A stretch of DNA of 64,000 nt from Candidatus Roizmanbacteria bacterium GW2011_GWC1_37_12 (GTDB taxonomy: Bacteria; Patescibacteriota; Microgenomatia; UBA1406; GWC2-37-13), in contig LBST01000005.1 of NCBI GenBank assembly GCA_000991135.1, positions 1 through 64,000 of the forward strand, given 5' to 3'. Shown here piece by piece: positions 1 through 64,000 of the stretch (the stretch's first letter is position 1; every line of letters starts with the position of its first letter). Made by a program: the position numbers and the translations under genes. The notes beneath the pieces are model-generated. The model did not search any database. It was given only the letters and a program-made list of their open reading frames with translations, and was not told the origin of the DNA.

Positions 1-261
1 AGGATACTTTAATCATACTAAAATTATGAAATATTAACTTTGGAGCATTATATCAATTTAAAGTAGTTAATTCAGACCCATTTTTTGAAACTTAAGCCGT
101 AAAAGATGTCGATATTAATATTTATATCAAAGAATGTCACGAAATCCTATTAATTGTTTCTTCGATTGTCCAAAACGCAAAACAATTCTAATTTGTATAT
201 TTGCTTATTTGATTATTTGAATATTGATTAGTAGATTTGCAGATTTGCCTATTTGTTTATT
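1..261. other. Intergenic stretch downstream of fusA
   Basis: No open reading frame or RNA gene is recognisable here. The left part is plain AT-rich sequence. The part nearest fusA (about 191-260) is a run of 8-base words of the form ATTTGNNT, listed separately as a repeat. What lies further downstream of fusA, for example tuf, is outside the window. Confidence 0.5.
191..260. repeat. Tandem 8-bp word repeat after fusA
   Basis: Consecutive words ATTTGTAT, ATTTGCTT, ATTTGATT and ATTTGAAT are followed, after a short interruption, by ATTTGCAG, ATTTGCCT and ATTTGTTT. The period is 8 bp and the conserved core is ATTTG. The block ends directly at the fusA stop codon. Similar word repeats with periods of 7-9 bp occur elsewhere in this window (for example 17062-17131 and 13725-13755). 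It could take part in 3'-end formation, but no GC-rich stem is visible. Confidence 0.6.
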
Positions 262-2364
262 TTACTTTTGGAGCATTGCTTTAACGATATTCTGGGGAAC
301 TTCTTCGTAGTGACTAGGCTCCATATAAAAGATACCGCGACCTTCAGTCAAGGATCTTAAGATAGTGGCGTATCCTGACATTTCGGCTAGTGGAACTGTT
401 CCTTTGATGACAACGGCGCGGGCTCTTTTTTCTGTTCCCAGTATTTTTCCTCTCTTTGAAGAAATATCGCCGATGACGACTCCCATGAAATTTTCCGGCA
501 CAGTCACTTCCAGATTCATAATCGGTTCAAGAAGAGTTAGGCCGGCTTGTTTTGCCGCTTGTTGCAGGGCCATACTTCCTGCGATCTTAAAAGCAATGTC
601 TGACGAGTCAACGTCGTGATAACTGCCGTCGAAAAGCGTCACCTGAAAATCTGTCATAGGATAACCGAGAAGGACTCCTTTTTCCATCGCCTCAATTACG
701 CCTTTTTCAACAGAGGGAATAAATTCAGAGGGGATGGTTCCGCCTTTAATTTTATTAACAAATTTAAATCCTTCGCTACGTCCCAATGGTTCAATCTTAA
801 TGACGCAGTGACCGTATTGACCATGGCCACCTGTTTGTTTGATATATTTTGCTTCAACTTCTTCAATGGTTTTTGTGACAGTTTCTTTATAGGCAACCTG
901 GGGTTTGCCGACATTGACATTCATACCCATTTCTCGTTTCATTCTATCGACTAGGATTTCCAAGTGAAGTTCGCCCATACCAGACATAATCGTTTGACCA
1001 GTCTCATGGTTTACTTTAACTTTAAAAGTTGGGTCTTCTTCGGCCAGTCTTTGTAATGAATAGGAAAGTTTTTCCTGGTCGGCTTTAGTCTTAGGTTCAA
1101 TTGCCAAAGAAATGACCGGTTCTGGGAAAGTAATTTGTTCTAAAATAATCGGTTTATTTGGGTCGGCCAGAGTATCGCCAGTTTTTGTATCTTTGGGTCC
1201 AACAAGAGCGACGATTTCACCGGCATAGGCTCGATCTATTTCTTCTCTATTGTTGGCGTGCATTAAAAGAACGCGGCTAACTCTTTCTTGTTTGTTGCGG
1301 TTGATGTTATGGATATAAGATCCAGACTCCAAGGTTCCCGAATAGATTCTCGCATATGTTAACTTTCCCACGTGTGGATCGAGTTGAATTTTGAAAGCCA
1401 AAGCGGAAAATTTTTCATCGGGGGTGAGCTGTCGTTTTTCTTCAGCGTTGGTCATCGGATTTAGGCCTCTAATTTCTTTCAGGTCAAGTGGAGAGGGTAG
1501 ATAGTCAACAACAGCGTCAAGTACTGGCTGGACAGCTTTGTTTCGAAGCGAAGTTCCGCAGTAAACTGGTATTAACTTATAAGCAATGACTGCTTTTCGA
1601 AGAGTTGCTTTTAATTCAGAAACAGTTATTTCTTTACCATTTAAATATTTATCAAGAAGCTGGTCGTCGGTTTCGGCAATTTTTTCTACTAATTTAGCTC
1701 TTTGTTCGATCACCTTTTTCTTTAAATCTTCAGGAATTTCAGAACTTTCGGTAAATTCAATTCCCTGTTTGTCTTTCTCTCCCCAGTATTTTGCTTTCAT
1801 TTCAATAAGATCGACTATTCCTTTGAATTCTTGTTCTTTTCCAATAGGATAGGTCATGACTGCCGGGTGGGCGCCCAATCTGTCTCTGATTTCGCCGACT
1901 GTGGCTTCAAAATCAGCTCCAAGTTTGTCCATTTTATTGATAAAACAAATTCTTGGCACCTTGTATTTATCAGCCTGACGCCAAACAGTTTCTGACTGCG
2001 ATTGGACTCCTTCTTCGGCGTCGAAAATGACTACCCCTCCATCCAAAACACGAAGAGACCTTTCTACTTCGGCGGTAAAATCGACGTGGCCCGGAGTGTC
2101 AATAATATTAATTCTTGTTCCTTTCCAAAAAGTAGTTGTTGCTGCGGAAACAATCGTTATACCTCGTTCTCTCTCCTGCGGCATCCAATCCATCTGGGTA
2201 TTGCCTTCGTCTATATCTCCGATTTTATAGGTGCGTCCGGTATAAAAAAGAAATCTTTCCGTCGTCGTAGTTTTGCCAGAATCAATATGAGCAATGATAC
2301 CGACGTTGCGGATTTTGTCCAAAGGAACGTTACGATTTTTGGTGATAATGCTTTGTTGTGCCAT
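262..2364 (-). CDS. fusA: Elongation factor G
   Basis: Translocation GTPase (EF-G) that moves tRNA and mRNA through the ribosome. The 700 aa length is normal for the family. The GTPase motifs are clear: P-loop AHIDSGKT at residues 25-32, switch I RERGIT near 65-70, DTPGH at 89-93, and NKMD at 143-146. Domains II-V follow, with family sequence HGQYGH in domain IV. The P-loop has Ser where most bacterial EF-Gs have Ala, which is also seen in some mitochondrial EF-G. It is the last gene of the rpoB-rpoC-rpsL-rpsG-fusA string and starts 10 bp after rpsG. Start: ATG giving MAQQSIITK. Confidence 0.97.
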
Positions 2365-2374
2365 ATTTAATCTT

Positions 2375-2848
2375 CTACCATTTTAAGTGGGAGAATGCTC
2401 TATTGTTTTCTGCCAATTTTTCTGTTGACTGCTTTTTAGCGACTCCTTGGCCCTGATTTTTAGCTGCCTCCATTATTTCTGCTAGTAATTTTTTGGAAAA
2501 AGTATGGTACTCTTTGTTGGAGCGCGACTTGGCCGCTTCGATGATCCAGTTTAAGGACAAAAAAAGCTTCCGGTCTCGTCTTACCTCGATTGGTACCAAA
2601 TATGAAGCGCCTCCTAGCCGACGGGGCTTGACTTCGAATGAGGGAGAAGTATTGCTGATTGCCTGATGAAGAGTCTTTAAAGGATCCTGACCTTGTTTTT
2701 TTATTTCTTCTAACGCATCGTAAACGATCTTTTCGGAGACTGACTTTTCTCCATCGATCATAAGATAGTTGATCAATTTTGCGGTCTCGTAATTGTTATA
2801 GACCTTGTCTGATTTTGTTCTTGTTTTTTTATATTTGTGTCTAGGCAT
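2375..2848 (-). CDS. rpsG: 30S ribosomal protein S7
   Basis: S7 binds the 3' major domain of 16S rRNA and nucleates assembly of the small-subunit head. The 157 aa length is typical. The basic N-terminus and the family pattern around [11 protein letters not shown] and [16 protein letters not shown] are visible. It sits between rpsL (16 bp upstream) and fusA (10 bp downstream), the standard str-operon order. No anomaly is seen. Confidence 0.96.
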
Positions 2849-2864
2849 GATTTAGTTTTTAAAG

Positions 2865-3287
2865 TTATGACGCCTTGGCTTTTTGTATTTTTGTTCCATA
2901 TTTAGATCTTGAGGTGGTTCGATTATCGACGCCGGCTGTATCAAATTTACCGCGGACTATATGGTATTTGACTCCCGGCAGATCCTTGACTCTTCCGCCG
3001 CGAACCAAGACGATAGAGTGTTCAGCCAAATTATGACCTATGCCTTGGATATAGGCAGTTACTTCCATTTTGTTGGAGAGCCTGACCCTTGCGACTTTCC
3101 TTAAGGCAGAGTTTGGTTTTTTCGGAGTCATGGTACGGACCACAGTACAAACACCTCTTTTTAGAGGGTTATTTACTTTGACATACTTTCTTTTTAAGGA
3201 ATTAAAATCTTGCTTCAAGGCAATTGACTTTGATTTTTTATTCCTTTTTGGCCTTTTCCGTTTTATCAGTTGGTTGATTGTCGGCAT
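2865..3287 (-). CDS. rpsL: 30S ribosomal protein S12
   Basis: S12 is the decoding-centre protein. Family signatures [19 protein letters not shown] and [17 protein letters not shown] are intact, with both lysines whose replacement gives streptomycin resistance in other bacteria (in PKKPNS and RVKDLP). The 140 aa length fits Gram-positive-type S12. The start codon lies 50 bp inside the 3' end of rpoC in another frame, so translation is probably coupled. An AGGA motif about 5 bases upstream of the ATG supports this start. Confidence 0.96.
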
Positions 3288-6200
3288 ATTTTCCTAAAAA
3301 TTTACCGTAATATTTCTCAATTAATTGAGAACTAACAGGAATTAATCTGCCAATTATAACATTTTCTTTTAAACCCAACAAGTAATCGACGCTGCCTTTT
3401 ATCGCCGCCGAGCTTAAGACACTAGTTGTTTGTTCGAAAGAAGCGGCTGACAGCCAAGAATCAGTATAGATTGCCGCCCGAGTGATTCCTAAAATGGAAA
3501 TCTTTCCCGTTGCTGGTTTTTCGCCTTTGGCGAGTACCCGTTTATTTTCCTCTTCGAAGCGGATTCTTGAGACGACCTCGTCTTTTATAAAAGCCGTGTC
3601 ACCTTCATCCTCAATGATTACTTTATCACTCATTTTACGAATTATGACTTCAAAGTGCTTGTCATGGATAGCTATTCCTTGAGATTCATAGACTTTTTGT
3701 ACCTCATCAAGAAGATAGAGTTGGGCCGCCCTTAAACCCTTAATCGCCAAAATGTCGTCGATGTCTAAATAGCCTTCAGAAAGAGGAGTCCCGCCTGCGA
3801 TCAAGTCACCGTCTTTTACTTTCAATTTTTGCGACTTGGGGATGATGAATTCTTGTTCTTTGATAGAAGATTCTTTATTGTTAGAAACAATTTTTATATG
3901 ATAAACATCTTTTTCCGTATCTTCCTGAATCGAAACATTACCCCCGATTTCAGAAATTGGCGAGACTATTTTTGGCGTCCTTGTTTCAAAAAGTTCTTCC
4001 ACTCTGGGTAAACCTTGAGTAACGTCTGAAATAACGATGCCGCCAAAATGTCTCACTCTCATTGTTAACTGGGTTCCTGGTTCGCCAATAGATTGAGCGG
4101 CGGTAACTCCAACGGGCGTACCAATCTCAACTATTTTATGGTTTGAAAGATCTATCCCGTAGCATTTTTGACACATACCATATGGAGATTTGCAAAAAAG
4201 AGGGGAACGCACTGTCAATTTAGTGATTTTGTTTTTTTCGAAATGTTGGATTTTTTCTTCGGTAATTAATTCATTGGTTCCTGATAGAAAACGATTAATA
4301 ACTCTTTCTTTAAATTTATTTCCTCGGTTGCCATTAATTGAAATTTCCAGACCTTCAGTTGTACCACAATCTTCTTCTCTAATAATCATGTCGTGGGTGA
4401 CATCGACCAGCCTTCGAGTCAGATAACCAGCGTCGGCGGTTTTTAAAGCAGAATCGGTCAATCCTTTTCTGGCGCCGCGGGCGGATATAACATATTCAAA
4501 AATTGACAACCCTTCTCGATAATTAGATTTTGTTGGCACCTCGATGATTTTACCCAATGGATCGACGACCAATCCTTTCATTGCCGAGAGCTGTTTTAAC
4601 TGTTCTCTTGATGCTCTCGCTCCTCCTGATTTAATAATTATTTTGACGGGATTTTCTTCGTCGAGAGCGTTCCAAGTTTGATCGGCTAATTGTTCTGTTG
4701 TGTCAATCCAAAGTTTATTTGAATAACGTTTTTTTTCCTCCAAAGTTAATAGTCCTTGCTCAAAATTTTTTCTTACTTTTTCGATCTGATTTTCAGTCTC
4801 ATGAATGACCTGGTTTTTTTCAGGAATCATCTGACAGTCGAAGATGGAAACAGACAAGCCCCCGGAAAGGGTAGCGCTCCAAAAACCAATATCTTTTAAT
4901 TTATCGATAAGACTGCCGACAGTTTTTTCATCATAGAGTTTTATTGCCCTAACGATTAAAGCCTTAAGATCGCTGGCTTTGACGTCTTGGTTTATAAATT
5001 GCATTTCGGCGGGTAAAACTTGGTTGAAGATAATTCTTCCGGCAGAAGTCTTAAGCATTTTTGCACCAATGCTGACAAAAACGGGTTCTCTTAACTGAAT
5101 TTTCCTCAATTGGTAAAAATTGATAGTTTCTTCTTCAGTCGAAAAGTATTTTAATTTTTCATCCTCTTTCTTTAAGAGATTGGCGTCTAGTGTTGTGAGA
5201 TAATAACATCCCAAAGCCATTTCTTTATTAGGAAGAACAATTGGTGAGCCATCGGCTGGTTTTAGAAGATTATAGTAAGGAAGCATCCTTTCTTTGACTT
5301 CATTTATAGCCAATTTTGAAAGAGGAAGAAAGACACCCATTGCGTCGCCGTCAAAGTCAGCATTATAACCAGCGCAGACTGTCGGGTGAAGTTTGATCGC
5401 ATAGCCGTCGGTTAAAACAGGATAAAAACCCAATATAGACAATTTGTGAAGAGTGGGAGCGCGGTTAAGAAGAACAGGATGGTCCTTAGTAATTTCTTCC
5501 AAAATATCATAGACGATTGATTCCTTCTTTTCTAAAAAGTTTTTAGCGCTTTTTATATTTGGCGCCAGGCCGCGAATGATTATTTCATGCAAAAGAAATG
5601 GTTTAAAAAGCTCAAGAGCCATCTCTTTAGGTAGTCCGACTTGGTCCAGTTTTAATTCCGGTCCGACGATGATAGTCGAGCGGCCAGAATAGTCAACCCG
5701 TTTCCCCAATAAATTTTGCCTAAATCTTCCTTGTTTTCCTCTTAAAATGTCAGAAAGGGATTTTTGAATTTTCGAGGCGACTCCCTGTGTCCGGCTGCGT
5801 CCGCGAGATTTTTGTAAGTCAATCAAGGAATCAACCGCTTCTTGGAGCATTCTTTTTTCGTTTCTCAAGATAATCTCTGGAGCCCCCAAATCAATTAACT
5901 GTTTTAAACGATTGTTTCTATTAATTACCCTTCTATAGAAGTCATTGAGGTCGCTCGTTGCAAATTTACCTCCTGGTAATTGGACGACAGGACGAAGGTC
6001 AGGAGGAATGACTGGTAACACAGTCAAAACCATCCATTTAGGATCAATTTTAGCCTTAATGAATGATTCCAGGACTCTGACTTTCTTTAATAGCTTGTTT
6101 CTTTTTTCGCCTTTAGCCTCGGATAGGTTCTTCAGCGAGGTAGAGTATTCTTTCTGAATATCAAAGGAAGAGAGGATTTCAAAAACCACCTCTGAACCCA

Positions 6201-6996
6201 TACCAACGGTAAGAAATTCTTCAATGTTTTTTTCTCGAAGGTAGAGATAATCATCCTCTTCTATGACGTCTGCCGGCTTTGCCGATCTGACAATTTTTAG
6301 AATTCTTTCAAAAAAAGCGGTTTTTTTAGCCTTTTTTTCAAGATAAAGATTGGAAGAAAGTTTTAACTGTTCCCTTTGTTTAAAGTCAACCTCTCCCTTT
6401 GTAATTTCCCATTGTTCATGATTGGTGATTTTTTCTTTCAATTCCTTGTATTCTTTCTCGAACTCTTTTTTTATTTTTTCCTCTTCTTTAAGGTGAGCCT
6501 CTTCAAGCAATCGTAATTCTTCTTTGTGAGCCTCTTCAATCGTTTTAGTGGCTTTTTTTTGATTATTTTTGTCGACTTCTTTTATCAAATAAAGAGCATA
6601 GTAGATAATCCGTTCGAGAGATTGGGGTGGAATATCAAGAATTATGCTCAAAACCGAAGACGACCCTTTAAAATACCAAATGTGGGCTATAGGGGAGGCT
6701 AGTTTTATATGACCCATCCTTTCTCGTCTTACTGCAGAAGTGGTAATTTCAACTCCGCAACGATCGCAGACAATGCCTTTATAACGCATTCTTTTATACT
6801 TTCCGCAGTAACATTCATAGTCTTTGGTCGGGCCGAAAATTCTTTCGTCAAAAAGACCGTCTTTTTCAGCCCGAAACGTTCGATAATTGATTGTTTCTGG
6901 CTTGATAACTTCTCCATGAGACCATTTGATGACGTCTTCGGGAGAGGCGAGGCTAATTCTCAAACCGGAAAAGTCAATTAAATTTGGATCTTCCAT
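3238..6996 (-). CDS. rpoC: DNA-directed RNA polymerase subunit beta'
   Basis: Catalytic beta' subunit of RNA polymerase. The N-terminal zinc-binding motif has Cys62, Cys64, Cys77 and Cys80. The Mg-chelating NADFDGDAM sequence lies near residues 544-552. A second zinc cluster is formed by EEDCGTTEG and the [11 protein letters not shown] segment around residue 940. At 1252 aa it is compact, without the large lineage inserts of proteobacteria. A charged coiled-coil-like segment lies around residues 145-220. The ATG shares one base with the rpoB stop (TAATG), and the 3' end overlaps rpsL by 50 bp. Confidence 0.97.
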
Positions 6997-9900
6997 TACT
7001 TTATATAATCAATTGATAATCCTAAAGCGTTTAATTCTTTTACAAGGACATGAAACGACTCTGGAACCGATGATTGTGGTATGTCGACTCCTTTGATAAT
7101 CGACTCAAAAGCTTTAGTGCGGCCTCGGACGTCATCACTTTTTATCGTCAATAATTCTTGAAGGGTATAAGGGACGCGATGAGATTCAAGAGCCCAAACT
7201 TCCATCTCTCCAAATCTTTGCCCTCCTAATTGTGACTTTCCGCCCAAAGGCTGTTGAGTGACCAAAGAATATGGGCCGACCGACCGGGCGTGGAATTTGT
7301 CTTCGACCATATGGATAAGCTTCATGATGTAAGTTGTTCCAACCAGTACTTTTCTTTCATAGGGGAGGCCAGTTTGGCCATCGAAGAGGGTAACTTTGCT
7401 GTCTATTGGTAGGCCAACTTTTTTTAACTCATTGGCAATAAAATCTTCTTTGATTTTTTCAAAAACAGGAACAGAAATATTTAGGTTATTGCGGGAAGCA
7501 ATTGTTCCCAGTAAGTTTTCGAAAAGTTGTCCCAGGTTCATCCTCGAAAGAATCGAGAGCGGAGACAGAATCACGTCGACTGGCGTACCGTCTTCTAAAT
7601 GAGGCATATCCCATTCGGGGAGGATTTTGGAGATAACTCCTTTATTTCCATGCCTTCCTGCTAATTTATCACCGACAGAGATCTTTCTAAGCTGGGCTGT
7701 ATTAACAATAATTCTTTTCAAGACACTCGGTTCAAGTTCGTTGGGATCTTTTTTCCCGTCGATTATTTCAATATTGACGACGGTGCCTCTTTTTCCATAA
7801 GGCATTCGCAGTGACGTGTCTTTAATGTCTTTAGCTTTTTCTCCAAAAATTGCCCGAAGCAGCCTTTCTTCTGCCGTCAATTCTTTTTCACCCTTTGGCG
7901 CGACTTTACCAATCAAAATGTCGCCACCTTTGACTTCATTGCCTATTCCAACGAGCCCATTTTTGTCTAAATTTGCCAAGACTTCTTCTCTGACATTGGG
8001 GATATCTCTTGTCAGTTCTTCCGGACCCAACTTGGTGTCAACCAAGTCAGCCACAAATTCTTCTATGGTAATTGACGTTAAGACGTTTTCTTTAACCAGT
8101 CTTTCAGAGATGACAAAACCATCCTCATAGCCAAGTCCATTTAAAGAAGTATAGGCGACGACGAGATTTTGACCCAAAGCCAACCTGCCTTTGTCAGTTG
8201 ATGGTCCGTTGACAATTATTTCTCCCTTTTTGATTTTTTGGCTGCGAACAACTGTTGGTTTTTGGTCAAAAGAAACGTCTTTATTGGTGCGGACGAATCT
8301 TTCTAATTTATATTCCCAGATTTTGCCGCTTTTTCCTTTAAGGATGACCTTTTGACCGTCGACATATTTGACAGTTCCATCTTCTGAAGCAATTATGGTT
8401 CTTCCGAGGGCGGAGCTTATTTTCGCTTCCTGTCCAGTCCCAACGATAGGTGCTGAAGGATGAAGCAACGGCACGGCTTGGCACTGCATGTGAGTACCCA
8501 TCAAGGCTCGTGAGGCATCGTCATTTTGAAGGAAAGGAATAAGAGCGGCAGAGATGCCAACGACCTGACGATGAGAAACGTCTATAAAGTCGGCTTTTTC
8601 CGCCTGTATTTCAACAATTTCTCCTTGATAGCGAGCGACTACTGTTTTGTCTGTTATTTTTTCATTATTGTCGACATTGACGTTGTTTGAGGTAATATAG
8701 TATTTTTCTTCGTCGTCAGCCTGTAGATAAACGATCTCCGATGAAATCTTAGCTTTAATGACTTTTTTATAAGGCGCTTCTAGAAATCCATATTTATTTA
8801 CTTTTGCATACATGGCCATATAAGTGACGACACCAATATTTGGTCCTTCAGGAGACCTGATCGGACAAATTCTTCCGTATTGAGAAGAAGATATGTCTCG
8901 GATTGAAAAGGAAGCTCTTTCTTTTTCGATGCCACCCGGTCCTCCGACGGTGATTCTTCTTAAATTGTCCAGTTCGGAGAGGGGATTGGTCTGGTCGACG
9001 ATTGTTGACAACTGACTAGTCCGATAAAAAGAATTGACGGCAACGATTAAAGGTTTAGAATTAACTACTTGCGATGGAATAATATTGGTTTCTCCAGTGA
9101 CCAAGCTCATTCTTTCTTTTATTTCTCGACTGACTCTGACCATTCCGACCCTGATTCCGTACATGGCGATTAATTCTCCAACCGTTCTCAAACGACGGTT
9201 GCCAAGGTGATCGATATTGTCGAATTGACCAACATTTTTTGTAAGGTTGACCAAATATTTTATCGTTTCGAGTAAGTCTGTTTTGGTGAGGAGGTGATTT
9301 TCTTTATTAATTTCTAGTTTAAGGCCAAGTTTCTTATTAATTTTGTATCGACCGACGTCGGCTAAAGAATAACGTCTCTGACTGAAAAATAAATTATTAA
9401 TAGTTTCATAGGCATTATCGAGGATTAATGGTTCTCCTGGCCTGACCTTTCGATATATCTCTAATATTGCTTCGTCTTTAGTCTTGGTTTGGTCTTTTTT
9501 AAAAGTTGGTAATATATATTTTTCTAAGAGATCTTTATCAAAAGAGCTTAGTTGACTCAATAATTGATTATTGTTTTCGCCCTCAAAAACCTTTAAGAAA
9601 ACAGTCGCCAAAAACTTTCTTTTTTTATTGACTTTCATTTCAATCAGATTATTTTTGTTAATGGTGATATCTATCCAAGCTCCAATATAGGGTCTGATTT
9701 CGGCGTTATATAAAGTCAGGCCAGTAGTTTTGTCAATTTCAGCTGTAAAGTAGACACCCGGCGAACGGACAATCTGATTGATAATGGCTCGTTCAATTCC
9801 ATTTATGATAAAGGTCCCCCGATCGGTCATTTTGGGTAGGTTGAAAAAATAGACATCTTGTTTTTTTTCGCTGCCAGTTTTTTTATTGAGGAGCCGCAAT

Positions 9901-10187
9901 TTTAAATATACAGGGGTATCGAAGGTGAGTTTTTTCTTTAAACAGAGTTCAAGGGGATATCTGGGGTCGCCAAAATAAATTTCGTCAAAATAAAGGGTAA
10001 ATTTTTTCCCAGTATAGTCATCAATAGGAAAAAATTCGGAAAGAGTTTCTTTTAGACTCGTTTCCAAAAAATACTGCCAAGACTTTTTTTGGACTTCTAT
10101 CAAGTTAATCTCAGCAAGTTTTTGGTCTTCTTTGCCTAGGTGGAGGTGGCGTTGGGGTTTAATATGCGGTTTATCAGTTTTATTCAT
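6996..10187 (-). CDS. rpoB: DNA-directed RNA polymerase subunit beta
   Basis: Beta subunit of RNA polymerase, 1063 aa, a compact form. Recognisable blocks are [12 protein letters not shown], the [14 protein letters not shown] fork region, the GKVAPKGE and [11 protein letters not shown] regions, and the C-terminal clamp [14 protein letters not shown]. The rifampicin-binding segment at residues 391-415 differs from sensitive bacteria at several contact positions (see findings). It heads the operon. An extended -10 promoter lies 74 bp upstream. The rplJ/rplL genes that usually precede it are absent here. Confidence 0.97.
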
Positions 10188-10221
10188 CGGATCGAGCGAG
10201 GCTTAATATTTTGTTAACAGC

Positions 10222-10249
10222 AAAAACCCCTCTATATATACGATAGGGG
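10222..10249 (-). terminator. Terminator-like hairpin in the rpoB leader
   Basis: On the minus strand a CCCCT...AGGGG stem with an AT-rich loop is followed at once by five T residues, the form of a small intrinsic terminator. It lies between the predicted rpoB promoter (10261-10288) and the rpoB start, so it would act as a leader attenuator. It could also end readthrough from the same-strand genes upstream. The stem is only five GC-rich pairs plus weak pairs, so confidence is moderate. Confidence 0.45.
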
Positions 10250-10260
10250 ATAAAAAAACT

Positions 10261-10288
10261 ATTATAGCATACAGTATGTCTTTGGCAA
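10261..10288 (-). promoter_or_regulatory. Predicted rpoB promoter
   Basis: Minus-strand -35 TTGCCA (10283-10288), a 16-bp spacer, and a perfect -10 TATAAT (10261-10266) preceded by TGC, which makes an extended -10. The expected transcription start is near 10254, giving a leader of about 67 bases that contains a terminator-like hairpin. It is the best-looking sigma70 promoter in the window and drives the rpoB-rpoC-rpsL-rpsG-fusA string. Confidence 0.6.
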
Positions 10289-10304
10289 AGTCAAACGATT
10301 ATGT

Positions 10305-10598
10305 CTATTTTTCTTTGACAAAGAATTTTTTTGTTCTCAAGGATAGGTTGGGGGAAAGGATTCTGATTTTGTCCAGTATGCTGTGAAGAGCTAAATGCTT
10401 TTTTCTAATAAGCTGTTTCTTTTCAGCCGGCACTTCTTTTTTAAAATCAACATTTTCCAAATCTTCGACAAAGACACCGATTTTTTTTATAGTCGACCTT
10501 ATTTCTTTGAGGACAAAGACTAGCTGTAGGCCGATAATAATAAGAAGCACTGTGGTTATCGTGAGGACAGCAGTTAATAAGAATTGGGTTGTGTCCAT
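10305..10598 (-). CDS. Small membrane-anchored hypothetical protein
   Basis: A 97 aa protein with one hydrophobic segment (about residues 7-31) followed by a charged, probably helical cytoplasmic tail rich in Lys and Glu. No domain is recognised; the layout is similar to small DUF948-type coiled-coil membrane proteins. Its start lies 2 bp after the stop of the nucleotidyltransferase gene, so they are probably co-transcribed. Function unknown. Confidence 0.6.
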   Translation of the reverse strand: MDTTQFLLTAVLTITTVLLIIIGLQLVFVLKEIRSTIKKIGVFVEDLENVDFKKEVPAEKKQLIRKKHLALHSILDKIRILSPNLSLRTKKFFVKEK

Positions 10599-10600
10599 GT

Positions 10601-11341
10601 TTATAGTTCGCCCTTATGAACTTTCTCGGCGACAAGATTGTTTGCCCGAAGGAGTTCGTCGTGAGATGTTCCCGCGTCGATCCACCAATCTAAAAGATTG
10701 CATTCTAAAGTTCCTTCTTTGAGGTAAAAATTATTTAGGTCTGTAACTTCTAGTTCTCCTCGAGGAGAAGGCCTTAATTTATTAATAAAATCAAATACCC
10801 GACTGTCATAAAAATAAATGCCTGCTTGGGCGATATCTGATTTTGGTTCTTCAGGCTTTTCCTCAATGGAAACAACCTTGCCGGTTTTATCCATTTCTAT
10901 TACGCCATAATGTTTTGATTCCATCATCGACATTCTGATTCCGAAAACAATCGCCCCCTTTTCTTTTTTAACGAATTTTTCTACAGCAGGCTTGAGGTTA
11001 TAATTAAAAATATTGTCTCCCAAGACGACGGCAATTTTTTCGTTATCGGCAAATTCTTTGGCCATGCCGATGGCATTAGCAATTCCGCCTTTAGGATTTT
11101 CTTGAACTGAATAGTAAAGCTTAGCTCCTAATTCACTGCCCCCCTTTAGTAAATTGGCGAATTGACCAGAATGGTCGGGAGAACTTGAAATCAAAATTTC
11201 TTTGATGCCGGCCTTGACAAGGGAGAGAATTGGATAATAAATCATCGGTTTATTGTAAACAGGAAGCAAATGCTTGTTGGTTACCCAAGTTAAGGGTCTA
11301 AGTCGAGTTGCCAACCCCCCAGCAAGGATGACGCCTTTCAT
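10601..11341 (-). CDS. Sugar nucleotidyltransferase, RmlA-like (short form)
   Basis: Transfers a nucleotide to a sugar 1-phosphate; the closest recognisable family is glucose-1-phosphate thymidylyltransferase. The N-terminal signature GGLATRLRPLT with K23 and LPVYNKPMIYYP is intact, followed by VLGDNIF (metal-binding Asp) and EEKPEEPKS. It is 246 aa against about 290 for classic RmlA, lacking the C-terminal helices. It is the only sugar-nucleotide synthesis gene in the window and may supply donors to the glycan locus further right. Whether dTTP or UTP is used cannot be read from the sequence. Confidence 0.85.
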   Translation of the reverse strand: MKGVILAGGLATRLRPLTWVTNKHLLPVYNKPMIYYPILSLVKAGIKEILISSSPDHSGQFANLLKGGSELGAKLYYSVQENPKGGIANAIGMAKEFADNEKIAVVLGDNIFNYNLKPAVEKFVKKEKGAIVFGIRMSMMESKHYGVIEMDKTGKVVSIEEKPEEPKSDIAQAGIYFYDSRVFDFINKLRPSPRGELEVTDLNNFYLKEGTLECNLLDWWIDAGTSHDELLRANNLVAEKVHKGEL

Positions 11342-11344
11342 AAA

Positions 11345-11626
11345 TCAAGGAAAAACAATAATTTTTAATAAAAATAAAATTGTAAAAGCAATCAGGATAT
11401 ATTCTATCACAATTTTTAGATGGAGGCTATCTTCTATAAGATGATGATATATGCCCCAAATTATGTAAAACGAAGTGAAAGACAAAAGAATAATGAACTC
11501 AAGAAATCTTTCTCCTTTAAAGATGTTGATAGAGATTAAAAAAAATATTCCTGCCGTTATTAATAGTAGATAATCAAAAACATGGTTTTTGACTTCTTTT
11601 TTAAAGTGATGGGTTAGATATTTCAT
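11345..11626 (-). CDS. Small three-helix membrane protein, unknown function
   Basis: A 93 aa protein with three predicted membrane segments (about residues 19-35, 42-62 and 73-92) and a short charged N-terminus. It lies 3 bp from its neighbours on both sides, between the nucleotidyltransferase and the CAP-domain gene, so it belongs to the same transcript. No family is recognised. Confidence 0.55.
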   Translation of the reverse strand: MKYLTHHFKKEVKNHVFDYLLLITAGIFFLISINIFKGERFLEFIILLSFTSFYIIWGIYHHLIEDSLHLKIVIEYILIAFTILFLLKIIVFP

Positions 11627-11629
11627 AAA

Positions 11630-12520
11630 TTAGATAATAGCGCCTCTTGAGGCAATGAGTAAACCTATGAGTATAAAAAATATAAAAATAAAATGAGCCG
11701 GATTCTTCCCGCCGACTCTAATAATATGGAATTTGGCGGCAAAATAAAAATCTAAGAATAAAGCCAAAAGTAGAAAACTAAAGAAAATGACACTGATGTT
11801 AAAAGTAAAACCAGAGTATTTTAGAGAGTTATTTTGGGTATTTTTTGCCAAAACCAGCTGTTTCTGCTCTTCTGTTTTAGCTGGTTTTATTGGTTGAGGG
11901 ACTTCTTCCGCTTCTACCTCTTTATTGATAACGATTTCAGGTTTTAAAGTAGAAGCCAACGGTTTGCCAAACAACTGGACAACTAAGGTCGTCTGTTCGC
12001 CATTTAAGGTTCCGTTGACGATGGCATAACCGACTTCAGTATAGTTAGATTTAAGGATATTATCACGATGAGTCTGGGAATTCATCCAAGCGGAAACTAC
12101 GCCGTCACTGAATAGAAAGTTTTTAGCCAGATTTTCCCCGGCGTATTCATATTGGTAACCAGAATTAAGAATAAAATCCCAAGGAGTTTTTCCGTCAGGG
12201 GCAAAGTGAGCCCAGTAATTTTTAGCTAACATGTCTTGAGCTTTAAGGTTAGCCGCAGTGGAAAGCTTATCATTATAAGTTAAGGCGGGTAAGTTATTAT
12301 TTTGTCTTTCTTGATTAATCAATTGATAGAGTTTGTCGACGCTTATGTCAGTCGCAAAACCTAAGACATTGGTTAATCCGATCTTTTTGAAAACGACACT
12401 CATGAAAAAAGCCATCACCAAATAAACCATCAAAAAATCAGTGTGGAGTGATTTAGCTCGATAGTTATTGTTTTCCGTTGGAATAAATAAATGGTGGAGA
12501 AAATTTTTCACCTTTTCCAT
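11630..12520 (-). CDS. Membrane-anchored CAP-domain (SCP/PR-1-like) protein
   Basis: A 296 aa envelope protein. A first membrane segment (about 28-48) is followed by a CAP domain (about 60-195) with the bacterial motifs LINQERQNNNLPALTYN, HFAPDGKTPWDFI, GENLA and HRDNIL. The conserved His and Glu cluster of the family is present. Two more hydrophobic segments lie in the C-terminal third after a Pro/Glu-rich linker. Bacterial CAP proteins are mostly uncharacterised; an outward-facing domain is likely. The start overlaps the end of the lamin-tail gene by 56 bp. Confidence 0.85.
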   Translation of the reverse strand: MEKVKNFLHHLFIPTENNNYRAKSLHTDFLMVYLVMAFFMSVVFKKIGLTNVLGFATDISVDKLYQLINQERQNNNLPALTYNDKLSTAANLKAQDMLAKNYWAHFAPDGKTPWDFILNSGYQYEYAGENLAKNFLFSDGVVSAWMNSQTHRDNILKSNYTEVGYAIVNGTLNGEQTTLVVQLFGKPLASTLKPEIVINKEVEAEEVPQPIKPAKTEEQKQLVLAKNTQNNSLKYSGFTFNISVIFFSFLLLALFLDFYFAAKFHIIRVGGKNPAHFIFIFFILIGLLIASRGAII

Positions 12521-13724
12521 ATATAAATTTCATTTTAAATAAAACTGCCATGATAGTCAAAAGGGAATAGGAAAAAGAAATAAAACTAAGAAGGCGAATT
12601 AATGAGAAATTATTTTTAGTGTTATGTGTTGATATTCCTAGGATGCTGCCTTGAGATGTATTTTCAGATTGAGAAATAATATTTTGATGCATTAATGTAT
12701 TGTAATTTGTTGATTTGGCGATAGGCTTGCTGCTAATAATGATTGTTTTTGTTGGGGTTGAGGTTTTAATCGTAGACGGTATTGGTGTTTGGTGTGGAGT
12801 TATGGTTGGATTAAGACAAGAATTATTAGATAATTCATAAGACGGTTCTTGGAGGCAAAAATTGTCATTATTTAAATCGGTTCTCCCCCAGCTTTTTTCT
12901 TGAGTTGAAGAACCATATTCAAAACTGTCTTTTAAAGACTTGTTAAAATCTAACAATCTGATACTGTCTCCGTCGTTGTTGAATACAGAAGAAGAGAGAT
13001 TAAAAACGCGGTAATCTTTACCTGGAATTTCCAAAGAAAATATTTTTGGAGTCGAGCCGGCGTTTTCGAGATCGTCAATGAACCAATCAACAAGAGTTAC
13101 GGAAAAATTGTTGTCATTATAAATTTCCACCCATTCGTTATTTCCTGTTTCCGGGTTGACCATGGCTTCGGAGATATAGATATTTTCGTAGGAGATAGTT
13201 GCGTCATCCGACCCTATTGTGGGCGTAATTGTTGGTGAAGGTATTTCTGTTGGTGTTATTGTAGGGAACAGGCATGCCTGTTCCCTACTAGAATTATAAA
13301 ATCCTAAATTGGCTGACCCGGTAGTCCAATTATTTTCTCCGTCGGGCAGGCGGAAATACGAGATTCCTGATCCGGAGCTTGATTTATATGAAAAAGAATC
13401 AATTAGTTCGGTATTATTGATTAATTTAACAGTGTCGGCCGAAGTTTTATTAAGATTAAAATCTCCTGAAAAAACTAGACATGAATTTGGATATAAAATA
13501 CTTGATTGGGGGATAGTATAGAAAGTCGCTCCGCCGGAATCGTCAATGATCCACCCGGAGATGTCAGTAGTCTCCATCCCTGTATTCAATATTTCTACCT
13601 GTTGAGGCTGGGGATCAATGAGGAATTCGTTAATCAAAATCTTAGACTGTGCAAACGCTAATCTAGAATTCAAAACAATATAGCAATTTAACAATATAAC
13701 AATTATTATCAATAGTCTTTTCAT
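12465..13724 (-). CDS. Secreted protein with two lamin-tail domains
   Basis: A 419 aa surface protein. A signal peptide (residues 1-25, ending near AFAQS) is followed by two lamin-tail-like beta domains, about 28-145 (ILINEFLIDP...VEILNTG...GWIIDD) and 180-300 (ISEAMVNPETGNNEWVEIYN). These are joined by a Pro/Thr-rich linker, and a C-terminal membrane segment lies near 385-405. Such proteins are common in CPR genomes and probably sit on the cell surface; binding partners are unknown. A perfect 28-bp palindrome (13261-13288) is read in frame in the linker as SREQACLFP. Three 9-bp repeats abut the start codon. Confidence 0.8.
   Translation of the reverse strand: MKRLLIIIVILLNCYIVLNSRLAFAQSKILINEFLIDPQPQQVEILNTGMETTDISGWIIDDSGGATFYTIPQSSILYPNSCLVFSGDFNLNKTSADTVKLINNTELIDSFSYKSSSGSGISYFRLPDGENNWTTGSANLGFYNSSREQACLFPTITPTEIPSPTITPTIGSDDATISYENIYISEAMVNPETGNNEWVEIYNDNNFSVTLVDWFIDDLENAGSTPKIFSLEIPGKDYRVFNLSSSVFNNDGDSIRLLDFNKSLKDSFEYGSSTQEKSWGRTDLNNDNFCLQEPSYELSNNSCLNPTITPHQTPIPSTIKTSTPTKTIIISSKPIAKSTNYNTLMHQNIISQSENTSQGSILGISTHNTKNNFSLIRLLSFISFSYSLLTIMAVLFKMKFIYGKGEKFSPPFIYSNGKQ
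13261..13288. repeat. Perfect 28-bp palindrome inside the lamin-tail gene
   Basis: Each arm is GTAGGGAACAGGCA followed by its exact reverse complement. It is in frame in the interdomain linker of the lamin-tail protein. The outer GTAGGGAACA is shared with the palindrome at 48920-48947 and, slightly changed, with 50433-50461, while the inner bases differ. This is subfamily A-i of the palindromic repeats. Confidence 0.9.
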
Positions 13725-13755
13725 ACTTTATGAACTTTATAAACTTTATGAACTC
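13725..13755. repeat. Three 9-bp repeats abutting a start codon
   Basis: ACTTTATGA, ACTTTATAA and ACTTTATGA follow each other directly next to the start codon of the lamin-tail gene, so its 5' leader is made of AAAGTTYAT words. The same 9-mer recurs at 59865-59884 and inside a coding region at 29253-29280. The rest of the 100-bp gap (13725-13824) shows nothing else recognisable. Confidence 0.7.
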
Positions 13756-13824
13756 ATTTGTCTATAGACTATACGCTACAAAAGGAGTTATTTGGAGCTT
13801 TTTAACAAGTCAATTATTGCAATA

Positions 13825-15015
13825 TCACTTAAATGTGGCAGCAGAGCAGATATTTGAGTAGTGAGAGCTGAATTTTATATCAGGGCCGTAGATTGGATCA
13901 TGCATGATGTAATCGTCTCCGTCTTTTTTTGTTAAAACGACAAAGTGGCTACCGCCGCTAGCGCAGCCGCCAACACCAACAATAACATAATTACCATTAT
14001 TAAGTTCTTGAGTGATGCTATTGCTATCGGAGCCAATTGAGGAGTAAGACCTTCCGGCGACTCCAGTCCAAGGAAGGTTCATATAAGCAGTTGAACCCCA
14101 AAAGCGATTAGTATCTGAGGCAATATTGGAAGGGGTAACATCAGATCCATACTTTTTCCCAATAATTGCTACAGAGGTTAATAGGCAGCCAACATTAAGG
14201 ATGTTTTCCGACGAATAACCAATTGTTTGATTGGCCCATCTAGCATCCCGTTGAGAATAATAACTACCATCAGATCCTGTACCGAATTGATTGGCTGATA
14301 TAATTCCTGCCCCAACGCTAGATACGAAAGACTTAAATCCGGCTAACTGGGTTCGAGCTTGTTGAAGAAGTCTTTGATAAGTAGATTCGTCGTTTTGAGT
14401 ATCTGTCAATAGTTTCTGTTTTTGGGTCTTTTGACTGTTAAGTGATTCTTGTTGAGCTGTTAATGTTTGTGTCAGTCGGTCTAATTCGGTTTTTTTTTCT
14501 TCTCTTAAGAGTTTTTGCTCTTCAAAATTAGATTTTGCTTCCTGGACTTGGACGAGGAACTTTTGATTTTTGTCTCGAGCGGTTTTAACATATTTTATTT
14601 TTGACAAAAGATCTGAGGCATTTTGTGAATCAAGAAGTAAGCCGAATAAAGAAACAGATCGCTGTTTGTAATCCTTAATGATTTTTTGGATTAAAAGAAC
14701 AGACAGATTCGTCAAAGATTCATCGAGACCTTCGATTCTTGAACCTAATACATTGATTTCTTTTTCAGTGGAGGTAATTTTTTGTTCTGTCTGTCGTATC
14801 TGGACAGTAGTTAAGTAAATTTGATTATTCATATATTGAATTTGCTGGGAAAGAGTATTAATCTGATTTCTTAAGGGTTTGACGCATTGATTATCAAATT
14901 CGTCTATTTCTTGCTGGGTTTTTAGTTGTACATTAGTACTACATTCAATAGCTCTGACTTGATCTAGAGAAAAAAAAGTCATTATTAGAATGAACAAAAT
15001 CAATACCTTCTTCAT
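13825..15015 (-). CDS. Coiled-coil exported protein with C39-type peptidase domain
   Basis: A 396 aa exported protein. A signal peptide (1-22) is followed by a long coiled coil (about 43-225) rich in Gln/Glu/Lys, then a peptidase C39_2-like domain (about 250-396). It begins with the YYSQRDARWANQ motif; the likely triad is Cys277 (NVGCLLTS), His357 (GGSHFVV) and Asp373 (MHDP). It lies 15 bp downstream of ftsX on the same strand. The layout matches FtsEX-controlled wall hydrolases such as PcsB and EnvC, but with a C39-type instead of a CHAP or M23 catalytic domain. The wall-hydrolase role is inferred from context. Confidence 0.75.
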   Translation of the reverse strand: MKKVLILFILIMTFFSLDQVRAIECSTNVQLKTQQEIDEFDNQCVKPLRNQINTLSQQIQYMNNQIYLTTVQIRQTEQKITSTEKEINVLGSRIEGLDESLTNLSVLLIQKIIKDYKQRSVSLFGLLLDSQNASDLLSKIKYVKTARDKNQKFLVQVQEAKSNFEEQKLLREEKKTELDRLTQTLTAQQESLNSQKTQKQKLLTDTQNDESTYQRLLQQARTQLAGFKSFVSSVGAGIISANQFGTGSDGSYYSQRDARWANQTIGYSSENILNVGCLLTSVAIIGKKYGSDVTPSNIASDTNRFWGSTAYMNLPWTGVAGRSYSSIGSDSNSITQELNNGNYVIVGVGGCASGGSHFVVLTKKDGDDYIMHDPIYGPDIKFSSHYSNICSAATFK

Positions 15016-15030
15016 AGTTTTATTATACCC

Positions 15031-15927
15031 TTATACTTTCAAGTATTTATTAGTGGCAAGATAGGAAGAGACAATGGCGATGGCGCAGCCGAAGACTAGA
15101 GATAAGGAGAACATCGCTGTAAAAAAGATCGGATTCATCGGCCAAACTGTAAGGCGTGTCGCGTAGAGGTCAAGGGTGAGGGCAGGAACGCCGGCGAGGT
15201 AGCTTTTTAAAAAGGTATTAAAGTATAGAAAAGTCCCGATAACGATCAAAAAAGAAATAAAAGAAGCAGCGCTTCCTAAAAACAATCCCTCGGCGAGGTA
15301 TGGTTTTCTGATGTAGTTATTGGAGGCGCCCAAGAGTCTCAAAAGCTCGATTTCGTCTTTTTTTAGAGCAATTTTAAATAGAGTCGAAGTCGTCAGAACG
15401 ACAATCGACATAAAAATAAGGTAGATAAAAAATACCAGGCTGCTTTTTCTTAAAAAATTAGTCAGGCTAAGTAGTTTGTCGACGATGTCTTTTTGGTATT
15501 GAACTTCATCGACGTCACCTTGTTTTTTGAGATATTCGGCAATTTCCGGCAAATAGATAGGCTTTTTGGCGTAAATTTCAAGAGATGGTGGGAGAATATC
15601 GGCAGAAACCATCTCCAAAAGAAGAGGGTTGTCTTTATTTAAATCTTTATAGATTTGGAAAGCTTGGCGCTGGTTGATATATTTAATCGCCAGTGTTTTT
15701 CCCGATGCCGCCAATTCATCTCGAACCTTAAAGATGTTATTTTCAGGAGTTTTCGTTTGGAAATAGACAGTCACTTGGGGACGGGTCTCTAAGTAACTTA
15801 GGAATCCATTGACAAAACTTAAGGAAATAAAAAGCACAAGCGAAAGAAACAGAGTAAAAAATAACACCGAAAACGCGGCTAAGGACTGATAGGGAGTTCT
15901 TCTTAGAGAAGTAAATATTTCTCTCAT
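15031..15927 (-). CDS. ftsX: Cell division ABC permease FtsX
   Basis: Membrane partner of FtsE, which transmits ATP-driven signals to periplasmic or extracellular wall hydrolases. 298 aa with four membrane segments (about 17-42, 165-188, 213-238 and 268-290). A large extracellular loop (about 45-160) lies between the first two, the standard FtsX topology. The motif ELLRLLGASNNYIRKPYLAEG before the third segment is characteristic. The start overlaps the ftsE stop by 4 bp (ATGA). Its neighbours are ftsE and the coiled-coil peptidase. Confidence 0.93.
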   Translation of the reverse strand: MREIFTSLRRTPYQSLAAFSVLFFTLFLSLVLFISLSFVNGFLSYLETRPQVTVYFQTKTPENNIFKVRDELAASGKTLAIKYINQRQAFQIYKDLNKDNPLLLEMVSADILPPSLEIYAKKPIYLPEIAEYLKKQGDVDEVQYQKDIVDKLLSLTNFLRKSSLVFFIYLIFMSIVVLTTSTLFKIALKKDEIELLRLLGASNNYIRKPYLAEGLFLGSAASFISFLIVIGTFLYFNTFLKSYLAGVPALTLDLYATRLTVWPMNPIFFTAMFSLSLVFGCAIAIVSSYLATNKYLKV

Positions 15928-16601
15928 AGGTCATAACCTCCTTTTCTTTTGTCCTTAATAAGTTCGCCTTCCTTCAGGACCAAGACCCTTTTTTGTAAGC
16001 TGTTGACGACGTCGCTATTATGAGTGGCGATGATAATAGTTCTTTTACCAGTAAGTTTTTGAAATATTTTCATAATTTCCCAGGAAGTTTTTGGATCGAG
16101 GTTACCGGTTGGTTCGTCAGCCAACAAATATTTTCTTTCACCGACTATAGCCCGGGCGATGGCGACTCTTTGTAGCTCGCCGGCTGACAGTTGGATGGGG
16201 AAAACTCTTTCCTTTTTGTCCAGATTGACAAGGGCCAGGGTTTCCTTCACCTGATTCTTAGTCTCAAGATGCGATAAATTTTGGATACGACAACTGACGG
16301 CGACATTTTCAAAAACGTTTTTATCGGCAAGAATTTTGAAGTCTTGGAAGACGACGCCGATTTTCTGTCTTAATTGAGTGACTTTTTTGAAAGATGACGA
16401 GGAAATATCTTCGTCATCGATAAGTATGCTTCCCGAGGTAGGAGAGAGTTCTTTTAGAATTAATTTAATAATGCTGGTTTTTCCTGCGCCTGATGGTCCA
16501 ACCAAAAAAACAAATTCCGCCTCATCTATCTCAAAAGAAACCTCCTGCAAGGCAAAATTACCTAATGGATATTTTTTAGAAACTTTGTCGAAGACTATCA
16601 T
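15924..16601 (-). CDS. ftsE: Cell division ATP-binding protein FtsE
   Basis: ATPase of the FtsEX complex. Walker A GPSGAGKT (35-42), Q-loop near VVFQDF, signature LSAGE (138-142), Walker B plus D-loop ADEPTGNLD (161-169) and switch His194 are all present. The 225 aa length is typical. It overlaps the upstream small membrane protein gene and the downstream ftsX gene by 4 bp each, pointing to one translationally coupled unit. Confidence 0.93.
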
Positions 16602-17029
16602 TTGAGTATCTCAACTAACCCAACGTCCATAAGCCAACCGGCTTTTTCAGCCGCAAATGTCTCTCCCCAAACCCTGATTTTTTTGCCGATATACTGGGAA
16701 AGGTCGACTGTCGTTGAAGTAAGGTAGACATTTTGGGAGATGCCTCCGGGTCTTTCCAGATGGAAGTTGCCTTCACCATCAATTCCACCTTCCTTTAGCT
16801 TGCCTTCGGCCTTATCTTTAAAAGTTTTTTTGTCAGCGATGCCGACGGTTTTTTCGGCTTGAGCCGAACTAAGATTGGTTGATTCCCCTTTTTTTGGTAG
16901 TTTAGTCAAGCCAAACCCCAAGGCTGTACCCAAAAGAACAGTAAAGGCAACAAAAAGAAAAAATTTAGGATAAGTGAATCCGTCAGAAGGCGGTTTTTGA
17001 TCTAGGTTATGAATCAAATTATTATCCAT
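16598..17029 (-). CDS. Membrane-anchored hypothetical protein in the ftsEX operon
   Basis: A 143 aa protein from the ATG at 17029; a longer version would need a TTG six codons earlier. One membrane segment (about 23-43) is followed by a Lys/Glu-rich linker and a C-terminal beta-rich part (LSQYIGKKIRVWGETF) that resembles a small OB-like fold. This resemblance is only an impression. The 4-bp overlap with ftsE suggests an accessory role in the FtsEX unit. No family is named. Confidence 0.6.
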   Translation of the reverse strand: MDNNLIHNLDQKPPSDGFTYPKFFLFVAFTVLLGTALGFGLTKLPKKGESTNLSSAQAEKTVGIADKKTFKDKAEGKLKEGGIDGEGNFHLERPGGISQNVYLTSTTVDLSQYIGKKIRVWGETFAAEKAGWLMDVGLVEILK

Positions 17030-17061
17030 ATTTAAAAAGGATAACAATTTACGATAAAAAA

Positions 17062-17131
17062 TACAATTGCTAAATTGTTAAACTGCTAAATTGTTTGTTG
17101 AGCAATTTAACCATTTGGCAATTTAACAATT
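17062..17131. repeat. AT-rich word-repeat hairpin before prfB
   Basis: Words such as AAATTGTT, AAACTGCT and AAATTGTT with an 8-bp period are followed by their approximate reverse complements (AGCAATTTAACC, GGCAATTTAACAATT). The block can fold into a long imperfect hairpin. It fills most of the gap between prfB and the next gene and reaches the prfB stop codon. A role in 3'-end formation is possible, but there is no run of T after a GC stem. Confidence 0.6.
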
Positions 17132-18134
17132 ATTGCGTTTTCAAATAGGCTTCAATGAATCCATCCAACTCTCCATCAAGAACTTTATCAACATTATTTT
17201 CTTCGTAGTTTGTTCTTAGATCCTTAATTAACTTGTAAGGATGAAGAACATAACTCCTAATTTGTCTTCCCCAGGAGGCGATCATCCCGGTCTTGAACCC
17301 GGAGACGGTTTTTTCCCGTCTTTCTTCCTCAATTGCCCAGAGTTTGGCGCGAAGAATTTTTAAGGCGCTTTCGCGGTTTGCTCCTTGGTATCTTTCAGTT
17401 TGTGAAGAGACAACAATTCCTGTTGGCTTGTGAATCAGCCGGACGGCTGTCGCGACTTTGTTCACGTTCTGTCCGCCTTTTCCCCCTGATCGATAGAACT
17501 GCCATTCGATTTCTTCTTCTCTAATATTAATTTCTTTATCTTCGATCTGCGGCAAGACTTCAACCGAGGCAAAAGAAGTTTGGCGAAGGCGATCGGCATT
17601 AAAGGGTGATTGACGGACTAAACGATGGACTCCCGCCTCGCATTTGAGATATCCATAAGCGAATAGACCATGGATGCTTATAGTAGTTGACTTGATGCCG
17701 GCCTCATCTCCGTCGATTCGATCAATTTCCTCATAAGACCAATTTTTTCTTTCAAAATATCTAGTATACATTCGAAAGAGCATGTTTGACCAGTCCATAG
17801 CTTCGGTCCCGCCTTGTCCCGCCTGGATAGAAAAGATGGCGTCGCCTTTATCATAGGGGCCTGACAAAAAAAGTAGTATCTCGTATTGGTCTATCAGTTT
17901 TTTTGCTTCGGCGAGTTGGTTTTCTTCAAACAAAAGCTGCATCATTTCGATATCGTCGACCTCTTTTTTCAAAGCGGTAATCTTTTTCATGATTTGACTT
18001 GCCTTTTTTGGGTCAGACCAAAAATCTGGCGCTATAGACTGTTTTTCCAAATTAATGATCTCTTGTTTTTTGACTTTTAAATCAGCCTTAGCAAGGATGC
18101 TCTCTAATTTTTTCTTCAACTCTTCTTTTTCCAT
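17130..18134 (-). CDS. prfB: Peptide chain release factor 2
   Basis: Terminates translation at UAA and UGA. The codon-recognition tripeptide SPF (176-178) marks it as RF2, and GGQ (220-222) is the peptidyl hydrolysis motif. The 334 aa length is slightly shorter at the N-terminus than the E. coli protein. The reading frame is continuous, so the programmed +1 frameshift found in many prfB genes is absent. Its presence agrees with UGA being a stop codon here, unlike in some other CPR lineages. Confidence 0.95.
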   Translation of the reverse strand: MEKEELKKKLESILAKADLKVKKQEIINLEKQSIAPDFWSDPKKASQIMKKITALKKEVDDIEMMQLLFEENQLAEAKKLIDQYEILLFLSGPYDKGDAIFSIQAGQGGTEAMDWSNMLFRMYTRYFERKNWSYEEIDRIDGDEAGIKSTTISIHGLFAYGYLKCEAGVHRLVRQSPFNADRLRQTSFASVEVLPQIEDKEINIREEEIEWQFYRSGGKGGQNVNKVATAVRLIHKPTGIVVSSQTERYQGANRESALKILRAKLWAIEEERREKTVSGFKTGMIASWGRQIRSYVLHPYKLIKDLRTNYEENNVDKVLDGELDGFIEAYLKTQ

Positions 18135-18174
18135 ATTCTTTAATTTGACTCGGAGGTATCAATTTTTATCACAC

Positions 18175-18212
18175 GAGAGTCTCTCCCTCGCCTAAAGGCG
18201 GGGCCCCTCTCG
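18175..18212. repeat. GC-rich nested hairpin in the prfB-ybaK gap
   Basis: CGAGAG and CTCTCG form outer arms, and GCCTAAAGGC forms an inner hairpin. The local base composition is much richer in GC than the surrounding AT-rich DNA. It lies in the 185-bp gap between divergent genes. The motif CGCCTAAAGGCGGG resembles the GC-rich palindromes found inside genes at 28477 and 47325. It may be a further member of the interspersed repeats. Confidence 0.5.
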
Positions 18213-18280
18213 AAAGTGAAAAAATTGTTCCCGCCTCGTCTATAAAAAACGAAAATTTCAGTATCAAGTTTTTGATAATC

Positions 18281-18308
18281 TTGTAAATATGTTTTTATTA
18301 TATAAAAT
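18281..18308 (+). promoter_or_regulatory. Possible promoter for the YbaK-like gene
   Basis: A TTGTAA -35 (18281-18286), a 16-bp spacer and a TAAAAT -10 (18303-18308) lie 11 bases before the ATG at 18320. The leader would be only a few bases long. The elements are near consensus but the region is AT-rich, so chance matches are likely. Confidence 0.35.
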
Positions 18309-18319
18309 TAAATCTTGAT

Positions 18320-18808
18320 ATGGACTATCATCCGGTTGTAAATAAGATTAAAGATCTGCTGACAAAAAATAATTTCTGGTTTGAGACGTTTGAGCACGAG
18401 CCGGTGAAAACCAGTGAAGAAGCGTCAAAAATCAGACCCGGTTATTCTCTAAAACAAGGGGCAAAGGCGATGATCATCAGGGCGAAAAACAACGAAACTG
18501 ACAAGAAGTTTGTTATGTTGGTCTTACCCGGCGATCTGCGTTTTGACAACGATAAAGTAAAGAAAGTTCTCCAGAAGAAAGATGTTCGTTTTGCCACTCC
18601 TGATGAAATCGGAGAAGTGACTGGTGGCGTTCAAATAGGAGGAGTGCCGCCTTTTGGTGACTTGTTTAATATCGAAGTTATAGCAGATCCGAAAATATTC
18701 GAAAATGAGAAAATTGTTTTTAATGCCGGCGACCGCTGTTACTCAATTGCCATGAAGTCGGAAGATTATAAAAAGTTTATTAATCCTAAGATTGAAAATA
18801 TTACCTAA
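18320..18808 (+). CDS. YbaK/ProRS-editing-domain deacylase
   Basis: A free-standing aminoacyl-tRNA editing domain, a family that hydrolyses mischarged tRNAs such as Cys- or Ala-tRNA(Pro). 162 aa, single domain. The conserved Lys lies in the KAMIIRA segment, and the typical GGVQIGGVPPFG loop and FNAGDRCYSIAM strand are present. It stands alone, divergent from prfB. Substrate specificity cannot be read from the sequence. Confidence 0.85.
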   Translation: MDYHPVVNKIKDLLTKNNFWFETFEHEPVKTSEEASKIRPGYSLKQGAKAMIIRAKNNETDKKFVMLVLPGDLRFDNDKVKKVLQKKDVRFATPDEIGEVTGGVQIGGVPPFGDLFNIEVIADPKIFENEKIVFNAGDRCYSIAMKSEDYKKFINPKIENIT

Positions 18809-18820
18809 TTGTTAATCAAT

Positions 18821-19237
18821 TTATACATTGATTAAATACGATTCAAGAAATTTTTCAATTCCCGAAACCACTGCGTCTTTTAATTTAGCCGGACTTCCTG
18901 CCACCCAAACAGAAAAATTGTAAAGTTCCTGACCATTAACCTTTAGCCATTTACCGTTTTTATATAAGAAGACAAAAAGAGTTGTCATGGCAATTCTTTT
19001 ATTGCCATTTTTAAACGGATGATTTTTTATCATTAGGTAAAAAAGAACCGAGGCTTTTTTTACGAAACTTGAATAAACATCTTTTTGAGAGAATTTTTGG
19101 AAAGGGGCAATAAGGCAACTCTCCAAAATATTGGGAAAGCGACTGGAAAAATCAGGAATGGGTTCATTAAATTCCAATCGCTCTTTAGCAAGACGAAAAG
19201 AGATATATTCGACTTCAACCAGAGTGATAAACTTCAT
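18821..19237 (-). CDS. Doc-type toxin (Fic-fold kinase)
   Basis: A 138 aa Fic/Doc protein. The active-site loop HPFKNGNKR (residues 73-81) matches the Doc motif HxFx(D/N)(A/G)NKR, with catalytic His73. Doc toxins phosphorylate elongation factor Tu and stop translation; that activity is inferred from the family. The start follows the antitoxin stop with one base between them (TAATATG), so translation is coupled. No inhibitory Fic alpha-helix motif is seen within the protein, in keeping with inhibition by a separate antitoxin. Confidence 0.88.
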   Translation of the reverse strand: MKFITLVEVEYISFRLAKERLEFNEPIPDFSSRFPNILESCLIAPFQKFSQKDVYSSFVKKASVLFYLMIKNHPFKNGNKRIAMTTLFVFLYKNGKWLKVNGQELYNFSVWVAGSPAKLKDAVVSGIEKFLESYLINV

Positions 19238-19238
19238 A

Positions 19239-19496
19239 TTATACGTTTCCTAACATTTGAAGAACATCGCCATATTCTTTAACAGTTTTCTTTACTCCTT
19301 CATCTATGGTCCTTTTTTGGTTTGGATTTAAAGATTCGCCAAGAATGACTTCTAATTCGTCTTTTGAAATAGCAAAGTTACGGCCGATTTTAGTAGCCTT
19401 TATTTGTCCGTTTTTAACTTTTTTATAAACAGCAATTCTGCTTATTCTTAGTATTTTTGCCATTTCCGGAATAGAATAGAAATCTTTTGTATTCAT
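19239..19496 (-). CDS. HTH antitoxin partner of Doc
   Basis: An 85 aa protein. Residues 1-50 form an excisionase/MerR-like helix-turn-helix (YSIPEMAKILRISRIAVYKKVKNG, then IGRNFAISKDELE). The C-terminal helix (about 62-82, IDEGVKKTVKEYGDVLQMLG) is likely to bind and block the toxin, as the Phd tail does for Doc. It is the first gene of the pair. A 31-bp operator-like palindrome ends 6 bp upstream of its ATG, so autorepression is likely. Confidence 0.82.
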   Translation of the reverse strand: MNTKDFYSIPEMAKILRISRIAVYKKVKNGQIKATKIGRNFAISKDELEVILGESLNPNQKRTIDEGVKKTVKEYGDVLQMLGNV

Positions 19497-19501
19497 TTTA
19501 C

Positions 19502-19532
19502 TATGTTAACTAATACTGATTAGGTTAACATA
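19502..19532. promoter_or_regulatory. Palindromic operator of the Doc antitoxin-toxin pair
   Basis: Perfect 9-bp arms TATGTTAAC (19502-19510) and GTTAACATA (19524-19532) lie around a 13-bp centre whose flanks CTAAT and ATTAG pair as well. The word TATGTTAA occurs again directly at 19531. A minus-strand TTGACT (19545-19550) could be the -35 box, so a bound repressor would cover the -10 and start region. It begins only 6 bp from the start codon. Confidence 0.65.
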
Positions 19533-19552
19533 TGTTAATAAAGAAGTCAAGC

Positions 19553-20986
19553 TTACTTAAAATCAGTGCCGAAAATAATGACGACGTCCGGAGTTTCTGC
19601 TTCGTCAAGGACGGTTTCTTTGAAAGCGTTTAAATAATCTTTTAGATCCTCTTTGATCATGGCGGCCGCTTGCGATTTTGATTTTTTTACCTGAATTTCC
19701 GTTAATTCATAGTCATAATTCTCGGCATTTCCGGTGATGATTTCCTGGTAACCTTTTTCTTTTAAAATGTCTTTAAATTCTGAAGCCTTTCCAGCCGTTC
19801 CCGATCCATTAAGCACCTGAACCCTTAACTCTTCTTTTTTAAAAGATGGCGTAGGAGTAGGTGAGGGCGCTGTCGTTGGCGTCGGTTTGTTGTTGACCAA
19901 TAATTGATTTTTAAAAGAAGGAAAACTTAACGATTTAAAATTAGAGATCAATAAAAAGAGGCCGAAAGAAAGGACAAATGACCCGATAAAAAGAAAAATT
20001 TCTTTTTTAGGCAAAGAAAGAACTGGTAGAGAAAATGATTTTTTTTCTTTTACTTTATAACCATTTTTTATTAAAGAGAATCTTTCTTCCCGGCTAAATA
20101 TAAAAGCACCAAAGCAGACGTCAAGATTTAACAGGGGAAAAGATTTGTTATTATCAACAACTAACATTTTCAAATACGATTCATAAAAAGTCGGGACAAT
20201 TCGCTTTAATGGATTGGTCCAGACACCGACAGATTTAGTGAAGGTATCTTGCCTGATTTTATCGCTTCCAACTCCCGAGATAATAATTCGATTTAATTTC
20301 TTTTTGTTTTCTTTTAGAGCTTCAGCTTTTTCTTTGAGAATAGTTTCCACTTTATTTTCTTCATTCAAGTCAACCGAGAATTTTTTTTCTTCGAGTAGTC
20401 CAAAATTATCAAACAAATAACCTGAAAGCGAATTCTCATCAATAATCGTATAGAGAATTACCTCTTTTTTTTCCGGCCTTAGGGTCTTTTCGAAGAGCTT
20501 AAAATAAGCCATGCTATCAGGTAAAATTGAAACTATTTTTAAGTCGATCAAGGACAGAGTCTGTCTATAGTTTTCATAACTTTCTTTTCCAAAGCCAAAG
20601 AAGGTTACTACTTTTTGGCCGTCGTTTTCTTTTATAAACGAGTTCCCGATTAAATCCTCAGGGATTACAGGAAGTAAAGATCTGGATTTGTCGTTAATAA
20701 ATGAGTTTAAAGCCGTGGGAGCGATATCTGAAGGGACTTCAGTTCGAAAATAAAAGAAAGCTTCTTGAGGCAAGATAAGATAAATCTGATTATCTCCGGA
20801 GGTTTTTGACGATGTTGTTACTTCTTTTATTGCCGAAGCCAACAGGTCGACATTGATTGGTTGGCCTTTATCTAAGAGCTGTGTCTCATAGGTTTTTTCA
20901 AAAAAAGAAGTTTCTTCCTGACCGAGGAGAGTCTTTTTTAGGGCGAGGAACTTTATAGTATGAGTGTCGATGAAAAGGTAAAGCAT
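19553..20986 (-). CDS. PilM-like actin-fold protein fused to LytR_C domain
   Basis: A 477 aa protein with three parts. Residues 1-290 resemble the actin-like ATPase fold of PilM/FtsA-type proteins (LYLFIDTHTIKFLALKK at the N-terminus, IIISGVGSDKI further on). One membrane segment lies near 328-350, followed by a Pro/Thr linker. A LytR_C-type domain (about 383-477: RVQVLNGSGTAGKASEF, ending VVIIFGTDF) completes it. It would link a cytoplasmic actin-like module to an outside wall-associated domain. It is single and divergent from dnaG. The N-terminal call is by general resemblance. Confidence 0.6.
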   Translation of the reverse strand: MLYLFIDTHTIKFLALKKTLLGQEETSFFEKTYETQLLDKGQPINVDLLASAIKEVTTSSKTSGDNQIYLILPQEAFFYFRTEVPSDIAPTALNSFINDKSRSLLPVIPEDLIGNSFIKENDGQKVVTFFGFGKESYENYRQTLSLIDLKIVSILPDSMAYFKLFEKTLRPEKKEVILYTIIDENSLSGYLFDNFGLLEEKKFSVDLNEENKVETILKEKAEALKENKKKLNRIIISGVGSDKIRQDTFTKSVGVWTNPLKRIVPTFYESYLKMLVVDNNKSFPLLNLDVCFGAFIFSREERFSLIKNGYKVKEKKSFSLPVLSLPKKEIFLFIGSFVLSFGLFLLISNFKSLSFPSFKNQLLVNNKPTPTTAPSPTPTPSFKKEELRVQVLNGSGTAGKASEFKDILKEKGYQEIITGNAENYDYELTEIQVKKSKSQAAAMIKEDLKDYLNAFKETVLDEAETPDVVIIFGTDFK

Positions 20987-21037
20987 AGTTTAAATATAGG
21001 ATATCAATAATTAAATATCAACCCTGAACCGGCCGTG

Positions 21038-21046
21038 TGTTAAAAT
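21038..21046 (+). promoter_or_regulatory. Extended -10 promoter of dnaG
   Basis: TGT followed by TAAAAT (21041-21046) forms an extended -10. There are only six bases between it and the ATG at 21053, so transcription would begin at or next to the start codon and the mRNA would be leaderless. No good -35 is visible, which is common with extended -10 promoters. The same TGN-TAAAAT form recurs before the gene at 53396. Confidence 0.5.
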
Positions 21047-21052
21047 AGAGCC

Positions 21053-22816
21053 ATGGACAATCCCGTTGAAGAGATAAAAAAAAGACTCGATATAGTTGAA
21101 TATATAGGAAGCTTTATTCCTTTAAAAAAAGCTGGCAGGAATTTCAAAGCCGTTTGCCCTTTTCATAGCGAAAAAACACCTTCTTTTGTTGTTTCTCCCG
21201 AACGCCAGATCTGGCATTGTTTTGGCGCCTGTGGAGAAGGAGGTGACGTCGTTAAATTTTTGATGAAATGGGAAAACATAACTTTTATTGAGGCTCTAAA
21301 AGAACTAGCTCAAAAAACCGGTGTTATCTTAAAAAAGATAAGCTTTGAAGACAAGGTTTGGAGAAAAAGAGAGCGCTATTTTAATATGAATAACCTCACG
21401 GCGGAGTTTTTTGAATATTTACTCAACAAGACTAAATTTGGAGAAAAAGGAATAGACTATCTTAAAAATCGAAGTATCAAACTAGCTACGGTTAAAAAAT
21501 TTCAACTAGGCTATGCGCCCTCAAGCTGGGATTCGTTAAGATTATTCTTAAAAAAGAAAAAGTTCGAAGAAGAAGAAATCTATGAAAACGGACTTTTGGT
21601 AAAAAGCGAGGGTGGGAGTTATTACGATCGGTTTCGGGGCAGATTAATGTTCCCCATAAAAGACAGTCGCAATTTTATTATTGGTTTTTCCGGTCGAAGC
21701 CTGGATGAAAAAGACAAACAAGCCAAATATATTAATACTCCGGAAACTCCGATCTATCATAAAAGAGAGACGCTTTTTGGCATTAATCTCGCCAAAGAAA
21801 CCATAAAAAAAGACAAAAATGCCTATATAGTTGAGGGCGAATTTGACATGATTATTCCTTATCAGAATGGATTTACCAGTTTTGTTGCCATCAAAGGAAC
21901 AGCCCTAACGAACGAGCAACTGATGCTTCTTAAAAGATATACAGATAAAATTACTTTGGCTCTTGATGCTGATGTGGCAGGAGAAGAGTCGACTAGGCGG
22001 GGAATTGAAGAAGCTGAAAAATTAGATCTTGAGGTAAGAATAGTAGAATTACCAATCGGTAAAGACCCCGATGAGGCAGTTAGGACAGACATGAAAGCTT
22101 TTAAAAAAGCTATCAGCAAACCGATTCCTATTTATGATTTCCTAATAGAAATGGCCAAAAAGAAATATCCCGAAAATACTTCATTTGACAAAAAAAGAAT
22201 AGGAGATGAGGTGATTCCGTTTATCGAAAGAATCACTAATCCCATCGTGAGATCTCATTATGTAAAAAAGATCGCGGCACTTCTTGGAGTAAGCGAGTCC
22301 AGTATTGAAGCTATCATGTCAAGAATCAAAAGAAAAAAGAAACAGCTGGATTCTTTTAAACCCAATTTTCAATCGAGACAAAAAGAAGAAAGAGAAGTGG
22401 TTATAGAAAAATATTTGTTGAGTTATGTTTTTCAATCAAATAACCCGAATGAAACGTCTAATGAAATCTTTTCTATTATAAATTGGGATAATTTCTATTT
22501 GTTGCCGCACCAAAAAATCGGCAAAATTTTTTTAGAAAGTCAAAAAGATAAACAAAACAAATTTAATCTAAATAGTTTTGTTTCAAAATTGGCGCCAGAA
22601 TTGAGACAGATCTTTGACGAACTTTATCTATCTGCATCATTAGAACAAAATCTTAGTTCAGAAAATATTTTGAAGTTGGCCTTAGAGATTAAAAGCTTTT
22701 ATTTAAAAAGAGAGATTAAGAAAATTTTGACAGATGAAGTCGAAGGAGACAAGAAAAATGAGCTACTGTCTTTGAGCAAGAATCTAAAAGAGGTAGAAAA
22801 AAAGCTCCTGACTTAG
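21053..22816 (+). CDS. dnaG: DNA primase
   Basis: Makes RNA primers for replication. The CHC2 zinc ribbon has Cys35, His38, Cys56 and Cys60. The TOPRIM catalytic motifs are EGEFD near residue 261 and LALDADVAG near 302-310. The C-terminal region (about 430-587) is the helicase-interaction part and is diverged. 587 aa is a normal length. rpoD starts 4 bp after the stop, the core of the classic macromolecular synthesis operon, although rpsU is missing. Confidence 0.96.
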
Positions 22817-22820
22817 TAGA

Positions 22821-23921
22821 ATGTCATCTATGATTAAACACCGCTTGCCTAAGAGCCTAAAAGAACTCCTCAATCAAGGTAAAGAAGACGGCTTTTTAGT
22901 CCAGGATGATATTTTGTTGGTTTATCCTGATCCGGAAAAACACATAGAAGAAATAGACGGATTTTTTAACGAAGCTTTAAAAAAAGGCGTCGATATTTTC
23001 GAGACAGTATCAACAAGAGAAGAGGCTGAGGCGAGAAGATCTGTTGAAGAGATAGAAAAAGAACTAGAGCAACTGGTTGTTTTAAAGCATGGTGAGTCAT
23101 TAGATCCTATTAAGATGTATCTGAAAGAGATTGGCAAAACTCCGCTTCTTTCTTTTGACGAAGAAATTGCCCTGGCAAAAAAATACGAAAAAGGAGATAA
23201 AAAAGCAAAAGACAAGTTAACCAAAGCCAATTTGAGATTGGTTGTCTCTATAGCTAAAAAATATCTGGGGAGAAGACTGTCATTTTTGGATTTGATTCAA
23301 GAAGGCAATAAAGGATTGATCCGAGGAGTCGAAAAATATGACTGGAGACGAGGCTTTAAATTTTCTACTTATGCTACTTGGTGGATCAGACAGGCGATCA
23401 CCCGCGCGATTGCCGACCAGTCAAGAACGATTAGAATTCCAGTTCATATGGTCGATCATATCAACCGTTTTTATAAAACTCAAAGAAGACTTATTCAAAA
23501 ATTAGGGAGGGAGCCGACGGTCAAAGAGACTGCCCGTGAGATGCAGATGTCTACGGACGAAATTGAAAATCTGATGAAAATTTCCCAGCAGCCGCGGTCT
23601 CTTTCGACTCCTGTCGGCGATGATAAAGAAGCGACTCTTGAGCAGTTTGTCGCCGACGTCAACCAGCCGACTCTTTATGACAAGGTTTCTCGTGAACTTC
23701 TTAAAGATGCTCTGGGAAAAGTTTTAGATACCTTGTCTCCTCGAGAAAAAAAAGTTTTAATGATGAGGTTTGGATTGGAAGATGGTAAATCAAAGACCTT
23801 GGAGGAAGTTGGGAGAGAGTTTAGAGTGACGAGAGAAAGAATCCGTCAGATTGAAGCCAAGGCGATTAGGAAATTAAAACACCCAACCCGAGCTCGCAAA
23901 TTAAAGGATTTTCTGGAATAA
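22821..23921 (+). CDS. rpoD: Primary sigma factor (sigma70)
   Basis: Housekeeping sigma factor, 366 aa, short form without the large non-conserved region. Region 1.2 ([17 protein letters not shown]), region 2 ([36 protein letters not shown]), region 3 ([14 protein letters not shown]) and region 4 HTH ([28 protein letters not shown]) are complete. Two Met codons (22821 and 22830) could be the start. It is co-transcribed with dnaG. Confidence 0.96.
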
Positions 23922-23928
23922 TTGGCCA

Positions 23929-23975
23929 CCGTGTCATCCCGAGCGAGGGAGTGAAACGACCGAGTCGAGGGATCT
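23929..23975. repeat. Half-copy of a GTCATCCCGAG repeat after rpoD
   Basis: GTGTCATCCCGAGCGAGGG and GAGTCGAGGGATCT are the typical start and end of interspersed repeats of the GTCATTCC class. It lies in the 100-bp gap between rpoD and the convergent gene at 24022. It resembles the element at 25663-25795 and the in-gene copy at 50728-50782. Only one terminal arm is present. Confidence 0.5.
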
Positions 23976-24021
23976 AAAAGTAAAAACTTTAAAAAACTTT
24001 CATTAAAATATTCTTATAGTT

Positions 24022-24636
24022 TCATGACCAACTACCAGGATTTGGATGACCCAGTTTAGTAGAGTTTGTTAAGCCTCTTATTGAGATAAATAATATATGT
24101 ATTTTCTTAATATCATTTAAAATTTCTCCCACTTTGGTTGAATCAAATTTTTCTAACTCCTGAGATATATTTATTCCTCTTTTACTACTTGGATACCTAA
24201 AAAGCTCATTGTTATAATCTCTTATAGGATTCATATTTTCTAAAAAATTGTAAAGAAAGTATTTCTTTACTATTGATTTTAGATCTTCGATTTTTTGAAA
24301 AATTTCATTCTTGTTTCTATTTTTAAATAGATTTTTAACCCTAGACTTCAAATCTTTCAGTAGGTAATCTAAATCATGCTTATCCCGATATTCACCATCG
24401 ATATTTACTCCGACTGTCTTAATAAATAGTTCAAGAGAATGTTTAACGTTAAAAAAAATAGGAATTAACAAGAATCTTGAATTAGATTCTTCGGCACCAT
24501 AAAGTAAATCTTCCGTAAGAAAATCCTTATCTCTGTACTTTTGATTAATCAATTCCCTGCAACCAATTTTCGCCAAGCCAAGAAAACTCATGGCATAAAA
24601 AAACCACTCGTAATGCGTTTGTTCGGATTTTTTCAT
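24022..24636 (-). CDS. Hypothetical protein, HEPN-like
   Basis: A 204 aa helical protein. The segment FFNVKHSLELFIKTVG, followed by KHDLDYLLKDLKSRV, resembles the KHxLEL...HxLxxL pattern of HEPN-like proteins; a clear RxxxxH active-site motif is not evident. It stands alone, convergent with rpoD and divergent from a small membrane protein. Some HEPN proteins act in defence as RNases, but nothing here proves that. No nucleotidyltransferase partner is next to it. Confidence 0.4.
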   Translation of the reverse strand: MKKSEQTHYEWFFYAMSFLGLAKIGCRELINQKYRDKDFLTEDLLYGAEESNSRFLLIPIFFNVKHSLELFIKTVGVNIDGEYRDKHDLDYLLKDLKSRVKNLFKNRNKNEIFQKIEDLKSIVKKYFLYNFLENMNPIRDYNNELFRYPSSKRGINISQELEKFDSTKVGEILNDIKKIHILFISIRGLTNSTKLGHPNPGSWS

Positions 24637-24731
24637 ATTACACTTATATCATTTCAGAGACTTCTTGTCATCTTTTGAGAAACAGAGTAATATATAAACT
24701 ATAAAAGATATGTTTTATAAAAAATATCCTT

Positions 24732-25238
24732 ATGTTAAAAATGACTAATTTCAAAAGTTTTTTTTATCAAGAGATTACTTTTCTTAAATCTTTCTATGTT
24801 TGGATATTATGTATGCTAATTTTCTTCTCTATACTGCTTTTTTCTAATGGATCTATAAGTGATTTTTGGTCTGTTGTTTTAGTAATAGTTTTTGTTATTG
24901 GCGTAATGTCTTTCCTGGCAATATTTATTAAAATTTCTCTTTTTCTTTTTCAAAAACCGCTACGATTTATTTGTACTGTATTTCAAAGAAAAATAAATAA
25001 AAAAATAATTATTGTTTTTATCTCACTAAGCATTCTTTTATTCACTTTTTATTGGTTTCAAATAAGACCTGCTCAAATTAAAGCTAACTGCCAGATAGAA
25101 TCGGACGAATATTACAAGCGAGAATTTGATCGTAAAGATATCGATAAAGACGGTCTCATACTAACAGACTCAATTGACCGGCTTAATAAATATGCAAAAG
25201 TTAGGTATGAAAAATGTCTTCATCGAAACGGTCTTTAA
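24732..25238 (+). CDS. Hypothetical membrane protein
   Basis: A 168 aa protein with three hydrophobic segments (about 17-37, 45-75 and 95-115) and a charged C-terminal tail of about 50 residues. The tail contains DRKDIDKDG, which looks a little like a calcium-loop but is not a convincing EF-hand. It stands alone between spacers. No family is recognised. Confidence 0.45.
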   Translation: MLKMTNFKSFFYQEITFLKSFYVWILCMLIFFSILLFSNGSISDFWSVVLVIVFVIGVMSFLAIFIKISLFLFQKPLRFICTVFQRKINKKIIIVFISLSILLFTFYWFQIRPAQIKANCQIESDEYYKREFDRKDIDKDGLILTDSIDRLNKYAKVRYEKCLHRNGL

Positions 25239-25316
25239 AAATATCGAATACCTTTATTTTACCTATTGACGACGGCCATCAGGGATAGGTAAAGAATTTT
25301 TTTATACTCATACAAA

Positions 25317-25604
25317 ATGATTAATCATTCCTATTTTATCTACATAATGTCCAGTTTCTCCGGCGTTTTATACATTGGCGTTACTAATAACCTCAAAAGA
25401 CGCGTTTACGAACACAAACAAGAATTAGTCGAAGGATTCTCAAAGAAATATAAATGTAAGAAATTAGTTTATTTTGAAGAATATAAAGATATAAATCAAG
25501 CAATCGCCAGAGAAAAACAACTAAAGAACTGGAATCGGAAAAAGAAAGACCGGTTAATTATAAAACTTAATCCTGATTTTAAAGATTTAAGTGATTCTTG
25601 GTAA
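25317..25604 (+). CDS. GIY-YIG domain protein (YhbQ-like)
   Basis: A 95 aa single-domain GIY-YIG nuclease-fold protein. The variant signature is YIM in the first strand and LYIGVTNNLKRRVYEHK with the catalytic-type Arg. A Glu (REKQLKNW) follows. Members of this small family (UPF0213) are abundant in CPR genomes; their substrate is not known. It lies alone before a repeat-filled spacer. A second paralogue is at 61762. Confidence 0.85.
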   Translation: MINHSYFIYIMSSFSGVLYIGVTNNLKRRVYEHKQELVEGFSKKYKCKKLVYFEEYKDINQAIAREKQLKNWNRKKKDRLIIKLNPDFKDLSDSW

Positions 25605-25809
25605 TATTTCTATATGCCCCGCCAAAGGAGGGATTAGTAGGAATGACAAGGGAAGGCTATCAGTGTCATTTCTACTGAAGCGAACGACAGTGAGTGGAGT
25701 GGAGAAATCTAAGCTATTGAATTTTATCGTTAAAACGTGTAAATTTATAAAGATTCCTCGATTTCGCTCCCTGCGGTCGCTCCGCTCGGAATGACACGAG
25801 GACGTGACT
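25605..25809. repeat. Spacer made of GTCATTTC/GGAATGAC repeat modules
   Basis: This 205-bp gap has no gene. It contains AGGAATGACAAGGG (about 25640), then a segment from GTCATTTCTACTGAAG to GGAGAAATCT (about 25663-25710). Near its right end AGATTCCTCGA...GCTCGGAATGACA appears (about 25751-25796). These are ends and bodies of the same interspersed repeat class as 50728-50782 and 23929-23975. It looks like nested or sequential insertions of repeat copies. Confidence 0.6.
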
Positions 25810-26475
25810 ATGAAAGAAAAAGTGACGCCGACGCAAAAGGCTTTGAATTTATGGGCGGTAATTCTAATCGTTTGGGCATTTTATCGAAGCTATTTTAAAA
25901 TGCCGGAATGGTTTGACGAATTTATTGCCAAGCCGATCGTCTTTGTCTTGCCAGTCTTTTACTACATAAAAAAGTTTGACAAGAAGTCCGTCTTAAATTA
26001 TTTAAATCTTAAACCAAAATTAAAAGAAATCTTTTTTGATTTTTTTTATGGTTTAGGGATCGGTTTGGTTTTCTTGACGACTGCAGTTGCCGTTTCATAT
26101 TTTAGAACTGGTAAATTATTCCTTATTGGAAAGTTGCCAAGTACAAACCAATTTTTAACAATTCTTGCTATTTCCTTGGCAACGGGGATTACCGAAGAAA
26201 TATTATCTAGGGGTTTTGTTTTGAAAAAACTTTATGAAGAATCCAAAAATGTTCTTTCGTCGACATTTTTTGCCAGTCTCCTTTTTTTCTTTCTTCACGT
26301 GCCGATTCTTTTTGCAAATATTAAAATCACCGGCAATATGCTTTTAATGTTTATGGCAACAGATATGCTTTTGAGCATGGTAAATGGATTGATTTTTCTG
26401 CAAAAGAAGAGTCTAACGATTCCTATTTTTATTCATGCCTTCTATAATATTATTATCGGATTAACCTTTATTTAA
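25810..26475 (+). CDS. CPBP family intramembrane metalloprotease
   Basis: A 221 aa membrane protein of the CAAX protease/Abi (CPBP) family. Motif 1 is EEILSRG (the EExxxR glutamates) and motif 2 is FFFLHVPI, which supplies a His ligand. About six to seven membrane segments are present. The ATG at 25810 is preferred over a GTG two codons earlier. Substrate unknown. It ends 8 bp inside the convergent GT-C gene. Confidence 0.8.
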   Translation: MKEKVTPTQKALNLWAVILIVWAFYRSYFKMPEWFDEFIAKPIVFVLPVFYYIKKFDKKSVLNYLNLKPKLKEIFFDFFYGLGIGLVFLTTAVAVSYFRTGKLFLIGKLPSTNQFLTILAISLATGITEEILSRGFVLKKLYEESKNVLSSTFFASLLFFFLHVPILFANIKITGNMLLMFMATDMLLSMVNGLIFLQKKSLTIPIFIHAFYNIIIGLTFI

Positions 26476-28039
26476 TCTCCTTGATTAAGAATATTGTTTC
26501 ATTACTCGATTTGATTTTCTTTAAATAAGGTTTTTCAATATCGGCAAAATCATCAGGAAATCCGACAACTATAGAATTATTTACTTCTCCTTTAGGCAGA
26601 TCAAAAACAAATTTATCGAAACTTTCAACTTGACCAAAACCATATTCGTCAGGAGGGCTTAATTTGGCCACTTGTTGATAAAGGCCTGGAGGATAGTTTA
26701 AATAGAAAAGGAAAAAAACATATGGTTGACCATTTTTTCGAGTGATATAAAAACGGTCAAAATCGTTATAATTTTCGGCTACATAAGAGACCAATTCTTT
26801 ATATCCGCATTGCCAACTCCTTAAAACTGTAGCCCGTTTTGGATAATGATTCAGGTAAAAATCCCAAGAATAAAAACTAAATAACAAGAAACAAGAAACA
26901 AAAAACAAACCAAGAAGATAATTTTTTTTAACTAAATTAGCAAAACCATAAGAAGCAATTATTAGAATAGGGATAAAGATAAATACAGATCGAGTGATTG
27001 ATAGTCCTGCCCAGGATAAGGCGCCGGAGATAGGGGCAAATAATAACATAAACAAAATCAGAAACCGCCATTTTTCTTTATTTTTAAATAAGTAATATAG
27101 TCCGACAAAAATAAAGACATATTCGAGAACAGTAATAGGCGAAACACCGGGAAACCCGAAACGATAATTTTCATCACCCGAAGTAGCAAGAAACTCGGGA
27201 GAAAAATACCGAAGATATTCAGATGCAAATTCAGCAAAGCCGACCGTTAGTTTATTATAGACTAATCGACTGCCTCCTTCGGCGCGAAGTTCATTAATCT
27301 TTAATGTAAAACCTATGTTATTAAAGAATAGGAGATTTTTTATTCTTGACGGACTGTTTGTTAAATCAGTAAGAGCAAAAATCAAAATCACCGCAATCAA
27401 TCCTAAGAGGTATTCCCATTTTATTTTCTTTTTGATTAGAAAATAAATAAAAACTAAAAGAAAAAAACCTGCCCAAAGGCGGGAGGAATGATAAGCAAAC
27501 AAGGTCAATGAAAAATTAAAAATGAAGAGTGAAAAATTTAGAACATTTTGTTTCTTGATAAATCTTAAAAATAAATAAAACGATAGAGTTAAGAAAAATG
27601 CCGTCATGTATCCTTCGTGGGCTTGGCGTCCAAGAAGCTGAAGACCGGGGGCAAAGGCAGCTAAAAAGGAGGCGACCAAACCGATCGATTGTTTTTTAAA
27701 TAATTCTTTTGTTAATAGATATACAACAATAGGAAATAAAAAGACAAAAGGAAAATTTACCATCCTGATTCCTAGTTCGTTAAGTCCAAATACTTTAATA
27801 AACGGGATCGCTAAATAGGTTAATAAAGGTAGCTTATAATCGCCGAAAGATTTGAACCTTAATGGTAAAAAATTGCCATACTGATCTTTCCCTGTTTTTA
27901 ATATCGAGTAGGCGTCATATGCGTTGGTCGCCTCGTCAGCATTAAGACAGGGGGGAGAAGAGGTAAGTTTATACAAGAATAAAGATACGGATAGAAGACT
28001 TACTATCAATAAAACTATTTGATAAAAATATTTTTTCAT
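26468..28039 (-). CDS. GT-C (GT39-like) membrane glycosyltransferase
   Basis: A 523 aa polytopic protein, about ten membrane segments, with a soluble C-terminal part. After the first segment come LNADEATNAYDAYSILKTG and FKSFGDYKLPLLTYLAIP, the acidic pair and loop typical of dolichyl-phosphate-mannose-type (PMT/ArnT) transferases. Its closest relative here is the gene at 36081, which shares the AYSILKTGKD and FKxFGDxKLP stretches. It probably moves a sugar from a polyprenyl phosphate onto an acceptor outside the membrane. Its start overlaps the next GT2 gene by 4 bp. Confidence 0.75.
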   Translation of the reverse strand: MKKYFYQIVLLIVSLLSVSLFLYKLTSSPPCLNADEATNAYDAYSILKTGKDQYGNFLPLRFKSFGDYKLPLLTYLAIPFIKVFGLNELGIRMVNFPFVFLFPIVVYLLTKELFKKQSIGLVASFLAAFAPGLQLLGRQAHEGYMTAFFLTLSFYLFLRFIKKQNVLNFSLFIFNFSLTLFAYHSSRLWAGFFLLVFIYFLIKKKIKWEYLLGLIAVILIFALTDLTNSPSRIKNLLFFNNIGFTLKINELRAEGGSRLVYNKLTVGFAEFASEYLRYFSPEFLATSGDENYRFGFPGVSPITVLEYVFIFVGLYYLFKNKEKWRFLILFMLLFAPISGALSWAGLSITRSVFIFIPILIIASYGFANLVKKNYLLGLFFVSCFLLFSFYSWDFYLNHYPKRATVLRSWQCGYKELVSYVAENYNDFDRFYITRKNGQPYVFFLFYLNYPPGLYQQVAKLSPPDEYGFGQVESFDKFVFDLPKGEVNNSIVVGFPDDFADIEKPYLKKIKSSNETIFLIKEIK

Positions 28040-28929
28040 TTAAATAATTCCAGGATTTCCTTATCAGCTTTCTTAAATAATTTTACTACCTTTTTTCTTT
28101 CTTTTAAAATCGTCGGAAGTCTTAATAAGGCGTCAAAGAAACCTGGGGTAAAGATATATTTTGGTAGATTAACTAGGTGTTTGAGCAATAGATCTTTATC
28201 AGTCAAATTTTTCCATTGGAAGATTAGCTGATTTCTAAAAGCGATTTTTAAAATTCGAGAATTGTCAAAATACTTTCCGATGGTTGATTCGTGGTGGTGT
28301 TCTACTTTAATTTTTGGAGAAAAAATAATTTTGTAGCCTGTTTTCCAAGCTCTATAGGAAAGATCTATATCTTCCCAATAGAAAGGATTATAAAGATTAT
28401 CGAGCATTCCTAGTTCGGCAAATAATTTTCGCCTGAAGATCGAAGCGCCGCCTTCGGCCCAAAAATTAGAAACTAGACCCGCCTTCGCCAAGGCTCCGGC
28501 GGGCGAGTGAGAATGATTAATTAAGCCATTTTGAAAATAGCCACGGTTGGATCCGACGATTTTACCGTCTTTTTCTATCTGGGCAAACCCGACGGCAAAT
28601 AGATTTTTATTTTTTTTAAAATATTCTAAAGAATTTAAAAAAGAATTATCTTTTAGAACAACGTCTGAATTCATCAGAAAGACGTGATCCCTTTTTGCTT
28701 TTAAAACTCCTTTATTGACATTTCCTGCAAAACCAAGGTTACTAATATTATTAATTACAATTGCCTTAGGATAAATTTCTTTAACTTGTTTAGTTATGTT
28801 TTCGGGCGGATAATCATTTGTTATGATAACTTCGCATCCATCAAAGTATTCTTTATTGATCTGCAGATATTTATAAAACATTTCATAGTTTTTATAGACG
28901 GGAATAACAATAGAAATAGGATATTTCAT
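28036..28929 (-). CDS. GT2 family glycosyltransferase (rhamnosyltransferase-like)
   Basis: A 297 aa GT-A fold enzyme. The N-terminus is SIVIPVYKNYEMFYKYL, the metal-binding acidic motif lies in LMNSDVVLKD, and FYWEDIDLSYRAWKTG carries the acceptor-site ED motif. It is soluble or membrane-associated and probably adds a sugar to a lipid-linked glycan in the cytoplasm. A GC-rich palindrome (28477-28508) is read in frame as SPAGALAKAG. It overlaps both neighbours by 4 bp. Confidence 0.88.
   Translation of the reverse strand: MKYPISIVIPVYKNYEMFYKYLQINKEYFDGCEVIITNDYPPENITKQVKEIYPKAIVINNISNLGFAGNVNKGVLKAKRDHVFLMNSDVVLKDNSFLNSLEYFKKNKNLFAVGFAQIEKDGKIVGSNRGYFQNGLINHSHSPAGALAKAGLVSNFWAEGGASIFRRKLFAELGMLDNLYNPFYWEDIDLSYRAWKTGYKIIFSPKIKVEHHHESTIGKYFDNSRILKIAFRNQLIFQWKNLTDKDLLLKHLVNLPKYIFTPGFFDALLRLPTILKERKKVVKLFKKADKEILELFK
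28477..28508. repeat. GC-rich palindrome in frame in a GT2 gene
   Basis: Arms CCCGCC and GGCGGG surround TTCGCCAAGGCTCC. The central CGCCTTCGCCAAGGCTYCGGCG is shared with 47325-47353, inside an unrelated membrane protein gene. Both are read in the same frame and encode GALAKA or EALAKA. Local GC content is far above that of the host gene. Confidence 0.65.
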
Positions 28930-30032
28930 ATGATAGTTTTTAATATTTTTTCTCTAAACAATTGATAATTAAAATTTTCCTTTACATATTTTACGCCGAT
29001 CGTGATAATCTTTGTTTTTAATTTATTATCTTTTTCTACAACTTCCATTTTTTTAATTAGTTCTTTTACGTTATTAAATAATATTCCAGTTTGACCGTCT
29101 TTAATAATTTCTTTTGGTCCTCCGCTGTTATGACAAAAAGCTAGACATCCAGAAGCAATTGCCTCAAGAGGGGCGATTCCAAAATGCTCGACCTGTTCAG
29201 GATGATTTACTTCGTCAACTCCAAGACCGGTGAAATGCCAGAAATAGTTAGAAAGTTTATAAAGTTCATAAAGTTCATCAAGAGAAACATTAGGATTGAA
29301 AATTATTGAAGAATCATTTGTAGCTAGAGATTTTAATTGATTAAAGTATTTTTTATCCTCGTTTTTGAGACCGCCGGCTAAAATCAATTTATAGTCTTTA
29401 AACGCATCGCTTGATCGTTTCAAGAGTTTAAAGGTTTCAATGATTTTTTCCTGATTTTTACTGTGGAGATGGGGAAAAAAACGCCCGACCGATAAAATAA
29501 TTTTTTCTTTTTTCAAAGAGTTATTAACAAATAATTTATCATCAATATATGGAGGAATGGTTATAGGATTTATTCCCCATTTTATTAACCACTTTGTCGT
29601 ATAGGGGGAGTTGCTTATAAATTTGTAATTCCAGAGTTTCAAACGGTTCAAAAGATTTAAATTATAAAGTTTTTTGTCAGGGACCATACAGAAAACGAAG
29701 TTTTTTTTAGCAGTAGAAAAAAAATAGCTTCCATCTGTGACATAAAAAAAGAAGTCGAAAGTCCATAAAGTCTGTAAAGTCTTTAAAGATAAAGGCAACC
29801 ACTTCACCGTATTAATAGAGTGTAGTGAAAATCGTTGAGAAGCCGCCTTGGTCAAATTTTTATTCCAAAAAATAGATATTTCAGCCCCTTGTTCGGCAAA
29901 GACTTGGATGATGGAGAGAATATGTTTTTCTCCACCTCCTAAAACATCTAAGTAAGGATTATAAAGACCAACCTTTGTATTTTTAAGGACAGAACCTCTA
30001 GAGGTTCTGTCCTTTTCTTTGTCGTTTTTCAT
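28926..30032 (-). CDS. GT4 family glycosyltransferase
   Basis: A 368 aa GT-B retaining glycosyltransferase. The N-terminal domain begins with VGLYNPYLDVLGGGEKHIL (the glycine-rich acceptor loop). The C-terminal nucleotide-sugar site is VEHFGIAPLEAIASGCLAF, with the EHFG...E motif. The first 18 or so residues come from the palindrome at 29985-30014; family members normally begin near KVGLYNP. In-frame 9-bp repeats encode DELYELYKL around residue 250. Confidence 0.88.
   Translation of the reverse strand: MKNDKEKDRTSRGSVLKNTKVGLYNPYLDVLGGGEKHILSIIQVFAEQGAEISIFWNKNLTKAASQRFSLHSINTVKWLPLSLKTLQTLWTFDFFFYVTDGSYFFSTAKKNFVFCMVPDKKLYNLNLLNRLKLWNYKFISNSPYTTKWLIKWGINPITIPPYIDDKLFVNNSLKKEKIILSVGRFFPHLHSKNQEKIIETFKLLKRSSDAFKDYKLILAGGLKNEDKKYFNQLKSLATNDSSIIFNPNVSLDELYELYKLSNYFWHFTGLGVDEVNHPEQVEHFGIAPLEAIASGCLAFCHNSGGPKEIIKDGQTGILFNNVKELIKKMEVVEKDNKLKTKIITIGVKYVKENFNYQLFREKILKTII
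29253..29280. repeat. 9-bp AAAGTTYAT repeats inside a GT4 gene
   Basis: AAAGTTTAT, AAAGTTCAT and AAAGTTCAT follow each other. They are read on the minus strand as DELYELYKL. The same 9-mer makes up the leader at 13725-13755 and the gap at 59865-59884. A diverged run (AAAGTCTGT, AAAGTCTTT, AAAGATAAA) lies in the same gene at about 29766-29792. Confidence 0.6.
29985..30014. repeat. Perfect 30-bp palindrome at a gene overlap
   Basis: Each arm is AAGGACAGAACCTCT and the second half is its exact reverse complement; the centre CTAG supplies the TAG stop of the upstream GT2 gene. The same DNA encodes the N-terminus (DRTSRGSVL) of the downstream GT4. It belongs to subfamily A-ii together with 41023-41053, 50558-50590 and 58717-58758. 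Confidence 0.9.
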
Positions 30033-30774
30033 AAAGCAAAAGATAGGTAATAGTTTTTGAGAAAGCTTGGTAGATAGATTCGATGATTCCGACTGTTCCG
30101 TCTAAGAAACCTAATCCTTTAAACATCCGTCGCCAAAGCTCGGCAAAGTATTTACGAAAGAAGGTTGAAGTATCAGCGGATTTTCCGGCTTTATATAAAA
30201 GATTAGACTCGATGTCTTCAAAGACAAGAGTTTTTTCAACCATTTTTTCCAGGTCCCCGTGAAAGTAGTGGAGGATTGGGTTTTTAAGAAAACCGACATC
30301 CTCTTTAATTTTTGGAGTAGAATGGATTCTTTTCGGCCAACCGACAAAGTATTTTTTGTTAATTAATCTTATTTGATAGTCCGGCCACCAGCCGCCGTGG
30401 CGGAGCCATTTTTTGGCGTCAAAAATATTCTTGCGGGGAATTTTGTAGTACGTCATTCTGGCTTGCTCGTCTCGTCTTCGACTAGTCGAAGCGGGTCCAG
30501 AATCTTTTTTGGATTCTGGAGTCGTCACTTTGTTCCTCCCCAGAATGACGTTAATTTCTTCCGCCAATTCTTTGGTCATCCTTTCATCGACATCAAGAAT
30601 AAAAACCCAGTCTGTTTTGGATTGCCTAATGCCGGATTCACGGACTGTTTCAACATATGTTGACGTAGGATAAACGAGGATTACGTTTTCAGTCAACAAT
30701 TTAGCTGAATTAACACAGTCTTTAATATTTGCATCGTCTCTAGGCGTAAAAATGATAACAGTAATATTATTCAT
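29998..30774 (-). CDS. GT2 glycosyltransferase, WaaE/LgtF-like, with repeat insertion
   Basis: A 258 aa enzyme from the ATG at 30774; an upstream TTG or ATG extension would run into the divergent gene. Its acidic motif is LDVDER, followed by YYKIPRKNIF and HGGWWPDYQIRL, typical of WaaE-type inverting GT2 enzymes. The paralogue at 38728 aligns closely but lacks about 27 residues that correspond to the repeat element at 30451-30550. The inserted residues lie about 75-108. The stop codon comes from the palindrome at 29985. The effect on activity is unknown. Confidence 0.82.
   Translation of the reverse strand: MNNITVIIFTPRDDANIKDCVNSAKLLTENVILVYPTSTYVETVRESGIRQSKTDWVFILDVDERMTKELAEEINVILGRNKVTTPESKKDSGPASTSRRRDEQARMTYYKIPRKNIFDAKKWLRHGGWWPDYQIRLINKKYFVGWPKRIHSTPKIKEDVGFLKNPILHYFHGDLEKMVEKTLVFEDIESNLLYKAGKSADTSTFFRKYFAELWRRMFKGLGFLDGTVGIIESIYQAFSKTITYLLLYEKRQRKGQNL
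30451..30550. repeat. 100-bp CGTCATTCTGG repeat in frame in a GT2 gene
   Basis: Terminal inverted repeats CGTCATTCTGG and CCAGAATGACG bound the element. Inside are further inverted pairs, CCAGAATC / GATTCTGG and CTTCGACTAGTCGAAG. It is homologous to the element at 46234-46318. It is open in the gene's frame and encodes GRNKVTTPESKKDSGP and onward to QARMT. The paralogous gene at 38728 has no such segment. Confidence 0.88.
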
Positions 30775-30784
30775 AACAATGTAT

Positions 30785-30798
30785 TTATTATATAATAA
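30785..30798. promoter_or_regulatory. Bidirectional palindromic -10 region
   Basis: TTATTATATAATAA is a perfect palindrome with TATAAT on both strands. The plus-strand -10 (30791-30796) leaves 8 bases to the ATG at 30805. The minus-strand -10 (30787-30792) leaves 12 bases to the ATG at 30774. The gap between the two divergent genes is only 30 bp. No separate -35 boxes are obvious. Confidence 0.45.
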
Positions 30799-30804
30799 AG
30801 AGAA

Positions 30805-32223
30805 ATGAATCTTCTCAAAAAGCACTGGCCTTTGTTGATTCTAATACCCCTTTTCAGCTTCTTGATTTTTTTTCGCATTGATTGGTTGACTTTGGTCAAC
30901 TGGGACGAGGCTTGGTACGCTTCGATTGCCAGAAATATTGCCCAAACGGGTAATTTTATGAAAATGGACTGGAACGGCAATTCATATTATTATCACCCGC
31001 CACTCGGTTTTATTTTAATGGCTCTGTCGATTAAGGTTTTTGGAAATAACGAATTTGCCGTTAGATTGCCTTCGACGATACTCGGAGTGGGAGCAATAAT
31101 TCTTATTTATTTCATTGGCAAAAAACTATTTAAAAGCAACCTTGTGGGTTTTGCTTCGTCTTTGATTGTTGGTACCTCCGTTTGGTATCTAATAAGAACT
31201 CGATCCGGCGATTTGGATTCGACTTTCGTCTTTTTTTATTTATTGACGATTTTTTTCAGTCTGAAGTCAAAAGATAATTTTAAATGGTTTGTCCCGACGA
31301 TGATTTCTTTTGCCGCGCTTCTCTTGTCAAAGACTTTAATCGGCTTCTCGGCGGGAGTCTTAATTCTGTTCAATAACCTTAATCAAATTTTTAGAACAAA
31401 GAAAAATTTAACTTACTCGACAATGGCTGTTTTGGCTTTTTTAATATTGCTTGTCCCATGGTATTATGTCCAGTTGACGAGCTTTGAGTCTTTTTATAGA
31501 GACCATTTTATAGGAGTTGGAATGAGAAATAAAAGCCTAGCGTCTTATTTTCATATCGAAACATTCTTGCCTTTATTTTATCTTCATATGGGGATAAGAA
31601 AATGGTATTACATCTGGTTGGCGGCTTTGGGTTTAATCTTAATAACTTTTAGATTTTTGAAAAATAATTTTCTTTTTGTCTTGATTTGGAATTTTATCGT
31701 TTTGTATCCATTTTTGACGACCAACGAAACTCATATCTGGCACCTGATTCCGGTTTATTTACCGATTTCTCTTATTATCGCCGGAGCCTTATTTTGGGGG
31801 AAGGAATTGTTTATAAAAATCACCCGATTGAAAAAACTAGACTGGTTAGCCAATCTTTTATACGTGTTGTTTTTTCTTTTTATCTCGACGTGGCAGATAA
31901 AAATTTTTTATAAAGAAGTTTATCCGACTTCTCATTTTGTTCCCGACGATGTTGACATATCAAAGAGAGCCGCCAAGTACGATAAGCCCATTTATCTTGA
32001 CGACAACTTCAAACCAGTAGCGATATTCTATTCCGGAAGAAATATAATTTGGATGAATGACCTTGAAGAATCAAGAAGGACGGCCATCGGAATTTTTAAT
32101 TCATCAGAAAAAGATTTTATCCTGATAACGAGAAACTACATAGTCGATGAACTAAGAAAAAAAGAAATTCCTCTTAAAATCTGGGAAAGGAATAACTATT
32201 TGTCAATTATTAGTCGACCATAA
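30805..32223 (+). CDS. GT-C (PMT/ArnT-like) membrane glycosyltransferase
   Basis: A 472 aa polytopic protein. The first extracytoplasmic loop carries VNWDEAWYASIARNIAQTG and SYYYHPPLGFIL, the classic DE motif and PPL loop of ArnT/GT39 transferases. KVFGNNEFAVRLPS follows, as in most family members. About ten to eleven membrane helices precede a soluble tail. It is the best match to canonical GT39 in the locus. Its stop and the next start overlap (TAATG). Confidence 0.82.
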   Translation: MNLLKKHWPLLILIPLFSFLIFFRIDWLTLVNWDEAWYASIARNIAQTGNFMKMDWNGNSYYYHPPLGFILMALSIKVFGNNEFAVRLPSTILGVGAIILIYFIGKKLFKSNLVGFASSLIVGTSVWYLIRTRSGDLDSTFVFFYLLTIFFSLKSKDNFKWFVPTMISFAALLLSKTLIGFSAGVLILFNNLNQIFRTKKNLTYSTMAVLAFLILLVPWYYVQLTSFESFYRDHFIGVGMRNKSLASYFHIETFLPLFYLHMGIRKWYYIWLAALGLILITFRFLKNNFLFVLIWNFIVLYPFLTTNETHIWHLIPVYLPISLIIAGALFWGKELFIKITRLKKLDWLANLLYVLFFLFISTWQIKIFYKEVYPTSHFVPDDVDISKRAAKYDKPIYLDDNFKPVAIFYSGRNIIWMNDLEESRRTAIGIFNSSEKDFILITRNYIVDELRKKEIPLKIWERNNYLSIISRP

Positions 32224-33482
32224 TGAAAAACTTTTTTGATAAACACAAATACCTGATAGCTTTTATGTTGATATTGCTTGTTGGTATGTACCTTAGATTT
32301 TACAGGATCGGATATGTGCAAAGTTTTGGCTGGGACCAGGCTCGGGACGCTTGGAAAGTCAGAGACATTATCAAAGGCTATTTCGTCTTAAACGGCCCCC
32401 GGACCGGGATAGGACACTTCCACTTGGGACCCATATGGTATTATCTCCTCGTCCCTTTTTATTATTTCTCTAAACTTGACCCTTTCTCGGCTAATTATTT
32501 GAATATGATTGTTAACGTCTTTAATTTTATAGCGGTTTTTGTCGTCACTAAAAAGATATACGATAAAAATGTCGCCCTCTTTGTCAGCTTGATTTATGCG
32601 GCCAATAAATATCTTGTCGAGATCAATCGCACTTCGTGGAATGTCTCTCCGGTTCCGGGAGTAGCGATTCTTATCTTTTACGGAATTTACAAAATAGTTT
32701 ATGAAAAAAAATACCAATGGCTACCTATCGTAGCTTTTTTAACAGGATTGTTTTTACATCTTCATTTTTCAGTCGTATTTTTACCATTGATTATTCTTTC
32801 TTCTTTGATTTTAGTAAAAGATAAAAAGAAAGCACTTTTGTGGGGAATTATCAGTTTACCTCTGTTTTTTGTTTGGTTTATACCAAATATAGTTTATGAC
32901 ATCCAAACAAAAAATGGCAATCTAAACTTATTTAACAATTTTCTAAAAGATTATTTAATAGACGGTTTTCATTTTCGTTTTTTCCTTTACCGCCTACATG
33001 ACGCTTTTATTCAATTCAACATGATTTTGAGATTGCCAAAAGAGTTTGCTTTTGGGAAATTTATTATATCGATATTGTATTTTTTGGTTCTTTTATTTGA
33101 AAAGGAGAAGAAGCAGAAAATATTGGGATATTTAATATCGCTTTGGTTTCTTATCCCTGCTTTTGGTTATAGTTTTTACGGGGGAACGACATCGGAATAT
33201 TATATGCTTTTCAATTCGGTTCTCGTTATCTATATTTTAGTTTATCTACAGAAGAAAATATTAAAACTCAAGTTTAAGCCGACGATTTATTTATTGACCA
33301 TCTTTTGGCTCGGTTTTATATACTTTCAAACAAAAGATTTGTGGATAAAAAAAGATACCGACGGCCTAGTCAAACAAAAAGAATACGTGAGAGAACGGAT
33401 AAAACAAAATGATAAGATTGAGTTTGACGAAGGGAAGATAGAGTCTTACTTATGGCATATTTGGGTTGAAGATCCGCCATAA
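32223..33482 (+). CDS. GT-C membrane protein of the DQxRD subfamily
   Basis: A 419 aa polytopic protein. The usual DE/DD motif of the first loop is replaced by WDQARDAWKVRDI, followed by GIGHFHLGPIWYYLL. The block NRTSWNVSPVPG is related to SRFAWNPNPIPLF in the 48387 protein. Five genes in this locus share these features (32223, 33450, 42491, 48387 and 51958). It is probably a polyprenyl-phosphate-sugar-dependent transferase, but its substrate is unknown. The 3' end overlaps the convergent gene by 33 bp. Confidence 0.65.
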   Translation: MKNFFDKHKYLIAFMLILLVGMYLRFYRIGYVQSFGWDQARDAWKVRDIIKGYFVLNGPRTGIGHFHLGPIWYYLLVPFYYFSKLDPFSANYLNMIVNVFNFIAVFVVTKKIYDKNVALFVSLIYAANKYLVEINRTSWNVSPVPGVAILIFYGIYKIVYEKKYQWLPIVAFLTGLFLHLHFSVVFLPLIILSSLILVKDKKKALLWGIISLPLFFVWFIPNIVYDIQTKNGNLNLFNNFLKDYLIDGFHFRFFLYRLHDAFIQFNMILRLPKEFAFGKFIISILYFLVLLFEKEKKQKILGYLISLWFLIPAFGYSFYGGTTSEYYMLFNSVLVIYILVYLQKKILKLKFKPTIYLLTIFWLGFIYFQTKDLWIKKDTDGLVKQKEYVRERIKQNDKIEFDEGKIESYLWHIWVEDPP

Positions 33483-34937
33483 TTCTATACTAGTTCCATT
33501 TTTATACCTTATAGTTTTATCCAACAGGGCATTTTGAGGTATATTCTCTTTTCTCCATTTTTCCACTCGAAAAACGTATGGTTCTTTGTCAAAGATAAAA
33601 TAACATTGATTATTGGTAAATTCCTGTCTTGGATACTTTAATTTTTGGTGATTGGCGTAATAAGAAAACAGATAATAATATGTATAAGGAATGACAGGAG
33701 GAGTATAAATTTTTAGGCAATAATATTTATTATTTGTTTTTTCAATAAAGTAGTTGACGATTTTATTATCGGCTCTAAGGCCAATTAGAGGTACGTTTTT
33801 GTAAGACTGGTTCATTAAAAAAGAAGCTATGATATAGAAGAACAATATTCCTAAGAAACTATTTTTTAATAATTTTAACTTATTGTTTAAACTGAAAATA
33901 AGGATAAGGATAAATAAAATAATGAATTGGACTCCATCAAGATAATAATCCCAGAAAAAATTATTTCTACTGACAAGACTGACTAAAAAAATTATCGATA
34001 TCAGCAAAGAGAAAAACAAAAGAGGATCAAGTTTATCTCTTTTAATGTTTTTCATCCCGATGATAAGGAGATATATAAAAAATAAAAATACAAAGATGCC
34101 AAGATATAAATTTTCCTGGGGAATTAGTTGAAAATAATATTTGATAAATAATTGAGCTCTTTCTGTAAGGGTAGATAAAAGAGACAGCTTATTGGTTGAA
34201 GTAGGATGAGCGTAAAAATTAAGGAAAGCCTTAGTTTGGATGAAATTATTTTTCAATTCAAATAATAATCTTGGAAAAATAGGGGCGACAAAGCCTGTAA
34301 GAAAAAGAGCGAGTCTCTTTAAGTTTAAATAGCTTTTTCTAAATAATTTAAAAAAAAGAGAAGCGATGAAGAATGACGTTATTATAAATATTCCAAAAGC
34401 AACCTCGAATTCAAAAATAAATCCCAAAGAAAGAGACATAAAGAATAGATATTTGCTAGATTGGTTTTTGAAGAATTGATAGACAGAGTAGATGAATAAC
34501 AGGACAAATAAAGGACTCAAAGTATTATTGCTGGCAAAAAACCCTAGTCTGACAAAAAAACTACCGGCGGCAACCGGCAGCAAAAACAAGAGGGAAGATT
34601 GGTGGCCTAATTCCTTTTTGACAAAAAAGAAAAACCAAAATAAAACGACTGTTGAGAAGGCAAATAATCCGACATAAAAGCCAACAGGCCAGCCGTTAAA
34701 GATGAGATAAAACAAGGAAAGAAGATAATACCACCAGGCGCCGTGATGAACGCCCTGGATTCCCGTGGTCGGGCCGATAAAGGTAAAATTTTTGTCACGG
34801 ATAATCTCTTCGGCCTTCAAAAAATCTCTTCCTTGATCAAAGGTGTAGGGAACGGTTTGGTTTATTATGGGTGTTAAGCGGAGATAAAAAAAAATAAACA
34901 GAATTAAAAAGAAGATGCCTAGTTTTAGCCACTTCAT
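33450..34937 (-). CDS. GT-C membrane protein of the DQxRD subfamily
   Basis: A 495 aa polytopic protein. The first loop reads YTFDQGRDFLKAEEIIRD, then IGPTTGIQGVHHGAWWYYLL, the subfamily signature. About eleven to twelve hydrophobic segments are followed by a C-terminal soluble part of roughly 90 residues. It starts 28 bp from the divergent gene at 34966, with a shared palindromic -10. The 33-bp tail overlap with the gene at 32223 leaves no room for a terminator. Confidence 0.65.
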   Translation of the reverse strand: MKWLKLGIFFLILFIFFYLRLTPIINQTVPYTFDQGRDFLKAEEIIRDKNFTFIGPTTGIQGVHHGAWWYYLLSLFYLIFNGWPVGFYVGLFAFSTVVLFWFFFFVKKELGHQSSLLFLLPVAAGSFFVRLGFFASNNTLSPLFVLLFIYSVYQFFKNQSSKYLFFMSLSLGFIFEFEVAFGIFIITSFFIASLFFKLFRKSYLNLKRLALFLTGFVAPIFPRLLFELKNNFIQTKAFLNFYAHPTSTNKLSLLSTLTERAQLFIKYYFQLIPQENLYLGIFVFLFFIYLLIIGMKNIKRDKLDPLLFFSLLISIIFLVSLVSRNNFFWDYYLDGVQFIILFILILIFSLNNKLKLLKNSFLGILFFYIIASFLMNQSYKNVPLIGLRADNKIVNYFIEKTNNKYYCLKIYTPPVIPYTYYYLFSYYANHQKLKYPRQEFTNNQCYFIFDKEPYVFRVEKWRKENIPQNALLDKTIRYKNGTSIELWRIFNPNMP

Positions 34938-34946
34938 ATTTTTTTA

Positions 34947-34956
34947 ATTATATAAT
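34947..34956. promoter_or_regulatory. Bidirectional -10 (ATTATATAAT) between divergent GT genes
   Basis: The palindrome contains TATAAT on each strand. Exactly 9 bases separate it from the ATG of each divergent gene (34937 minus, 34966 plus), so both transcripts would have leaders of only a few bases. The whole gap is 28 bp. AT-rich sequence raises the chance of coincidence, but the symmetry is striking. Confidence 0.5.
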
Positions 34957-34965
34957 AATCTAAAT

Positions 34966-36084
34966 ATGTTTCTTTTGATTTTATATTTTTTGTTGATTCT
35001 TTTGCTTTCGATATATTCATATGCTTTAGTCGATCCCAATATTACTTTTTTTAACCACCCCCTCTGGACAAGTTTCCGAAATCTAATGGTTGAGTTTGGT
35101 TATAACCGAAGACAGGATTCATGGCTAGTTTATTTATCGATAATCGTTCTGCTTTTTTTCTTTCACTATTTTTTTGTTTCACGTTTCAAAAAACTTGCCC
35201 TTAATCCTTTTAAAATCGCCTTGTTTGTAGGGGGCATATTACTTTTTTCCTATCCGTTTTTATCGGCTGATTTTTTCAGCTATATTTTTTACGCGAGAAT
35301 TACAACTTTGTACTTTAAAACGCCATATACCAACATACCGGGAGATTTTTATTTGGATCCTTGGTTGAGATTTACCCAGTGGACTGGCCACAACTCTCTT
35401 TATGGACCAATATTTTTTTTAGTATCCCTTGTCCCTTCTTTTCTTGGTTTTGCCAAACTGCTGCCGACTTTTTTACTGTTCAAACTGGTCAGCGTTTGTT
35501 TCTATCTTCTTGGTGTTTTTCTCCTGGGAAAACTTAATAAGAAATGGGCGATAATTTTTGCCACAAGCCCCCTAATATTAATTGAAGGTTTGGTCAATGG
35601 CCACAATGATTTAATTGGAATTTCTTTGGCAATAGTCGGGCTTTACTTTTTATTCAAGAAAAATAAAGTTTTGTCAGCATTATTTATAATTTTTTCTGTT
35701 GGCATTAAATATTTGACCTTGCCTTTCTTGTTAATTTTTGGCAATTTCAAAAATAACAAGTTATTTGTTTTTTTGTCTATCTTAGGTGTGATTGTTTATT
35801 GGACAATTAAGTCTGAAATTCAGCCTTGGTATTTTATTATGTTTTTTGGTCTTTTGCCGTTTTATGAAAATTTTATTTCAAGACTCAATATTTTTTTCTT
35901 CGGACTTCTTATGTCATATTATCCTTATGTCAGATTTGGTGGTTGGGGAAAAGTGCGCTTTTGGACTACTGATCAAAAAGTTATCTTCAAGCATAATATA
36001 ATCATCGTATTTTTTTTGATCAATCTTGCCTACCTTTTTTTTATATATTTCTTCAAGACAAAAAAAGTAGTAAAAAAAATTTAG
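34966..36084 (+). CDS. GT-C membrane glycosyltransferase, GT87/MptB-like
   Basis: A 372 aa polytopic protein, shorter than its neighbours. SADFFSYIFYARI after the second or third helix gives the catalytic-type Asp. WTGHNSLYGPIFF is similar to the YGP loop of polyprenol-phosphate-mannose-dependent mannosyltransferases (MptA/MptB, GT87). EGLVNGHNDLIGISLA is a further conserved block of that group. Substrate is not determined. It converges with 36081 with a 4-bp overlap. Confidence 0.6.
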   Translation: MFLLILYFLLILLLSIYSYALVDPNITFFNHPLWTSFRNLMVEFGYNRRQDSWLVYLSIIVLLFFFHYFFVSRFKKLALNPFKIALFVGGILLFSYPFLSADFFSYIFYARITTLYFKTPYTNIPGDFYLDPWLRFTQWTGHNSLYGPIFFLVSLVPSFLGFAKLLPTFLLFKLVSVCFYLLGVFLLGKLNKKWAIIFATSPLILIEGLVNGHNDLIGISLAIVGLYFLFKKNKVLSALFIIFSVGIKYLTLPFLLIFGNFKNNKLFVFLSILGVIVYWTIKSEIQPWYFIMFFGLLPFYENFISRLNIFFFGLLMSYYPYVRFGGWGKVRFWTTDQKVIFKHNIIIVFFLINLAYLFFIYFFKTKKVVKKI

Positions 36085-37793
36085 CGGTTTTCATTTATAT
36101 AACTACAGTCGATATTTATTTTATCAATGTCTTTGACGTCGTAAACAAAGGCTAAAGTATCAACGTTATTTTCAGACCTAATTATTTTGGTGGCTTTTTT
36201 TATCCTGCCAATTTTTACCAGGTCTTCATTAGTGATATATAGTGTTTGCCAGTTGTTTTTTATCGTTTGGCAGTATATTTCTTCGATATTTCTTTCTGTA
36301 ACGTGGAGATTGCCAAGGTTAATAATGTGAGTAAAACCGATAGAATCGGGCTGTTTGCGAATAGCTAATTTTTGGAATATCGTAGGATCAATTTTGTTTA
36401 CGTAAGCATATAATATCGGGCTTTCAGTAATTGATCCTATATATATCGAGGTTTTTTTATTAAAACTGCCTAGATAGTTCATGAGTTTATGGACATAAGT
36501 GCTATAGGAAATTTCATATTTCTGGACGTGTACGGTTAAGAAATTAATCATAAAAAAAAGAGAAAATAGAATGAGCAAAGTTACTACCGCTACATAAATT
36601 ATGTAATTGATATGTTTTTTTAGATACTTTTCCAAGTGACGGAAACCGTACATAATCAAAATTATTAAAAATGGCAATAGAGCAGAAAGACGAATTTTCT
36701 GGGGGTCTCCGACAAACAGCGATGGAAAAGGAGTAACGATCAAGCTCAAGACAAGAAATAATTCGTTTTTTGACAATCTTTTTTCAATAAATAGACTCCA
36801 TAAATATATAAAGCCAAAAAAATAAAACGGTAAAGAAATGATTGGTAAAAGTCCGAAATGATCAACATTTATATATTTTTCATTTTTATCTCCGGTCATA
36901 AATAAGTAATTTGGAGAAAAAGTAGTTATATATCTATAAAAAAGACTACGGGAATTGAAGAGAATTTTATTAGCACTAGCATAACAAACAACCTTAGGCA
37001 AATAATGTGTACAGAAAGTTCTGTTCTCATTAATTTCCAAAACTGTCCCTAAATTGGCATTCAATCCTGCTTGTTTAAGGCGCGCCTGCCCTTGATTTGC
37101 AAAAGAAGATAGAAGAAGCGGGCTGATTGTCATAATAAAAGCAATTAGTAGAATTACCCCCTTTTTATTAATAAATTTATTCTTTCTCATATAAATAATG
37201 AGAAAAATTAGAACTATGAGAGGAGTAATTAGACGATAAGAAATGTAACTATACCAAGTCAATCCAAAAAAGAATCCCGCCAATATTGCTGGTAGTAGCT
37301 TATTTTTTTTACTGCTTATCAAAGACAGCAGAATTCCTATCATAAAAAATAATAAACCAAGATTTGATTCAAACGTGAACCGGCTCAAAATTATCGACCA
37401 CTGACTAGTAGAAGCTATCAAGGCTCCAATAAAGCTCAATTCTATTGTAAATCCCAACCCCAATAATAGAAAAAAAATCGCCAAAACAATTAAGACACCG
37501 GCGATGACAGAAGGCAATCTAATAGAAAAATTATTTAATCCAAACAGCTTAATTGAAGGAACGGTGGCATAGACATAAGCCGGAAGTTTTTGATCGCCAA
37601 AGGCCTTAAATATTAAAGGAAAAGAAACTCCGTATTCGTCTTTGCCGGTTTTTAAAATAGAATAGGCGTTGTAACCGAAGCTAGCTTCATCCGGGAGCAC
37701 TCCTGAAGGCAATTGACCCACCTTATAGAAACGCAAAAAGAAAGAAACGATAATAAGAATCAACAAATAAAATAAAGTTTTTTTGTTCAACAT
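36081..37793 (-). CDS. GT-C (GT39-like) membrane glycosyltransferase
   Basis: A 570 aa polytopic protein, the longest GT-C here. The first loop is GVLPDEASFGYNAYSILKTG followed by FKAFGDQKLPAYVYATVP. It is a close paralogue of the protein at 26468, sharing AYSILKTGKD and FKxFGDxKLP. About twelve helices and a soluble tail of roughly 150 residues are present. The next gene (GT2 at 37802) lies 8 bp upstream on the same strand. Confidence 0.75.
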   Translation of the reverse strand: MLNKKTLFYLLILIIVSFFLRFYKVGQLPSGVLPDEASFGYNAYSILKTGKDEYGVSFPLIFKAFGDQKLPAYVYATVPSIKLFGLNNFSIRLPSVIAGVLIVLAIFFLLLGLGFTIELSFIGALIASTSQWSIILSRFTFESNLGLLFFMIGILLSLISSKKNKLLPAILAGFFFGLTWYSYISYRLITPLIVLIFLIIYMRKNKFINKKGVILLIAFIMTISPLLLSSFANQGQARLKQAGLNANLGTVLEINENRTFCTHYLPKVVCYASANKILFNSRSLFYRYITTFSPNYLFMTGDKNEKYINVDHFGLLPIISLPFYFFGFIYLWSLFIEKRLSKNELFLVLSLIVTPFPSLFVGDPQKIRLSALLPFLIILIMYGFRHLEKYLKKHINYIIYVAVVTLLILFSLFFMINFLTVHVQKYEISYSTYVHKLMNYLGSFNKKTSIYIGSITESPILYAYVNKIDPTIFQKLAIRKQPDSIGFTHIINLGNLHVTERNIEEIYCQTIKNNWQTLYITNEDLVKIGRIKKATKIIRSENNVDTLAFVYDVKDIDKINIDCSYINENR

Positions 37794-37801
37794 AGCGTCG
37801 G

Positions 37802-38611
37802 TTAAAATCCAAAAATATAATTTTTGACCAGATGAATCTTGGTTTTTAGGGGTGCGTATTTGAGGCCGAAAATGAGGCGGTTTTTTCGTTGATAGCGAAG
37901 GTGAAGGGGCGAGCCCGACCCGCCTGTTGACTGGGCGTTTTTATGATAGATGACGATTTTTGGATTATAAAATAGTTTAAAACCAGCTCTTTTTGCCCTC
38001 TCGCAATAATCAGAGTCCTCATAATAAAGAAAATATCTTTCATTCCAGAAACCGATTTTATTGACAATTCTTTTGTTAAAAAAAAGCATACAGCCGGTGA
38101 TGAAATCAACCTCTTCAATTTTGTCATATTGACCTTGATCGACTTCGTCAACTCCTCGATGAATAGTGACAACATTTTTCCAATCATTGATTCCTCCGGC
38201 ATACCACAGAATTCTACCGATGACCGATTTTTTATATTTTTTGTAATATTCGTATCCAGGAGCATAGTAAATCTTTCCTCCAAAGATGTCACTTTTTTTA
38301 AATGCTTTTTCTGACGCAGAGACAAAATTTTTGTCAAAAAAAATATCATTATTTATGGCGCAGAATTTGTTTATCTTATGTTCTAAAAAATATTTGACTC
38401 CGCAATTTATTCCAAAAGCATAGCCCCGGTTGGGTAAATCCTTTATGATTACTTTCATCGGATATCTGCTAACTTTGAAGTCTTCTTTTTTTGTAGATAC
38501 ATCGGCGATATATACCGTTACTTTTTTAGCATTTTTGACGGTAGAAAGGGAATCCAAAAATTCACGGGTGAGCTGATATTGATTATAATTGACGGTAACT
38601 AACCCAATCAT
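37802..38611 (-). CDS. GT2 family glycosyltransferase (rhamnosyltransferase-like)
   Basis: A 269 aa GT-A enzyme. GLVTVNYNQYQLTREFLDS is the nucleotide-binding start, AINNDIFFD the acidic motif, and YYEDSDYCERAKRAG the acceptor-side motif of rhamnosyltransferase-type GT2. It is related to the protein at 28036. A GC-rich segment (about 37895-37935) encodes STGGSGSPLHL near the C-terminus and may be another inserted repeat, though this is less clear. Confidence 0.85.
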   Translation of the reverse strand: MIGLVTVNYNQYQLTREFLDSLSTVKNAKKVTVYIADVSTKKEDFKVSRYPMKVIIKDLPNRGYAFGINCGVKYFLEHKINKFCAINNDIFFDKNFVSASEKAFKKSDIFGGKIYYAPGYEYYKKYKKSVIGRILWYAGGINDWKNVVTIHRGVDEVDQGQYDKIEEVDFITGCMLFFNKRIVNKIGFWNERYFLYYEDSDYCERAKRAGFKLFYNPKIVIYHKNAQSTGGSGSPLHLRYQRKNRLIFGLKYAPLKTKIHLVKNYIFGF

Positions 38612-38612
38612 A

Positions 38613-38727
38613 AATTGACCTAATTGATCTAATTTCTAATTAACCTAAAAAATATCCAATAACCCAATTGGGATTTAAGACATTGGCAATTATTTAGGTC
38701 AATTAGACCAATTAGAAATTAGAAATT
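38613..38727. repeat. AT-rich word-repeat hairpin between two GT2 genes
   Basis: The left arm is built of words such as AATTGACCTAATTGATCTAA and the right arm of AGACCAATTAGAAATTAG, roughly its reverse complement. The centre is AACCCAATTGGGATT, itself a small palindrome. The block fills the whole gap between the genes at 37802 and 38728. It has the same design as 17062-17131 and 51846-51957 but different words. Confidence 0.65.
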
Positions 38728-39597
38728 TTAAAGTATTTTCTTAATAATTTTGTCTTTTAATGTTTTTTTCTTTTTCCAATGAAGGGTTTCTTTCAATCCC
38801 AATCGGAAAAATTCTGTCTCGTCTATTTTTTCAGTACTTTTGAATTTTTTCATCTCTAGATAATAGAAATAGACCAGAAAGTAATAGAATAACTGCAAAA
38901 TTGAAAGAATAAATCCTTGAATTCCGTCTTTATAGCCTTCCGCCGCAAAATAACGACTGATAAACTCGTTTAGAGACTTTTTTACTACATCCGAGAATGT
39001 GTAAATTCTTTTTTCGTCGACGAGTTCTTTGGCTTCGTATTTGGCGTAGCGTTTTGCTTTTTCTAGATACTCGTCCAGGTCGCGATAGTTATGGTGGATA
39101 AGGGCAAATTCTTCTTTTGCTTCAATTTCAAAGCCTCGTCCCGTCACTTTTGGTTGACGATGAATTATTTTGGGCCAATTGACTTTATTTTTTTTAAATA
39201 TTCTGATTTGGTAATCTGGCCACCAACGGCTATGCTTTATCCATCGGCCGAAAATAATATTTTTTCGAGGGATTCTAAAATAGTCATAAGTCAAAAGATG
39301 TGATTTAATGATCGTTTTGAGACCAGTGGTAACGATTTCATCAGGATCCAAGAAAAATAAATAATCGGACTGGACAAAGTCCTTGGTCTTATTTCGAATC
39401 AATTCAACATAAGGAACTTCTTGATTCAATTTAATGATTTTTACTTTTTTGTACTTTTTTAACACTTCAATTAATTGAAGTGAAATCCCAATGTCGACGA
39501 TAACAATTTCATAAACTAGGTCGTAAACCGAGTCGATAACTTTCGACAAAAATGGAGGGTTGTTTTTAACTACGATTACGGCTGAAATGTTTTCCAT
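38728..39597 (-). CDS. GT2 glycosyltransferase, WaaE/LgtF-like
   Basis: A 289 aa enzyme. SAVIVVKNNPPFLSKVI, LDPDEI (acidic motif), YFRIPRKNIIFGRWIKHSRWW and PDYQIRIFKK identify the WaaE-type GT2 group. HHNYRDLDEYLEKAKRYAKYEA follows, as in family members. It is the intact paralogue of the gene at 29998 and shows what that gene looks like without the repeat insertion. The start overlaps the flippase gene by 22 bp. Confidence 0.87.
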   Translation of the reverse strand: MENISAVIVVKNNPPFLSKVIDSVYDLVYEIVIVDIGISLQLIEVLKKYKKVKIIKLNQEVPYVELIRNKTKDFVQSDYLFFLDPDEIVTTGLKTIIKSHLLTYDYFRIPRKNIIFGRWIKHSRWWPDYQIRIFKKNKVNWPKIIHRQPKVTGRGFEIEAKEEFALIHHNYRDLDEYLEKAKRYAKYEAKELVDEKRIYTFSDVVKKSLNEFISRYFAAEGYKDGIQGFILSILQLFYYFLVYFYYLEMKKFKSTEKIDETEFFRLGLKETLHWKKKKTLKDKIIKKIL

Positions 39598-41024
39598 AGA
39601 TTCTTTACTTCACTAAAAAGATCAATCTTAAATAGAAATTTCAAAGTTAAAAGATAACTAATTATACCGCTGAAGATGCTAATAAGCAAAGATTGGAAGG
39701 GTGGAATTTTTAATTGAAAAATTAACAAGACTATTAATCCCATCAATATAGAAGATAAGAGAAACGGTAGAACATTTTCTATGAAAATGAAATTAATTGT
39801 TTTTTTAGCTGTAAAAACAACCAATACAAAAGAACAGGATAGTGCCACTAATGTAATTGGGAATCCGAAGCCGGCAAAGAAAAAAGTTAAAATCGGAACC
39901 AAAATCCAAGTAGCAGCAGTCCAACCGATCATGAAATAAAGACTAGTTTTTGTTTTACCTAAACCGTTTAAAAGATTAATAAATGGCGTCGAGTATGAAG
40001 AAAGCAAAGCTGATAGGCAAAAAAGATAGAAATAGGGGACGGCGGGTGACCATTTTGAATATTTTGGGATAAATTCGATCATTTTTTCCATAACTAGTGC
40101 TAATCCTAATGTTGCTGGGATGATAACGATTGATTGGTAATAGATAACTTTTTCAACGACATTTTTTAGTTTTTGAGTATCGGCTTGAAACCTTGAAAAT
40201 AAAGGAAAAAGAACTCGGCTAAGCGAGTCCATGATTATTCTTATTGGTGACTCAGCCCATTTTTTTGCCCAGCCCAAAAAACCCAATACCTCAAAACCAA
40301 GAACTTTACCTAGATAAAGAGTCATGAAATCATCTTTGACAAGGGCTAAAAATGAAGACAATTGGAAAGGAACGCCAAAGGTTAGAAGTTTTTTTAGAGA
40401 ACTAAGATCTATATTTATTGTCATTTTCCATGGCGAGAGATAGTAGATAATAATTAGACCTAAGATTGCCCGAAGAATCACAGCCGCTGTAAAACTATTT
40501 AAACCCCAACCCATTATGGCAAGAGTGATAACTGATAGATAAAAAACCGTATTTTCAACAATTTGAACAAGAACGATTCTCTGAAATTGAATCTTTCTCT
40601 CCAAGAAAATAGAGGGAATAGTCTTCAAAGATGATAGAAAGAAAGAGATCAAAAGAGCCCAATACAGATATTGTCCTTCGATGGGAAGCTTATAAAATAC
40701 CATGACAATGGGAGTGATGAGCCAACCAATAATGATTATTGTTATTACTAGAATTTGTTGCACTGTAAATACTGTTGATATCTCTTTATCTTCAATTTCT
40801 TTTTTTTGAATCAGAGAGGCTGCTAAGCCTATGTCAGAAAAATAATTAAAAATTGCTATTAGAGAAAGAATGGTGAAATAAATGCCAAAGATTTTCGGAG
40901 TCAAGAGAATCGTCAGAACAAGATTAGCAATAAAGCCTAAGATGGCAGAGTATCCACTTTGAAAAAAAAGACTCAATGTCGAAATGATTGTTTTCTTTTT
41001 AAGGTCGTCCATGTTTTTTTTCAA
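39576..41024 (-). CDS. Wzx-type polysaccharide flippase
   Basis: A 482 aa polytopic protein (about 12-14 helices) of the MOP/MVF superfamily. LTPKIFGIYFTILSLIAIFNYF near the N-terminus and GFEVLGFLGWAKKWAESP in the middle are typical of Wzx/RfbX. It would flip lipid-linked oligosaccharides across the membrane. It is the only flippase in the locus, so it probably serves the products of the neighbouring GT2/GT4 enzymes. The start lies inside the palindrome at 41023. Confidence 0.88.
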   Translation of the reverse strand: MKKNMDDLKKKTIISTLSLFFQSGYSAILGFIANLVLTILLTPKIFGIYFTILSLIAIFNYFSDIGLAASLIQKKEIEDKEISTVFTVQQILVITIIIIGWLITPIVMVFYKLPIEGQYLYWALLISFFLSSLKTIPSIFLERKIQFQRIVLVQIVENTVFYLSVITLAIMGWGLNSFTAAVILRAILGLIIIYYLSPWKMTINIDLSSLKKLLTFGVPFQLSSFLALVKDDFMTLYLGKVLGFEVLGFLGWAKKWAESPIRIIMDSLSRVLFPLFSRFQADTQKLKNVVEKVIYYQSIVIIPATLGLALVMEKMIEFIPKYSKWSPAVPYFYLFCLSALLSSYSTPFINLLNGLGKTKTSLYFMIGWTAATWILVPILTFFFAGFGFPITLVALSCSFVLVVFTAKKTINFIFIENVLPFLLSSILMGLIVLLIFQLKIPPFQSLLISIFSGIISYLLTLKFLFKIDLFSEVKNLWKTFQP

Positions 41025-42468
41025 GGACAGTCCCTCGTAGAGGGACTGTCCTTATAAACAACAAAATAAATGTTAATAGGCTTACTATATTTCCAATTTT
41101 TTCAATTCCAGTTTCTTTATTTTTATCAAATGGTTCAATTGACGCTTTGGCAAAAAACTCAAGAGGAATCGATTTTTTCTTTTCCAGACTTCGCCAATAT
41201 TTATAATCGATAGTTTTCGGAAGGTATTCGGCGACTGCATAAGCAGCTTTTATTTCGATATACTCTCGTGAGAGAAACTTTTTTTCAAACTGATTTTTTG
41301 TTATTTCCTGCCCTTTGAAATATTTTCCGTTAACGATAAAAAGGACGATCAGTAAGACAGTTAGCAGTAAATTTTTGAAAGGGATTTTTATTTTGTCCAG
41401 AAAAAAAGTTGAAAAAAAAGTTATCCCCAAAAGAGGCGGACCGATTAATCGCCAAGGGAACTGAATAACTGATGATATTGGGGCAAAAATCTCCCAAATA
41501 AACTTGGATTGGTAAGTGGTAAGAAAAAGATGAATAAAGGTCATAATAAATAAAAACCAGAAAATAAAGATGTCGTCATATTTTGGTTTTCTTAATGATT
41601 TTAAGAACATTAAGACTCCTAATCCAAAAAGTATTAACTGAATTTTTCCTATCATGAATGACATTCCATCGTTTATACAACCGCTTGTTGATCCTCCAAA
41701 TCCCCAACTTGACTGCCAGAGCTGATCTACGCATAGAAAATGGCCGCGGAAGTTAGTTAAAGTGGCAACTTCTTTAGCCCAAGTGTAATTCATTTCCATT
41801 AAAGCCGGTAACCAAAAATATGCCGAAAGCAGTAATCCAAACAGGATAGCTAATAAGCTTCGTTTTTTGTTTTTAATTATTAAAACAAATATTAAAATCA
41901 AAGGAATAGAAATAAGGGAAAGAATGTTATGAGACGTGAAAAGAAAAAAAAGCAACATGGAAGAAGCAAAAATATTTTTATTTAGCAAAAAAGACATTGC
42001 CAAAGGTAAGATCGCTAAGAACCAAGTTTCTGCTAGGTTGCCTCGGACGAAAATATTCAGCGGAAAGTAAAGAGATGTAATGTATAAGAAGCCTCCTAGG
42101 AAAGAAGGAAAAAAGCCAAAAAAATGTTTTAAGAAAAAATAACATCCAAAAAAGCCGAAGATCAAAGCCAAAAAAAATGACAGTTTTATTGAATCGATAA
42201 TATCGAATCCGATGATATTAATAAAAGAGGTGATCCAATATGAAAAAGGAGCATAAAAGTTAAAAACAGGAAACCCCAATCCGAAATTCATGTCAGCGGC
42301 AACACGAGGAGGGATATGAAAACTTTTTAATTCTTTGACAAACTGTTGGATCCGTACCGGTTGGGTTGAGTCATGAAAAGTAAAGGTTGAAGAAGAAAAC
42401 GGATTGAGGGACCGGCCAAGGAAAAAGATGATTGAGAGAAAACAAAGAATTAGAAAAAGTTTTTTCAT
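40999..42468 (-). CDS. Polytopic membrane protein, YfhO/PTPS-related type
   Basis: A 489 aa protein with about twelve helices. FHDSTQPVRIQQFVKEL and VAADMNFGLGFPVFNFYAPFSYW match membrane proteins carrying the '6-pyruvoyl-tetrahydropterin synthase-related' domain, a GT-C-like group near YfhO. The Asp in FHDSTQ takes the place of the catalytic acidic residue of GT-C enzymes. Its last residues (VPLRGTVLEKK) come from the palindrome at 41023-41053. Function probably glycosyl transfer, not proven. Confidence 0.6.
   Translation of the reverse strand: MKKLFLILCFLSIIFFLGRSLNPFSSSTFTFHDSTQPVRIQQFVKELKSFHIPPRVAADMNFGLGFPVFNFYAPFSYWITSFINIIGFDIIDSIKLSFFLALIFGFFGCYFFLKHFFGFFPSFLGGFLYITSLYFPLNIFVRGNLAETWFLAILPLAMSFLLNKNIFASSMLLFFLFTSHNILSLISIPLILIFVLIIKNKKRSLLAILFGLLLSAYFWLPALMEMNYTWAKEVATLTNFRGHFLCVDQLWQSSWGFGGSTSGCINDGMSFMIGKIQLILFGLGVLMFLKSLRKPKYDDIFIFWFLFIMTFIHLFLTTYQSKFIWEIFAPISSVIQFPWRLIGPPLLGITFFSTFFLDKIKIPFKNLLLTVLLIVLFIVNGKYFKGQEITKNQFEKKFLSREYIEIKAAYAVAEYLPKTIDYKYWRSLEKKKSIPLEFFAKASIEPFDKNKETGIEKIGNIVSLLTFILLFIRTVPLRGTVLEKKHGRP
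41023..41053. repeat. 31-bp palindrome at a gene overlap
   Basis: Arms AAGGACAGTCCCTC and GAGGGACTGTCCTT pair perfectly around GTA. It lies in the overlap between the end of the gene at 40999 and the start of the flippase gene. Compared with 29985-30014 the two bases after AAGGACAG changed in both arms, so pairing was kept. Confidence 0.88.
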
Positions 42469-42469
42469 T

Positions 42470-42482
42470 TATAATAATTATA
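42470..42482. promoter_or_regulatory. Near-palindromic bidirectional -10 region
   Basis: TATAAT on the plus strand (42470-42475) and on the minus strand (42477-42482) lie back to back in a 22-bp gap between divergent genes. The minus-strand box leaves 8 bases to the ATG at 42468, and the plus-strand box leaves 15 bases to the ATG at 42491. It has the same design as 30785 and 34947. Confidence 0.4.
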
Positions 42483-42490
42483 TCAACTCA

Positions 42491-43744
42491 ATGAAAATAA
42501 TGACTTTTCTTATTATTTTGGTAGCTGGTTTTTTATTTTTTTATAAGGTTGATGTCGGTTTTAGGATGTCGCCATATTATAACTACGATTCTGACTTTGG
42601 CCGAGACCTTTTAAAAATGACCGAGATTTTACACGGCAAGCAGACCTTAATCGGTCCTCAGCTTAGCTTTGCTGGATTAAGACTGGCGCCTTATCAATTT
42701 TATTTTTTCGCGCCGTTTCTGTGGCTAGGACGATTTGACTATCGATCCGTTGTCTTCGCTAACGCTGGTCTATTTGTGTTGGGATTTTTTTTGTTATTTT
42801 TTTTGTTACAAAAAAGAATCGGTCGTTTCTATTCATTTTTGTCTATTCTTTGGTTGATTTCGACTCCTTATATCATCTTGACAGCGAGATCACCGGGCAA
42901 TGGTTTCTCATATGTGATTTTGTTATTGTTAGTCGTTTTTTTGCATTTCTTTTATAAGAGTTTTTCACTCAAACAGCACTTTTTATTTGGATTTATCGAA
43001 GGAATCATTATCAATTTTCATCCCTTAAGTTCGTTGATAGTAGTTCCATTACACCTATTGAAGTTAAAAAAAGCCAAAGATTTTTTTGTTTTTGCTTTTG
43101 GTTTGTTGATAACTTTTTTATCGGTGTTTATTTTCGACCTTCGTCACGATTTTGTCATTATTAATTTTTTTATTAACGGGGGTCAAAAGAATTTTTTTAC
43201 AGTCTTAACTCAGTTTCTTAATTTCAGTTCTTTTTTAAAAGGCTATACTGCTGATTCTTATCAAGGAGCGATTCATTACTACTTTCCTTTTTTAGTATTT
43301 TTTCAAGTTGTCATCATATTTTTGAATAGAAAGTCGAGACTTCGTTTTTTGCTGCTAGCGTTTTTGTTAGGAGTAAATATCTTATTGTTCCCCTTTCGTT
43401 TTTATAATCAAGCAAGAAACTTAGGAGAAGTAGAAAGTAGATTTAACAAAATTATCTCTCAAGATTTCCTACAGAAGAAAGATTTGAACATCGTTTTGAT
43501 AAATGACACTCCTATATCTAAAGTCGGCTATGAATATAGATTTTTGTTATCGAAAAACAACTACCAGATCGACGACGAATATTCTTATCATAATTCAAAG
43601 TATTTACTGATGATTTCTGAAATAGGTGATCTAAATTGGCAGAAAGAAAAAAGTTGGGAACTCGAGCAATTTGGTAACAAAAAACTTATAAAAAAAACCA
43701 ATTCAGACAACTACTTTTATTATTTTTTTGAAAAAACCTATTGA
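42491..43744 (+). CDS. GT-C membrane protein of the DQxRD subfamily (variant DFGRD)
   Basis: A 417 aa polytopic protein from the ATG at 42491; an apparent upstream extension would run antisense through the neighbouring gene. The first loop is NYDSDFGRDLLKMTEIL, then IGPQLSFAGLRLAPYQFYFF, a diverged form of the DQxRD signature. The C-terminal 90 residues are soluble. The following secreted protein gene starts 1 bp after the stop, so they are probably one transcript. Confidence 0.62.
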   Translation: MKIMTFLIILVAGFLFFYKVDVGFRMSPYYNYDSDFGRDLLKMTEILHGKQTLIGPQLSFAGLRLAPYQFYFFAPFLWLGRFDYRSVVFANAGLFVLGFFLLFFLLQKRIGRFYSFLSILWLISTPYIILTARSPGNGFSYVILLLLVVFLHFFYKSFSLKQHFLFGFIEGIIINFHPLSSLIVVPLHLLKLKKAKDFFVFAFGLLITFLSVFIFDLRHDFVIINFFINGGQKNFFTVLTQFLNFSSFLKGYTADSYQGAIHYYFPFLVFFQVVIIFLNRKSRLRFLLLAFLLGVNILLFPFRFYNQARNLGEVESRFNKIISQDFLQKKDLNIVLINDTPISKVGYEYRFLLSKNNYQIDDEYSYHNSKYLLMISEIGDLNWQKEKSWELEQFGNKKLIKKTNSDNYFYYFFEKTY

Positions 43745-43745
43745 A

Positions 43746-45371
43746 ATGATTTTACAAAGATTTATTATCGTTTTTTTGTTATTGCTTTTTTTCCCGATAA
43801 CCGCTTTATCCAAAGAAAAACCTCAAGTAATTTTTATCAATCAAGTCAGAGGAGAAGAGTGTTGTTCTGTCGGAAGCTTGGACAATCTAAAGATGCAGAT
43901 TGAAGTTTTTGAGAAATACGAAATACCAAGTTTTTTTACATTGAGATACGATGCGTTAATCAATCAAGATTATATCGACTATCTCAAGGGAGTGACAACA
44001 AAATATCCAAAGATAATTAATCTGGGACTTTTTATCGAAATAACCCCCCTTTTGGCCAAAGATTCTGGTGTCAAATATAATGGCACGGTCGATCGCTGGT
44101 TTGAGGCACAGAATGTCTTTACGATTGGGTATCAAAAAGACGACAGAATAAAGATCGTTGACCATTTATTTAAAACTTTCAAGGGTAAATTTGGCTATTA
44201 TCCTCGTCTGACGTCGTCGTGGATGATTGATACTGATTCTCTAAACTACCTCCACAGTAAATATGACACCGTTGCTCATCAAATCACACGAGAACAGTGG
44301 GGAGTAGATAGCTATACTCTCTACGGTGGCCCGCCGCATTATCCTTATCCTGCATCTTTCAAATGGGCTTTTATACCAGATTTTAGTCAAAAAGATCCTT
44401 TATTGATACTTCGCCAGACCGTGACCGATCCTCTTTATAATTACGGAGAGACAGAAAAATCATACACTTCCCAACCCAACGATTATCTCAACGCCGGGCT
44501 TGACCTTAGATATTTTAAAGATCTTATCAACCAGGCGCTTTTTGAGCAAAAAACCCCTGGGTTTGCCCTTCTAGGTTTAGAAAATGCCAATGAAATTAAA
44601 TACCAAGAGGAATATCTAAAACAAATAGAATACGTCAATGAAATAAAAAGCAGAGTTTTTTTTCCCAACCTAAAAGAGCTTTCTGATTTCTGGTCAAAAC
44701 AAAAGATAACCTACTATCAGGGTAAAGATTTAATAAATAATACTAATAACGAAGCTGAATTTATTACAACTCCAGACAACCGGGTGAGACAGAGAAAATA
44801 TTTAGGTAAGGTTTACACGACTGATTACCGGTATTTTCATTCCGGTTTGGTCGACCCGTACAACGATTATGTAGCAAAAAAACACGGATATTGGGTCGTT
44901 CCTTACGTTTTGGATTTTTCCCATACTTATAAAAAAGAATCAATTTTTCCGGAAACAAAGAATGACCTTGTTATTGATAAACAACCTGACTTTAAAATAA
45001 ATAAAATTGATGCGAAACAATTTAATAAGACAAGATTGAGAAACTATCCTTACTTTTTGCCAGAAGCGATCGAAAGAGAAATCTACAGAAAGAAGAGCGA
45101 AGTTAAAGTGTCAATAGACAAGACTATTGAAATAGAGCTTTTCGCCCGGGACGTATATGGTTATCCAGTCAATATTTCTTCCCCGGTAGAGATCAAAACC
45201 GATCCTTTTACAGAAGAAATCGATTATTTTCCTGATTCGGCCAAACACATTTTTATCTTGCCAAATAAAAAGCAAGATTTTCAAGAAATAATCTTGGTTT
45301 CCAATAAAAAAATAATAAAAAAAATCTGGCTTTTTCCCAAACTCTTTCCATTCTTAAAGATAATTTGGTAA
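43746..45371 (+). CDS. Secreted polysaccharide-deacetylase-like protein
   Basis: A 541 aa exported protein from the ATG at 43746 (an alternative start at 43728 overlaps the upstream gene). A signal peptide occupies about residues 1-22. Residues about 28-300 resemble a polysaccharide deacetylase or related alpha/beta-barrel: FINQVRGEECC, EIPSFFTLRYDAL, LGLFIEITP and GYYPRLTSSWMIDTD. A typical HxxxH zinc site is not apparent, so activity is uncertain. The C-terminus is beta-rich. It could trim or bind the glycan made by this locus. Confidence 0.5.
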   Translation: MILQRFIIVFLLLLFFPITALSKEKPQVIFINQVRGEECCSVGSLDNLKMQIEVFEKYEIPSFFTLRYDALINQDYIDYLKGVTTKYPKIINLGLFIEITPLLAKDSGVKYNGTVDRWFEAQNVFTIGYQKDDRIKIVDHLFKTFKGKFGYYPRLTSSWMIDTDSLNYLHSKYDTVAHQITREQWGVDSYTLYGGPPHYPYPASFKWAFIPDFSQKDPLLILRQTVTDPLYNYGETEKSYTSQPNDYLNAGLDLRYFKDLINQALFEQKTPGFALLGLENANEIKYQEEYLKQIEYVNEIKSRVFFPNLKELSDFWSKQKITYYQGKDLINNTNNEAEFITTPDNRVRQRKYLGKVYTTDYRYFHSGLVDPYNDYVAKKHGYWVVPYVLDFSHTYKKESIFPETKNDLVIDKQPDFKINKIDAKQFNKTRLRNYPYFLPEAIEREIYRKKSEVKVSIDKTIEIELFARDVYGYPVNISSPVEIKTDPFTEEIDYFPDSAKHIFILPNKKQDFQEIILVSNKKIIKKIWLFPKLFPFLKIIW

Positions 45372-45374
45372 TTG

Positions 45375-46853
45375 TCAATTAGGAAGAAGTATGTCAAAAG
45401 AATTAACGATGTAGGCGTCTTTTGGTATTGTTTTGTCCTCAAAACCGTAGATTGCCTTTAGGCTAGACCCGGGAAAGTAAAAGTCGATGAAATTTTGATC
45501 TCCCAGAGTCACTTTCAGCTTTTCCGACCCTCCCCACGGGATAGGAACGATTTTGGTTTTATCGATAAAGTAGATATATTTGTATTTGGCAATTTCTTTT
45601 TTATGAGTCTCAAGATATTTTTTGGCATTTTTAGTGAAGCGAGATTCAAGTAAGAACGTACTTGATGATTCATGAATGGAAATTCCTAATATTTGCAAAA
45701 CTATATATAAACTTATTAATATAAAACCGAATAACCGAAAGATTTTACCCGCTTTAATTAAATAAAGTATTAAGAAACTTTGAATTAAAACGACAAAAAT
45801 TAAAGGTATAGTTAGTCTTACCATCCAGCGGTGCTCGAAAAAGAGTATAGGACCCAGGAAAATAAAAAATCCGACCAATCCGACCAATAAGTACCAATTA
45901 ACCAATTCAAATAATTTCTTTTTATTTTTTAATAGATAGTAACTAATACTGATAATAAATAATAGGTAATAACTGATTAATAATAAATAATAGATTTTAA
46001 TTTCCGGAAAGTTTTTAAACATCTTCCAGAACTCGGCGATTGGTGGTTTAAAAATACTGGTGAAATAGAGAGAAGTGAAATTCGGCACACCAAGGCTCCA
46101 TAAAAAATACCAAATCAGATTATTAATGGCTAATCTTGGATTGAAGCTGATTTTATAATTATCCAAAGCAGTGACATATTTCAAACTATATTGATAAATT
46201 AAAGTGAATATTAACCCTAAGATTAGATAAGGTGTCATTCTGGCAAGCGACCGAAGGGAGCGCGTCCAGAATCTAACAACGATTCTGGAGTCGTCGCTTC
46301 TCTCCTCCCCAGAATGACGGATTAGCAAGAAGACAATTAAAAAAGGAACAAACAGAACAGCTGTTTCTTTAGACAAAAGAGCCAGAACAAAAAAGATAAT
46401 TGACAATAATTTTTTTCCTTTGAGAAAGTTAAAAAAAGTCAGAGAGAGAAAAGTAAATAAAAAAACTTCCTGCATCGTCCCTAAATAATAAAGTTGAAAG
46501 ACGTGGGTGAAATTAATGGCAAAAAAGCCGGTCGCGAGATAGGAAAGAAATTTGTCATCGCTCAAGTGAAAAATTATTTTAAAAAGATAATAGACGCCGA
46601 TAAAATAAACAAGAAAACCTACTAAATGAGCAACAAAAATATTGTCGTTAAATAAATGAATCAAAAAGTAAAATACTTCTGTTGAGATTGGTTTATAAGA
46701 ATATTGTCTGACAGGGGAGAAGAAATTAATAAATTGGTGGAAAGAATTGATTCGGGCAATTTTCAAAAAAAAGAAATCATCGTTGAAGAAATAAGTAGTA
46801 AAAGCATTCCTAAAAAGGAAAGCAGTTAAGGCAAAAAGAAAAACAAAAAACAT
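45375..46853 (-). CDS. GT-C-like membrane protein with repeat insertion
   Basis: A 492 aa polytopic protein. The first loop is YFFNDDFFFLKIARIN, with an Asp pair as in GT-C enzymes, then QYSYKPISTEVFYFL. The segment RHSGEERSDDSRIVV onward to LARMTPYL (about residues 178-207) is encoded by the repeat at 46234-46318 and lies between two membrane helices. Words such as YYLLLISYYLLF come from short AT-rich tandem repeats. Function probably glycosyl transfer. Confidence 0.62.
   Translation of the reverse strand: MFFVFLFALTAFLFRNAFTTYFFNDDFFFLKIARINSFHQFINFFSPVRQYSYKPISTEVFYFLIHLFNDNIFVAHLVGFLVYFIGVYYLFKIIFHLSDDKFLSYLATGFFAINFTHVFQLYYLGTMQEVFLFTFLSLTFFNFLKGKKLLSIIFFVLALLSKETAVLFVPFLIVFLLIRHSGEERSDDSRIVVRFWTRSLRSLARMTPYLILGLIFTLIYQYSLKYVTALDNYKISFNPRLAINNLIWYFLWSLGVPNFTSLYFTSIFKPPIAEFWKMFKNFPEIKIYYLLLISYYLLFIISISYYLLKNKKKLFELVNWYLLVGLVGFFIFLGPILFFEHRWMVRLTIPLIFVVLIQSFLILYLIKAGKIFRLFGFILISLYIVLQILGISIHESSSTFLLESRFTKNAKKYLETHKKEIAKYKYIYFIDKTKIVPIPWGGSEKLKVTLGDQNFIDFYFPGSSLKAIYGFEDKTIPKDAYIVNSFDILLPN
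46234..46318. repeat. 85-bp GTCATTCTGG repeat in frame in a GT-C gene
   Basis: The ends GTCATTCTGG and CCAGAATGAC are inverted. Internal CCAGAATC / GATTCTGG pairs are shared with the element at 30451-30550. The two copies align along most of their length but differ in length by 13 bp, so they are translated in different frames in their first half and the same frame in the last part (ARMT). Confidence 0.88.
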
Positions 46854-46854
46854 A

Positions 46855-48384
46855 TTATTTTTTATTGGTCAGTTCGAAAAAGTGGAAATCTGATTGATAG
46901 CCTGGTTTGTCGATTTTTTTTATTAACTTGATCGGCCAGAATTCAGGAAATTGATCCCGATGAGAGAAAAAAACAAAGACATAATTATCTTTTAGGAGCG
47001 GTTGATTTTCGTATAACTGTTTTTCATCCATGGGCCAATAGCCTTTGAGGGTAATTTTATCTTCCGGGCGGAGAAAAACATCAAGGACGTCGTAGGCCAT
47101 GCCAAAGTTACCTTCAGCAAGGATAATAACAGGTTTTTCCTTAGATTTTTCTCTGGCAAATTCCATGGTTTCTTTGATTCCCCAGCCAGCCGGCCAGCCT
47201 TCGATGTATTGGCCGCGGTCAACAGCCGGAAAAGGAATGTATCGATAACCAAAAAGAATAGTCAAGTCAAAGAAAGCAACCGACAGAAAAATTAAGACAA
47301 ATAAAAATATTAGGAGATTGCGATTCGCCTTCGCCAAGGCTTCGGCGAGCAAGTAAGAAGAAAGAAGCAGAAGAATCGAGGCGAAAAAAATCAAGTAACG
47401 TGGGAAAAGTACCTTGGTAAAAAAGACAATCGCCACAAATGGCAAGATAATCCAGAGCAAAAAATAAAGCCCTAGTTTTTTGTTTTCAACGATGAGTTTC
47501 ATTAGCCCAATTAGCCCAATTAGTCCCAAGGCAAATCCCATCTCCCAGAGTATGTAGAGCGGCGTGTATCTCAAGTTATTCCAGAAGTATTGAAAAGGAG
47601 TTTTTAAGAATTCGTCAAAACTCATAACAAAGGTAAGATTTTTTTGGCTGACGTAGTGGAAAAAAGGAGAGAGTCGCTGGACATTATAAAGGACAAGAGC
47701 GATAACGATTGAGAAACCCAAGAGAGAATAAAAATTGACAGTTTCTGTAAATAATTTTTTAAGATTTTTTTGAAAAATTAGGAGCGGAGAAAGCACTCCT
47801 AACATTAAGAATATTCTCACAGAAGACTTGGCTAGTAAAAAAAATCCTCCGATCAATCCCAGGATTAAGCTCGTCGACAAACGCCTTTCTTTAACTAAGT
47901 AAATCAAAAATAAGAATATCCAGATAAATCCGGCATTGACCCAAGAGTCGACCAGAGCCATCCGCTCGTAAAAAAGGAAAAAAGGAGTAAAGACATAAAG
48001 AAAAGAGCCTGTTATAGCTGAAGTTTTCCCGAAAAGGTAAAAAGACAAAACAAAAAAACCGACCAGACTTAAAAATCCGCCGACCACGCCAAACAGCCGG
48101 CCGGCAAAAAGGAGATTGTTGGGGAACAGTTTAAGAAAAGGAATGGTACCCCAAGTTTGAAGAGGTTGTTTGCCATCGGTCAAAGAAATGAACCGCCAGG
48201 AGGCGTCGTGCCAGGCCACTTTTGCCCAGCGGATATAAATTCCCTCATCGGAAAAAATCGGGAATTGGTCAAGGTTTATTAATCGGGTAAGGAAAAATAA
48301 ACTGGCTATAAGAATAATCAATAAAACATCCTTGCGGGTAAAAGTTTTTTTCAGGAAATCAAGGATTTTAAAGATGTCAAACAT
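46855..48384 (-). CDS. GT-C (GT39-like) membrane glycosyltransferase
   Basis: A 509 aa polytopic protein. FPIFSDEGIYIRWAKVA gives the acidic DE motif and DGKQPLQTWGTIPFLKLFP the second loop, both as in PMT/ArnT-type enzymes. About twelve helices and a soluble tail are present. The palindrome at 47325-47353 encodes AEALAKA between two helices. A 9-bp tandem repeat at 47505-47530 encodes GLIGLIGL. It sits 1 bp from the gene at 45375 and 2 bp from that at 48387. Confidence 0.72.
   Translation of the reverse strand: MFDIFKILDFLKKTFTRKDVLLIILIASLFFLTRLINLDQFPIFSDEGIYIRWAKVAWHDASWRFISLTDGKQPLQTWGTIPFLKLFPNNLLFAGRLFGVVGGFLSLVGFFVLSFYLFGKTSAITGSFLYVFTPFFLFYERMALVDSWVNAGFIWIFLFLIYLVKERRLSTSLILGLIGGFFLLAKSSVRIFLMLGVLSPLLIFQKNLKKLFTETVNFYSLLGFSIVIALVLYNVQRLSPFFHYVSQKNLTFVMSFDEFLKTPFQYFWNNLRYTPLYILWEMGFALGLIGLIGLMKLIVENKKLGLYFLLWIILPFVAIVFFTKVLFPRYLIFFASILLLLSSYLLAEALAKANRNLLIFLFVLIFLSVAFFDLTILFGYRYIPFPAVDRGQYIEGWPAGWGIKETMEFAREKSKEKPVIILAEGNFGMAYDVLDVFLRPEDKITLKGYWPMDEKQLYENQPLLKDNYVFVFFSHRDQFPEFWPIKLIKKIDKPGYQSDFHFFELTNKK
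47325..47353. repeat. GC-rich palindrome in frame in a GT-C gene
   Basis: TCGCC and GGCGA flank TTCGCCAAGGCTTC. It is nearly identical to 28477-28508 and read in the same frame (EALAKA versus GALAKA). It falls in a short loop between membrane helices. Confidence 0.62.
47505..47530. repeat. 9-bp CCCAATTAG tandem repeat in a GT-C gene
   Basis: CCCAATTAG, CCCAATTAG and TCCCAAG follow each other and are read on the minus strand as GLIGLIGL inside a membrane helix. Because the period is three codons it preserves the frame. A similar pair (CCGACCAAT) lies in the gene at 45375 near 45870. Confidence 0.5.
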
Positions 48385-48386
48385 AG

Positions 48387-49829
48387 TTAAAGGTCGAATT
48401 CATATATTTTAACACCATAATCCAGGGGTTTCATGTCGATTAGCTTGCCGATTGAAGTCGTCGCCGGCGGGCGGTCGCAAATGGCGTCTTCACAAAGATA
48501 ATAACCAGTTTTAATCTTAGGGTCACAACGGTAGATAATCTGTTGGCAATAGTCATAAACTGGTTTATTTTTTACAAGAGACATCATGTACCTGTATTTA
48601 CTTTCAATAAAATTCTGGGGAAAGATATTGTAAGCGAGACAATAATCTTTTTTAGTGGTGACTTTTTTTATAGATTCCCTGATCCAAATGAAAGTTTTAT
48701 CATAAGGGCCAAAAGCAGGAGATTTAATAATATCTATTAATATTAAGATGAAAAATAGTAAAGCAGTTATTTTTTCGCCTAAGAGATTTTTTGAGATCAA
48801 AACAAAATAAATGATTACGATCGGGATTAAAAATAAAAGGTAAAAATCTATTAATGAGTTTTTATAAAAATAAAGCATGAGAAACGAGAAGAGCAAGAAA
48901 AAATTCAGAAGTTTGCAGGGTAGGGAACAAAAATTTTTGTTCCTTACAATAAAGAATTTGAAAGCAAAAGAAATCAACGATATAAATAAAACCAATAGTC
49001 CAAAATAACCTAATATTTGACTTTTAAAAAACATCACCCTGGCTAAAAATAAAGAAAAGTCTTTGACAATAAATTTAACAAAGAAAGGGATACCGAACAG
49101 TTTGAGTTTAGTGATTGACTGGGAAGAGATCAAAAAATTAATAATCCCAAGAGTATTTTTAAAGTTATTTTGTAACTCATAAATTATGAAGGGCGAAACA
49201 AGAACGAGGTTTATTATTAAAAATTTTGAAATCCTTTTTAAATTCAATTTCTTGGCAAAAAGAACCGTGAGAAAGTAAAAAATAAAAATAACAAGTCCTT
49301 GATAATGAAGTTGAAAAGCTAGGTTACTCGTGATTGCTCCAAAATAAAAGCTTTTTTCGTCTTTGTCGTAGAGAAATTTATAAAGGAAGTAAAAAGATAG
49401 AATTACAAATAAAGGGATGGGATTGGGATTCCAGGCAAAGCGAGAATACTCTATTGATAGTGGAGAAACTGCGTATAAACTTGCGGTCAAAAAAGCGAGT
49501 TTTTCGTCAAAAAGTTTTTTCGCAAAAAGATAGATAACGACTGTCGTCAGCGATCCGAGGATAGCCGTAAGTGCCGCCGGCGCCAGTGGTGACTTGGAAA
49601 AGGTATAAGCAAGACTCATCAAATAGTACCAGAAGGGAGGAAGAAAAAAATTACCCACAGAAGCCTTGGGCCCAAGAAGAATTAGTTTTCCCTGTTCAAA
49701 ATATTCTTTTATGTAAAAAAGGTCTCTAACCTGATCCTGATGGTATGAGATGTAATGAGGCAGGCGGAAAAGTCTTAGAAATAAGGAAATAAAAAAAAGC
49801 CAAAATAAAATTTTAGTCAATTTTTTCAT
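48387..49829 (-). CDS. GT-C membrane protein of the DQxRD subfamily
   Basis: A 480 aa polytopic protein. SYHQDQVRDLFYIKEYF and LLGPKASVGNFFLPPFWYYL form the subfamily signature, and SRFAWNPNPIPLFVIL is the third conserved block. The palindrome at 48920-48947 is translated within it (VRNKNFCSL). The start overlaps the stop of the neighbour at 49813 by 17 bp. Closest relative here: the protein at 51958. Confidence 0.68.
   Translation of the reverse strand: MKKLTKILFWLFFISLFLRLFRLPHYISYHQDQVRDLFYIKEYFEQGKLILLGPKASVGNFFLPPFWYYLMSLAYTFSKSPLAPAALTAILGSLTTVVIYLFAKKLFDEKLAFLTASLYAVSPLSIEYSRFAWNPNPIPLFVILSFYFLYKFLYDKDEKSFYFGAITSNLAFQLHYQGLVIFIFYFLTVLFAKKLNLKRISKFLIINLVLVSPFIIYELQNNFKNTLGIINFLISSQSITKLKLFGIPFFVKFIVKDFSLFLARVMFFKSQILGYFGLLVLFISLISFAFKFFIVRNKNFCSLPCKLLNFFLLFSFLMLYFYKNSLIDFYLLFLIPIVIIYFVLISKNLLGEKITALLFFILILIDIIKSPAFGPYDKTFIWIRESIKKVTTKKDYCLAYNIFPQNFIESKYRYMMSLVKNKPVYDYCQQIIYRCDPKIKTGYYLCEDAICDRPPATTSIGKLIDMKPLDYGVKIYEFDL
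48920..48947. repeat. 28-bp near-perfect palindrome in a GT-C gene
   Basis: Arms GTAGGGAACAAAAA and TTTTTGTTCCTTAC pair except at one position. The outer GTAGGGAACA is identical to that of 13261-13288 while the inner four bases of each arm have changed together. It is in frame in the coding sequence. Confidence 0.85.
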
Positions 49830-51105
49830 AGACGTTTTTCATTTTAATAGCTTTTTCCAATGGATATTTTATTTCAAAAGAACTTTCGAAGACTTTGGCT
49901 TGGTATTTAAAATAAGTGCGAAGTTCATAGAAAGAAGACATTGTTATTATAAAAAATAAAAAATTAAAAAATAAAGTTTTTTTACCTATTTTATTTATCG
50001 CAACGCCGACAAAATATACTACAGAAGGAATCGCGGTAAAAGTACGAAGCATATTAGGATTTTCCCAGGGATAAGTCATTAAAGTTGGAATGATAGAAAA
50101 TAAAAGATAAAAGATAGAAAAAATATTATAAGGATTTTTCCAATTCTTAATTGAAATCATTAAACCAAGAACAAACAAAATTCCTAAAATGGGGTTTAAA
50201 GCAGGCTTACCGGGATAATTATGGCGGCCGTTCAAGTCTCCCTTGGTAAAAAACATAAGCGTTGTAGAGGAAACGTTCTGCCAGAGTCCGCTGACCTTTT
50301 CATTAACAGTCATTTTAGAATTTTTCAAAAAAAATTGCTGGTCGACCCGGGATTCTTTATGAGTCATCAAATAAGAAGTGAGAGGAATGATTGTAATAAT
50401 GAAGGAAATTAAGAATAAAAATAATTGTTTTCGTAGGGACAGGACACTGTCCTGTCCGTACTTTTTAAAAATCAAAAACCCTAAAGGTAAAAGAAAGAAA
50501 ATTCTTCCTGGAGTATAAGAATTGAAAGCGAGTCCGGCGAATATTCCCGACAATATCAAGGATAGACCCTCTAGACGAGGGTCTGTCCTTATAAAAACTG
50601 TTCTTATAAAAAAATAAATAGAAGTTAACTCTAAAAATAAAAGAAACGTCGGTTCGAAAGCAAAGCGGGAAAAGTTAAGGAACCATCTTAATGTTAAGAA
50701 AATAAAAGTTAATAAAAAGGGCATTATGTCATTCCGTAAGATTCCTCGACTCTCCGCGGACTGGCGGATCGCTCGGAATGACAGATGGGCGACTAAATAA
50801 AACATTATTACACTAAGCACGCCAAAAATCGCCGCAGGTAGTCGAAGGGCAAAAGTATTTATTCCAAATAACTTCAATGACCACAACAAGATATAAAAAT
50901 ATAAAGTAGAATGGCCGGTCGCCAACGATGAGTAGGGAGTATAAGATTTTCCGTCCAAAGATAAAGCTAATTTAGTAAATTCTATCTCATCAAAGGCGAG
51001 GTATTTCGGGATGTTCGTAAATTTGTAAAAAACTAAAAAAAAAGAGAGGATTAATAAAAAAAAGGGGGTCATTCTGGCAAGACGTTTTGCTTTATCTTTT
51101 ATCAT
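49813..51105 (-). CDS. GT-C (GT39-like) membrane glycosyltransferase with four repeat insertions
   Basis: A 430 aa polytopic protein from the ATG at 51105. YLAFDEIEFTKLALSLDG gives the acidic motif, and KLFGINTFALRLPAAIFG follows as in GT39 proteins. Four different interspersed repeats are read in frame: the partial 51068 element at the N-terminus, 50728-50782, 50558-50590 and 50433-50461. The reading frame is intact all through. The start overlaps the ALG5-like gene by 14 bp. Confidence 0.7.
   Translation of the reverse strand: MIKDKAKRLARMTPFFLLILSFFLVFYKFTNIPKYLAFDEIEFTKLALSLDGKSYTPYSSLATGHSTLYFYILLWSLKLFGINTFALRLPAAIFGVLSVIMFYLVAHLSFRAIRQSAESRGILRNDIMPFLLTFIFLTLRWFLNFSRFAFEPTFLLFLELTSIYFFIRTVFIRTDPRLEGLSLILSGIFAGLAFNSYTPGRIFFLLPLGFLIFKKYGQDSVLSLRKQLFLFLISFIITIIPLTSYLMTHKESRVDQQFFLKNSKMTVNEKVSGLWQNVSSTTLMFFTKGDLNGRHNYPGKPALNPILGILFVLGLMISIKNWKNPYNIFSIFYLLFSIIPTLMTYPWENPNMLRTFTAIPSVVYFVGVAINKIGKKTLFFNFLFFIITMSSFYELRTYFKYQAKVFESSFEIKYPLEKAIKMKNVYEKID
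50433..50461. repeat. 29-bp near-palindrome in a GT-C gene
   Basis: GTAGGGACAGGAC and GTCCTGTCCGTAC pair except at one position around a short centre. It is a variant of subfamily A-i. It is read in frame as YGQDSVLSLRK. Confidence 0.8.
50558..50590. repeat. 33-bp palindrome in a GT-C gene
   Basis: Arms AAGGATAGACCCTC and GAGGGTCTGTCCTT pair with one G-T type mismatch around TAGAC. It belongs to subfamily A-ii, with inner bases different from 29985 and 41023. It is read in frame as RTDPRLEGLSL. Confidence 0.8.
50728..50782. repeat. 55-bp GTCATTCCG repeat in frame in a GT-C gene
   Basis: GTCATTCCG and CGGAATGAC are inverted ends, with a GC-rich interior (CTCCGCGGACTGGCGGATCG). It is read in frame as FRAIRQSAESRGILRND. 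Related copies lie in spacers at 23929 and 25605-25809. Confidence 0.8.
51068..51084. repeat. Partial GTCATTCTGG repeat at a gene start
   Basis: GTCATTCTGGCAAGACG matches one end of the element at 46234 but no opposite end is present. It is read as RLARMT near the N-terminus of the GT-C protein, the same peptide and frame as in the 46234 copy (SLARMTP). Confidence 0.6.
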
Positions 51106-51841
51106 ATTTACCAAGTACTGCAAAGAGTTTAATCTTAAAAATATCTTTTAATGATTCAACCGCGTCCTTTATGAAGTTGACGTTTTTAGTCTCGACGTGT
51201 CGCCATTGAACCGGTATTTCTTTTATGTCATATTTTAGTTTGGAGGCAAGAAAAAGAAATTCCATATCAAAACCAGCTGAAACAGAAGAACCTTTTGCTT
51301 TTCTGTTATTGTGGAAAACCAATAGCTTGTCAATAATTTTTAAAGCCGCTTCTTTTTCAAAAATCTTGAACCCGCACTGAGTATCTCTGATTTTAGGAAG
51401 ACCAATGATAAAATTCCTAATTATTATTGCACCAAAAGCCATAATTTTGCGAAGTATTGGAGCTCCTTGACGATAACTACTTCTTGAGCCGATGACGATT
51501 TGATAATTGTTCGTTTCTTTAATCAATTTATCGGCCTCTTCAATTGGTGTTGCTAGGTCGATATCAGAAAACATCACCCAATCGCCTTTAACATTTTTTA
51601 TACCAGTAAGGATTGCAAAAGCCTTGCCTTGATGAGAATTAAGCGCTAATTTAAATTTGGGAAAAATTTTCAAATATTTATTTTTAATGATAGATTTTGA
51701 GTTGTCGCTGGAACCGTCGTCGACAATAATCACTTCTAAAAACCGGTCGTCTCTCGCGGTAAAATTTCCTATCTTATCGAGGACGCCTTTTTGGATATTG
51801 GCTTCTTCGTTGTAACAAGGAATAATAAGAGAAATTCTCAT
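51092..51841 (-). CDS. GT2 polyprenyl-phosphate sugar synthase (ALG5/DPM1-like)
   Basis: A 249 aa GT-A enzyme from the ATG at 51841. SLIIPCYNEEANI, EVIIVDDGSSDNS, FSDIDLATPIEE (DxD-like acidic motif) and CGFKIFEKEAA are typical of dolichyl-phosphate glucose or mannose synthases. No C-terminal membrane helices follow. It probably makes a polyprenyl-phosphate sugar in the cytoplasm, the donor that GT-C enzymes use outside, so it may serve the many GT-C genes around it. Confidence 0.85.
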   Translation of the reverse strand: MRISLIIPCYNEEANIQKGVLDKIGNFTARDDRFLEVIIVDDGSSDNSKSIIKNKYLKIFPKFKLALNSHQGKAFAILTGIKNVKGDWVMFSDIDLATPIEEADKLIKETNNYQIVIGSRSSYRQGAPILRKIMAFGAIIIRNFIIGLPKIRDTQCGFKIFEKEAALKIIDKLLVFHNNRKAKGSSVSAGFDMEFLFLASKLKYDIKEIPVQWRHVETKNVNFIKDAVESLKDIFKIKLFAVLGKYDKR

Positions 51842-51845
51842 ATTT

Positions 51846-51957
51846 AAGTTAAAAGTCAAGAGTCAAGATTCAAAAGTTAAAGTAAAAAGTCAAAAGTATT
51901 TGATAAAACTTTTTAATTTTAACTTGTATTTTTGACTTTTGATTTTTGAATTTTGAC
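51846..51957. repeat. AT-rich word-repeat hairpin between GT genes
   Basis: The left half has words such as AAGTCAAGAGTCAAGATTC and AAAAGTCAAAAGT. The right half has ACTTTTGATTTTTG and AATTTTGACTT, approximately the reverse complement. It fills the gap between the genes at 51092 and 51958 and can form a long imperfect hairpin with a loop of about 20 bases. Confidence 0.65.
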
Positions 51958-53406
51958 TTATCTTATAAGTTTATATATTCTAACACCTTCAATATTCCAC
52001 TCACTAACAATTTTATTCGGCGCAAAATATGCTATATCCCACTGCGGATTGCCAATTATAGGGCTGCATCTTTTCTCGCAGACAAGAAATAGTTCATCTG
52101 CTTTTTCCAAAGAATCTTTCTCAATCGATCTTTTTTTCCAAAGCTCGAGAAAATATCTATAGGTGGAATCAGAGTATTTTTCCGGAAGAGCGGTCACGGT
52201 AAACTTTTCTTTATCTATGTTGTCATATATTTTTTTTGCGATTTTATGCGCTAATTGTATTTGGTTGTTTGAAGGGTTATGGAAATAAGGATATTTTTGA
52301 AAATTAAGAAAAATCAGACCAAAGACGAATAACATTGTTAGAATTTTCCCAAAAATAGAATCGAAGGTAAAACTAAGAAAATAAGCGACGACGATGTAAT
52401 ATAAGGGATAGAGAACACCGAAATAATGAGGATGTTTTTGACCGCTGTAAAATGACATAAAAAAAATTGTCGTAAGAAAAAAAAGCAAAAAAATCTTTAT
52501 ATTTGATTTTTGTTTTATAAGGGTAAGATAAGCAACGACTAAAAAGAATACTAGAACGTAAACCAAAAATTTATTTAAGTCGATGTGGAATGAATAAAAA
52601 TTTAGATAGTAGAAGGAATCAAATAGGCTATTAATTTTCGTCATTAAATTTGTTCCCGACTGTTGAAAAAGCTTCAGAAAATTATTTGTGTTGAGGAATT
52701 GGTGACGGAGATCGAAGATGATTAAAGGAGAAGAGAAGAATAAGAAATTAAGAATTAAGAATGAAGAATTAAGAATTAATTTTTTAGTTTGTTTAATGTT
52801 TTTAACAAAATATCCTATATAAATAATAAAGGCGGCTGGCAAAATAAATAGTGCTAAATAGTGAAGTTGAACAGAGAAAGAAAGGAAAGCTCCGGTTAAA
52901 GCGAAAAAATACCAGCGATTTGTTTTTATGCTTTTAATCACAAAGTAGATTGTCAACAAAGTAAATAACGGTAAGAGATTTGGGTTCCAGGAAAAACGAG
53001 AGAGTTCAATCAAGACGGATGAAAAACTCAAAAAAACAGTCGAGATTAAAGCAGTTTTTTTATCAACAAGTTCTTTGACAATAAAGTAGTTAATTAGTAA
53101 ATACAAGGAAGAAAACAATACCACTCCAACAACAGGGCCAATCGGATTGAATTTAAAAAACAATAACCAAGGGGCAATAAAATAGTAATAAAAAGGTCCC
53201 AGATAGACTTGACCGATCGAAGTCGGGGCGCCGATCGCAGGAAAATGTTCTAAGGTGACGATTCTTTTCAAGATTATCGCGTCTCTTCCTTGGTCACCCA
53301 AAAAAGTAGTAAAACCCGACAACTTATAAAATCTAAGAAAAACACCTATTATCAACGTCGTCACTAAGAGCCAATTATTTGCTAAAATATTGAGTATGCG
53401 GCGCAT
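51958..53406 (-). CDS. GT-C membrane protein of the DQxRD subfamily
   Basis: A 482 aa polytopic protein. TTFLGDQGRDAIILKRI, GAPTSIGQVYLGPFYYYF and SRFSWNPNLLPLFTLL are the three blocks of the subfamily. About eleven helices and a soluble tail are present. A run of TAAGAAT words (52738-52783) is translated as LILNSSFLILNF. The start codon overlaps the divergent gene at 53396 by 11 bp. Confidence 0.7.
   Translation of the reverse strand: MRRILNILANNWLLVTTLIIGVFLRFYKLSGFTTFLGDQGRDAIILKRIVTLEHFPAIGAPTSIGQVYLGPFYYYFIAPWLLFFKFNPIGPVVGVVLFSSLYLLINYFIVKELVDKKTALISTVFLSFSSVLIELSRFSWNPNLLPLFTLLTIYFVIKSIKTNRWYFFALTGAFLSFSVQLHYLALFILPAAFIIYIGYFVKNIKQTKKLILNSSFLILNFLFFSSPLIIFDLRHQFLNTNNFLKLFQQSGTNLMTKINSLFDSFYYLNFYSFHIDLNKFLVYVLVFFLVVAYLTLIKQKSNIKIFLLFFLTTIFFMSFYSGQKHPHYFGVLYPLYYIVVAYFLSFTFDSIFGKILTMLFVFGLIFLNFQKYPYFHNPSNNQIQLAHKIAKKIYDNIDKEKFTVTALPEKYSDSTYRYFLELWKKRSIEKDSLEKADELFLVCEKRCSPIIGNPQWDIAYFAPNKIVSEWNIEGVRIYKLIR
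52738..52783. repeat. 7-bp TAAGAAT tandem repeat in a GT-C gene
   Basis: TAAGAAT, TAAGAAT, GAAGAAT, TAAGAAT and TAA follow each other with a 7-bp period. Since 7 is not a multiple of three, each unit is read in a different frame and the protein shows a 7-residue pseudo-repeat (ILNSSFL / ILNFLFF). Confidence 0.6.
53380..53388 (+). promoter_or_regulatory. Extended -10 promoter of the gene at 53396
   Basis: TGC followed by TAAAAT (53383-53388) is an extended -10. Seven bases later comes the ATG at 53396, so the mRNA would be leaderless. It lies inside the divergent gene's coding start region. The mirror element (53420-53428) on the minus strand reads TGT-TAAAAT. Confidence 0.45.
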
Positions 53407-54487
53407 ATATCCTTATGTAATTTTAACACTTCTTACTCTAATATCTACTTTCATCCTTTGGTCACGGTTAAACATGATGACCGTTTATCAGCATTATGAC
53501 GGACCTTGGTATGTAGTCGTTGCCAAGACATTTTACGACCCAAAGCAGATCCAAAATCTGAAGTTAGAGGCGACTCTACCGGAAAAGTATTTTGCCGCGC
53601 ACCTGCCAGGATATCCGATTCTTATTAAACTCATGAGTCTAATAAGACCAATTGGAAACTTGCCATATCTTAAGTCTATGGTAGTCGTTAACCTCTTGGC
53701 GACGGTCGGGCTGGCGATATTTTTTTACTGGTTATTGAACAAATTCAAACTGACTAAAAATCCCCTACTATTAGTCAGCGTATTTTTATTTCTTCCGAGA
53801 TTTTTGGTTATTAGGTCTATCGGTGCGCCTGAGAGTTTATTTATTTTATTAATGCTCTTATCTTTATATTTTTTTGAAAAAAGTAGTTTTTGGTTGGCCG
53901 GTTTATTCGGCGGTCTAGCAACAATAACTAAAACTCCTGGGATTCTTTTGTTTGGAGCATATGGATTGGTTTTTATCGAAAGATGGTTTAGAGAAAGGCG
54001 AATCGAAGGGCGATGGTTATGGATAATGCTAATACCGTTAGGATTGCTGGGGGTGTTTGGGTTATTTGGGAAGCAGTATGGTGACTTTTTGGCGTATTTT
54101 CATTCAGGTGACAATATCCACCTGGTTTATCCGTTTTCTGTCTTTGAATTTAGAAAACCCTGGGTTGGTACGGCTTGGCTTGAAGATGTATTTTTCTATT
54201 TTTTCTTATACGGGTTTACAGTCTTGAGTTTGAAAAATAATAAACATCGGAGTTTATTTTATTTTTCTTTAGTATTTTTCACGGCGACAGTTTTTGTTCA
54301 ACACAGGGATATTTCTCGTTACTCTCTACCTTTATGGTCGATGGCACTGATAGCTTTTGAGAAATTTTTTACTTCAAAAAAATTTTTAATTATTTTTTTG
54401 ATACTTTTGCCGGCAATCTATTTATACGCTTGGAATTTTTTGGGCTATAATATTATGCCGATTGGCGATTGGAGGCCGTTTTTATGA
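53396..54487 (+). CDS. GT-C membrane glycosyltransferase (mannosyltransferase-like)
   Basis: A 363 aa polytopic protein from the ATG at 53396. VYQHYDGPWYVVVAKTFYD, with its acidic residue after the first helix, and FAAHLPGYPILIKLM resemble PIG-V-like or other GT-C mannosyltransferases. KSSFWLAGLFGGLATITKTPG is a shared family block. The stop overlaps the start of the MacA-like gene (ATGA), so it is probably co-transcribed with the transporter. Confidence 0.62.
   Translation: MRRIYPYVILTLLTLISTFILWSRLNMMTVYQHYDGPWYVVVAKTFYDPKQIQNLKLEATLPEKYFAAHLPGYPILIKLMSLIRPIGNLPYLKSMVVVNLLATVGLAIFFYWLLNKFKLTKNPLLLVSVFLFLPRFLVIRSIGAPESLFILLMLLSLYFFEKSSFWLAGLFGGLATITKTPGILLFGAYGLVFIERWFRERRIEGRWLWIMLIPLGLLGVFGLFGKQYGDFLAYFHSGDNIHLVYPFSVFEFRKPWVGTAWLEDVFFYFFLYGFTVLSLKNNKHRSLFYFSLVFFTATVFVQHRDISRYSLPLWSMALIAFEKFFTSKKFLIIFLILLPAIYLYAWNFLGYNIMPIGDWRPFL
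53420..53428 (-). promoter_or_regulatory. Extended -10 promoter of the gene at 51958
   Basis: On the minus strand TGT-TAAAAT lies about 13 bases before the ATG at 53406, inside the coding region of the divergent gene. An AAGGA motif follows close to the start codon. It mirrors the element at 53380-53388. Confidence 0.4.
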
Positions 54488-55512
54488 CAAATTTCGTTAA
54501 AAAAAGATGGTATTTAATTTTAGGAATAATAGTTGTTTTATTCTTCGTATTTTCTAATAATCAACAGTCGCAAAAAACAAAAGAGAAAACACAAAAAACC
54601 TATAAAGTAAAAAAAGAAACTTTAAAAGAAACTCTTTCCTTATCAGGAGAGATTGACGCTGAAGAAAAAGCGACCCTGAAATTTCAGACTTCGGGTATGT
54701 TGGTGTGGATAGGGGTCAAAGAAGGGGATGATGTAAAAAAGTACCAAACGATTGCCACCTTAGATCAGCGAGATTTAAAAAATCGCCTGACAAAATATCT
54801 TAATACCTATGCAAAACAAAGAAATACCTTTGAAGAAACAAAAGACGATAATTGGAATCAGCAATACGCTTTGAGTGAAGTTCTAAGGAATGAAGCTAAA
54901 CGAGTCTTGGAAAACAACCAATATGATTTGAATAACGCAGTTTTGGACGTCGAATATCAAAATTTGACCGTCGAGTATGCAAATTTGTGGACTCCGATTG
55001 ATGGTATCGTTACTAAAGTTTCTACTCCGTATTCAGGAGTGAACATTACGCCGGCCGGGGCAGAATTCGAGGTCGTTAACCCAAAAACGATCTACCTTTC
55101 CGTGATCGCAGAACAGTCTGACGTCGTTTTGTTAAAGAAAGGGATGGAAGGGCAAATAGTTTTTGACGCCTACCCGGAAAAAACATATACCGGTATCGTT
55201 GATTATATTTCCTTTGCGCCAAAAACAGGCGAAACAGGAACAGTTTATCAAGTCAAACTTCTTCTTGATAAGGACGCTCAAGAAATGCCTTTAAAGCTAG
55301 CGATGACTGGCGACGTTGAGTTTGTTTTAAGCGAAAAAAGAAATGTATTAGCAGTTCCTATTCAATCAGTTAAGAAAGATCTTAAAGGAGATTATGTGAC
55401 AAGGATAAAAAACAATAAGAAGGAAAAAGTCTATGTAAAAAGGGGAGATGAGTATGGTAGTAAGGTTGAAATTAAAAATGGATTAGAGGTAGGAGACATT
55501 GTTTATGATTAA
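54484..55512 (+). CDS. MacA-like membrane fusion protein
   Basis: A 342 aa periplasmic-adaptor-type protein (HlyD/MacA family). One N-terminal membrane anchor (about 9-27) is followed by a lipoyl-like domain (GEIDAEEKATLKFQTSGMLVWIGVKEGD), a coiled-coil hairpin, the second lipoyl half (LWTPIDGIVTKVSTPYSG), and beta-barrel domains (LSVIAEQSDVVLLKKGM). The start uses ATGA overlap with the GT gene. It forms one operon with the ATPase and permease that follow. Confidence 0.88.
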   Translation: MTNFVKKRWYLILGIIVVLFFVFSNNQQSQKTKEKTQKTYKVKKETLKETLSLSGEIDAEEKATLKFQTSGMLVWIGVKEGDDVKKYQTIATLDQRDLKNRLTKYLNTYAKQRNTFEETKDDNWNQQYALSEVLRNEAKRVLENNQYDLNNAVLDVEYQNLTVEYANLWTPIDGIVTKVSTPYSGVNITPAGAEFEVVNPKTIYLSVIAEQSDVVLLKKGMEGQIVFDAYPEKTYTGIVDYISFAPKTGETGTVYQVKLLLDKDAQEMPLKLAMTGDVEFVLSEKRNVLAVPIQSVKKDLKGDYVTRIKNNKKEKVYVKRGDEYGSKVEIKNGLEVGDIVYD

Positions 55513-56173
55513 ATTGGTTAATGTCTCAAAAGAATACATTATCGATAGCGAATATACTTTTTACGCTTTAAAAAAAGCTAATGTTGAAATAAAAGAAAAG
55601 GAATTCGTTTCCATCATGGGTCCATCGGGAAGTGGTAAATCTACTTTAATGCACATTATTGGTTTGCTTGATAAACCAACAACAGGAAAAGTATTTATCC
55701 TGGAAAGAGAAATTTCAAAAATTACCGACGATCAACTTTCCACCCTTCGCAATGAGTTTGTTGGTTTTGTTTTCCAGCAGTTTAATCTAATAAATAAACT
55801 GACTGTTTTGGAAAATGTTATGTTACCAACTATTTACTGTCGGAAGGAATTAGATTTTGATCCGACTGACCGTGCTGTTGAAATATTAGAAAACTTTGGT
55901 CTCAAAGGTAAAATGAATTCATATCCAAATAAACTCTCTGGGGGTCAACAACAACGGGTGGCAATCGCTAGAGCTTTAATGATGAAGCCAAAGTTGATTC
56001 TGGCTGACGAGCCAACGGGAAACTTGGACAGCAAAACCGGCCATGAAATTATGATGCTTTTGGAGAAACTAAACAAAGAAGAAAAAATTACTATTGTTCT
56101 TGTGACTCATGAGACTGACATTGCTGCTTATGCAAAAAGGGTCATAAAAATTAGAGATGGTGAAATCGTATGA
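55505..56173 (+). CDS. MacB-type ABC transporter ATP-binding protein
   Basis: A 222 aa ATPase. Walker A GPSGSGKS (39-46), Q-loop FVFQQFNLI, signature [15 protein letters not shown], Walker [13 protein letters not shown] and switch His in VTHE are complete. LolD/MacB group. It begins 8 bp inside the MFP gene (ATG at 55505) and overlaps the permease gene by 4 bp. Confidence 0.93.
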   Translation: MIKLVNVSKEYIIDSEYTFYALKKANVEIKEKEFVSIMGPSGSGKSTLMHIIGLLDKPTTGKVFILEREISKITDDQLSTLRNEFVGFVFQQFNLINKLTVLENVMLPTIYCRKELDFDPTDRAVEILENFGLKGKMNSYPNKLSGGQQQRVAIARALMMKPKLILADEPTGNLDSKTGHEIMMLLEKLNKEEKITIVLVTHETDIAAYAKRVIKIRDGEIV

Positions 56174-57375
56174 AAAATATCATTTTTATTTTTAAATCAG
56201 CCATTGATGACTTTTCAAGAAACAAATTAAGAACCTTTTTGACATCTCTTGGAATTTTAATTGGTGTTTTTGCCGTCGTTGTTTTAATCGCTTTGGGTTT
56301 AGGTTTGAAGAAATACATCTCCGACCAGTTCGAAGCAATGGGTAAAAACACGATATTTCTTGTTCCGGGTAGAATTTTATCGGGCGGTGGATTCAGCGGG
56401 AGTGCTTCGTCATTTACCGGTTCGTTTGACAATCGGGACATAGAGATTTTAAAAAGAATAGATAACGTTGTAAGCGTTGGGCCTCTGACTTTAAAGTCGA
56501 TCAAGGTCAACGGCTTGATCAAAGAAGACTTTGCCGACATCATGTTTTCTTCAGAGGTGTTGCCCGACATCATGGGCTTTGAGATAGAAACAGGAAGATT
56601 CTTTGATAAGACCGATGTCACCAAAAGAGCAAAAGTTGTTTTTATTGGAAACAAAATCGCCACAGATTATTACGGATCGGCTGAAAACGCCATCGGACAA
56701 AAAGTGACAGTCAATAACGTCAAATTTATGATCATCGGCGTGACGAAAAGCAAAGGCGGCGGAGGTATGGGTGGACCAGACTATGATAGTTATCTTTATG
56801 GACCCTATACAACAGGGTATATTTTCAATCCGGATAAGAAATTTTTTAGGTTGATGGTGAAGACTACGAATGAAAATTATGTTGCCCAGGTAAAAGAAGA
56901 TATAAAAAAGGAATTTCTAAAAAGGTACGAGGAAGAAGAGTTCAGTGTTGTTGAGCCGACAGAACTATTGTCAGCAATAACGTCAATTTTTTCCGTACTG
57001 AATCTTATTTTGGTGGCGATTGCGGCAATTTCGCTCCTTGTTGGTGGAATCGGGATTATGAATATTATGTATGTGACGGTTTCCGACCGGATCAAAGAAA
57101 TCGGCATCAGACGGGCGATTGGAGCCAGAAAGTCAGATATTCTCTCCCAATTCTTAGCCGAGGCAGTGCTTTTGTCATCAATCGGTGGGATATTGGGAAT
57201 CGCTCTTGCCTATTTTGGAGTATTTTTCGCTCAAAAATTCTTCCCGGCCTATATCGATCTACTTACCGTTGCTATTGCTTTAGGTGTTTCCTCGGCAATC
57301 GGGATTACTTTTGGTGTTTTCCCAGCCCGTAAAGCTGCTAATTTAGAGCCAGTTGAGGCGATTAGATATGAATGA
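56170..57375 (+). CDS. MacB-type ABC transporter permease
   Basis: A 401 aa permease with the MacB layout: a first helix (about 20-45), a large MacB_PCD extracellular domain (about 50-270), then three helices (about 283-310, 335-360 and 365-390). The SDRIKEIGIRRAIGA coupling segment lies between helices two and three. A glycine-rich loop (KGGGGMGG) interrupts the extracellular domain. Such systems move peptides, lipoproteins or mechanical signals; the cargo is unknown. The 3' end overlaps the convergent NUDIX gene by 14 bp. Confidence 0.92.
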   Translation: MKNIIFIFKSAIDDFSRNKLRTFLTSLGILIGVFAVVVLIALGLGLKKYISDQFEAMGKNTIFLVPGRILSGGGFSGSASSFTGSFDNRDIEILKRIDNVVSVGPLTLKSIKVNGLIKEDFADIMFSSEVLPDIMGFEIETGRFFDKTDVTKRAKVVFIGNKIATDYYGSAENAIGQKVTVNNVKFMIIGVTKSKGGGGMGGPDYDSYLYGPYTTGYIFNPDKKFFRLMVKTTNENYVAQVKEDIKKEFLKRYEEEEFSVVEPTELLSAITSIFSVLNLILVAIAAISLLVGGIGIMNIMYVTVSDRIKEIGIRRAIGARKSDILSQFLAEAVLLSSIGGILGIALAYFGVFFAQKFFPAYIDLLTVAIALGVSSAIGITFGVFPARKAANLEPVEAIRYE

Positions 57376-57841
57376 TTAGTAAAGGAAAGGGAGTATTCAA
57401 GAATTTTAAAAATAAGTCGATTGTCTCTCTATGATCAAAGGCAAACTGTTCTTTAGCTGGTAAATTATTTAGGTCGAACCATTTAATTTCTGTGCTTTCC
57501 CAGTCTTCTTTACCAATTGTTTCTTGAGCTTCAACAATAAAAGCAAAGTCGACATTTTGTCTATCTTCTTGGGCGCGGTAAGGAGAGTCATTTACACGAA
57601 ATAGAGAGATTATTTTTCCAGAATATCCTGATTCTTCTTTAATTTCTCTTAAAACTGCCTGTTCGGTTGTTTCGTCTCGCCCAAGAAATCCACCAAGTAA
57701 ATTGTATTTACCTCCGTTGCTAATTTTCATAGATCTTTTTCCAAGAAGAATTTTAGTTTTTTCTTTGTTAATAACTATGGCACCAATCGTTATATGTCTA
57801 AGCAATGCTTTATTTCCATTCTCAAAAGTGCAGTTGATCAT
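57362..57841 (-). CDS. NUDIX hydrolase
   Basis: A 159 aa NUDIX protein. The box GGFLGRDETTEQAVLREI followed by KEESGY fits GX5EX7REUXEEXGU without change. An N-terminal region (residues 1-16) with Cys and Arg resembles NUDIX proteins that act on small nucleotides. Substrate not determined. It lies 6 bp from mutM on the same strand, which could suggest a shared role in handling damaged nucleotides, an inference. Confidence 0.85.
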   Translation of the reverse strand: MINCTFENGNKALLRHITIGAIVINKEKTKILLGKRSMKISNGGKYNLLGGFLGRDETTEQAVLREIKEESGYSGKIISLFRVNDSPYRAQEDRQNVDFAFIVEAQETIGKEDWESTEIKWFDLNNLPAKEQFAFDHRETIDLFLKFLNTPFPLLIIHI

Positions 57842-57847
57842 AATTAA

Positions 57848-58714
57848 TTATACAGTTTCTTGACACTTAGGACAAAAAAACGAACTTCGGCCGTGATGCT
57901 TAATTCGTTTAATGATCGTTTTGCATCTTCGACAAGGTTCTTCTTCTCGTTGATAAACTAAAAAATGTCTTTGGTGTTTGCCTCTTGATCCGTCAGGTAG
58001 TATAAATGCTTCGTCGGCGCCGGACGAACCTTGGTCATTAATACCAGTTTTTATTTCTTTAATTATTGCATTATATAGGTTTTTAATTTCCTTTTTTGTT
58101 AATGAGTTTGCCGGTCGCAAAGGATGGACTTTAGCTAAAAAAAGCGAGTCGTTGGCGTAGATGTTTCCGATTCCGGTTATTAAATCTTGATCCATTAATA
58201 AGATCTTTATGGGTTTTTTAGTTTTGCGGGTTAACCCTTCGACTATGTTCAGGGTAAACTTATCTGATAAGACATCGATACCTTTAGGAACTAAAGGTTT
58301 ATTAGATACTTTTATCCAACCGAACTTTCGAAGATCATTAAAAAATAATCCACTTCTATCCTTAAACTTGATTATTACTCTTGTTGTATTGGCAGGCATT
58401 TTGTTTCCTTTCGTGAAGGGGATTTTGTTTCTGAAAACAGCCTTATCAACATTTTTGGAATAAAGCATTTGGCCAGAAAGTTTGAAATGAATGTTTAAAT
58501 AACTGTTATTTTGTTTACGTGTTAACGGGTTAACGAGTTGGAGAACTAGAACTTTTCCGAAACGTTGAATATCAATAATTTTTCTTCCTATAACTTCTTT
58601 TTTGTTTCCGATGAAGTTTTTTGGAGATAGAATCTCGACGTCAGAAATAATTTTTCCAACGGTATTCGGTTCAAGGTCTCTTTTGATGGTTTCAACCTCT
58701 GGAAGTTCTGGCAT
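57848..58714 (-). CDS. mutM: Formamidopyrimidine-DNA glycosylase
   Basis: Excises oxidised purines such as 8-oxoguanine and nicks the DNA. N-terminal PELPEVET with Pro2, Glu3 and Glu6 is intact. NDLRKFGW and DQDLITGIGNIYANDSLF are H2TH-domain landmarks. The C-terminal zinc finger has Cys261, Cys264, Cys281 and Cys284 with Arg276. 288 aa is normal. The start overlaps the end of the GT4 gene by 23 bp, in a palindrome-containing junction. Confidence 0.94.
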   Translation of the reverse strand: MPELPEVETIKRDLEPNTVGKIISDVEILSPKNFIGNKKEVIGRKIIDIQRFGKVLVLQLVNPLTRKQNNSYLNIHFKLSGQMLYSKNVDKAVFRNKIPFTKGNKMPANTTRVIIKFKDRSGLFFNDLRKFGWIKVSNKPLVPKGIDVLSDKFTLNIVEGLTRKTKKPIKILLMDQDLITGIGNIYANDSLFLAKVHPLRPANSLTKKEIKNLYNAIIKEIKTGINDQGSSGADEAFILPDGSRGKHQRHFLVYQREEEPCRRCKTIIKRIKHHGRSSFFCPKCQETV

Positions 58715-59861
58715 AAGGGACTGTCCTTTTAGGTTCTGTCCTTAAAAGGACAGAACCTTTAATAAATGAAAGGATTTTCTTTTTGAAATTATCCTCGCTG
58801 AATTTTTCAGCTGTTTTTCTGGCTTGGTTTTTCATTTCGATCAGCTGTTCTTTATTCAACTTTTCAAACTCTTCAATCTTTTTTATGAGACTTGATGGGT
58901 CTAATTGGTCAAATAGGAATCCGTTGACCCCGTCTTTGACATATTCTGGTATTCCGCCTGAATTATAGGTAATAACGGGCAGTCCGTAACCCATGGCTTC
59001 AACAACAGCGATGCCAAACTCTTCGTCCTTTGATGCAAAAAGGAAAGCCCGCGTGTTTAAGAAAAGTTTTTTGAAATCGCTGTCAGAAATATTTCCTAAA
59101 AATTCAACCGATGGTCCGGAAATTGATTTTAAATATTCTTCATCTCGACCGGCTCCGATTATTTTCAAGTTAAATTTCATTTTGTTGGCGGCTTTGATGA
59201 GGATATCGATGTGTTTGGCTTTGGCAAGTCTTGAAACAGTAACGTAATAGTTATTAACTTGATTTAGTTTTTTGTTAAAGAAACTTTTTGGAATGTTTAC
59301 AGGAGGATAGATGACTGTTGAGTCCCGACGATAGAATTTTTCGATTCTTTTCCTTGTTTCTTCGGAATTGGCGATTAAATAATTTGGGCGTTGGCTTGAT
59401 TGAAAATCCCAAATGCGCAAGAAGTGATTAACAATATAAGCGTAGATTTTTATTGGCCAATATTTTTTCCATTCGATAGCTGTCTCATAACCGTAAAGAT
59501 AACGAGGAGGGTGATGAATGTATGAGATATGGATTGTTGGTTTCTTCGTTTTTATCCCTTTTGACATCCAACTGCCTGAAGAGGAGATTACTAGATCGTA
59601 TTTTGAAAAATCAAAGCTTTCCCAGATTAAAGGAGTCAAAAATCTAAAAGGGGAATAGAAGCGATTAACAATTGGTATTTTTCCAAACCAAGAAACGAAG
59701 ATCTGCCATTCTTTAATTAAATTCTTATGTGAACCCAAAGAGTTTAAATCAAAAGTCGTCGTATAAACATCTGCTTTGGGAAAGATTTTTTTCAAAGCGA
59801 CTAGGACTCGTTCAGCTCCTCCAAATTCTCTAAGTTGATCGTGTACTAAAGCGACTCGCAT
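58692..59861 (-). CDS. GT4 family glycosyltransferase (WbaZ-like)
   Basis: A 389 aa GT-B enzyme. VALVHDQLREFGGAERVL is the glycine-rich N-terminal loop. SYIHHPPRYLYGYE and FQSSQRPNYLIANSEETRKRI are typical of WbaZ-type mannosyltransferases. EFGIAVVEAMGYGLPVI is the donor-binding site. The last residues (RTEPKRTVPYARTSRG) come from the repeat at 58717-58758 and are not family sequence; the natural end is probably near FIKG. It lies outside the main glycan block. Confidence 0.87.
   Translation of the reverse strand: MRVALVHDQLREFGGAERVLVALKKIFPKADVYTTTFDLNSLGSHKNLIKEWQIFVSWFGKIPIVNRFYSPFRFLTPLIWESFDFSKYDLVISSSGSWMSKGIKTKKPTIHISYIHHPPRYLYGYETAIEWKKYWPIKIYAYIVNHFLRIWDFQSSQRPNYLIANSEETRKRIEKFYRRDSTVIYPPVNIPKSFFNKKLNQVNNYYVTVSRLAKAKHIDILIKAANKMKFNLKIIGAGRDEEYLKSISGPSVEFLGNISDSDFKKLFLNTRAFLFASKDEEFGIAVVEAMGYGLPVITYNSGGIPEYVKDGVNGFLFDQLDPSSLIKKIEEFEKLNKEQLIEMKNQARKTAEKFSEDNFKKKILSFIKGSVLLRTEPKRTVPYARTSRG
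58717..58758. repeat. Composite palindrome at the GT4-mutM junction
   Basis: AGGTTCTGTCCTT and AAGGACAGAACCT pair perfectly around AA (58731-58758). Directly left of it AGGGACTGTCCTTTT (58717-58730) is an arm of the other subfamily A-ii variant seen at 41023. It looks like one element next to half of another. It lies at the overlap between two genes. Confidence 0.85.
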
Positions 59862-59864
59862 AAG

Positions 59865-59884
59865 AGTTTATAAAGTTTATAAAG
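59865..59884. repeat. 9-bp AGTTTATAA repeat upstream of uppP
   Basis: AGTTTATAA occurs twice, followed by AG, in the 46-bp gap between the divergent GT4 and uppP genes. It is the same word family as 13725-13755 and 29253-29280. Confidence 0.55.
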
Positions 59885-59895
59885 ATTGAATCAAT

Positions 59896-59901
59896 TATAA
59901 T
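59896..59901 (+). promoter_or_regulatory. Predicted -10 of uppP, leaderless
   Basis: A perfect TATAAT lies 6 bases before the ATG at 59908, so the transcript would begin at the start codon. No clear -35 is visible in the AT-rich repeat upstream. Confidence 0.45.
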
Positions 59902-59907
59902 TTATTG

Positions 59908-60684
59908 ATGAGCTTTATTCACGTTGTTATATTAGGATTAGTTGAAGGAATTACAGAGTTTCTGCCGATTTCGTCGACCGCCCATCTTATCATTACTTCG
60001 CGTCTTCTAAATATCCCTCAGACAGAGTTTCAGAAGTTTTTTGAAGTATTTATTCAGTCAGGAGCCATCCTAGCAGTAGTTTTCTTATATATACAATACA
60101 TAATAAAAAATCCTAAGGTGATTAAAAATATAATAATTTCTTTTATCCCAACGGCCGTAGTCGGCTTTCTCTTGCACAAGGTCATTAAAAACTATTTTTT
60201 TGATTCACTTCGATTAATCGAAGTGACCATGTTTAGCGTTGGAGTTTTATTTATTGTTTTTGAATTATTGGTTAAAAACAAAAAAATAAATCTAAAGAAA
60301 TCTATTAATCAATTAAGCGTCCGGCACGCTATCGCTGTTGGAATAGTGCAGTCACTAGCGGTTGTCCCGGGAGTCTCAAGAGCCGGCGCCGTGATGTTGG
60401 GAATGATGGGGATGGGTTATAAACGTGAAGAATCGGCGACTTATTCGTTTTTGTTGGCAATGCCAACCATTTTCGCGGCGAGCGCCTTTGATCTTTATCA
60501 ATCAAAACAACTGTTGTTTTCAAATTTGAGCAACATTTGGTTTTTGGTTTTTGGATTTTTGATTTCCTTTGTCTTTGCTTACATCTCGATTAAATGGTTG
60601 ATAAACTATCTGAAAAAAAATACCTTGAGTGGATTTGGAATTTATCGGGTATTGATTTCTCTTGTTTTATTGTTTATAAAATAA
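59908..60684 (+). CDS. uppP: Undecaprenyl-diphosphatase
   Basis: Removes a phosphate from undecaprenyl diphosphate to recycle the lipid carrier used for peptidoglycan and surface glycans. 258 aa with about seven to eight helices. The two catalytic motifs are EGITEFLPISSTAHL (residues 13-27) and PGVSRAG (about 153-159). The ATG at 59908 is preferred to a TTG one codon earlier. Its place near glycosyltransferase genes agrees with a heavy demand for carrier lipid. Confidence 0.93.
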   Translation: MSFIHVVILGLVEGITEFLPISSTAHLIITSRLLNIPQTEFQKFFEVFIQSGAILAVVFLYIQYIIKNPKVIKNIIISFIPTAVVGFLLHKVIKNYFFDSLRLIEVTMFSVGVLFIVFELLVKNKKINLKKSINQLSVRHAIAVGIVQSLAVVPGVSRAGAVMLGMMGMGYKREESATYSFLLAMPTIFAASAFDLYQSKQLLFSNLSNIWFLVFGFLISFVFAYISIKWLINYLKKNTLSGFGIYRVLISLVLLFIK

Positions 60685-60860
60685 TTATGTTACTTTTTTC
60701 AAAAGTCCAAATACACTTGTATTATTATTTTTATGTGTTAAACTTATAAAAGTTTGAGAAGGCTTACTTTTAAACTACGCTTGATTCGGTTTATAGGAGC
60801 TTCTTCAAGATTCAATGAAAATATCTAATTCAAAAAAACAAAAGAGAGGAGGTGAATATA
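60685..60860. other. Leader region of the RRM protein gene
   Basis: 176 bp with no gene. It ends in a very strong ribosome binding site, AGGAGGTG (60847-60854), 6 bases before the ATG at 60861. This is the most consensus-like Shine-Dalgarno in the window and contrasts with the leaderless genes. TTGTAT (60718) and TATAAA (60745) might be promoter parts but their spacing is poor. A long leader fits RNA-thermometer-like control of cold-responsive RRM proteins, but I see no specific fold. Confidence 0.5.
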
Positions 60861-61193
60861 ATGGATAAGAAAAAACTTTATGTAGGAAATCTTCCTTGGA
60901 GCATGACTAATGATTCCTTGAAGGAAATGTTTGCTTCATACGGAGAAGTTGTCGAGGCTGTGATCATCACAGATAGAATGTCTGGCCGATCAAAAGGCTT
61001 TGGTTTTGTTACCTTTGCCGACGAAGCGGTTGCTGAAAAAGCTGCTGCTGAAATGAACGGAAAGACTGTTGAAGAAAGACAAATAGTTGTTAATGTAGCT
61101 AGACCTCGTGAAGAAAGGCCAGCCGGCGGAGGTTATCGAGGCGGTGGAGGCGCAGGTGGAGGTTTTAGACGAGACAATAGACCAAGATATTAA
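60861..61193 (+). CDS. RRM-type RNA-binding protein
   Basis: A 110 aa single RRM protein with a glycine-rich tail. RNP2 LYVGNL is at residues 6-11 and RNP1 KGFGFVTF at 45-52. The tail (about 86-110) contains GGGYRGGGGAGGGFRR repeats, as in cyanobacterial Rbp and plant glycine-rich proteins. These bind single-stranded RNA, often in the cold or under stress. The start is fixed by the strong Shine-Dalgarno 6 bases upstream, not by the GTG further up. Confidence 0.92.
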   Translation: MDKKKLYVGNLPWSMTNDSLKEMFASYGEVVEAVIITDRMSGRSKGFGFVTFADEAVAEKAAAEMNGKTVEERQIVVNVARPREERPAGGGYRGGGGAGGGFRRDNRPRY

Positions 61194-61270
61194 TCAAACA
61201 AAAAACACTATCTGATTTGAGCTTGTATAATATACAAATATACAGGTAATAAAAGGGTAGTGTTTTTTTG

Positions 61271-61341
61271 TGGACCTACCGAGAATTGAACTCGGATCCT
61301 GGCAATGCGAATGCCATGTTCTGCCGTTGAACCATAGGCCC
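61271..61341 (-). tRNA. tRNA-Ala (anticodon CGC)
   Basis: A 71-base cloverleaf: acceptor GGGCCTA / TAGGTCC including the G3-U70 pair that marks alanine tRNAs, D stem GTTC/GAAC, anticodon stem TGGCA/TGCCA with loop TTCGCAT, and T arm CCGAG-TTCAATT-CTCGG. The CCA end is not encoded. It is transcribed together with tRNA-Arg, which lies 6 bases upstream. Confidence 0.92.
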
Positions 61342-61347
61342 TCTTTG

Positions 61348-61419
61348 TGCACCCGGGGAGAATTGAACTTCCATCTTAGGTTCCGGAAACCCACATTCTG
61401 TCCGTTGAACTACGGGTGC
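61348..61419 (-). tRNA. tRNA-Arg (anticodon CCG)
   Basis: A 72-base cloverleaf: acceptor GCACCCG / CGGGTGC, anticodon stem TGGGT/ACCTA with loop TTCCGGA, T arm GGAAG-TTCAATT-CTCCC with one A-C mismatch. The D loop has an A as usual for Arg tRNAs. CCA is not encoded. Confidence 0.88.
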
Positions 61420-61468
61420 AATTTTATAGCTTTATTATAATGGATTTTGTATAATAATTTAGTTTTAA

Positions 61469-61543
61469 GCGTCCGTAGCTCAGCGGTAGAGCGCTACTCT
61501 TATAAAGTAGATGCCCTTGGTTCGATCCCAAGCGGACGCACCA
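61469..61543 (+). tRNA. tRNA-Ile (anticodon UAU)
   Basis: Acceptor GCGTCCG / CGGACGC, D stem GCTC/GAGC, anticodon stem CTACT/AGTAG with loop CTTATAA, T arm CTTGG-TTCGATC-CCAAG, and an encoded ACCA end. Anticodon 34-36 is TAT, which would read AUA directly. Most bacteria read AUA with a CAU anticodon modified by TilS. The next tRNA starts at the very next base. Confidence 0.9.
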
Positions 61544-61616
61544 GCAGAGGTAGCCAAGGCGGTCACGGCGGGGGTCTGAAAAACCTCAGATGCGTGTTCG
61601 ATTCACGCCCTCTGCA
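61544..61616 (+). tRNA. tRNA-Phe (anticodon GAA)
   Basis: Acceptor GCAGAGG / CCTCTGC, anticodon stem GGGGT/ACCTC with loop CTGAAAA, T arm GCGTG-TTCGATT-CACGC, discriminator A, CCA not encoded. It begins directly after the CCA of tRNA-Ile. The D stem is short (GCC/GGC). Confidence 0.88.
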
Positions 61617-61625
61617 CTTTGAAAT

Positions 61626-61696
61626 GCGGGATTAGTTCAGTGGTAGAATGCGTCCTTGCCAAGGACGAGGCGCCAGTCCGATTCTGGTATCCCGCT
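61626..61696 (+). tRNA. tRNA-Gly (anticodon GCC)
   Basis: Acceptor GCGGGAT / ATCCCGC, D arm GTTC-AGTGGTA-GAAT, anticodon stem CGTCC/GGACG with loop TTGCCAA, discriminator U as usual for Gly. The T loop reads TCCGATT, so the nearly universal U55 is a C. CCA is not encoded. It is 9 bases after tRNA-Phe. Confidence 0.9.
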
Positions 61697-61700
61697 CATC

Positions 61701-61744
61701 GCCTCGTCCGCCTCTTTTTCTGTAAGAAAAAGGGCGAGACGGGC
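61701..61744 (+). terminator. Hairpin after tRNA-Gly
   Basis: GCCTCGTCCGCCTCTTTTTC pairs with AGAAAAAGGGCGAGACGGGC around GTA, with two bulges. The arms contain T5 and A5 runs, so it could end transcription of the tRNA cluster. The GC-rich outer part also resembles the interspersed GC-rich palindromes of this window. Confidence 0.5.
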
Positions 61745-61761
61745 GTATTAAAACTAAAAAA

Positions 61762-62025
61762 ATGTATGCAGTTTATGTTCTTAGAAGCATGAAAGATGGA
61801 AGAACGTATGTAGGTTGTACAAAAGATTTGAATAATAGACTCAAAGAACACAATGCTGGAGAAGTTACATCAACAAAAACAAGATTACCATTTATTGTCT
61901 GGTATAAAGAAGAATTTACTGATAAGTATAAAGCGTTTGAACGTGAACAGCATTTCAAAACTGCATGGGGAAGAAGACAGTTAAGAAAGATCTTAGATAA
62001 TTTACAGCATGACAAAAATGAATAG
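61762..62025 (+). CDS. GIY-YIG domain protein
   Basis: An 87 aa single-domain protein. YAVYVLRSMKDGRTYVGCTKDLNNRLKEHN is the GIY-YIG core with the conserved Arg, and FEREQHFKTAWGR supplies the Glu. It is a paralogue of the protein at 25317 but from another branch of the small GIY-YIG family. Its end overlaps the next gene by 17 bp. It lies just after the tRNA cluster. Confidence 0.85.
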   Translation: MYAVYVLRSMKDGRTYVGCTKDLNNRLKEHNAGEVTSTKTRLPFIVWYKEEFTDKYKAFEREQHFKTAWGRRQLRKILDNLQHDKNE

Positions 62026-62440
62026 CAATTCACCAAAAATTAATGTCGACATTTTGATTATAAAAGACAACAAAATTTTACTTGGTCTCCTGACAGAAAA
62101 ATGGAACTATGAAGGAAAAATAGTCTATGGAGTTCCAGGGCGTGATATTAAATTCAGGGAAAAAATTGGAGAAACTGTAAAAAGAAATATCAAAGAAGAA
62201 TTTAATTGCAATGTTACTGATTACCGAATTATGTGTGTTAATGCGAATTATGCTCTTGGCAATCATTATATTGGTGTCGGCGTTATTGCCGAAATCGACG
62301 GTGAACCGAGAAATTTGATTCCAGAAGATTGGGAGAAATGGGAATGGTTTGATAAAGACAATATACCTCCTAACCTTTTTCCTGCAACTAAAAATCTCAT
62401 TGACTGTTACTTACAAAATAAAGTTAATGTAGCAGAGTAA
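62009..62440 (+). CDS. NUDIX-like protein with diverged box
   Basis: A 143 aa NUDIX-fold protein. VDILIIKDNKILLGLL starts the fold. The box GRDIKFREKIGETVKRNIKEEF keeps most acidic residues, but the consensus REUXEEXGU reads RNIKEEFN, so the first Glu and the Gly are changed. WEKWEWFDKDNIP is the usual end block. Met1 (62009) or Met4 (62018) could be the start. Confidence 0.75.
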   Translation: MTKMNSNSPKINVDILIIKDNKILLGLLTEKWNYEGKIVYGVPGRDIKFREKIGETVKRNIKEEFNCNVTDYRIMCVNANYALGNHYIGVGVIAEIDGEPRNLIPEDWEKWEWFDKDNIPPNLFPATKNLIDCYLQNKVNVAE

Positions 62441-62512
62441 AACTTTTTAGTTCTAAATGTTGTTTTAGGCCGTTCAACTGAATTAATAAGTCAGATGTGA
62501 TATAGTTTGATA

Positions 62513-62560
62513 GGCCCGCTTCGACTCGATGGCCGAATCGAGGCGAGTTCGAGCGAAGTA
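62513..62560. repeat. GC-rich imperfect hairpin in a spacer
   Basis: CGCTTCGACTCG and CGAGTTCGAGCG are approximate inverted arms, with TCGAT-GGCCG-AATCGA in the middle. It lies in the 148-bp gap between the convergent genes at 62009 and 62589. It looks like the other GC-rich repeats. The rest of the gap shows nothing else. Confidence 0.45.
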
Positions 62561-62588
62561 CCGTCACCAGCTCACAAGGCTTTAAAAC

Positions 62589-63161
62589 TTACTTCAAGTG
62601 TCTGCTTATAAAAACTATCAACCAGAAGAAGATCAAAAATAGATAAAAGATTTCAAAGATGGCGTTGAAGTTATTGGTCAGGACGAATAGAAAAATAGTG
62701 ATGATTTGGATTAAGAGTAAGTTATTTGTTAAGAACTGAAATCCTTCGTTCTTAGTGAGTTTGGCAAAGAGGAATTCCGAAATCGTCCAAAAGAAAAATA
62801 AAACATAGACTATAGCAAGATGAATTTCTTTAAACTGGTGAGCAGGAAAAAACCCGAGCAATCCAAAAGATAAAACGGCGATCAGCCAAGAAACTGCAGT
62901 TGGGGAGAAAACATAGAGTCTAAAATATTTAAAAACATAGAAAGTGAAGCTCAAATCCAAGAAACTTTTTATAAAAAAAACTGCATTAAAGTAAGAAAGT
63001 TTATCCTCGGTTAAAAATCGACTCATTGCTGAAATCGTATATTTGGAAAAACTGTAATTTTCTATCTGACCGCTTAGATAAAAAGTAGATGAAAGGAAAA
63101 AGAGAATGGAGAGAATAGCGTTATATTTAAAAATCTTTAATCGTGTTTGACGGTTTTCCAT
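62589..63161 (-). CDS. DUF998-like membrane protein
   Basis: A 190 aa protein with six hydrophobic segments. SKYTISAMSRF after the first helix and GFFPAHQFKEIHLAIVYVLFF in the middle resemble DUF998 family proteins, whose function is unknown. The start overlaps the NUDIX gene by 25 bp. Confidence 0.55.
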   Translation of the reverse strand: MENRQTRLKIFKYNAILSILFFLSSTFYLSGQIENYSFSKYTISAMSRFLTEDKLSYFNAVFFIKSFLDLSFTFYVFKYFRLYVFSPTAVSWLIAVLSFGLLGFFPAHQFKEIHLAIVYVLFFFWTISEFLFAKLTKNEGFQFLTNNLLLIQIITIFLFVLTNNFNAIFEIFYLFLIFFWLIVFISRHLK

Positions 63162-63559
63162 ATTTTTTCAAAAGCTTCTCGATCGGATTTATAAGTCAAA
63201 GTATTTTTTACTTCATCGGCAGAGACAAATTTTGCATCCATCATTTCCCAATCATGGTTCTTCGGGTCCCCAGAAATATATTCCATAAAAAAATAGTAAA
63301 CAGTTTTTTTAATTAAGTCTCCGTTCCATTTATATTCATAATTGGTAATTATTGGTTTATCGATAATTATTTTTGCTTTAATACCGCTTTCTTCTTCGAC
63401 TTCCCGCAAAGCAGCTTTCTCCATCGATTCGTTACCGTCTTTGTCACCAACTAAGCCTTTCGGAAACACCCAGCCTTTATGTTGGGAATGCTGGGTAATT
63501 AACCAAAGATTTCCTTTATAGACAATGCCACCGGCAGAAGTTTGATATATTACCTTCAT
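63137..63559 (-). CDS. NUDIX hydrolase
   Basis: A 140 aa NUDIX protein. GLVGDKDGNESMEKAALREV followed by EEESGIKA is an intact NUDIX box with a short insert. TSAGGIVYKGNLWLITQHSQ and WVFPKG precede it, as in the Ap4A/ADP-ribose type. The 4-bp overlap with the HAD gene upstream suggests coupled translation. Substrate is not determined. Confidence 0.85.
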   Translation of the reverse strand: MKVIYQTSAGGIVYKGNLWLITQHSQHKGWVFPKGLVGDKDGNESMEKAALREVEEESGIKAKIIIDKPIITNYEYKWNGDLIKKTVYYFFMEYISGDPKNHDWEMMDAKFVSADEVKNTLTYKSDREAFEKIWKTVKHD

Positions 63560-64000
63560 AAAGATATTCTATCTAAAAATTCGTCGAAGTTGGTGACGAC
63601 CCGGTCAGCTTTTTCAATGACCGTTTGTCTTTTGACATTTTCGCAAAAAGCAGTGAATCGGGCTAGTCCGTTTTCTTTTAGTTGGTAATCAGTATAGCCG
63701 TCGCCGATAATATGAACCTCGCCTTTTAGGTTCAGTTTTTTTACTACGTCAACTTTGCCGTTTTTTTTACTCAAACGATTGTTAGTATCGTAACCAATGA
63801 CCTTGTCGTTTTTATTAAATAAAAAAGTGTTAGCAAAAATATGATTTTTTATAATGCCAAAGTCGGTAACGACAGGTTCGATAAATTCCTTGAATCCTCC
63901 GGAAACTATGTATATTTCTTTAAAGTATTTTTTGAAGAAATTCTTGTTTGATAGTATTGACTTTGTTATTTTGTTTTTTAGTATTTTAGTCAGTCGAACA
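63556..64000 (-). CDS. HAD family phosphatase, SerB-like (5' end beyond window)
   Basis: A partial gene: the frame stays open to the window end, so 148 codons (including the stop) are seen and the N-terminal catalytic DxDxT motif is outside. Visible are motif II YIVSGGF, the motif III Lys in SKKNGKVDVVKK and motif IV IGDGYTDYQ. This set matches phosphoserine-phosphatase-like HAD enzymes. A short version starting with TTG at 63774 would lose motif II and is not credible. Confidence 0.82.
   Translation of the reverse strand, partial: VRLTKILKNKITKSILSNKNFFKKYFKEIYIVSGGFKEFIEPVVTDFGIIKNHIFANTFLFNKNDKVIGYDTNNRLSKKNGKVDVVKKLNLKGEVHIIGDGYTDYQLKENGLARFTAFCENVKRQTVIEKADRVVTNFDEFLDRISL

Follow-up and report, generated by a model that had tools for sequence, protein, structure and literature searches.

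In ArnT, the lipid A aminoarabinose transferase of family GT83, D55/E56 is reported as the active-site pair (PMC7801869), and an RYA motif is reported to be conserved among ArnT proteins (PMC5377068). In the protein O-mannosyltransferases (PMTs), replacement of the second acid by Ala causes slight or moderate loss in POMT2 (E86A) and Pmt1 (E78A), and the second acid is essential in Pmt4 (E81A) and POMT1 (E44A) (PMC5016187). Our literature search found no paper that names a DQxRD motif and none centred on Roizmanbacteria glycosyltransferases.

We analyzed a window of 64,000 nucleotides from Candidatus Roizmanbacteria bacterium GW2011_GWC1_37_12 (contig LBST01000005.1), in which five GT-C proteins, referred to below by their lower coordinate (Table 1), are divergent paralogs of one subfamily, their common ancestry being shown by the profile searches and trees described here. 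The subfamily is real, lineage-wide and without a name when set against Pfam, NCBIfam and PDB.

Table 1. Window coordinates of the subfamily copies and of the neighboring features discussed
Coordinates	Strand	Feature	Pfam match
32223..33482	+	P1, GT-C of the D-x-x-R-D subfamily; DQARD at 32334-32348; C-terminus shorter	
33450..34937	-	P2, D-x-x-R-D subfamily GT-C with DQGRD at 34824-34838	
39576..41024	-	Wzx-like flippase in the locus	PF13440, 6.9e-51
42491..43744	+	P3, most divergent GT-C copy; DFGRD at 42593-42607	
48387..49829	-	P4, GT-C of the D-x-x-R-D subfamily; DQVRD at 49722-49736	
49813..51123	-	DE-type (DEIEF) PMT_2 GT-C of the 51958 module; outside the D-x-x-R-D subfamily	
51092..51859	-	GT2 directly downstream of the 51958 gene, polyprenyl-phosphate-sugar-synthase-like; probable donor maker	PF00535, 7.1e-22
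51958..53406	-	P5, D-x-x-R-D subfamily GT-C with DQGRD at 53281-53295; central gene of the conserved module	
53390..54487	+	GT87-like, divergent from the 51958 gene, part of the module	PF09594, 26.1 bits

Five divergent paralogs of one GT-C subfamily

All five ORFs encode multi-spanning membrane proteins with D-x-x-R-D in the first outside loop. The sequence-only reading had named the subfamily for D-Q-x-R-D; the five motifs that it listed stood, and the 42491 copy, DFGRD, departs from that name in having DF. In the alignment of the five copies, D38, R41 and D42 (51958 numbering) are invariant, each in a single column. The G-rich loop followed by a GPxWYY-like block, which the same reading had listed, was found in the five copies (GPIWYY, GAWWYY, APYQFY, PPFWYY, and GPFYYY). 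Its WNPN-type block, proposed for three copies, is exact in 48387 and 51958 only, so the count of three is loose; the sequences in the remaining three copies are degenerate (WNVSPVPG, SNNTLSPLF, and GNGFSY). A sixth copy with DQASD lies on another contig, outside the window (G000:C4:38815-40218). Directly after the DFGRD copy, a 547-aa protein (43728-45371, + strand) had no Pfam or NCBIfam match.

Profile A3 was restricted to relatives of the 51958 copy so that circularity would be avoided, and it retrieved the other four copies, with E-values of 5.9e-76 for 48387, 1e-59 for 32223, 4.9e-42 for 33450, and 3.3e-21 for 42491. In contrast, the DE-type GT-Cs that share the locus (26468, 30805, 49813, and 36081) scored between 1.6e-6 and 0.03; given these two sets of scores, the kinship of the five copies is more than chance. 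Profile-profile comparison of the 42491 group with the 51958 group gave 4.9e-41 over 453 columns. In a tree with the motif masked, 29 family rows were split by one branch from seven other GT-Cs (95/95; 96% of bootstraps). The outgroup consisted of E. coli ArnT plus six GT-Cs from the locus; as branches are long and this outgroup contains no GT39 protein, this tree separates the family from ArnT and its locus neighbors and not from all GT-Cs. The earlier proposal of a distinct GT-C subfamily agrees with this separation. In the 125-row tree, the five copies fall in separate ortholog groups.

All five copies have the first-loop Asp of GT-C enzymes; the GT-C fold is predicted by structural model for 51958 and 42491, and by homology only for 32223, 33450, and 48387. 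The 51958 model (pLDDT 90.3, pTM 0.89) was compared with solved structures using VIA-align 2 and gave Z 25.8 against Pmt4 (343 residues, 3.9 A), 25.8 against ArnT 5f15 (425 residues, 4.4 A), 25.2 against Pmt2, and 25.1 against OST-A; the scores amount to a tie, and the fold favors none of the four. The 42491 model was weaker (pLDDT 78.8), with Z 17.0 for Pmt4 (279 residues, 4.2 A) and 15.1 for ArnT (356 residues, 4.8 A). The PMT_2 cut-off (PF13231, 26.1 bits) was passed by 48387 (47.4) and 51958 (41.1), with 33450 (23.7) and 32223 (18.7) below it, and the PMT cut-off (PF02366, 22.7) was passed by 48387 only, at 31.1 bits; 42491 had no Pfam hit. TIGR03663 was the best NCBIfam match in 10 of 16 family members, at best 6.5e-13. 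Against PDB sequences, A3 matched yeast Pmt2 weakly (E 1.4e-4), and profiles A2 and A4 found no match.

Family matches were identified in all 57 related genomes searched, spanning genus to class and including the present one, often in multiple copies. In a phylum-wide sample, 17 of 145 genomes matched at 1e-20, ten of them in the same class (this genome included) and seven elsewhere. The subfamily is typical of the CPR class to which this genome belongs (Roizmanbacteria and other Microgenomates). A congener (G010, contig C3) has four matches in the order and strands of 32223, 33450, 48387, and 51958, where the 48387 counterpart was verified as DQVRD in L014 and the other three were assigned by order and length; this recurrence argues that the multi-copy locus is no accident of one genome. 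The best 80 of 358 relatives carry titles of Patescibacteria/Microgenomates groups or simply "bacterium", with one exception, L094 (DYJZ01000078.1). Titled Thermoanaerobaculum aquaticum, it has a module of Roizmanbacteria type with unchanged gene order and is probably mis-binned or misnamed. A tblastn search of plasmids with 51958 gave no match.

The motif residues and the comparison with ArnT

Conservation is highest in columns G59, D38, R25, P88, P71, P227, N141, D42, and R41, followed by Y74, Y328, and Y75. The first Asp is present in 125 of 125 rows, the Arg in 121, and the second Asp in 122, in a set partly fetched by a pattern containing these letters. This conservation makes D-x-x-R-D, GPxxYY, and the Asn block, and not DQ, the signature of the family, usable for recognizing this GT-C subfamily.

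Position 2 varies. Among rows found by profile it is Q in 51, E in 19, F in 3, and M, H, and T in 1 each; the full set has Q in 126, E in 44, F in 3, and others singly. As part of the full set was fetched by the pattern D[EQ][GA]RD, the way it was collected accounts in part for its nearly invariant R and D. On the 125-row tree, built with the motif columns left out, Q and E changed places at least 5 times: most DEGRD rows form a branch beside the Roizmanbacteria DQGRD clade, and L024, L029, and L101 lie inside that clade. The 42491 group reads D-[FL]-[GA]-R-D. D-Q was therefore rejected as a clade marker, and since Q and E switch among orthologs, the residue marks no new donor, contrary to the earlier suggestion that D-Q in place of D-E meant a different donor or metal. 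Judged from these alignments, position 2 is probably a tolerated neighbor of the Asp, and D-Q beside a catalytic Asp should not be taken for a functional marker.

The same suggestion had been made for the conserved Arg, which E. coli ArnT also carries. The MG1655 protein reads PDETRYAEI, that is, D-E-T-R-Y-A, with the Arg at the same place, and hhalign pairs its D-x-x-R-x-A with that of the family, at marginal overall similarity (probability 47.5). An Arg at this spacing, three residues beyond the catalytic Asp, was therefore already known, and the candidate novelty of the Arg was dropped. Given also the Q/E exchange, the motif by itself does not point to new chemistry. From the ArnT D-E-x-R-Y-A, the five copies share D and R, and A in two copies; E and Y are absent. 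No match to the ArnT model NF009784 was found among the five copies. In the alignment, the YFEKP block of ArnT is absent from the family, which has LGP, LPP, LAP, or HGA instead, and neither its Lys nor the EL2 Asp of ArnT has a counterpart; the latter appears to be replaced by the Asn-Pro-Asn-type block, a residue pairing taken from the sequence alignment. With these two residues missing, the active sites may be less alike in detail than supposed.

The conserved module around the 51958 gene

Across the 80 related loci, the 51958 ortholog recurs in one module, in which a divergent GT87-like gene is followed by the GT-C itself, a GT2, and another GT-C, of DE type. Counting only loci with enough room, we found the GT2 immediately downstream at 46 of 53 DQ loci; at DE loci it was immediately downstream in 5 of 24 and within 4 kb in 12 of 24. 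The GT87 gene took the upstream position at 50 of 53 DQ and 14 of 22 DE loci. Orthologs of 48387 come after the module in several relatives. An HlyD-like / ABC ATPase / MacB-like cassette adjoins the GT87 gene in the window (54469-57375, + strand) and recurs next to the module at roughly half of the 80 loci. The GT87 / GT-C / GT2 / GT-C module offers a starting place for the surface glycans of Microgenomates.

The nearest solved relatives of the GT2 at 51092 are dolichol-phosphate-mannose synthase (8.2e-15), ArnC, and sll0501. Dolichol-phosphate-mannose synthase and ArnC are, by name, makers of polyprenyl-phosphate sugars. Further, L050, which belongs to another class of the phylum, encodes a single 736-aa ORF (L050:1198-3405, - strand) in which a GT2 domain (27-195) is fused to a DEGRD GT-C (261-694). 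The identity of the GT2, its adjacency, and this fusion together support the ordinary GT-C donor class. In three other ORFs of 929-949 aa (L057:55-2844, L058:10-2856, and L059:1402-4188), the C-terminal half contains a DQERD GT-C; the N-terminal half of the L058 ORF matches PTPS_related (PF10131), which the window has as well, at 40999-42468. Only one GtrA match was identified in the genome, on contig C16.

Explanations weighed and comparison with known systems

The proteins are most likely ordinary polyprenyl-phosphate-sugar GT-C transferases of a surface glycan. We give a probability of about 0.65 to the fuller reading that they are paralogs of one D-x-x-R-D GT-C subfamily that would use polyprenyl-phosphate-sugar donors and tolerate Q, E, F, or L after the first Asp, with no donor marker in the motif. 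The adjacent GT2 would make the polyprenyl-phosphate-sugar, which would then be flipped outward; the D-x-x-R-D GT-C would move the sugar to a cell-surface glycan or protein, and its invariant first Asp presumably acts as the catalytic or metal-binding Asp does in ArnT and PMT. The slight or moderate effect of losing the second acid in some PMTs favors this reading. The weaker GT2 adjacency at DE loci than at DQ loci, the missing counterparts of the ArnT Lys and EL2 Asp, and the essential second acid of Pmt4 and POMT1 count against it. That the subfamily is an undescribed GT-C family of its own with a rebuilt active site is possible but improbable; the second acid would be dispensable, the phosphate-binding Lys and EL2 Asp of ArnT gone, and the Arg-Asp pair and the Asn block would bind the donor for decoration of a Microgenomates surface glycan.

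It is unlikely that these are ordinary bacterial GT39/GT83-like PMT_2 enzymes with a drifted loop and nothing specific to the subfamily: two copies pass PF13231 and the fold fits both PMT and ArnT, but the family keeps a separate branch with the motif masked, D-x-x-R-D, GPxxYY, and N141 are retained over 125 rows, and scores are far below every NCBIfam cut-off. The separate lineage, the lack of the EKP and EL2 Asp blocks of ArnT, and the separate ortholog groups would suit the view that Q and Arg beside the catalytic Asp mean a different donor or metal and that five copies mean distinct steps of one glycan. We consider it very unlikely in view of the Q/E interchange among orthologs, the F or L of the 42491 group, the same Arg in ArnT, and neighbors partly common to DE and DQ loci. 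Loss of catalysis in some copies, which would act as acceptor-binding or regulatory partners, comes to mind above all for 42491, a short protein (417 aa versus 466-508 in its kin) with a long branch and no Pfam hit; its frame is open (from TTG at 42404) and D35, R38, D39, and R133 are invariant among its kin, making this highly improbable.

Among known systems, the Agl23-type TIGR03663 gave 28.5 bits for 51958 and 20.3 for 48387 against a cut-off of 126.25. The GT39 protein O-mannosyltransferases Pmt1/2/4 carry a DE dyad, whereas the five copies have DQ or DF and some orthologs DE. The first-loop D-E-x-R-x-A of ArnT aligns with the family D-Q-G-R-D-A at about 10% identity, with Tyr after the Arg in ArnT and Asp in the family, and ArnT has a GT2 partner, ArnC, as the source of its lipid-phosphate sugar, just as the 51958 gene adjoins a GT2. 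The CsbB/GtcA/YfhO and GtlA/GtlB systems (PMC8035078) likewise combine a lipid-phosphate-sugar GT2 with a PMT_2-type GT-C; the locus described here has a Wzx-like flippase which, like the single GtrA match on contig C16, is a candidate at most for the flipping step. Besides having only that one GtrA match, the present system differs from theirs in the two GT-Cs and the GT87 of its module.
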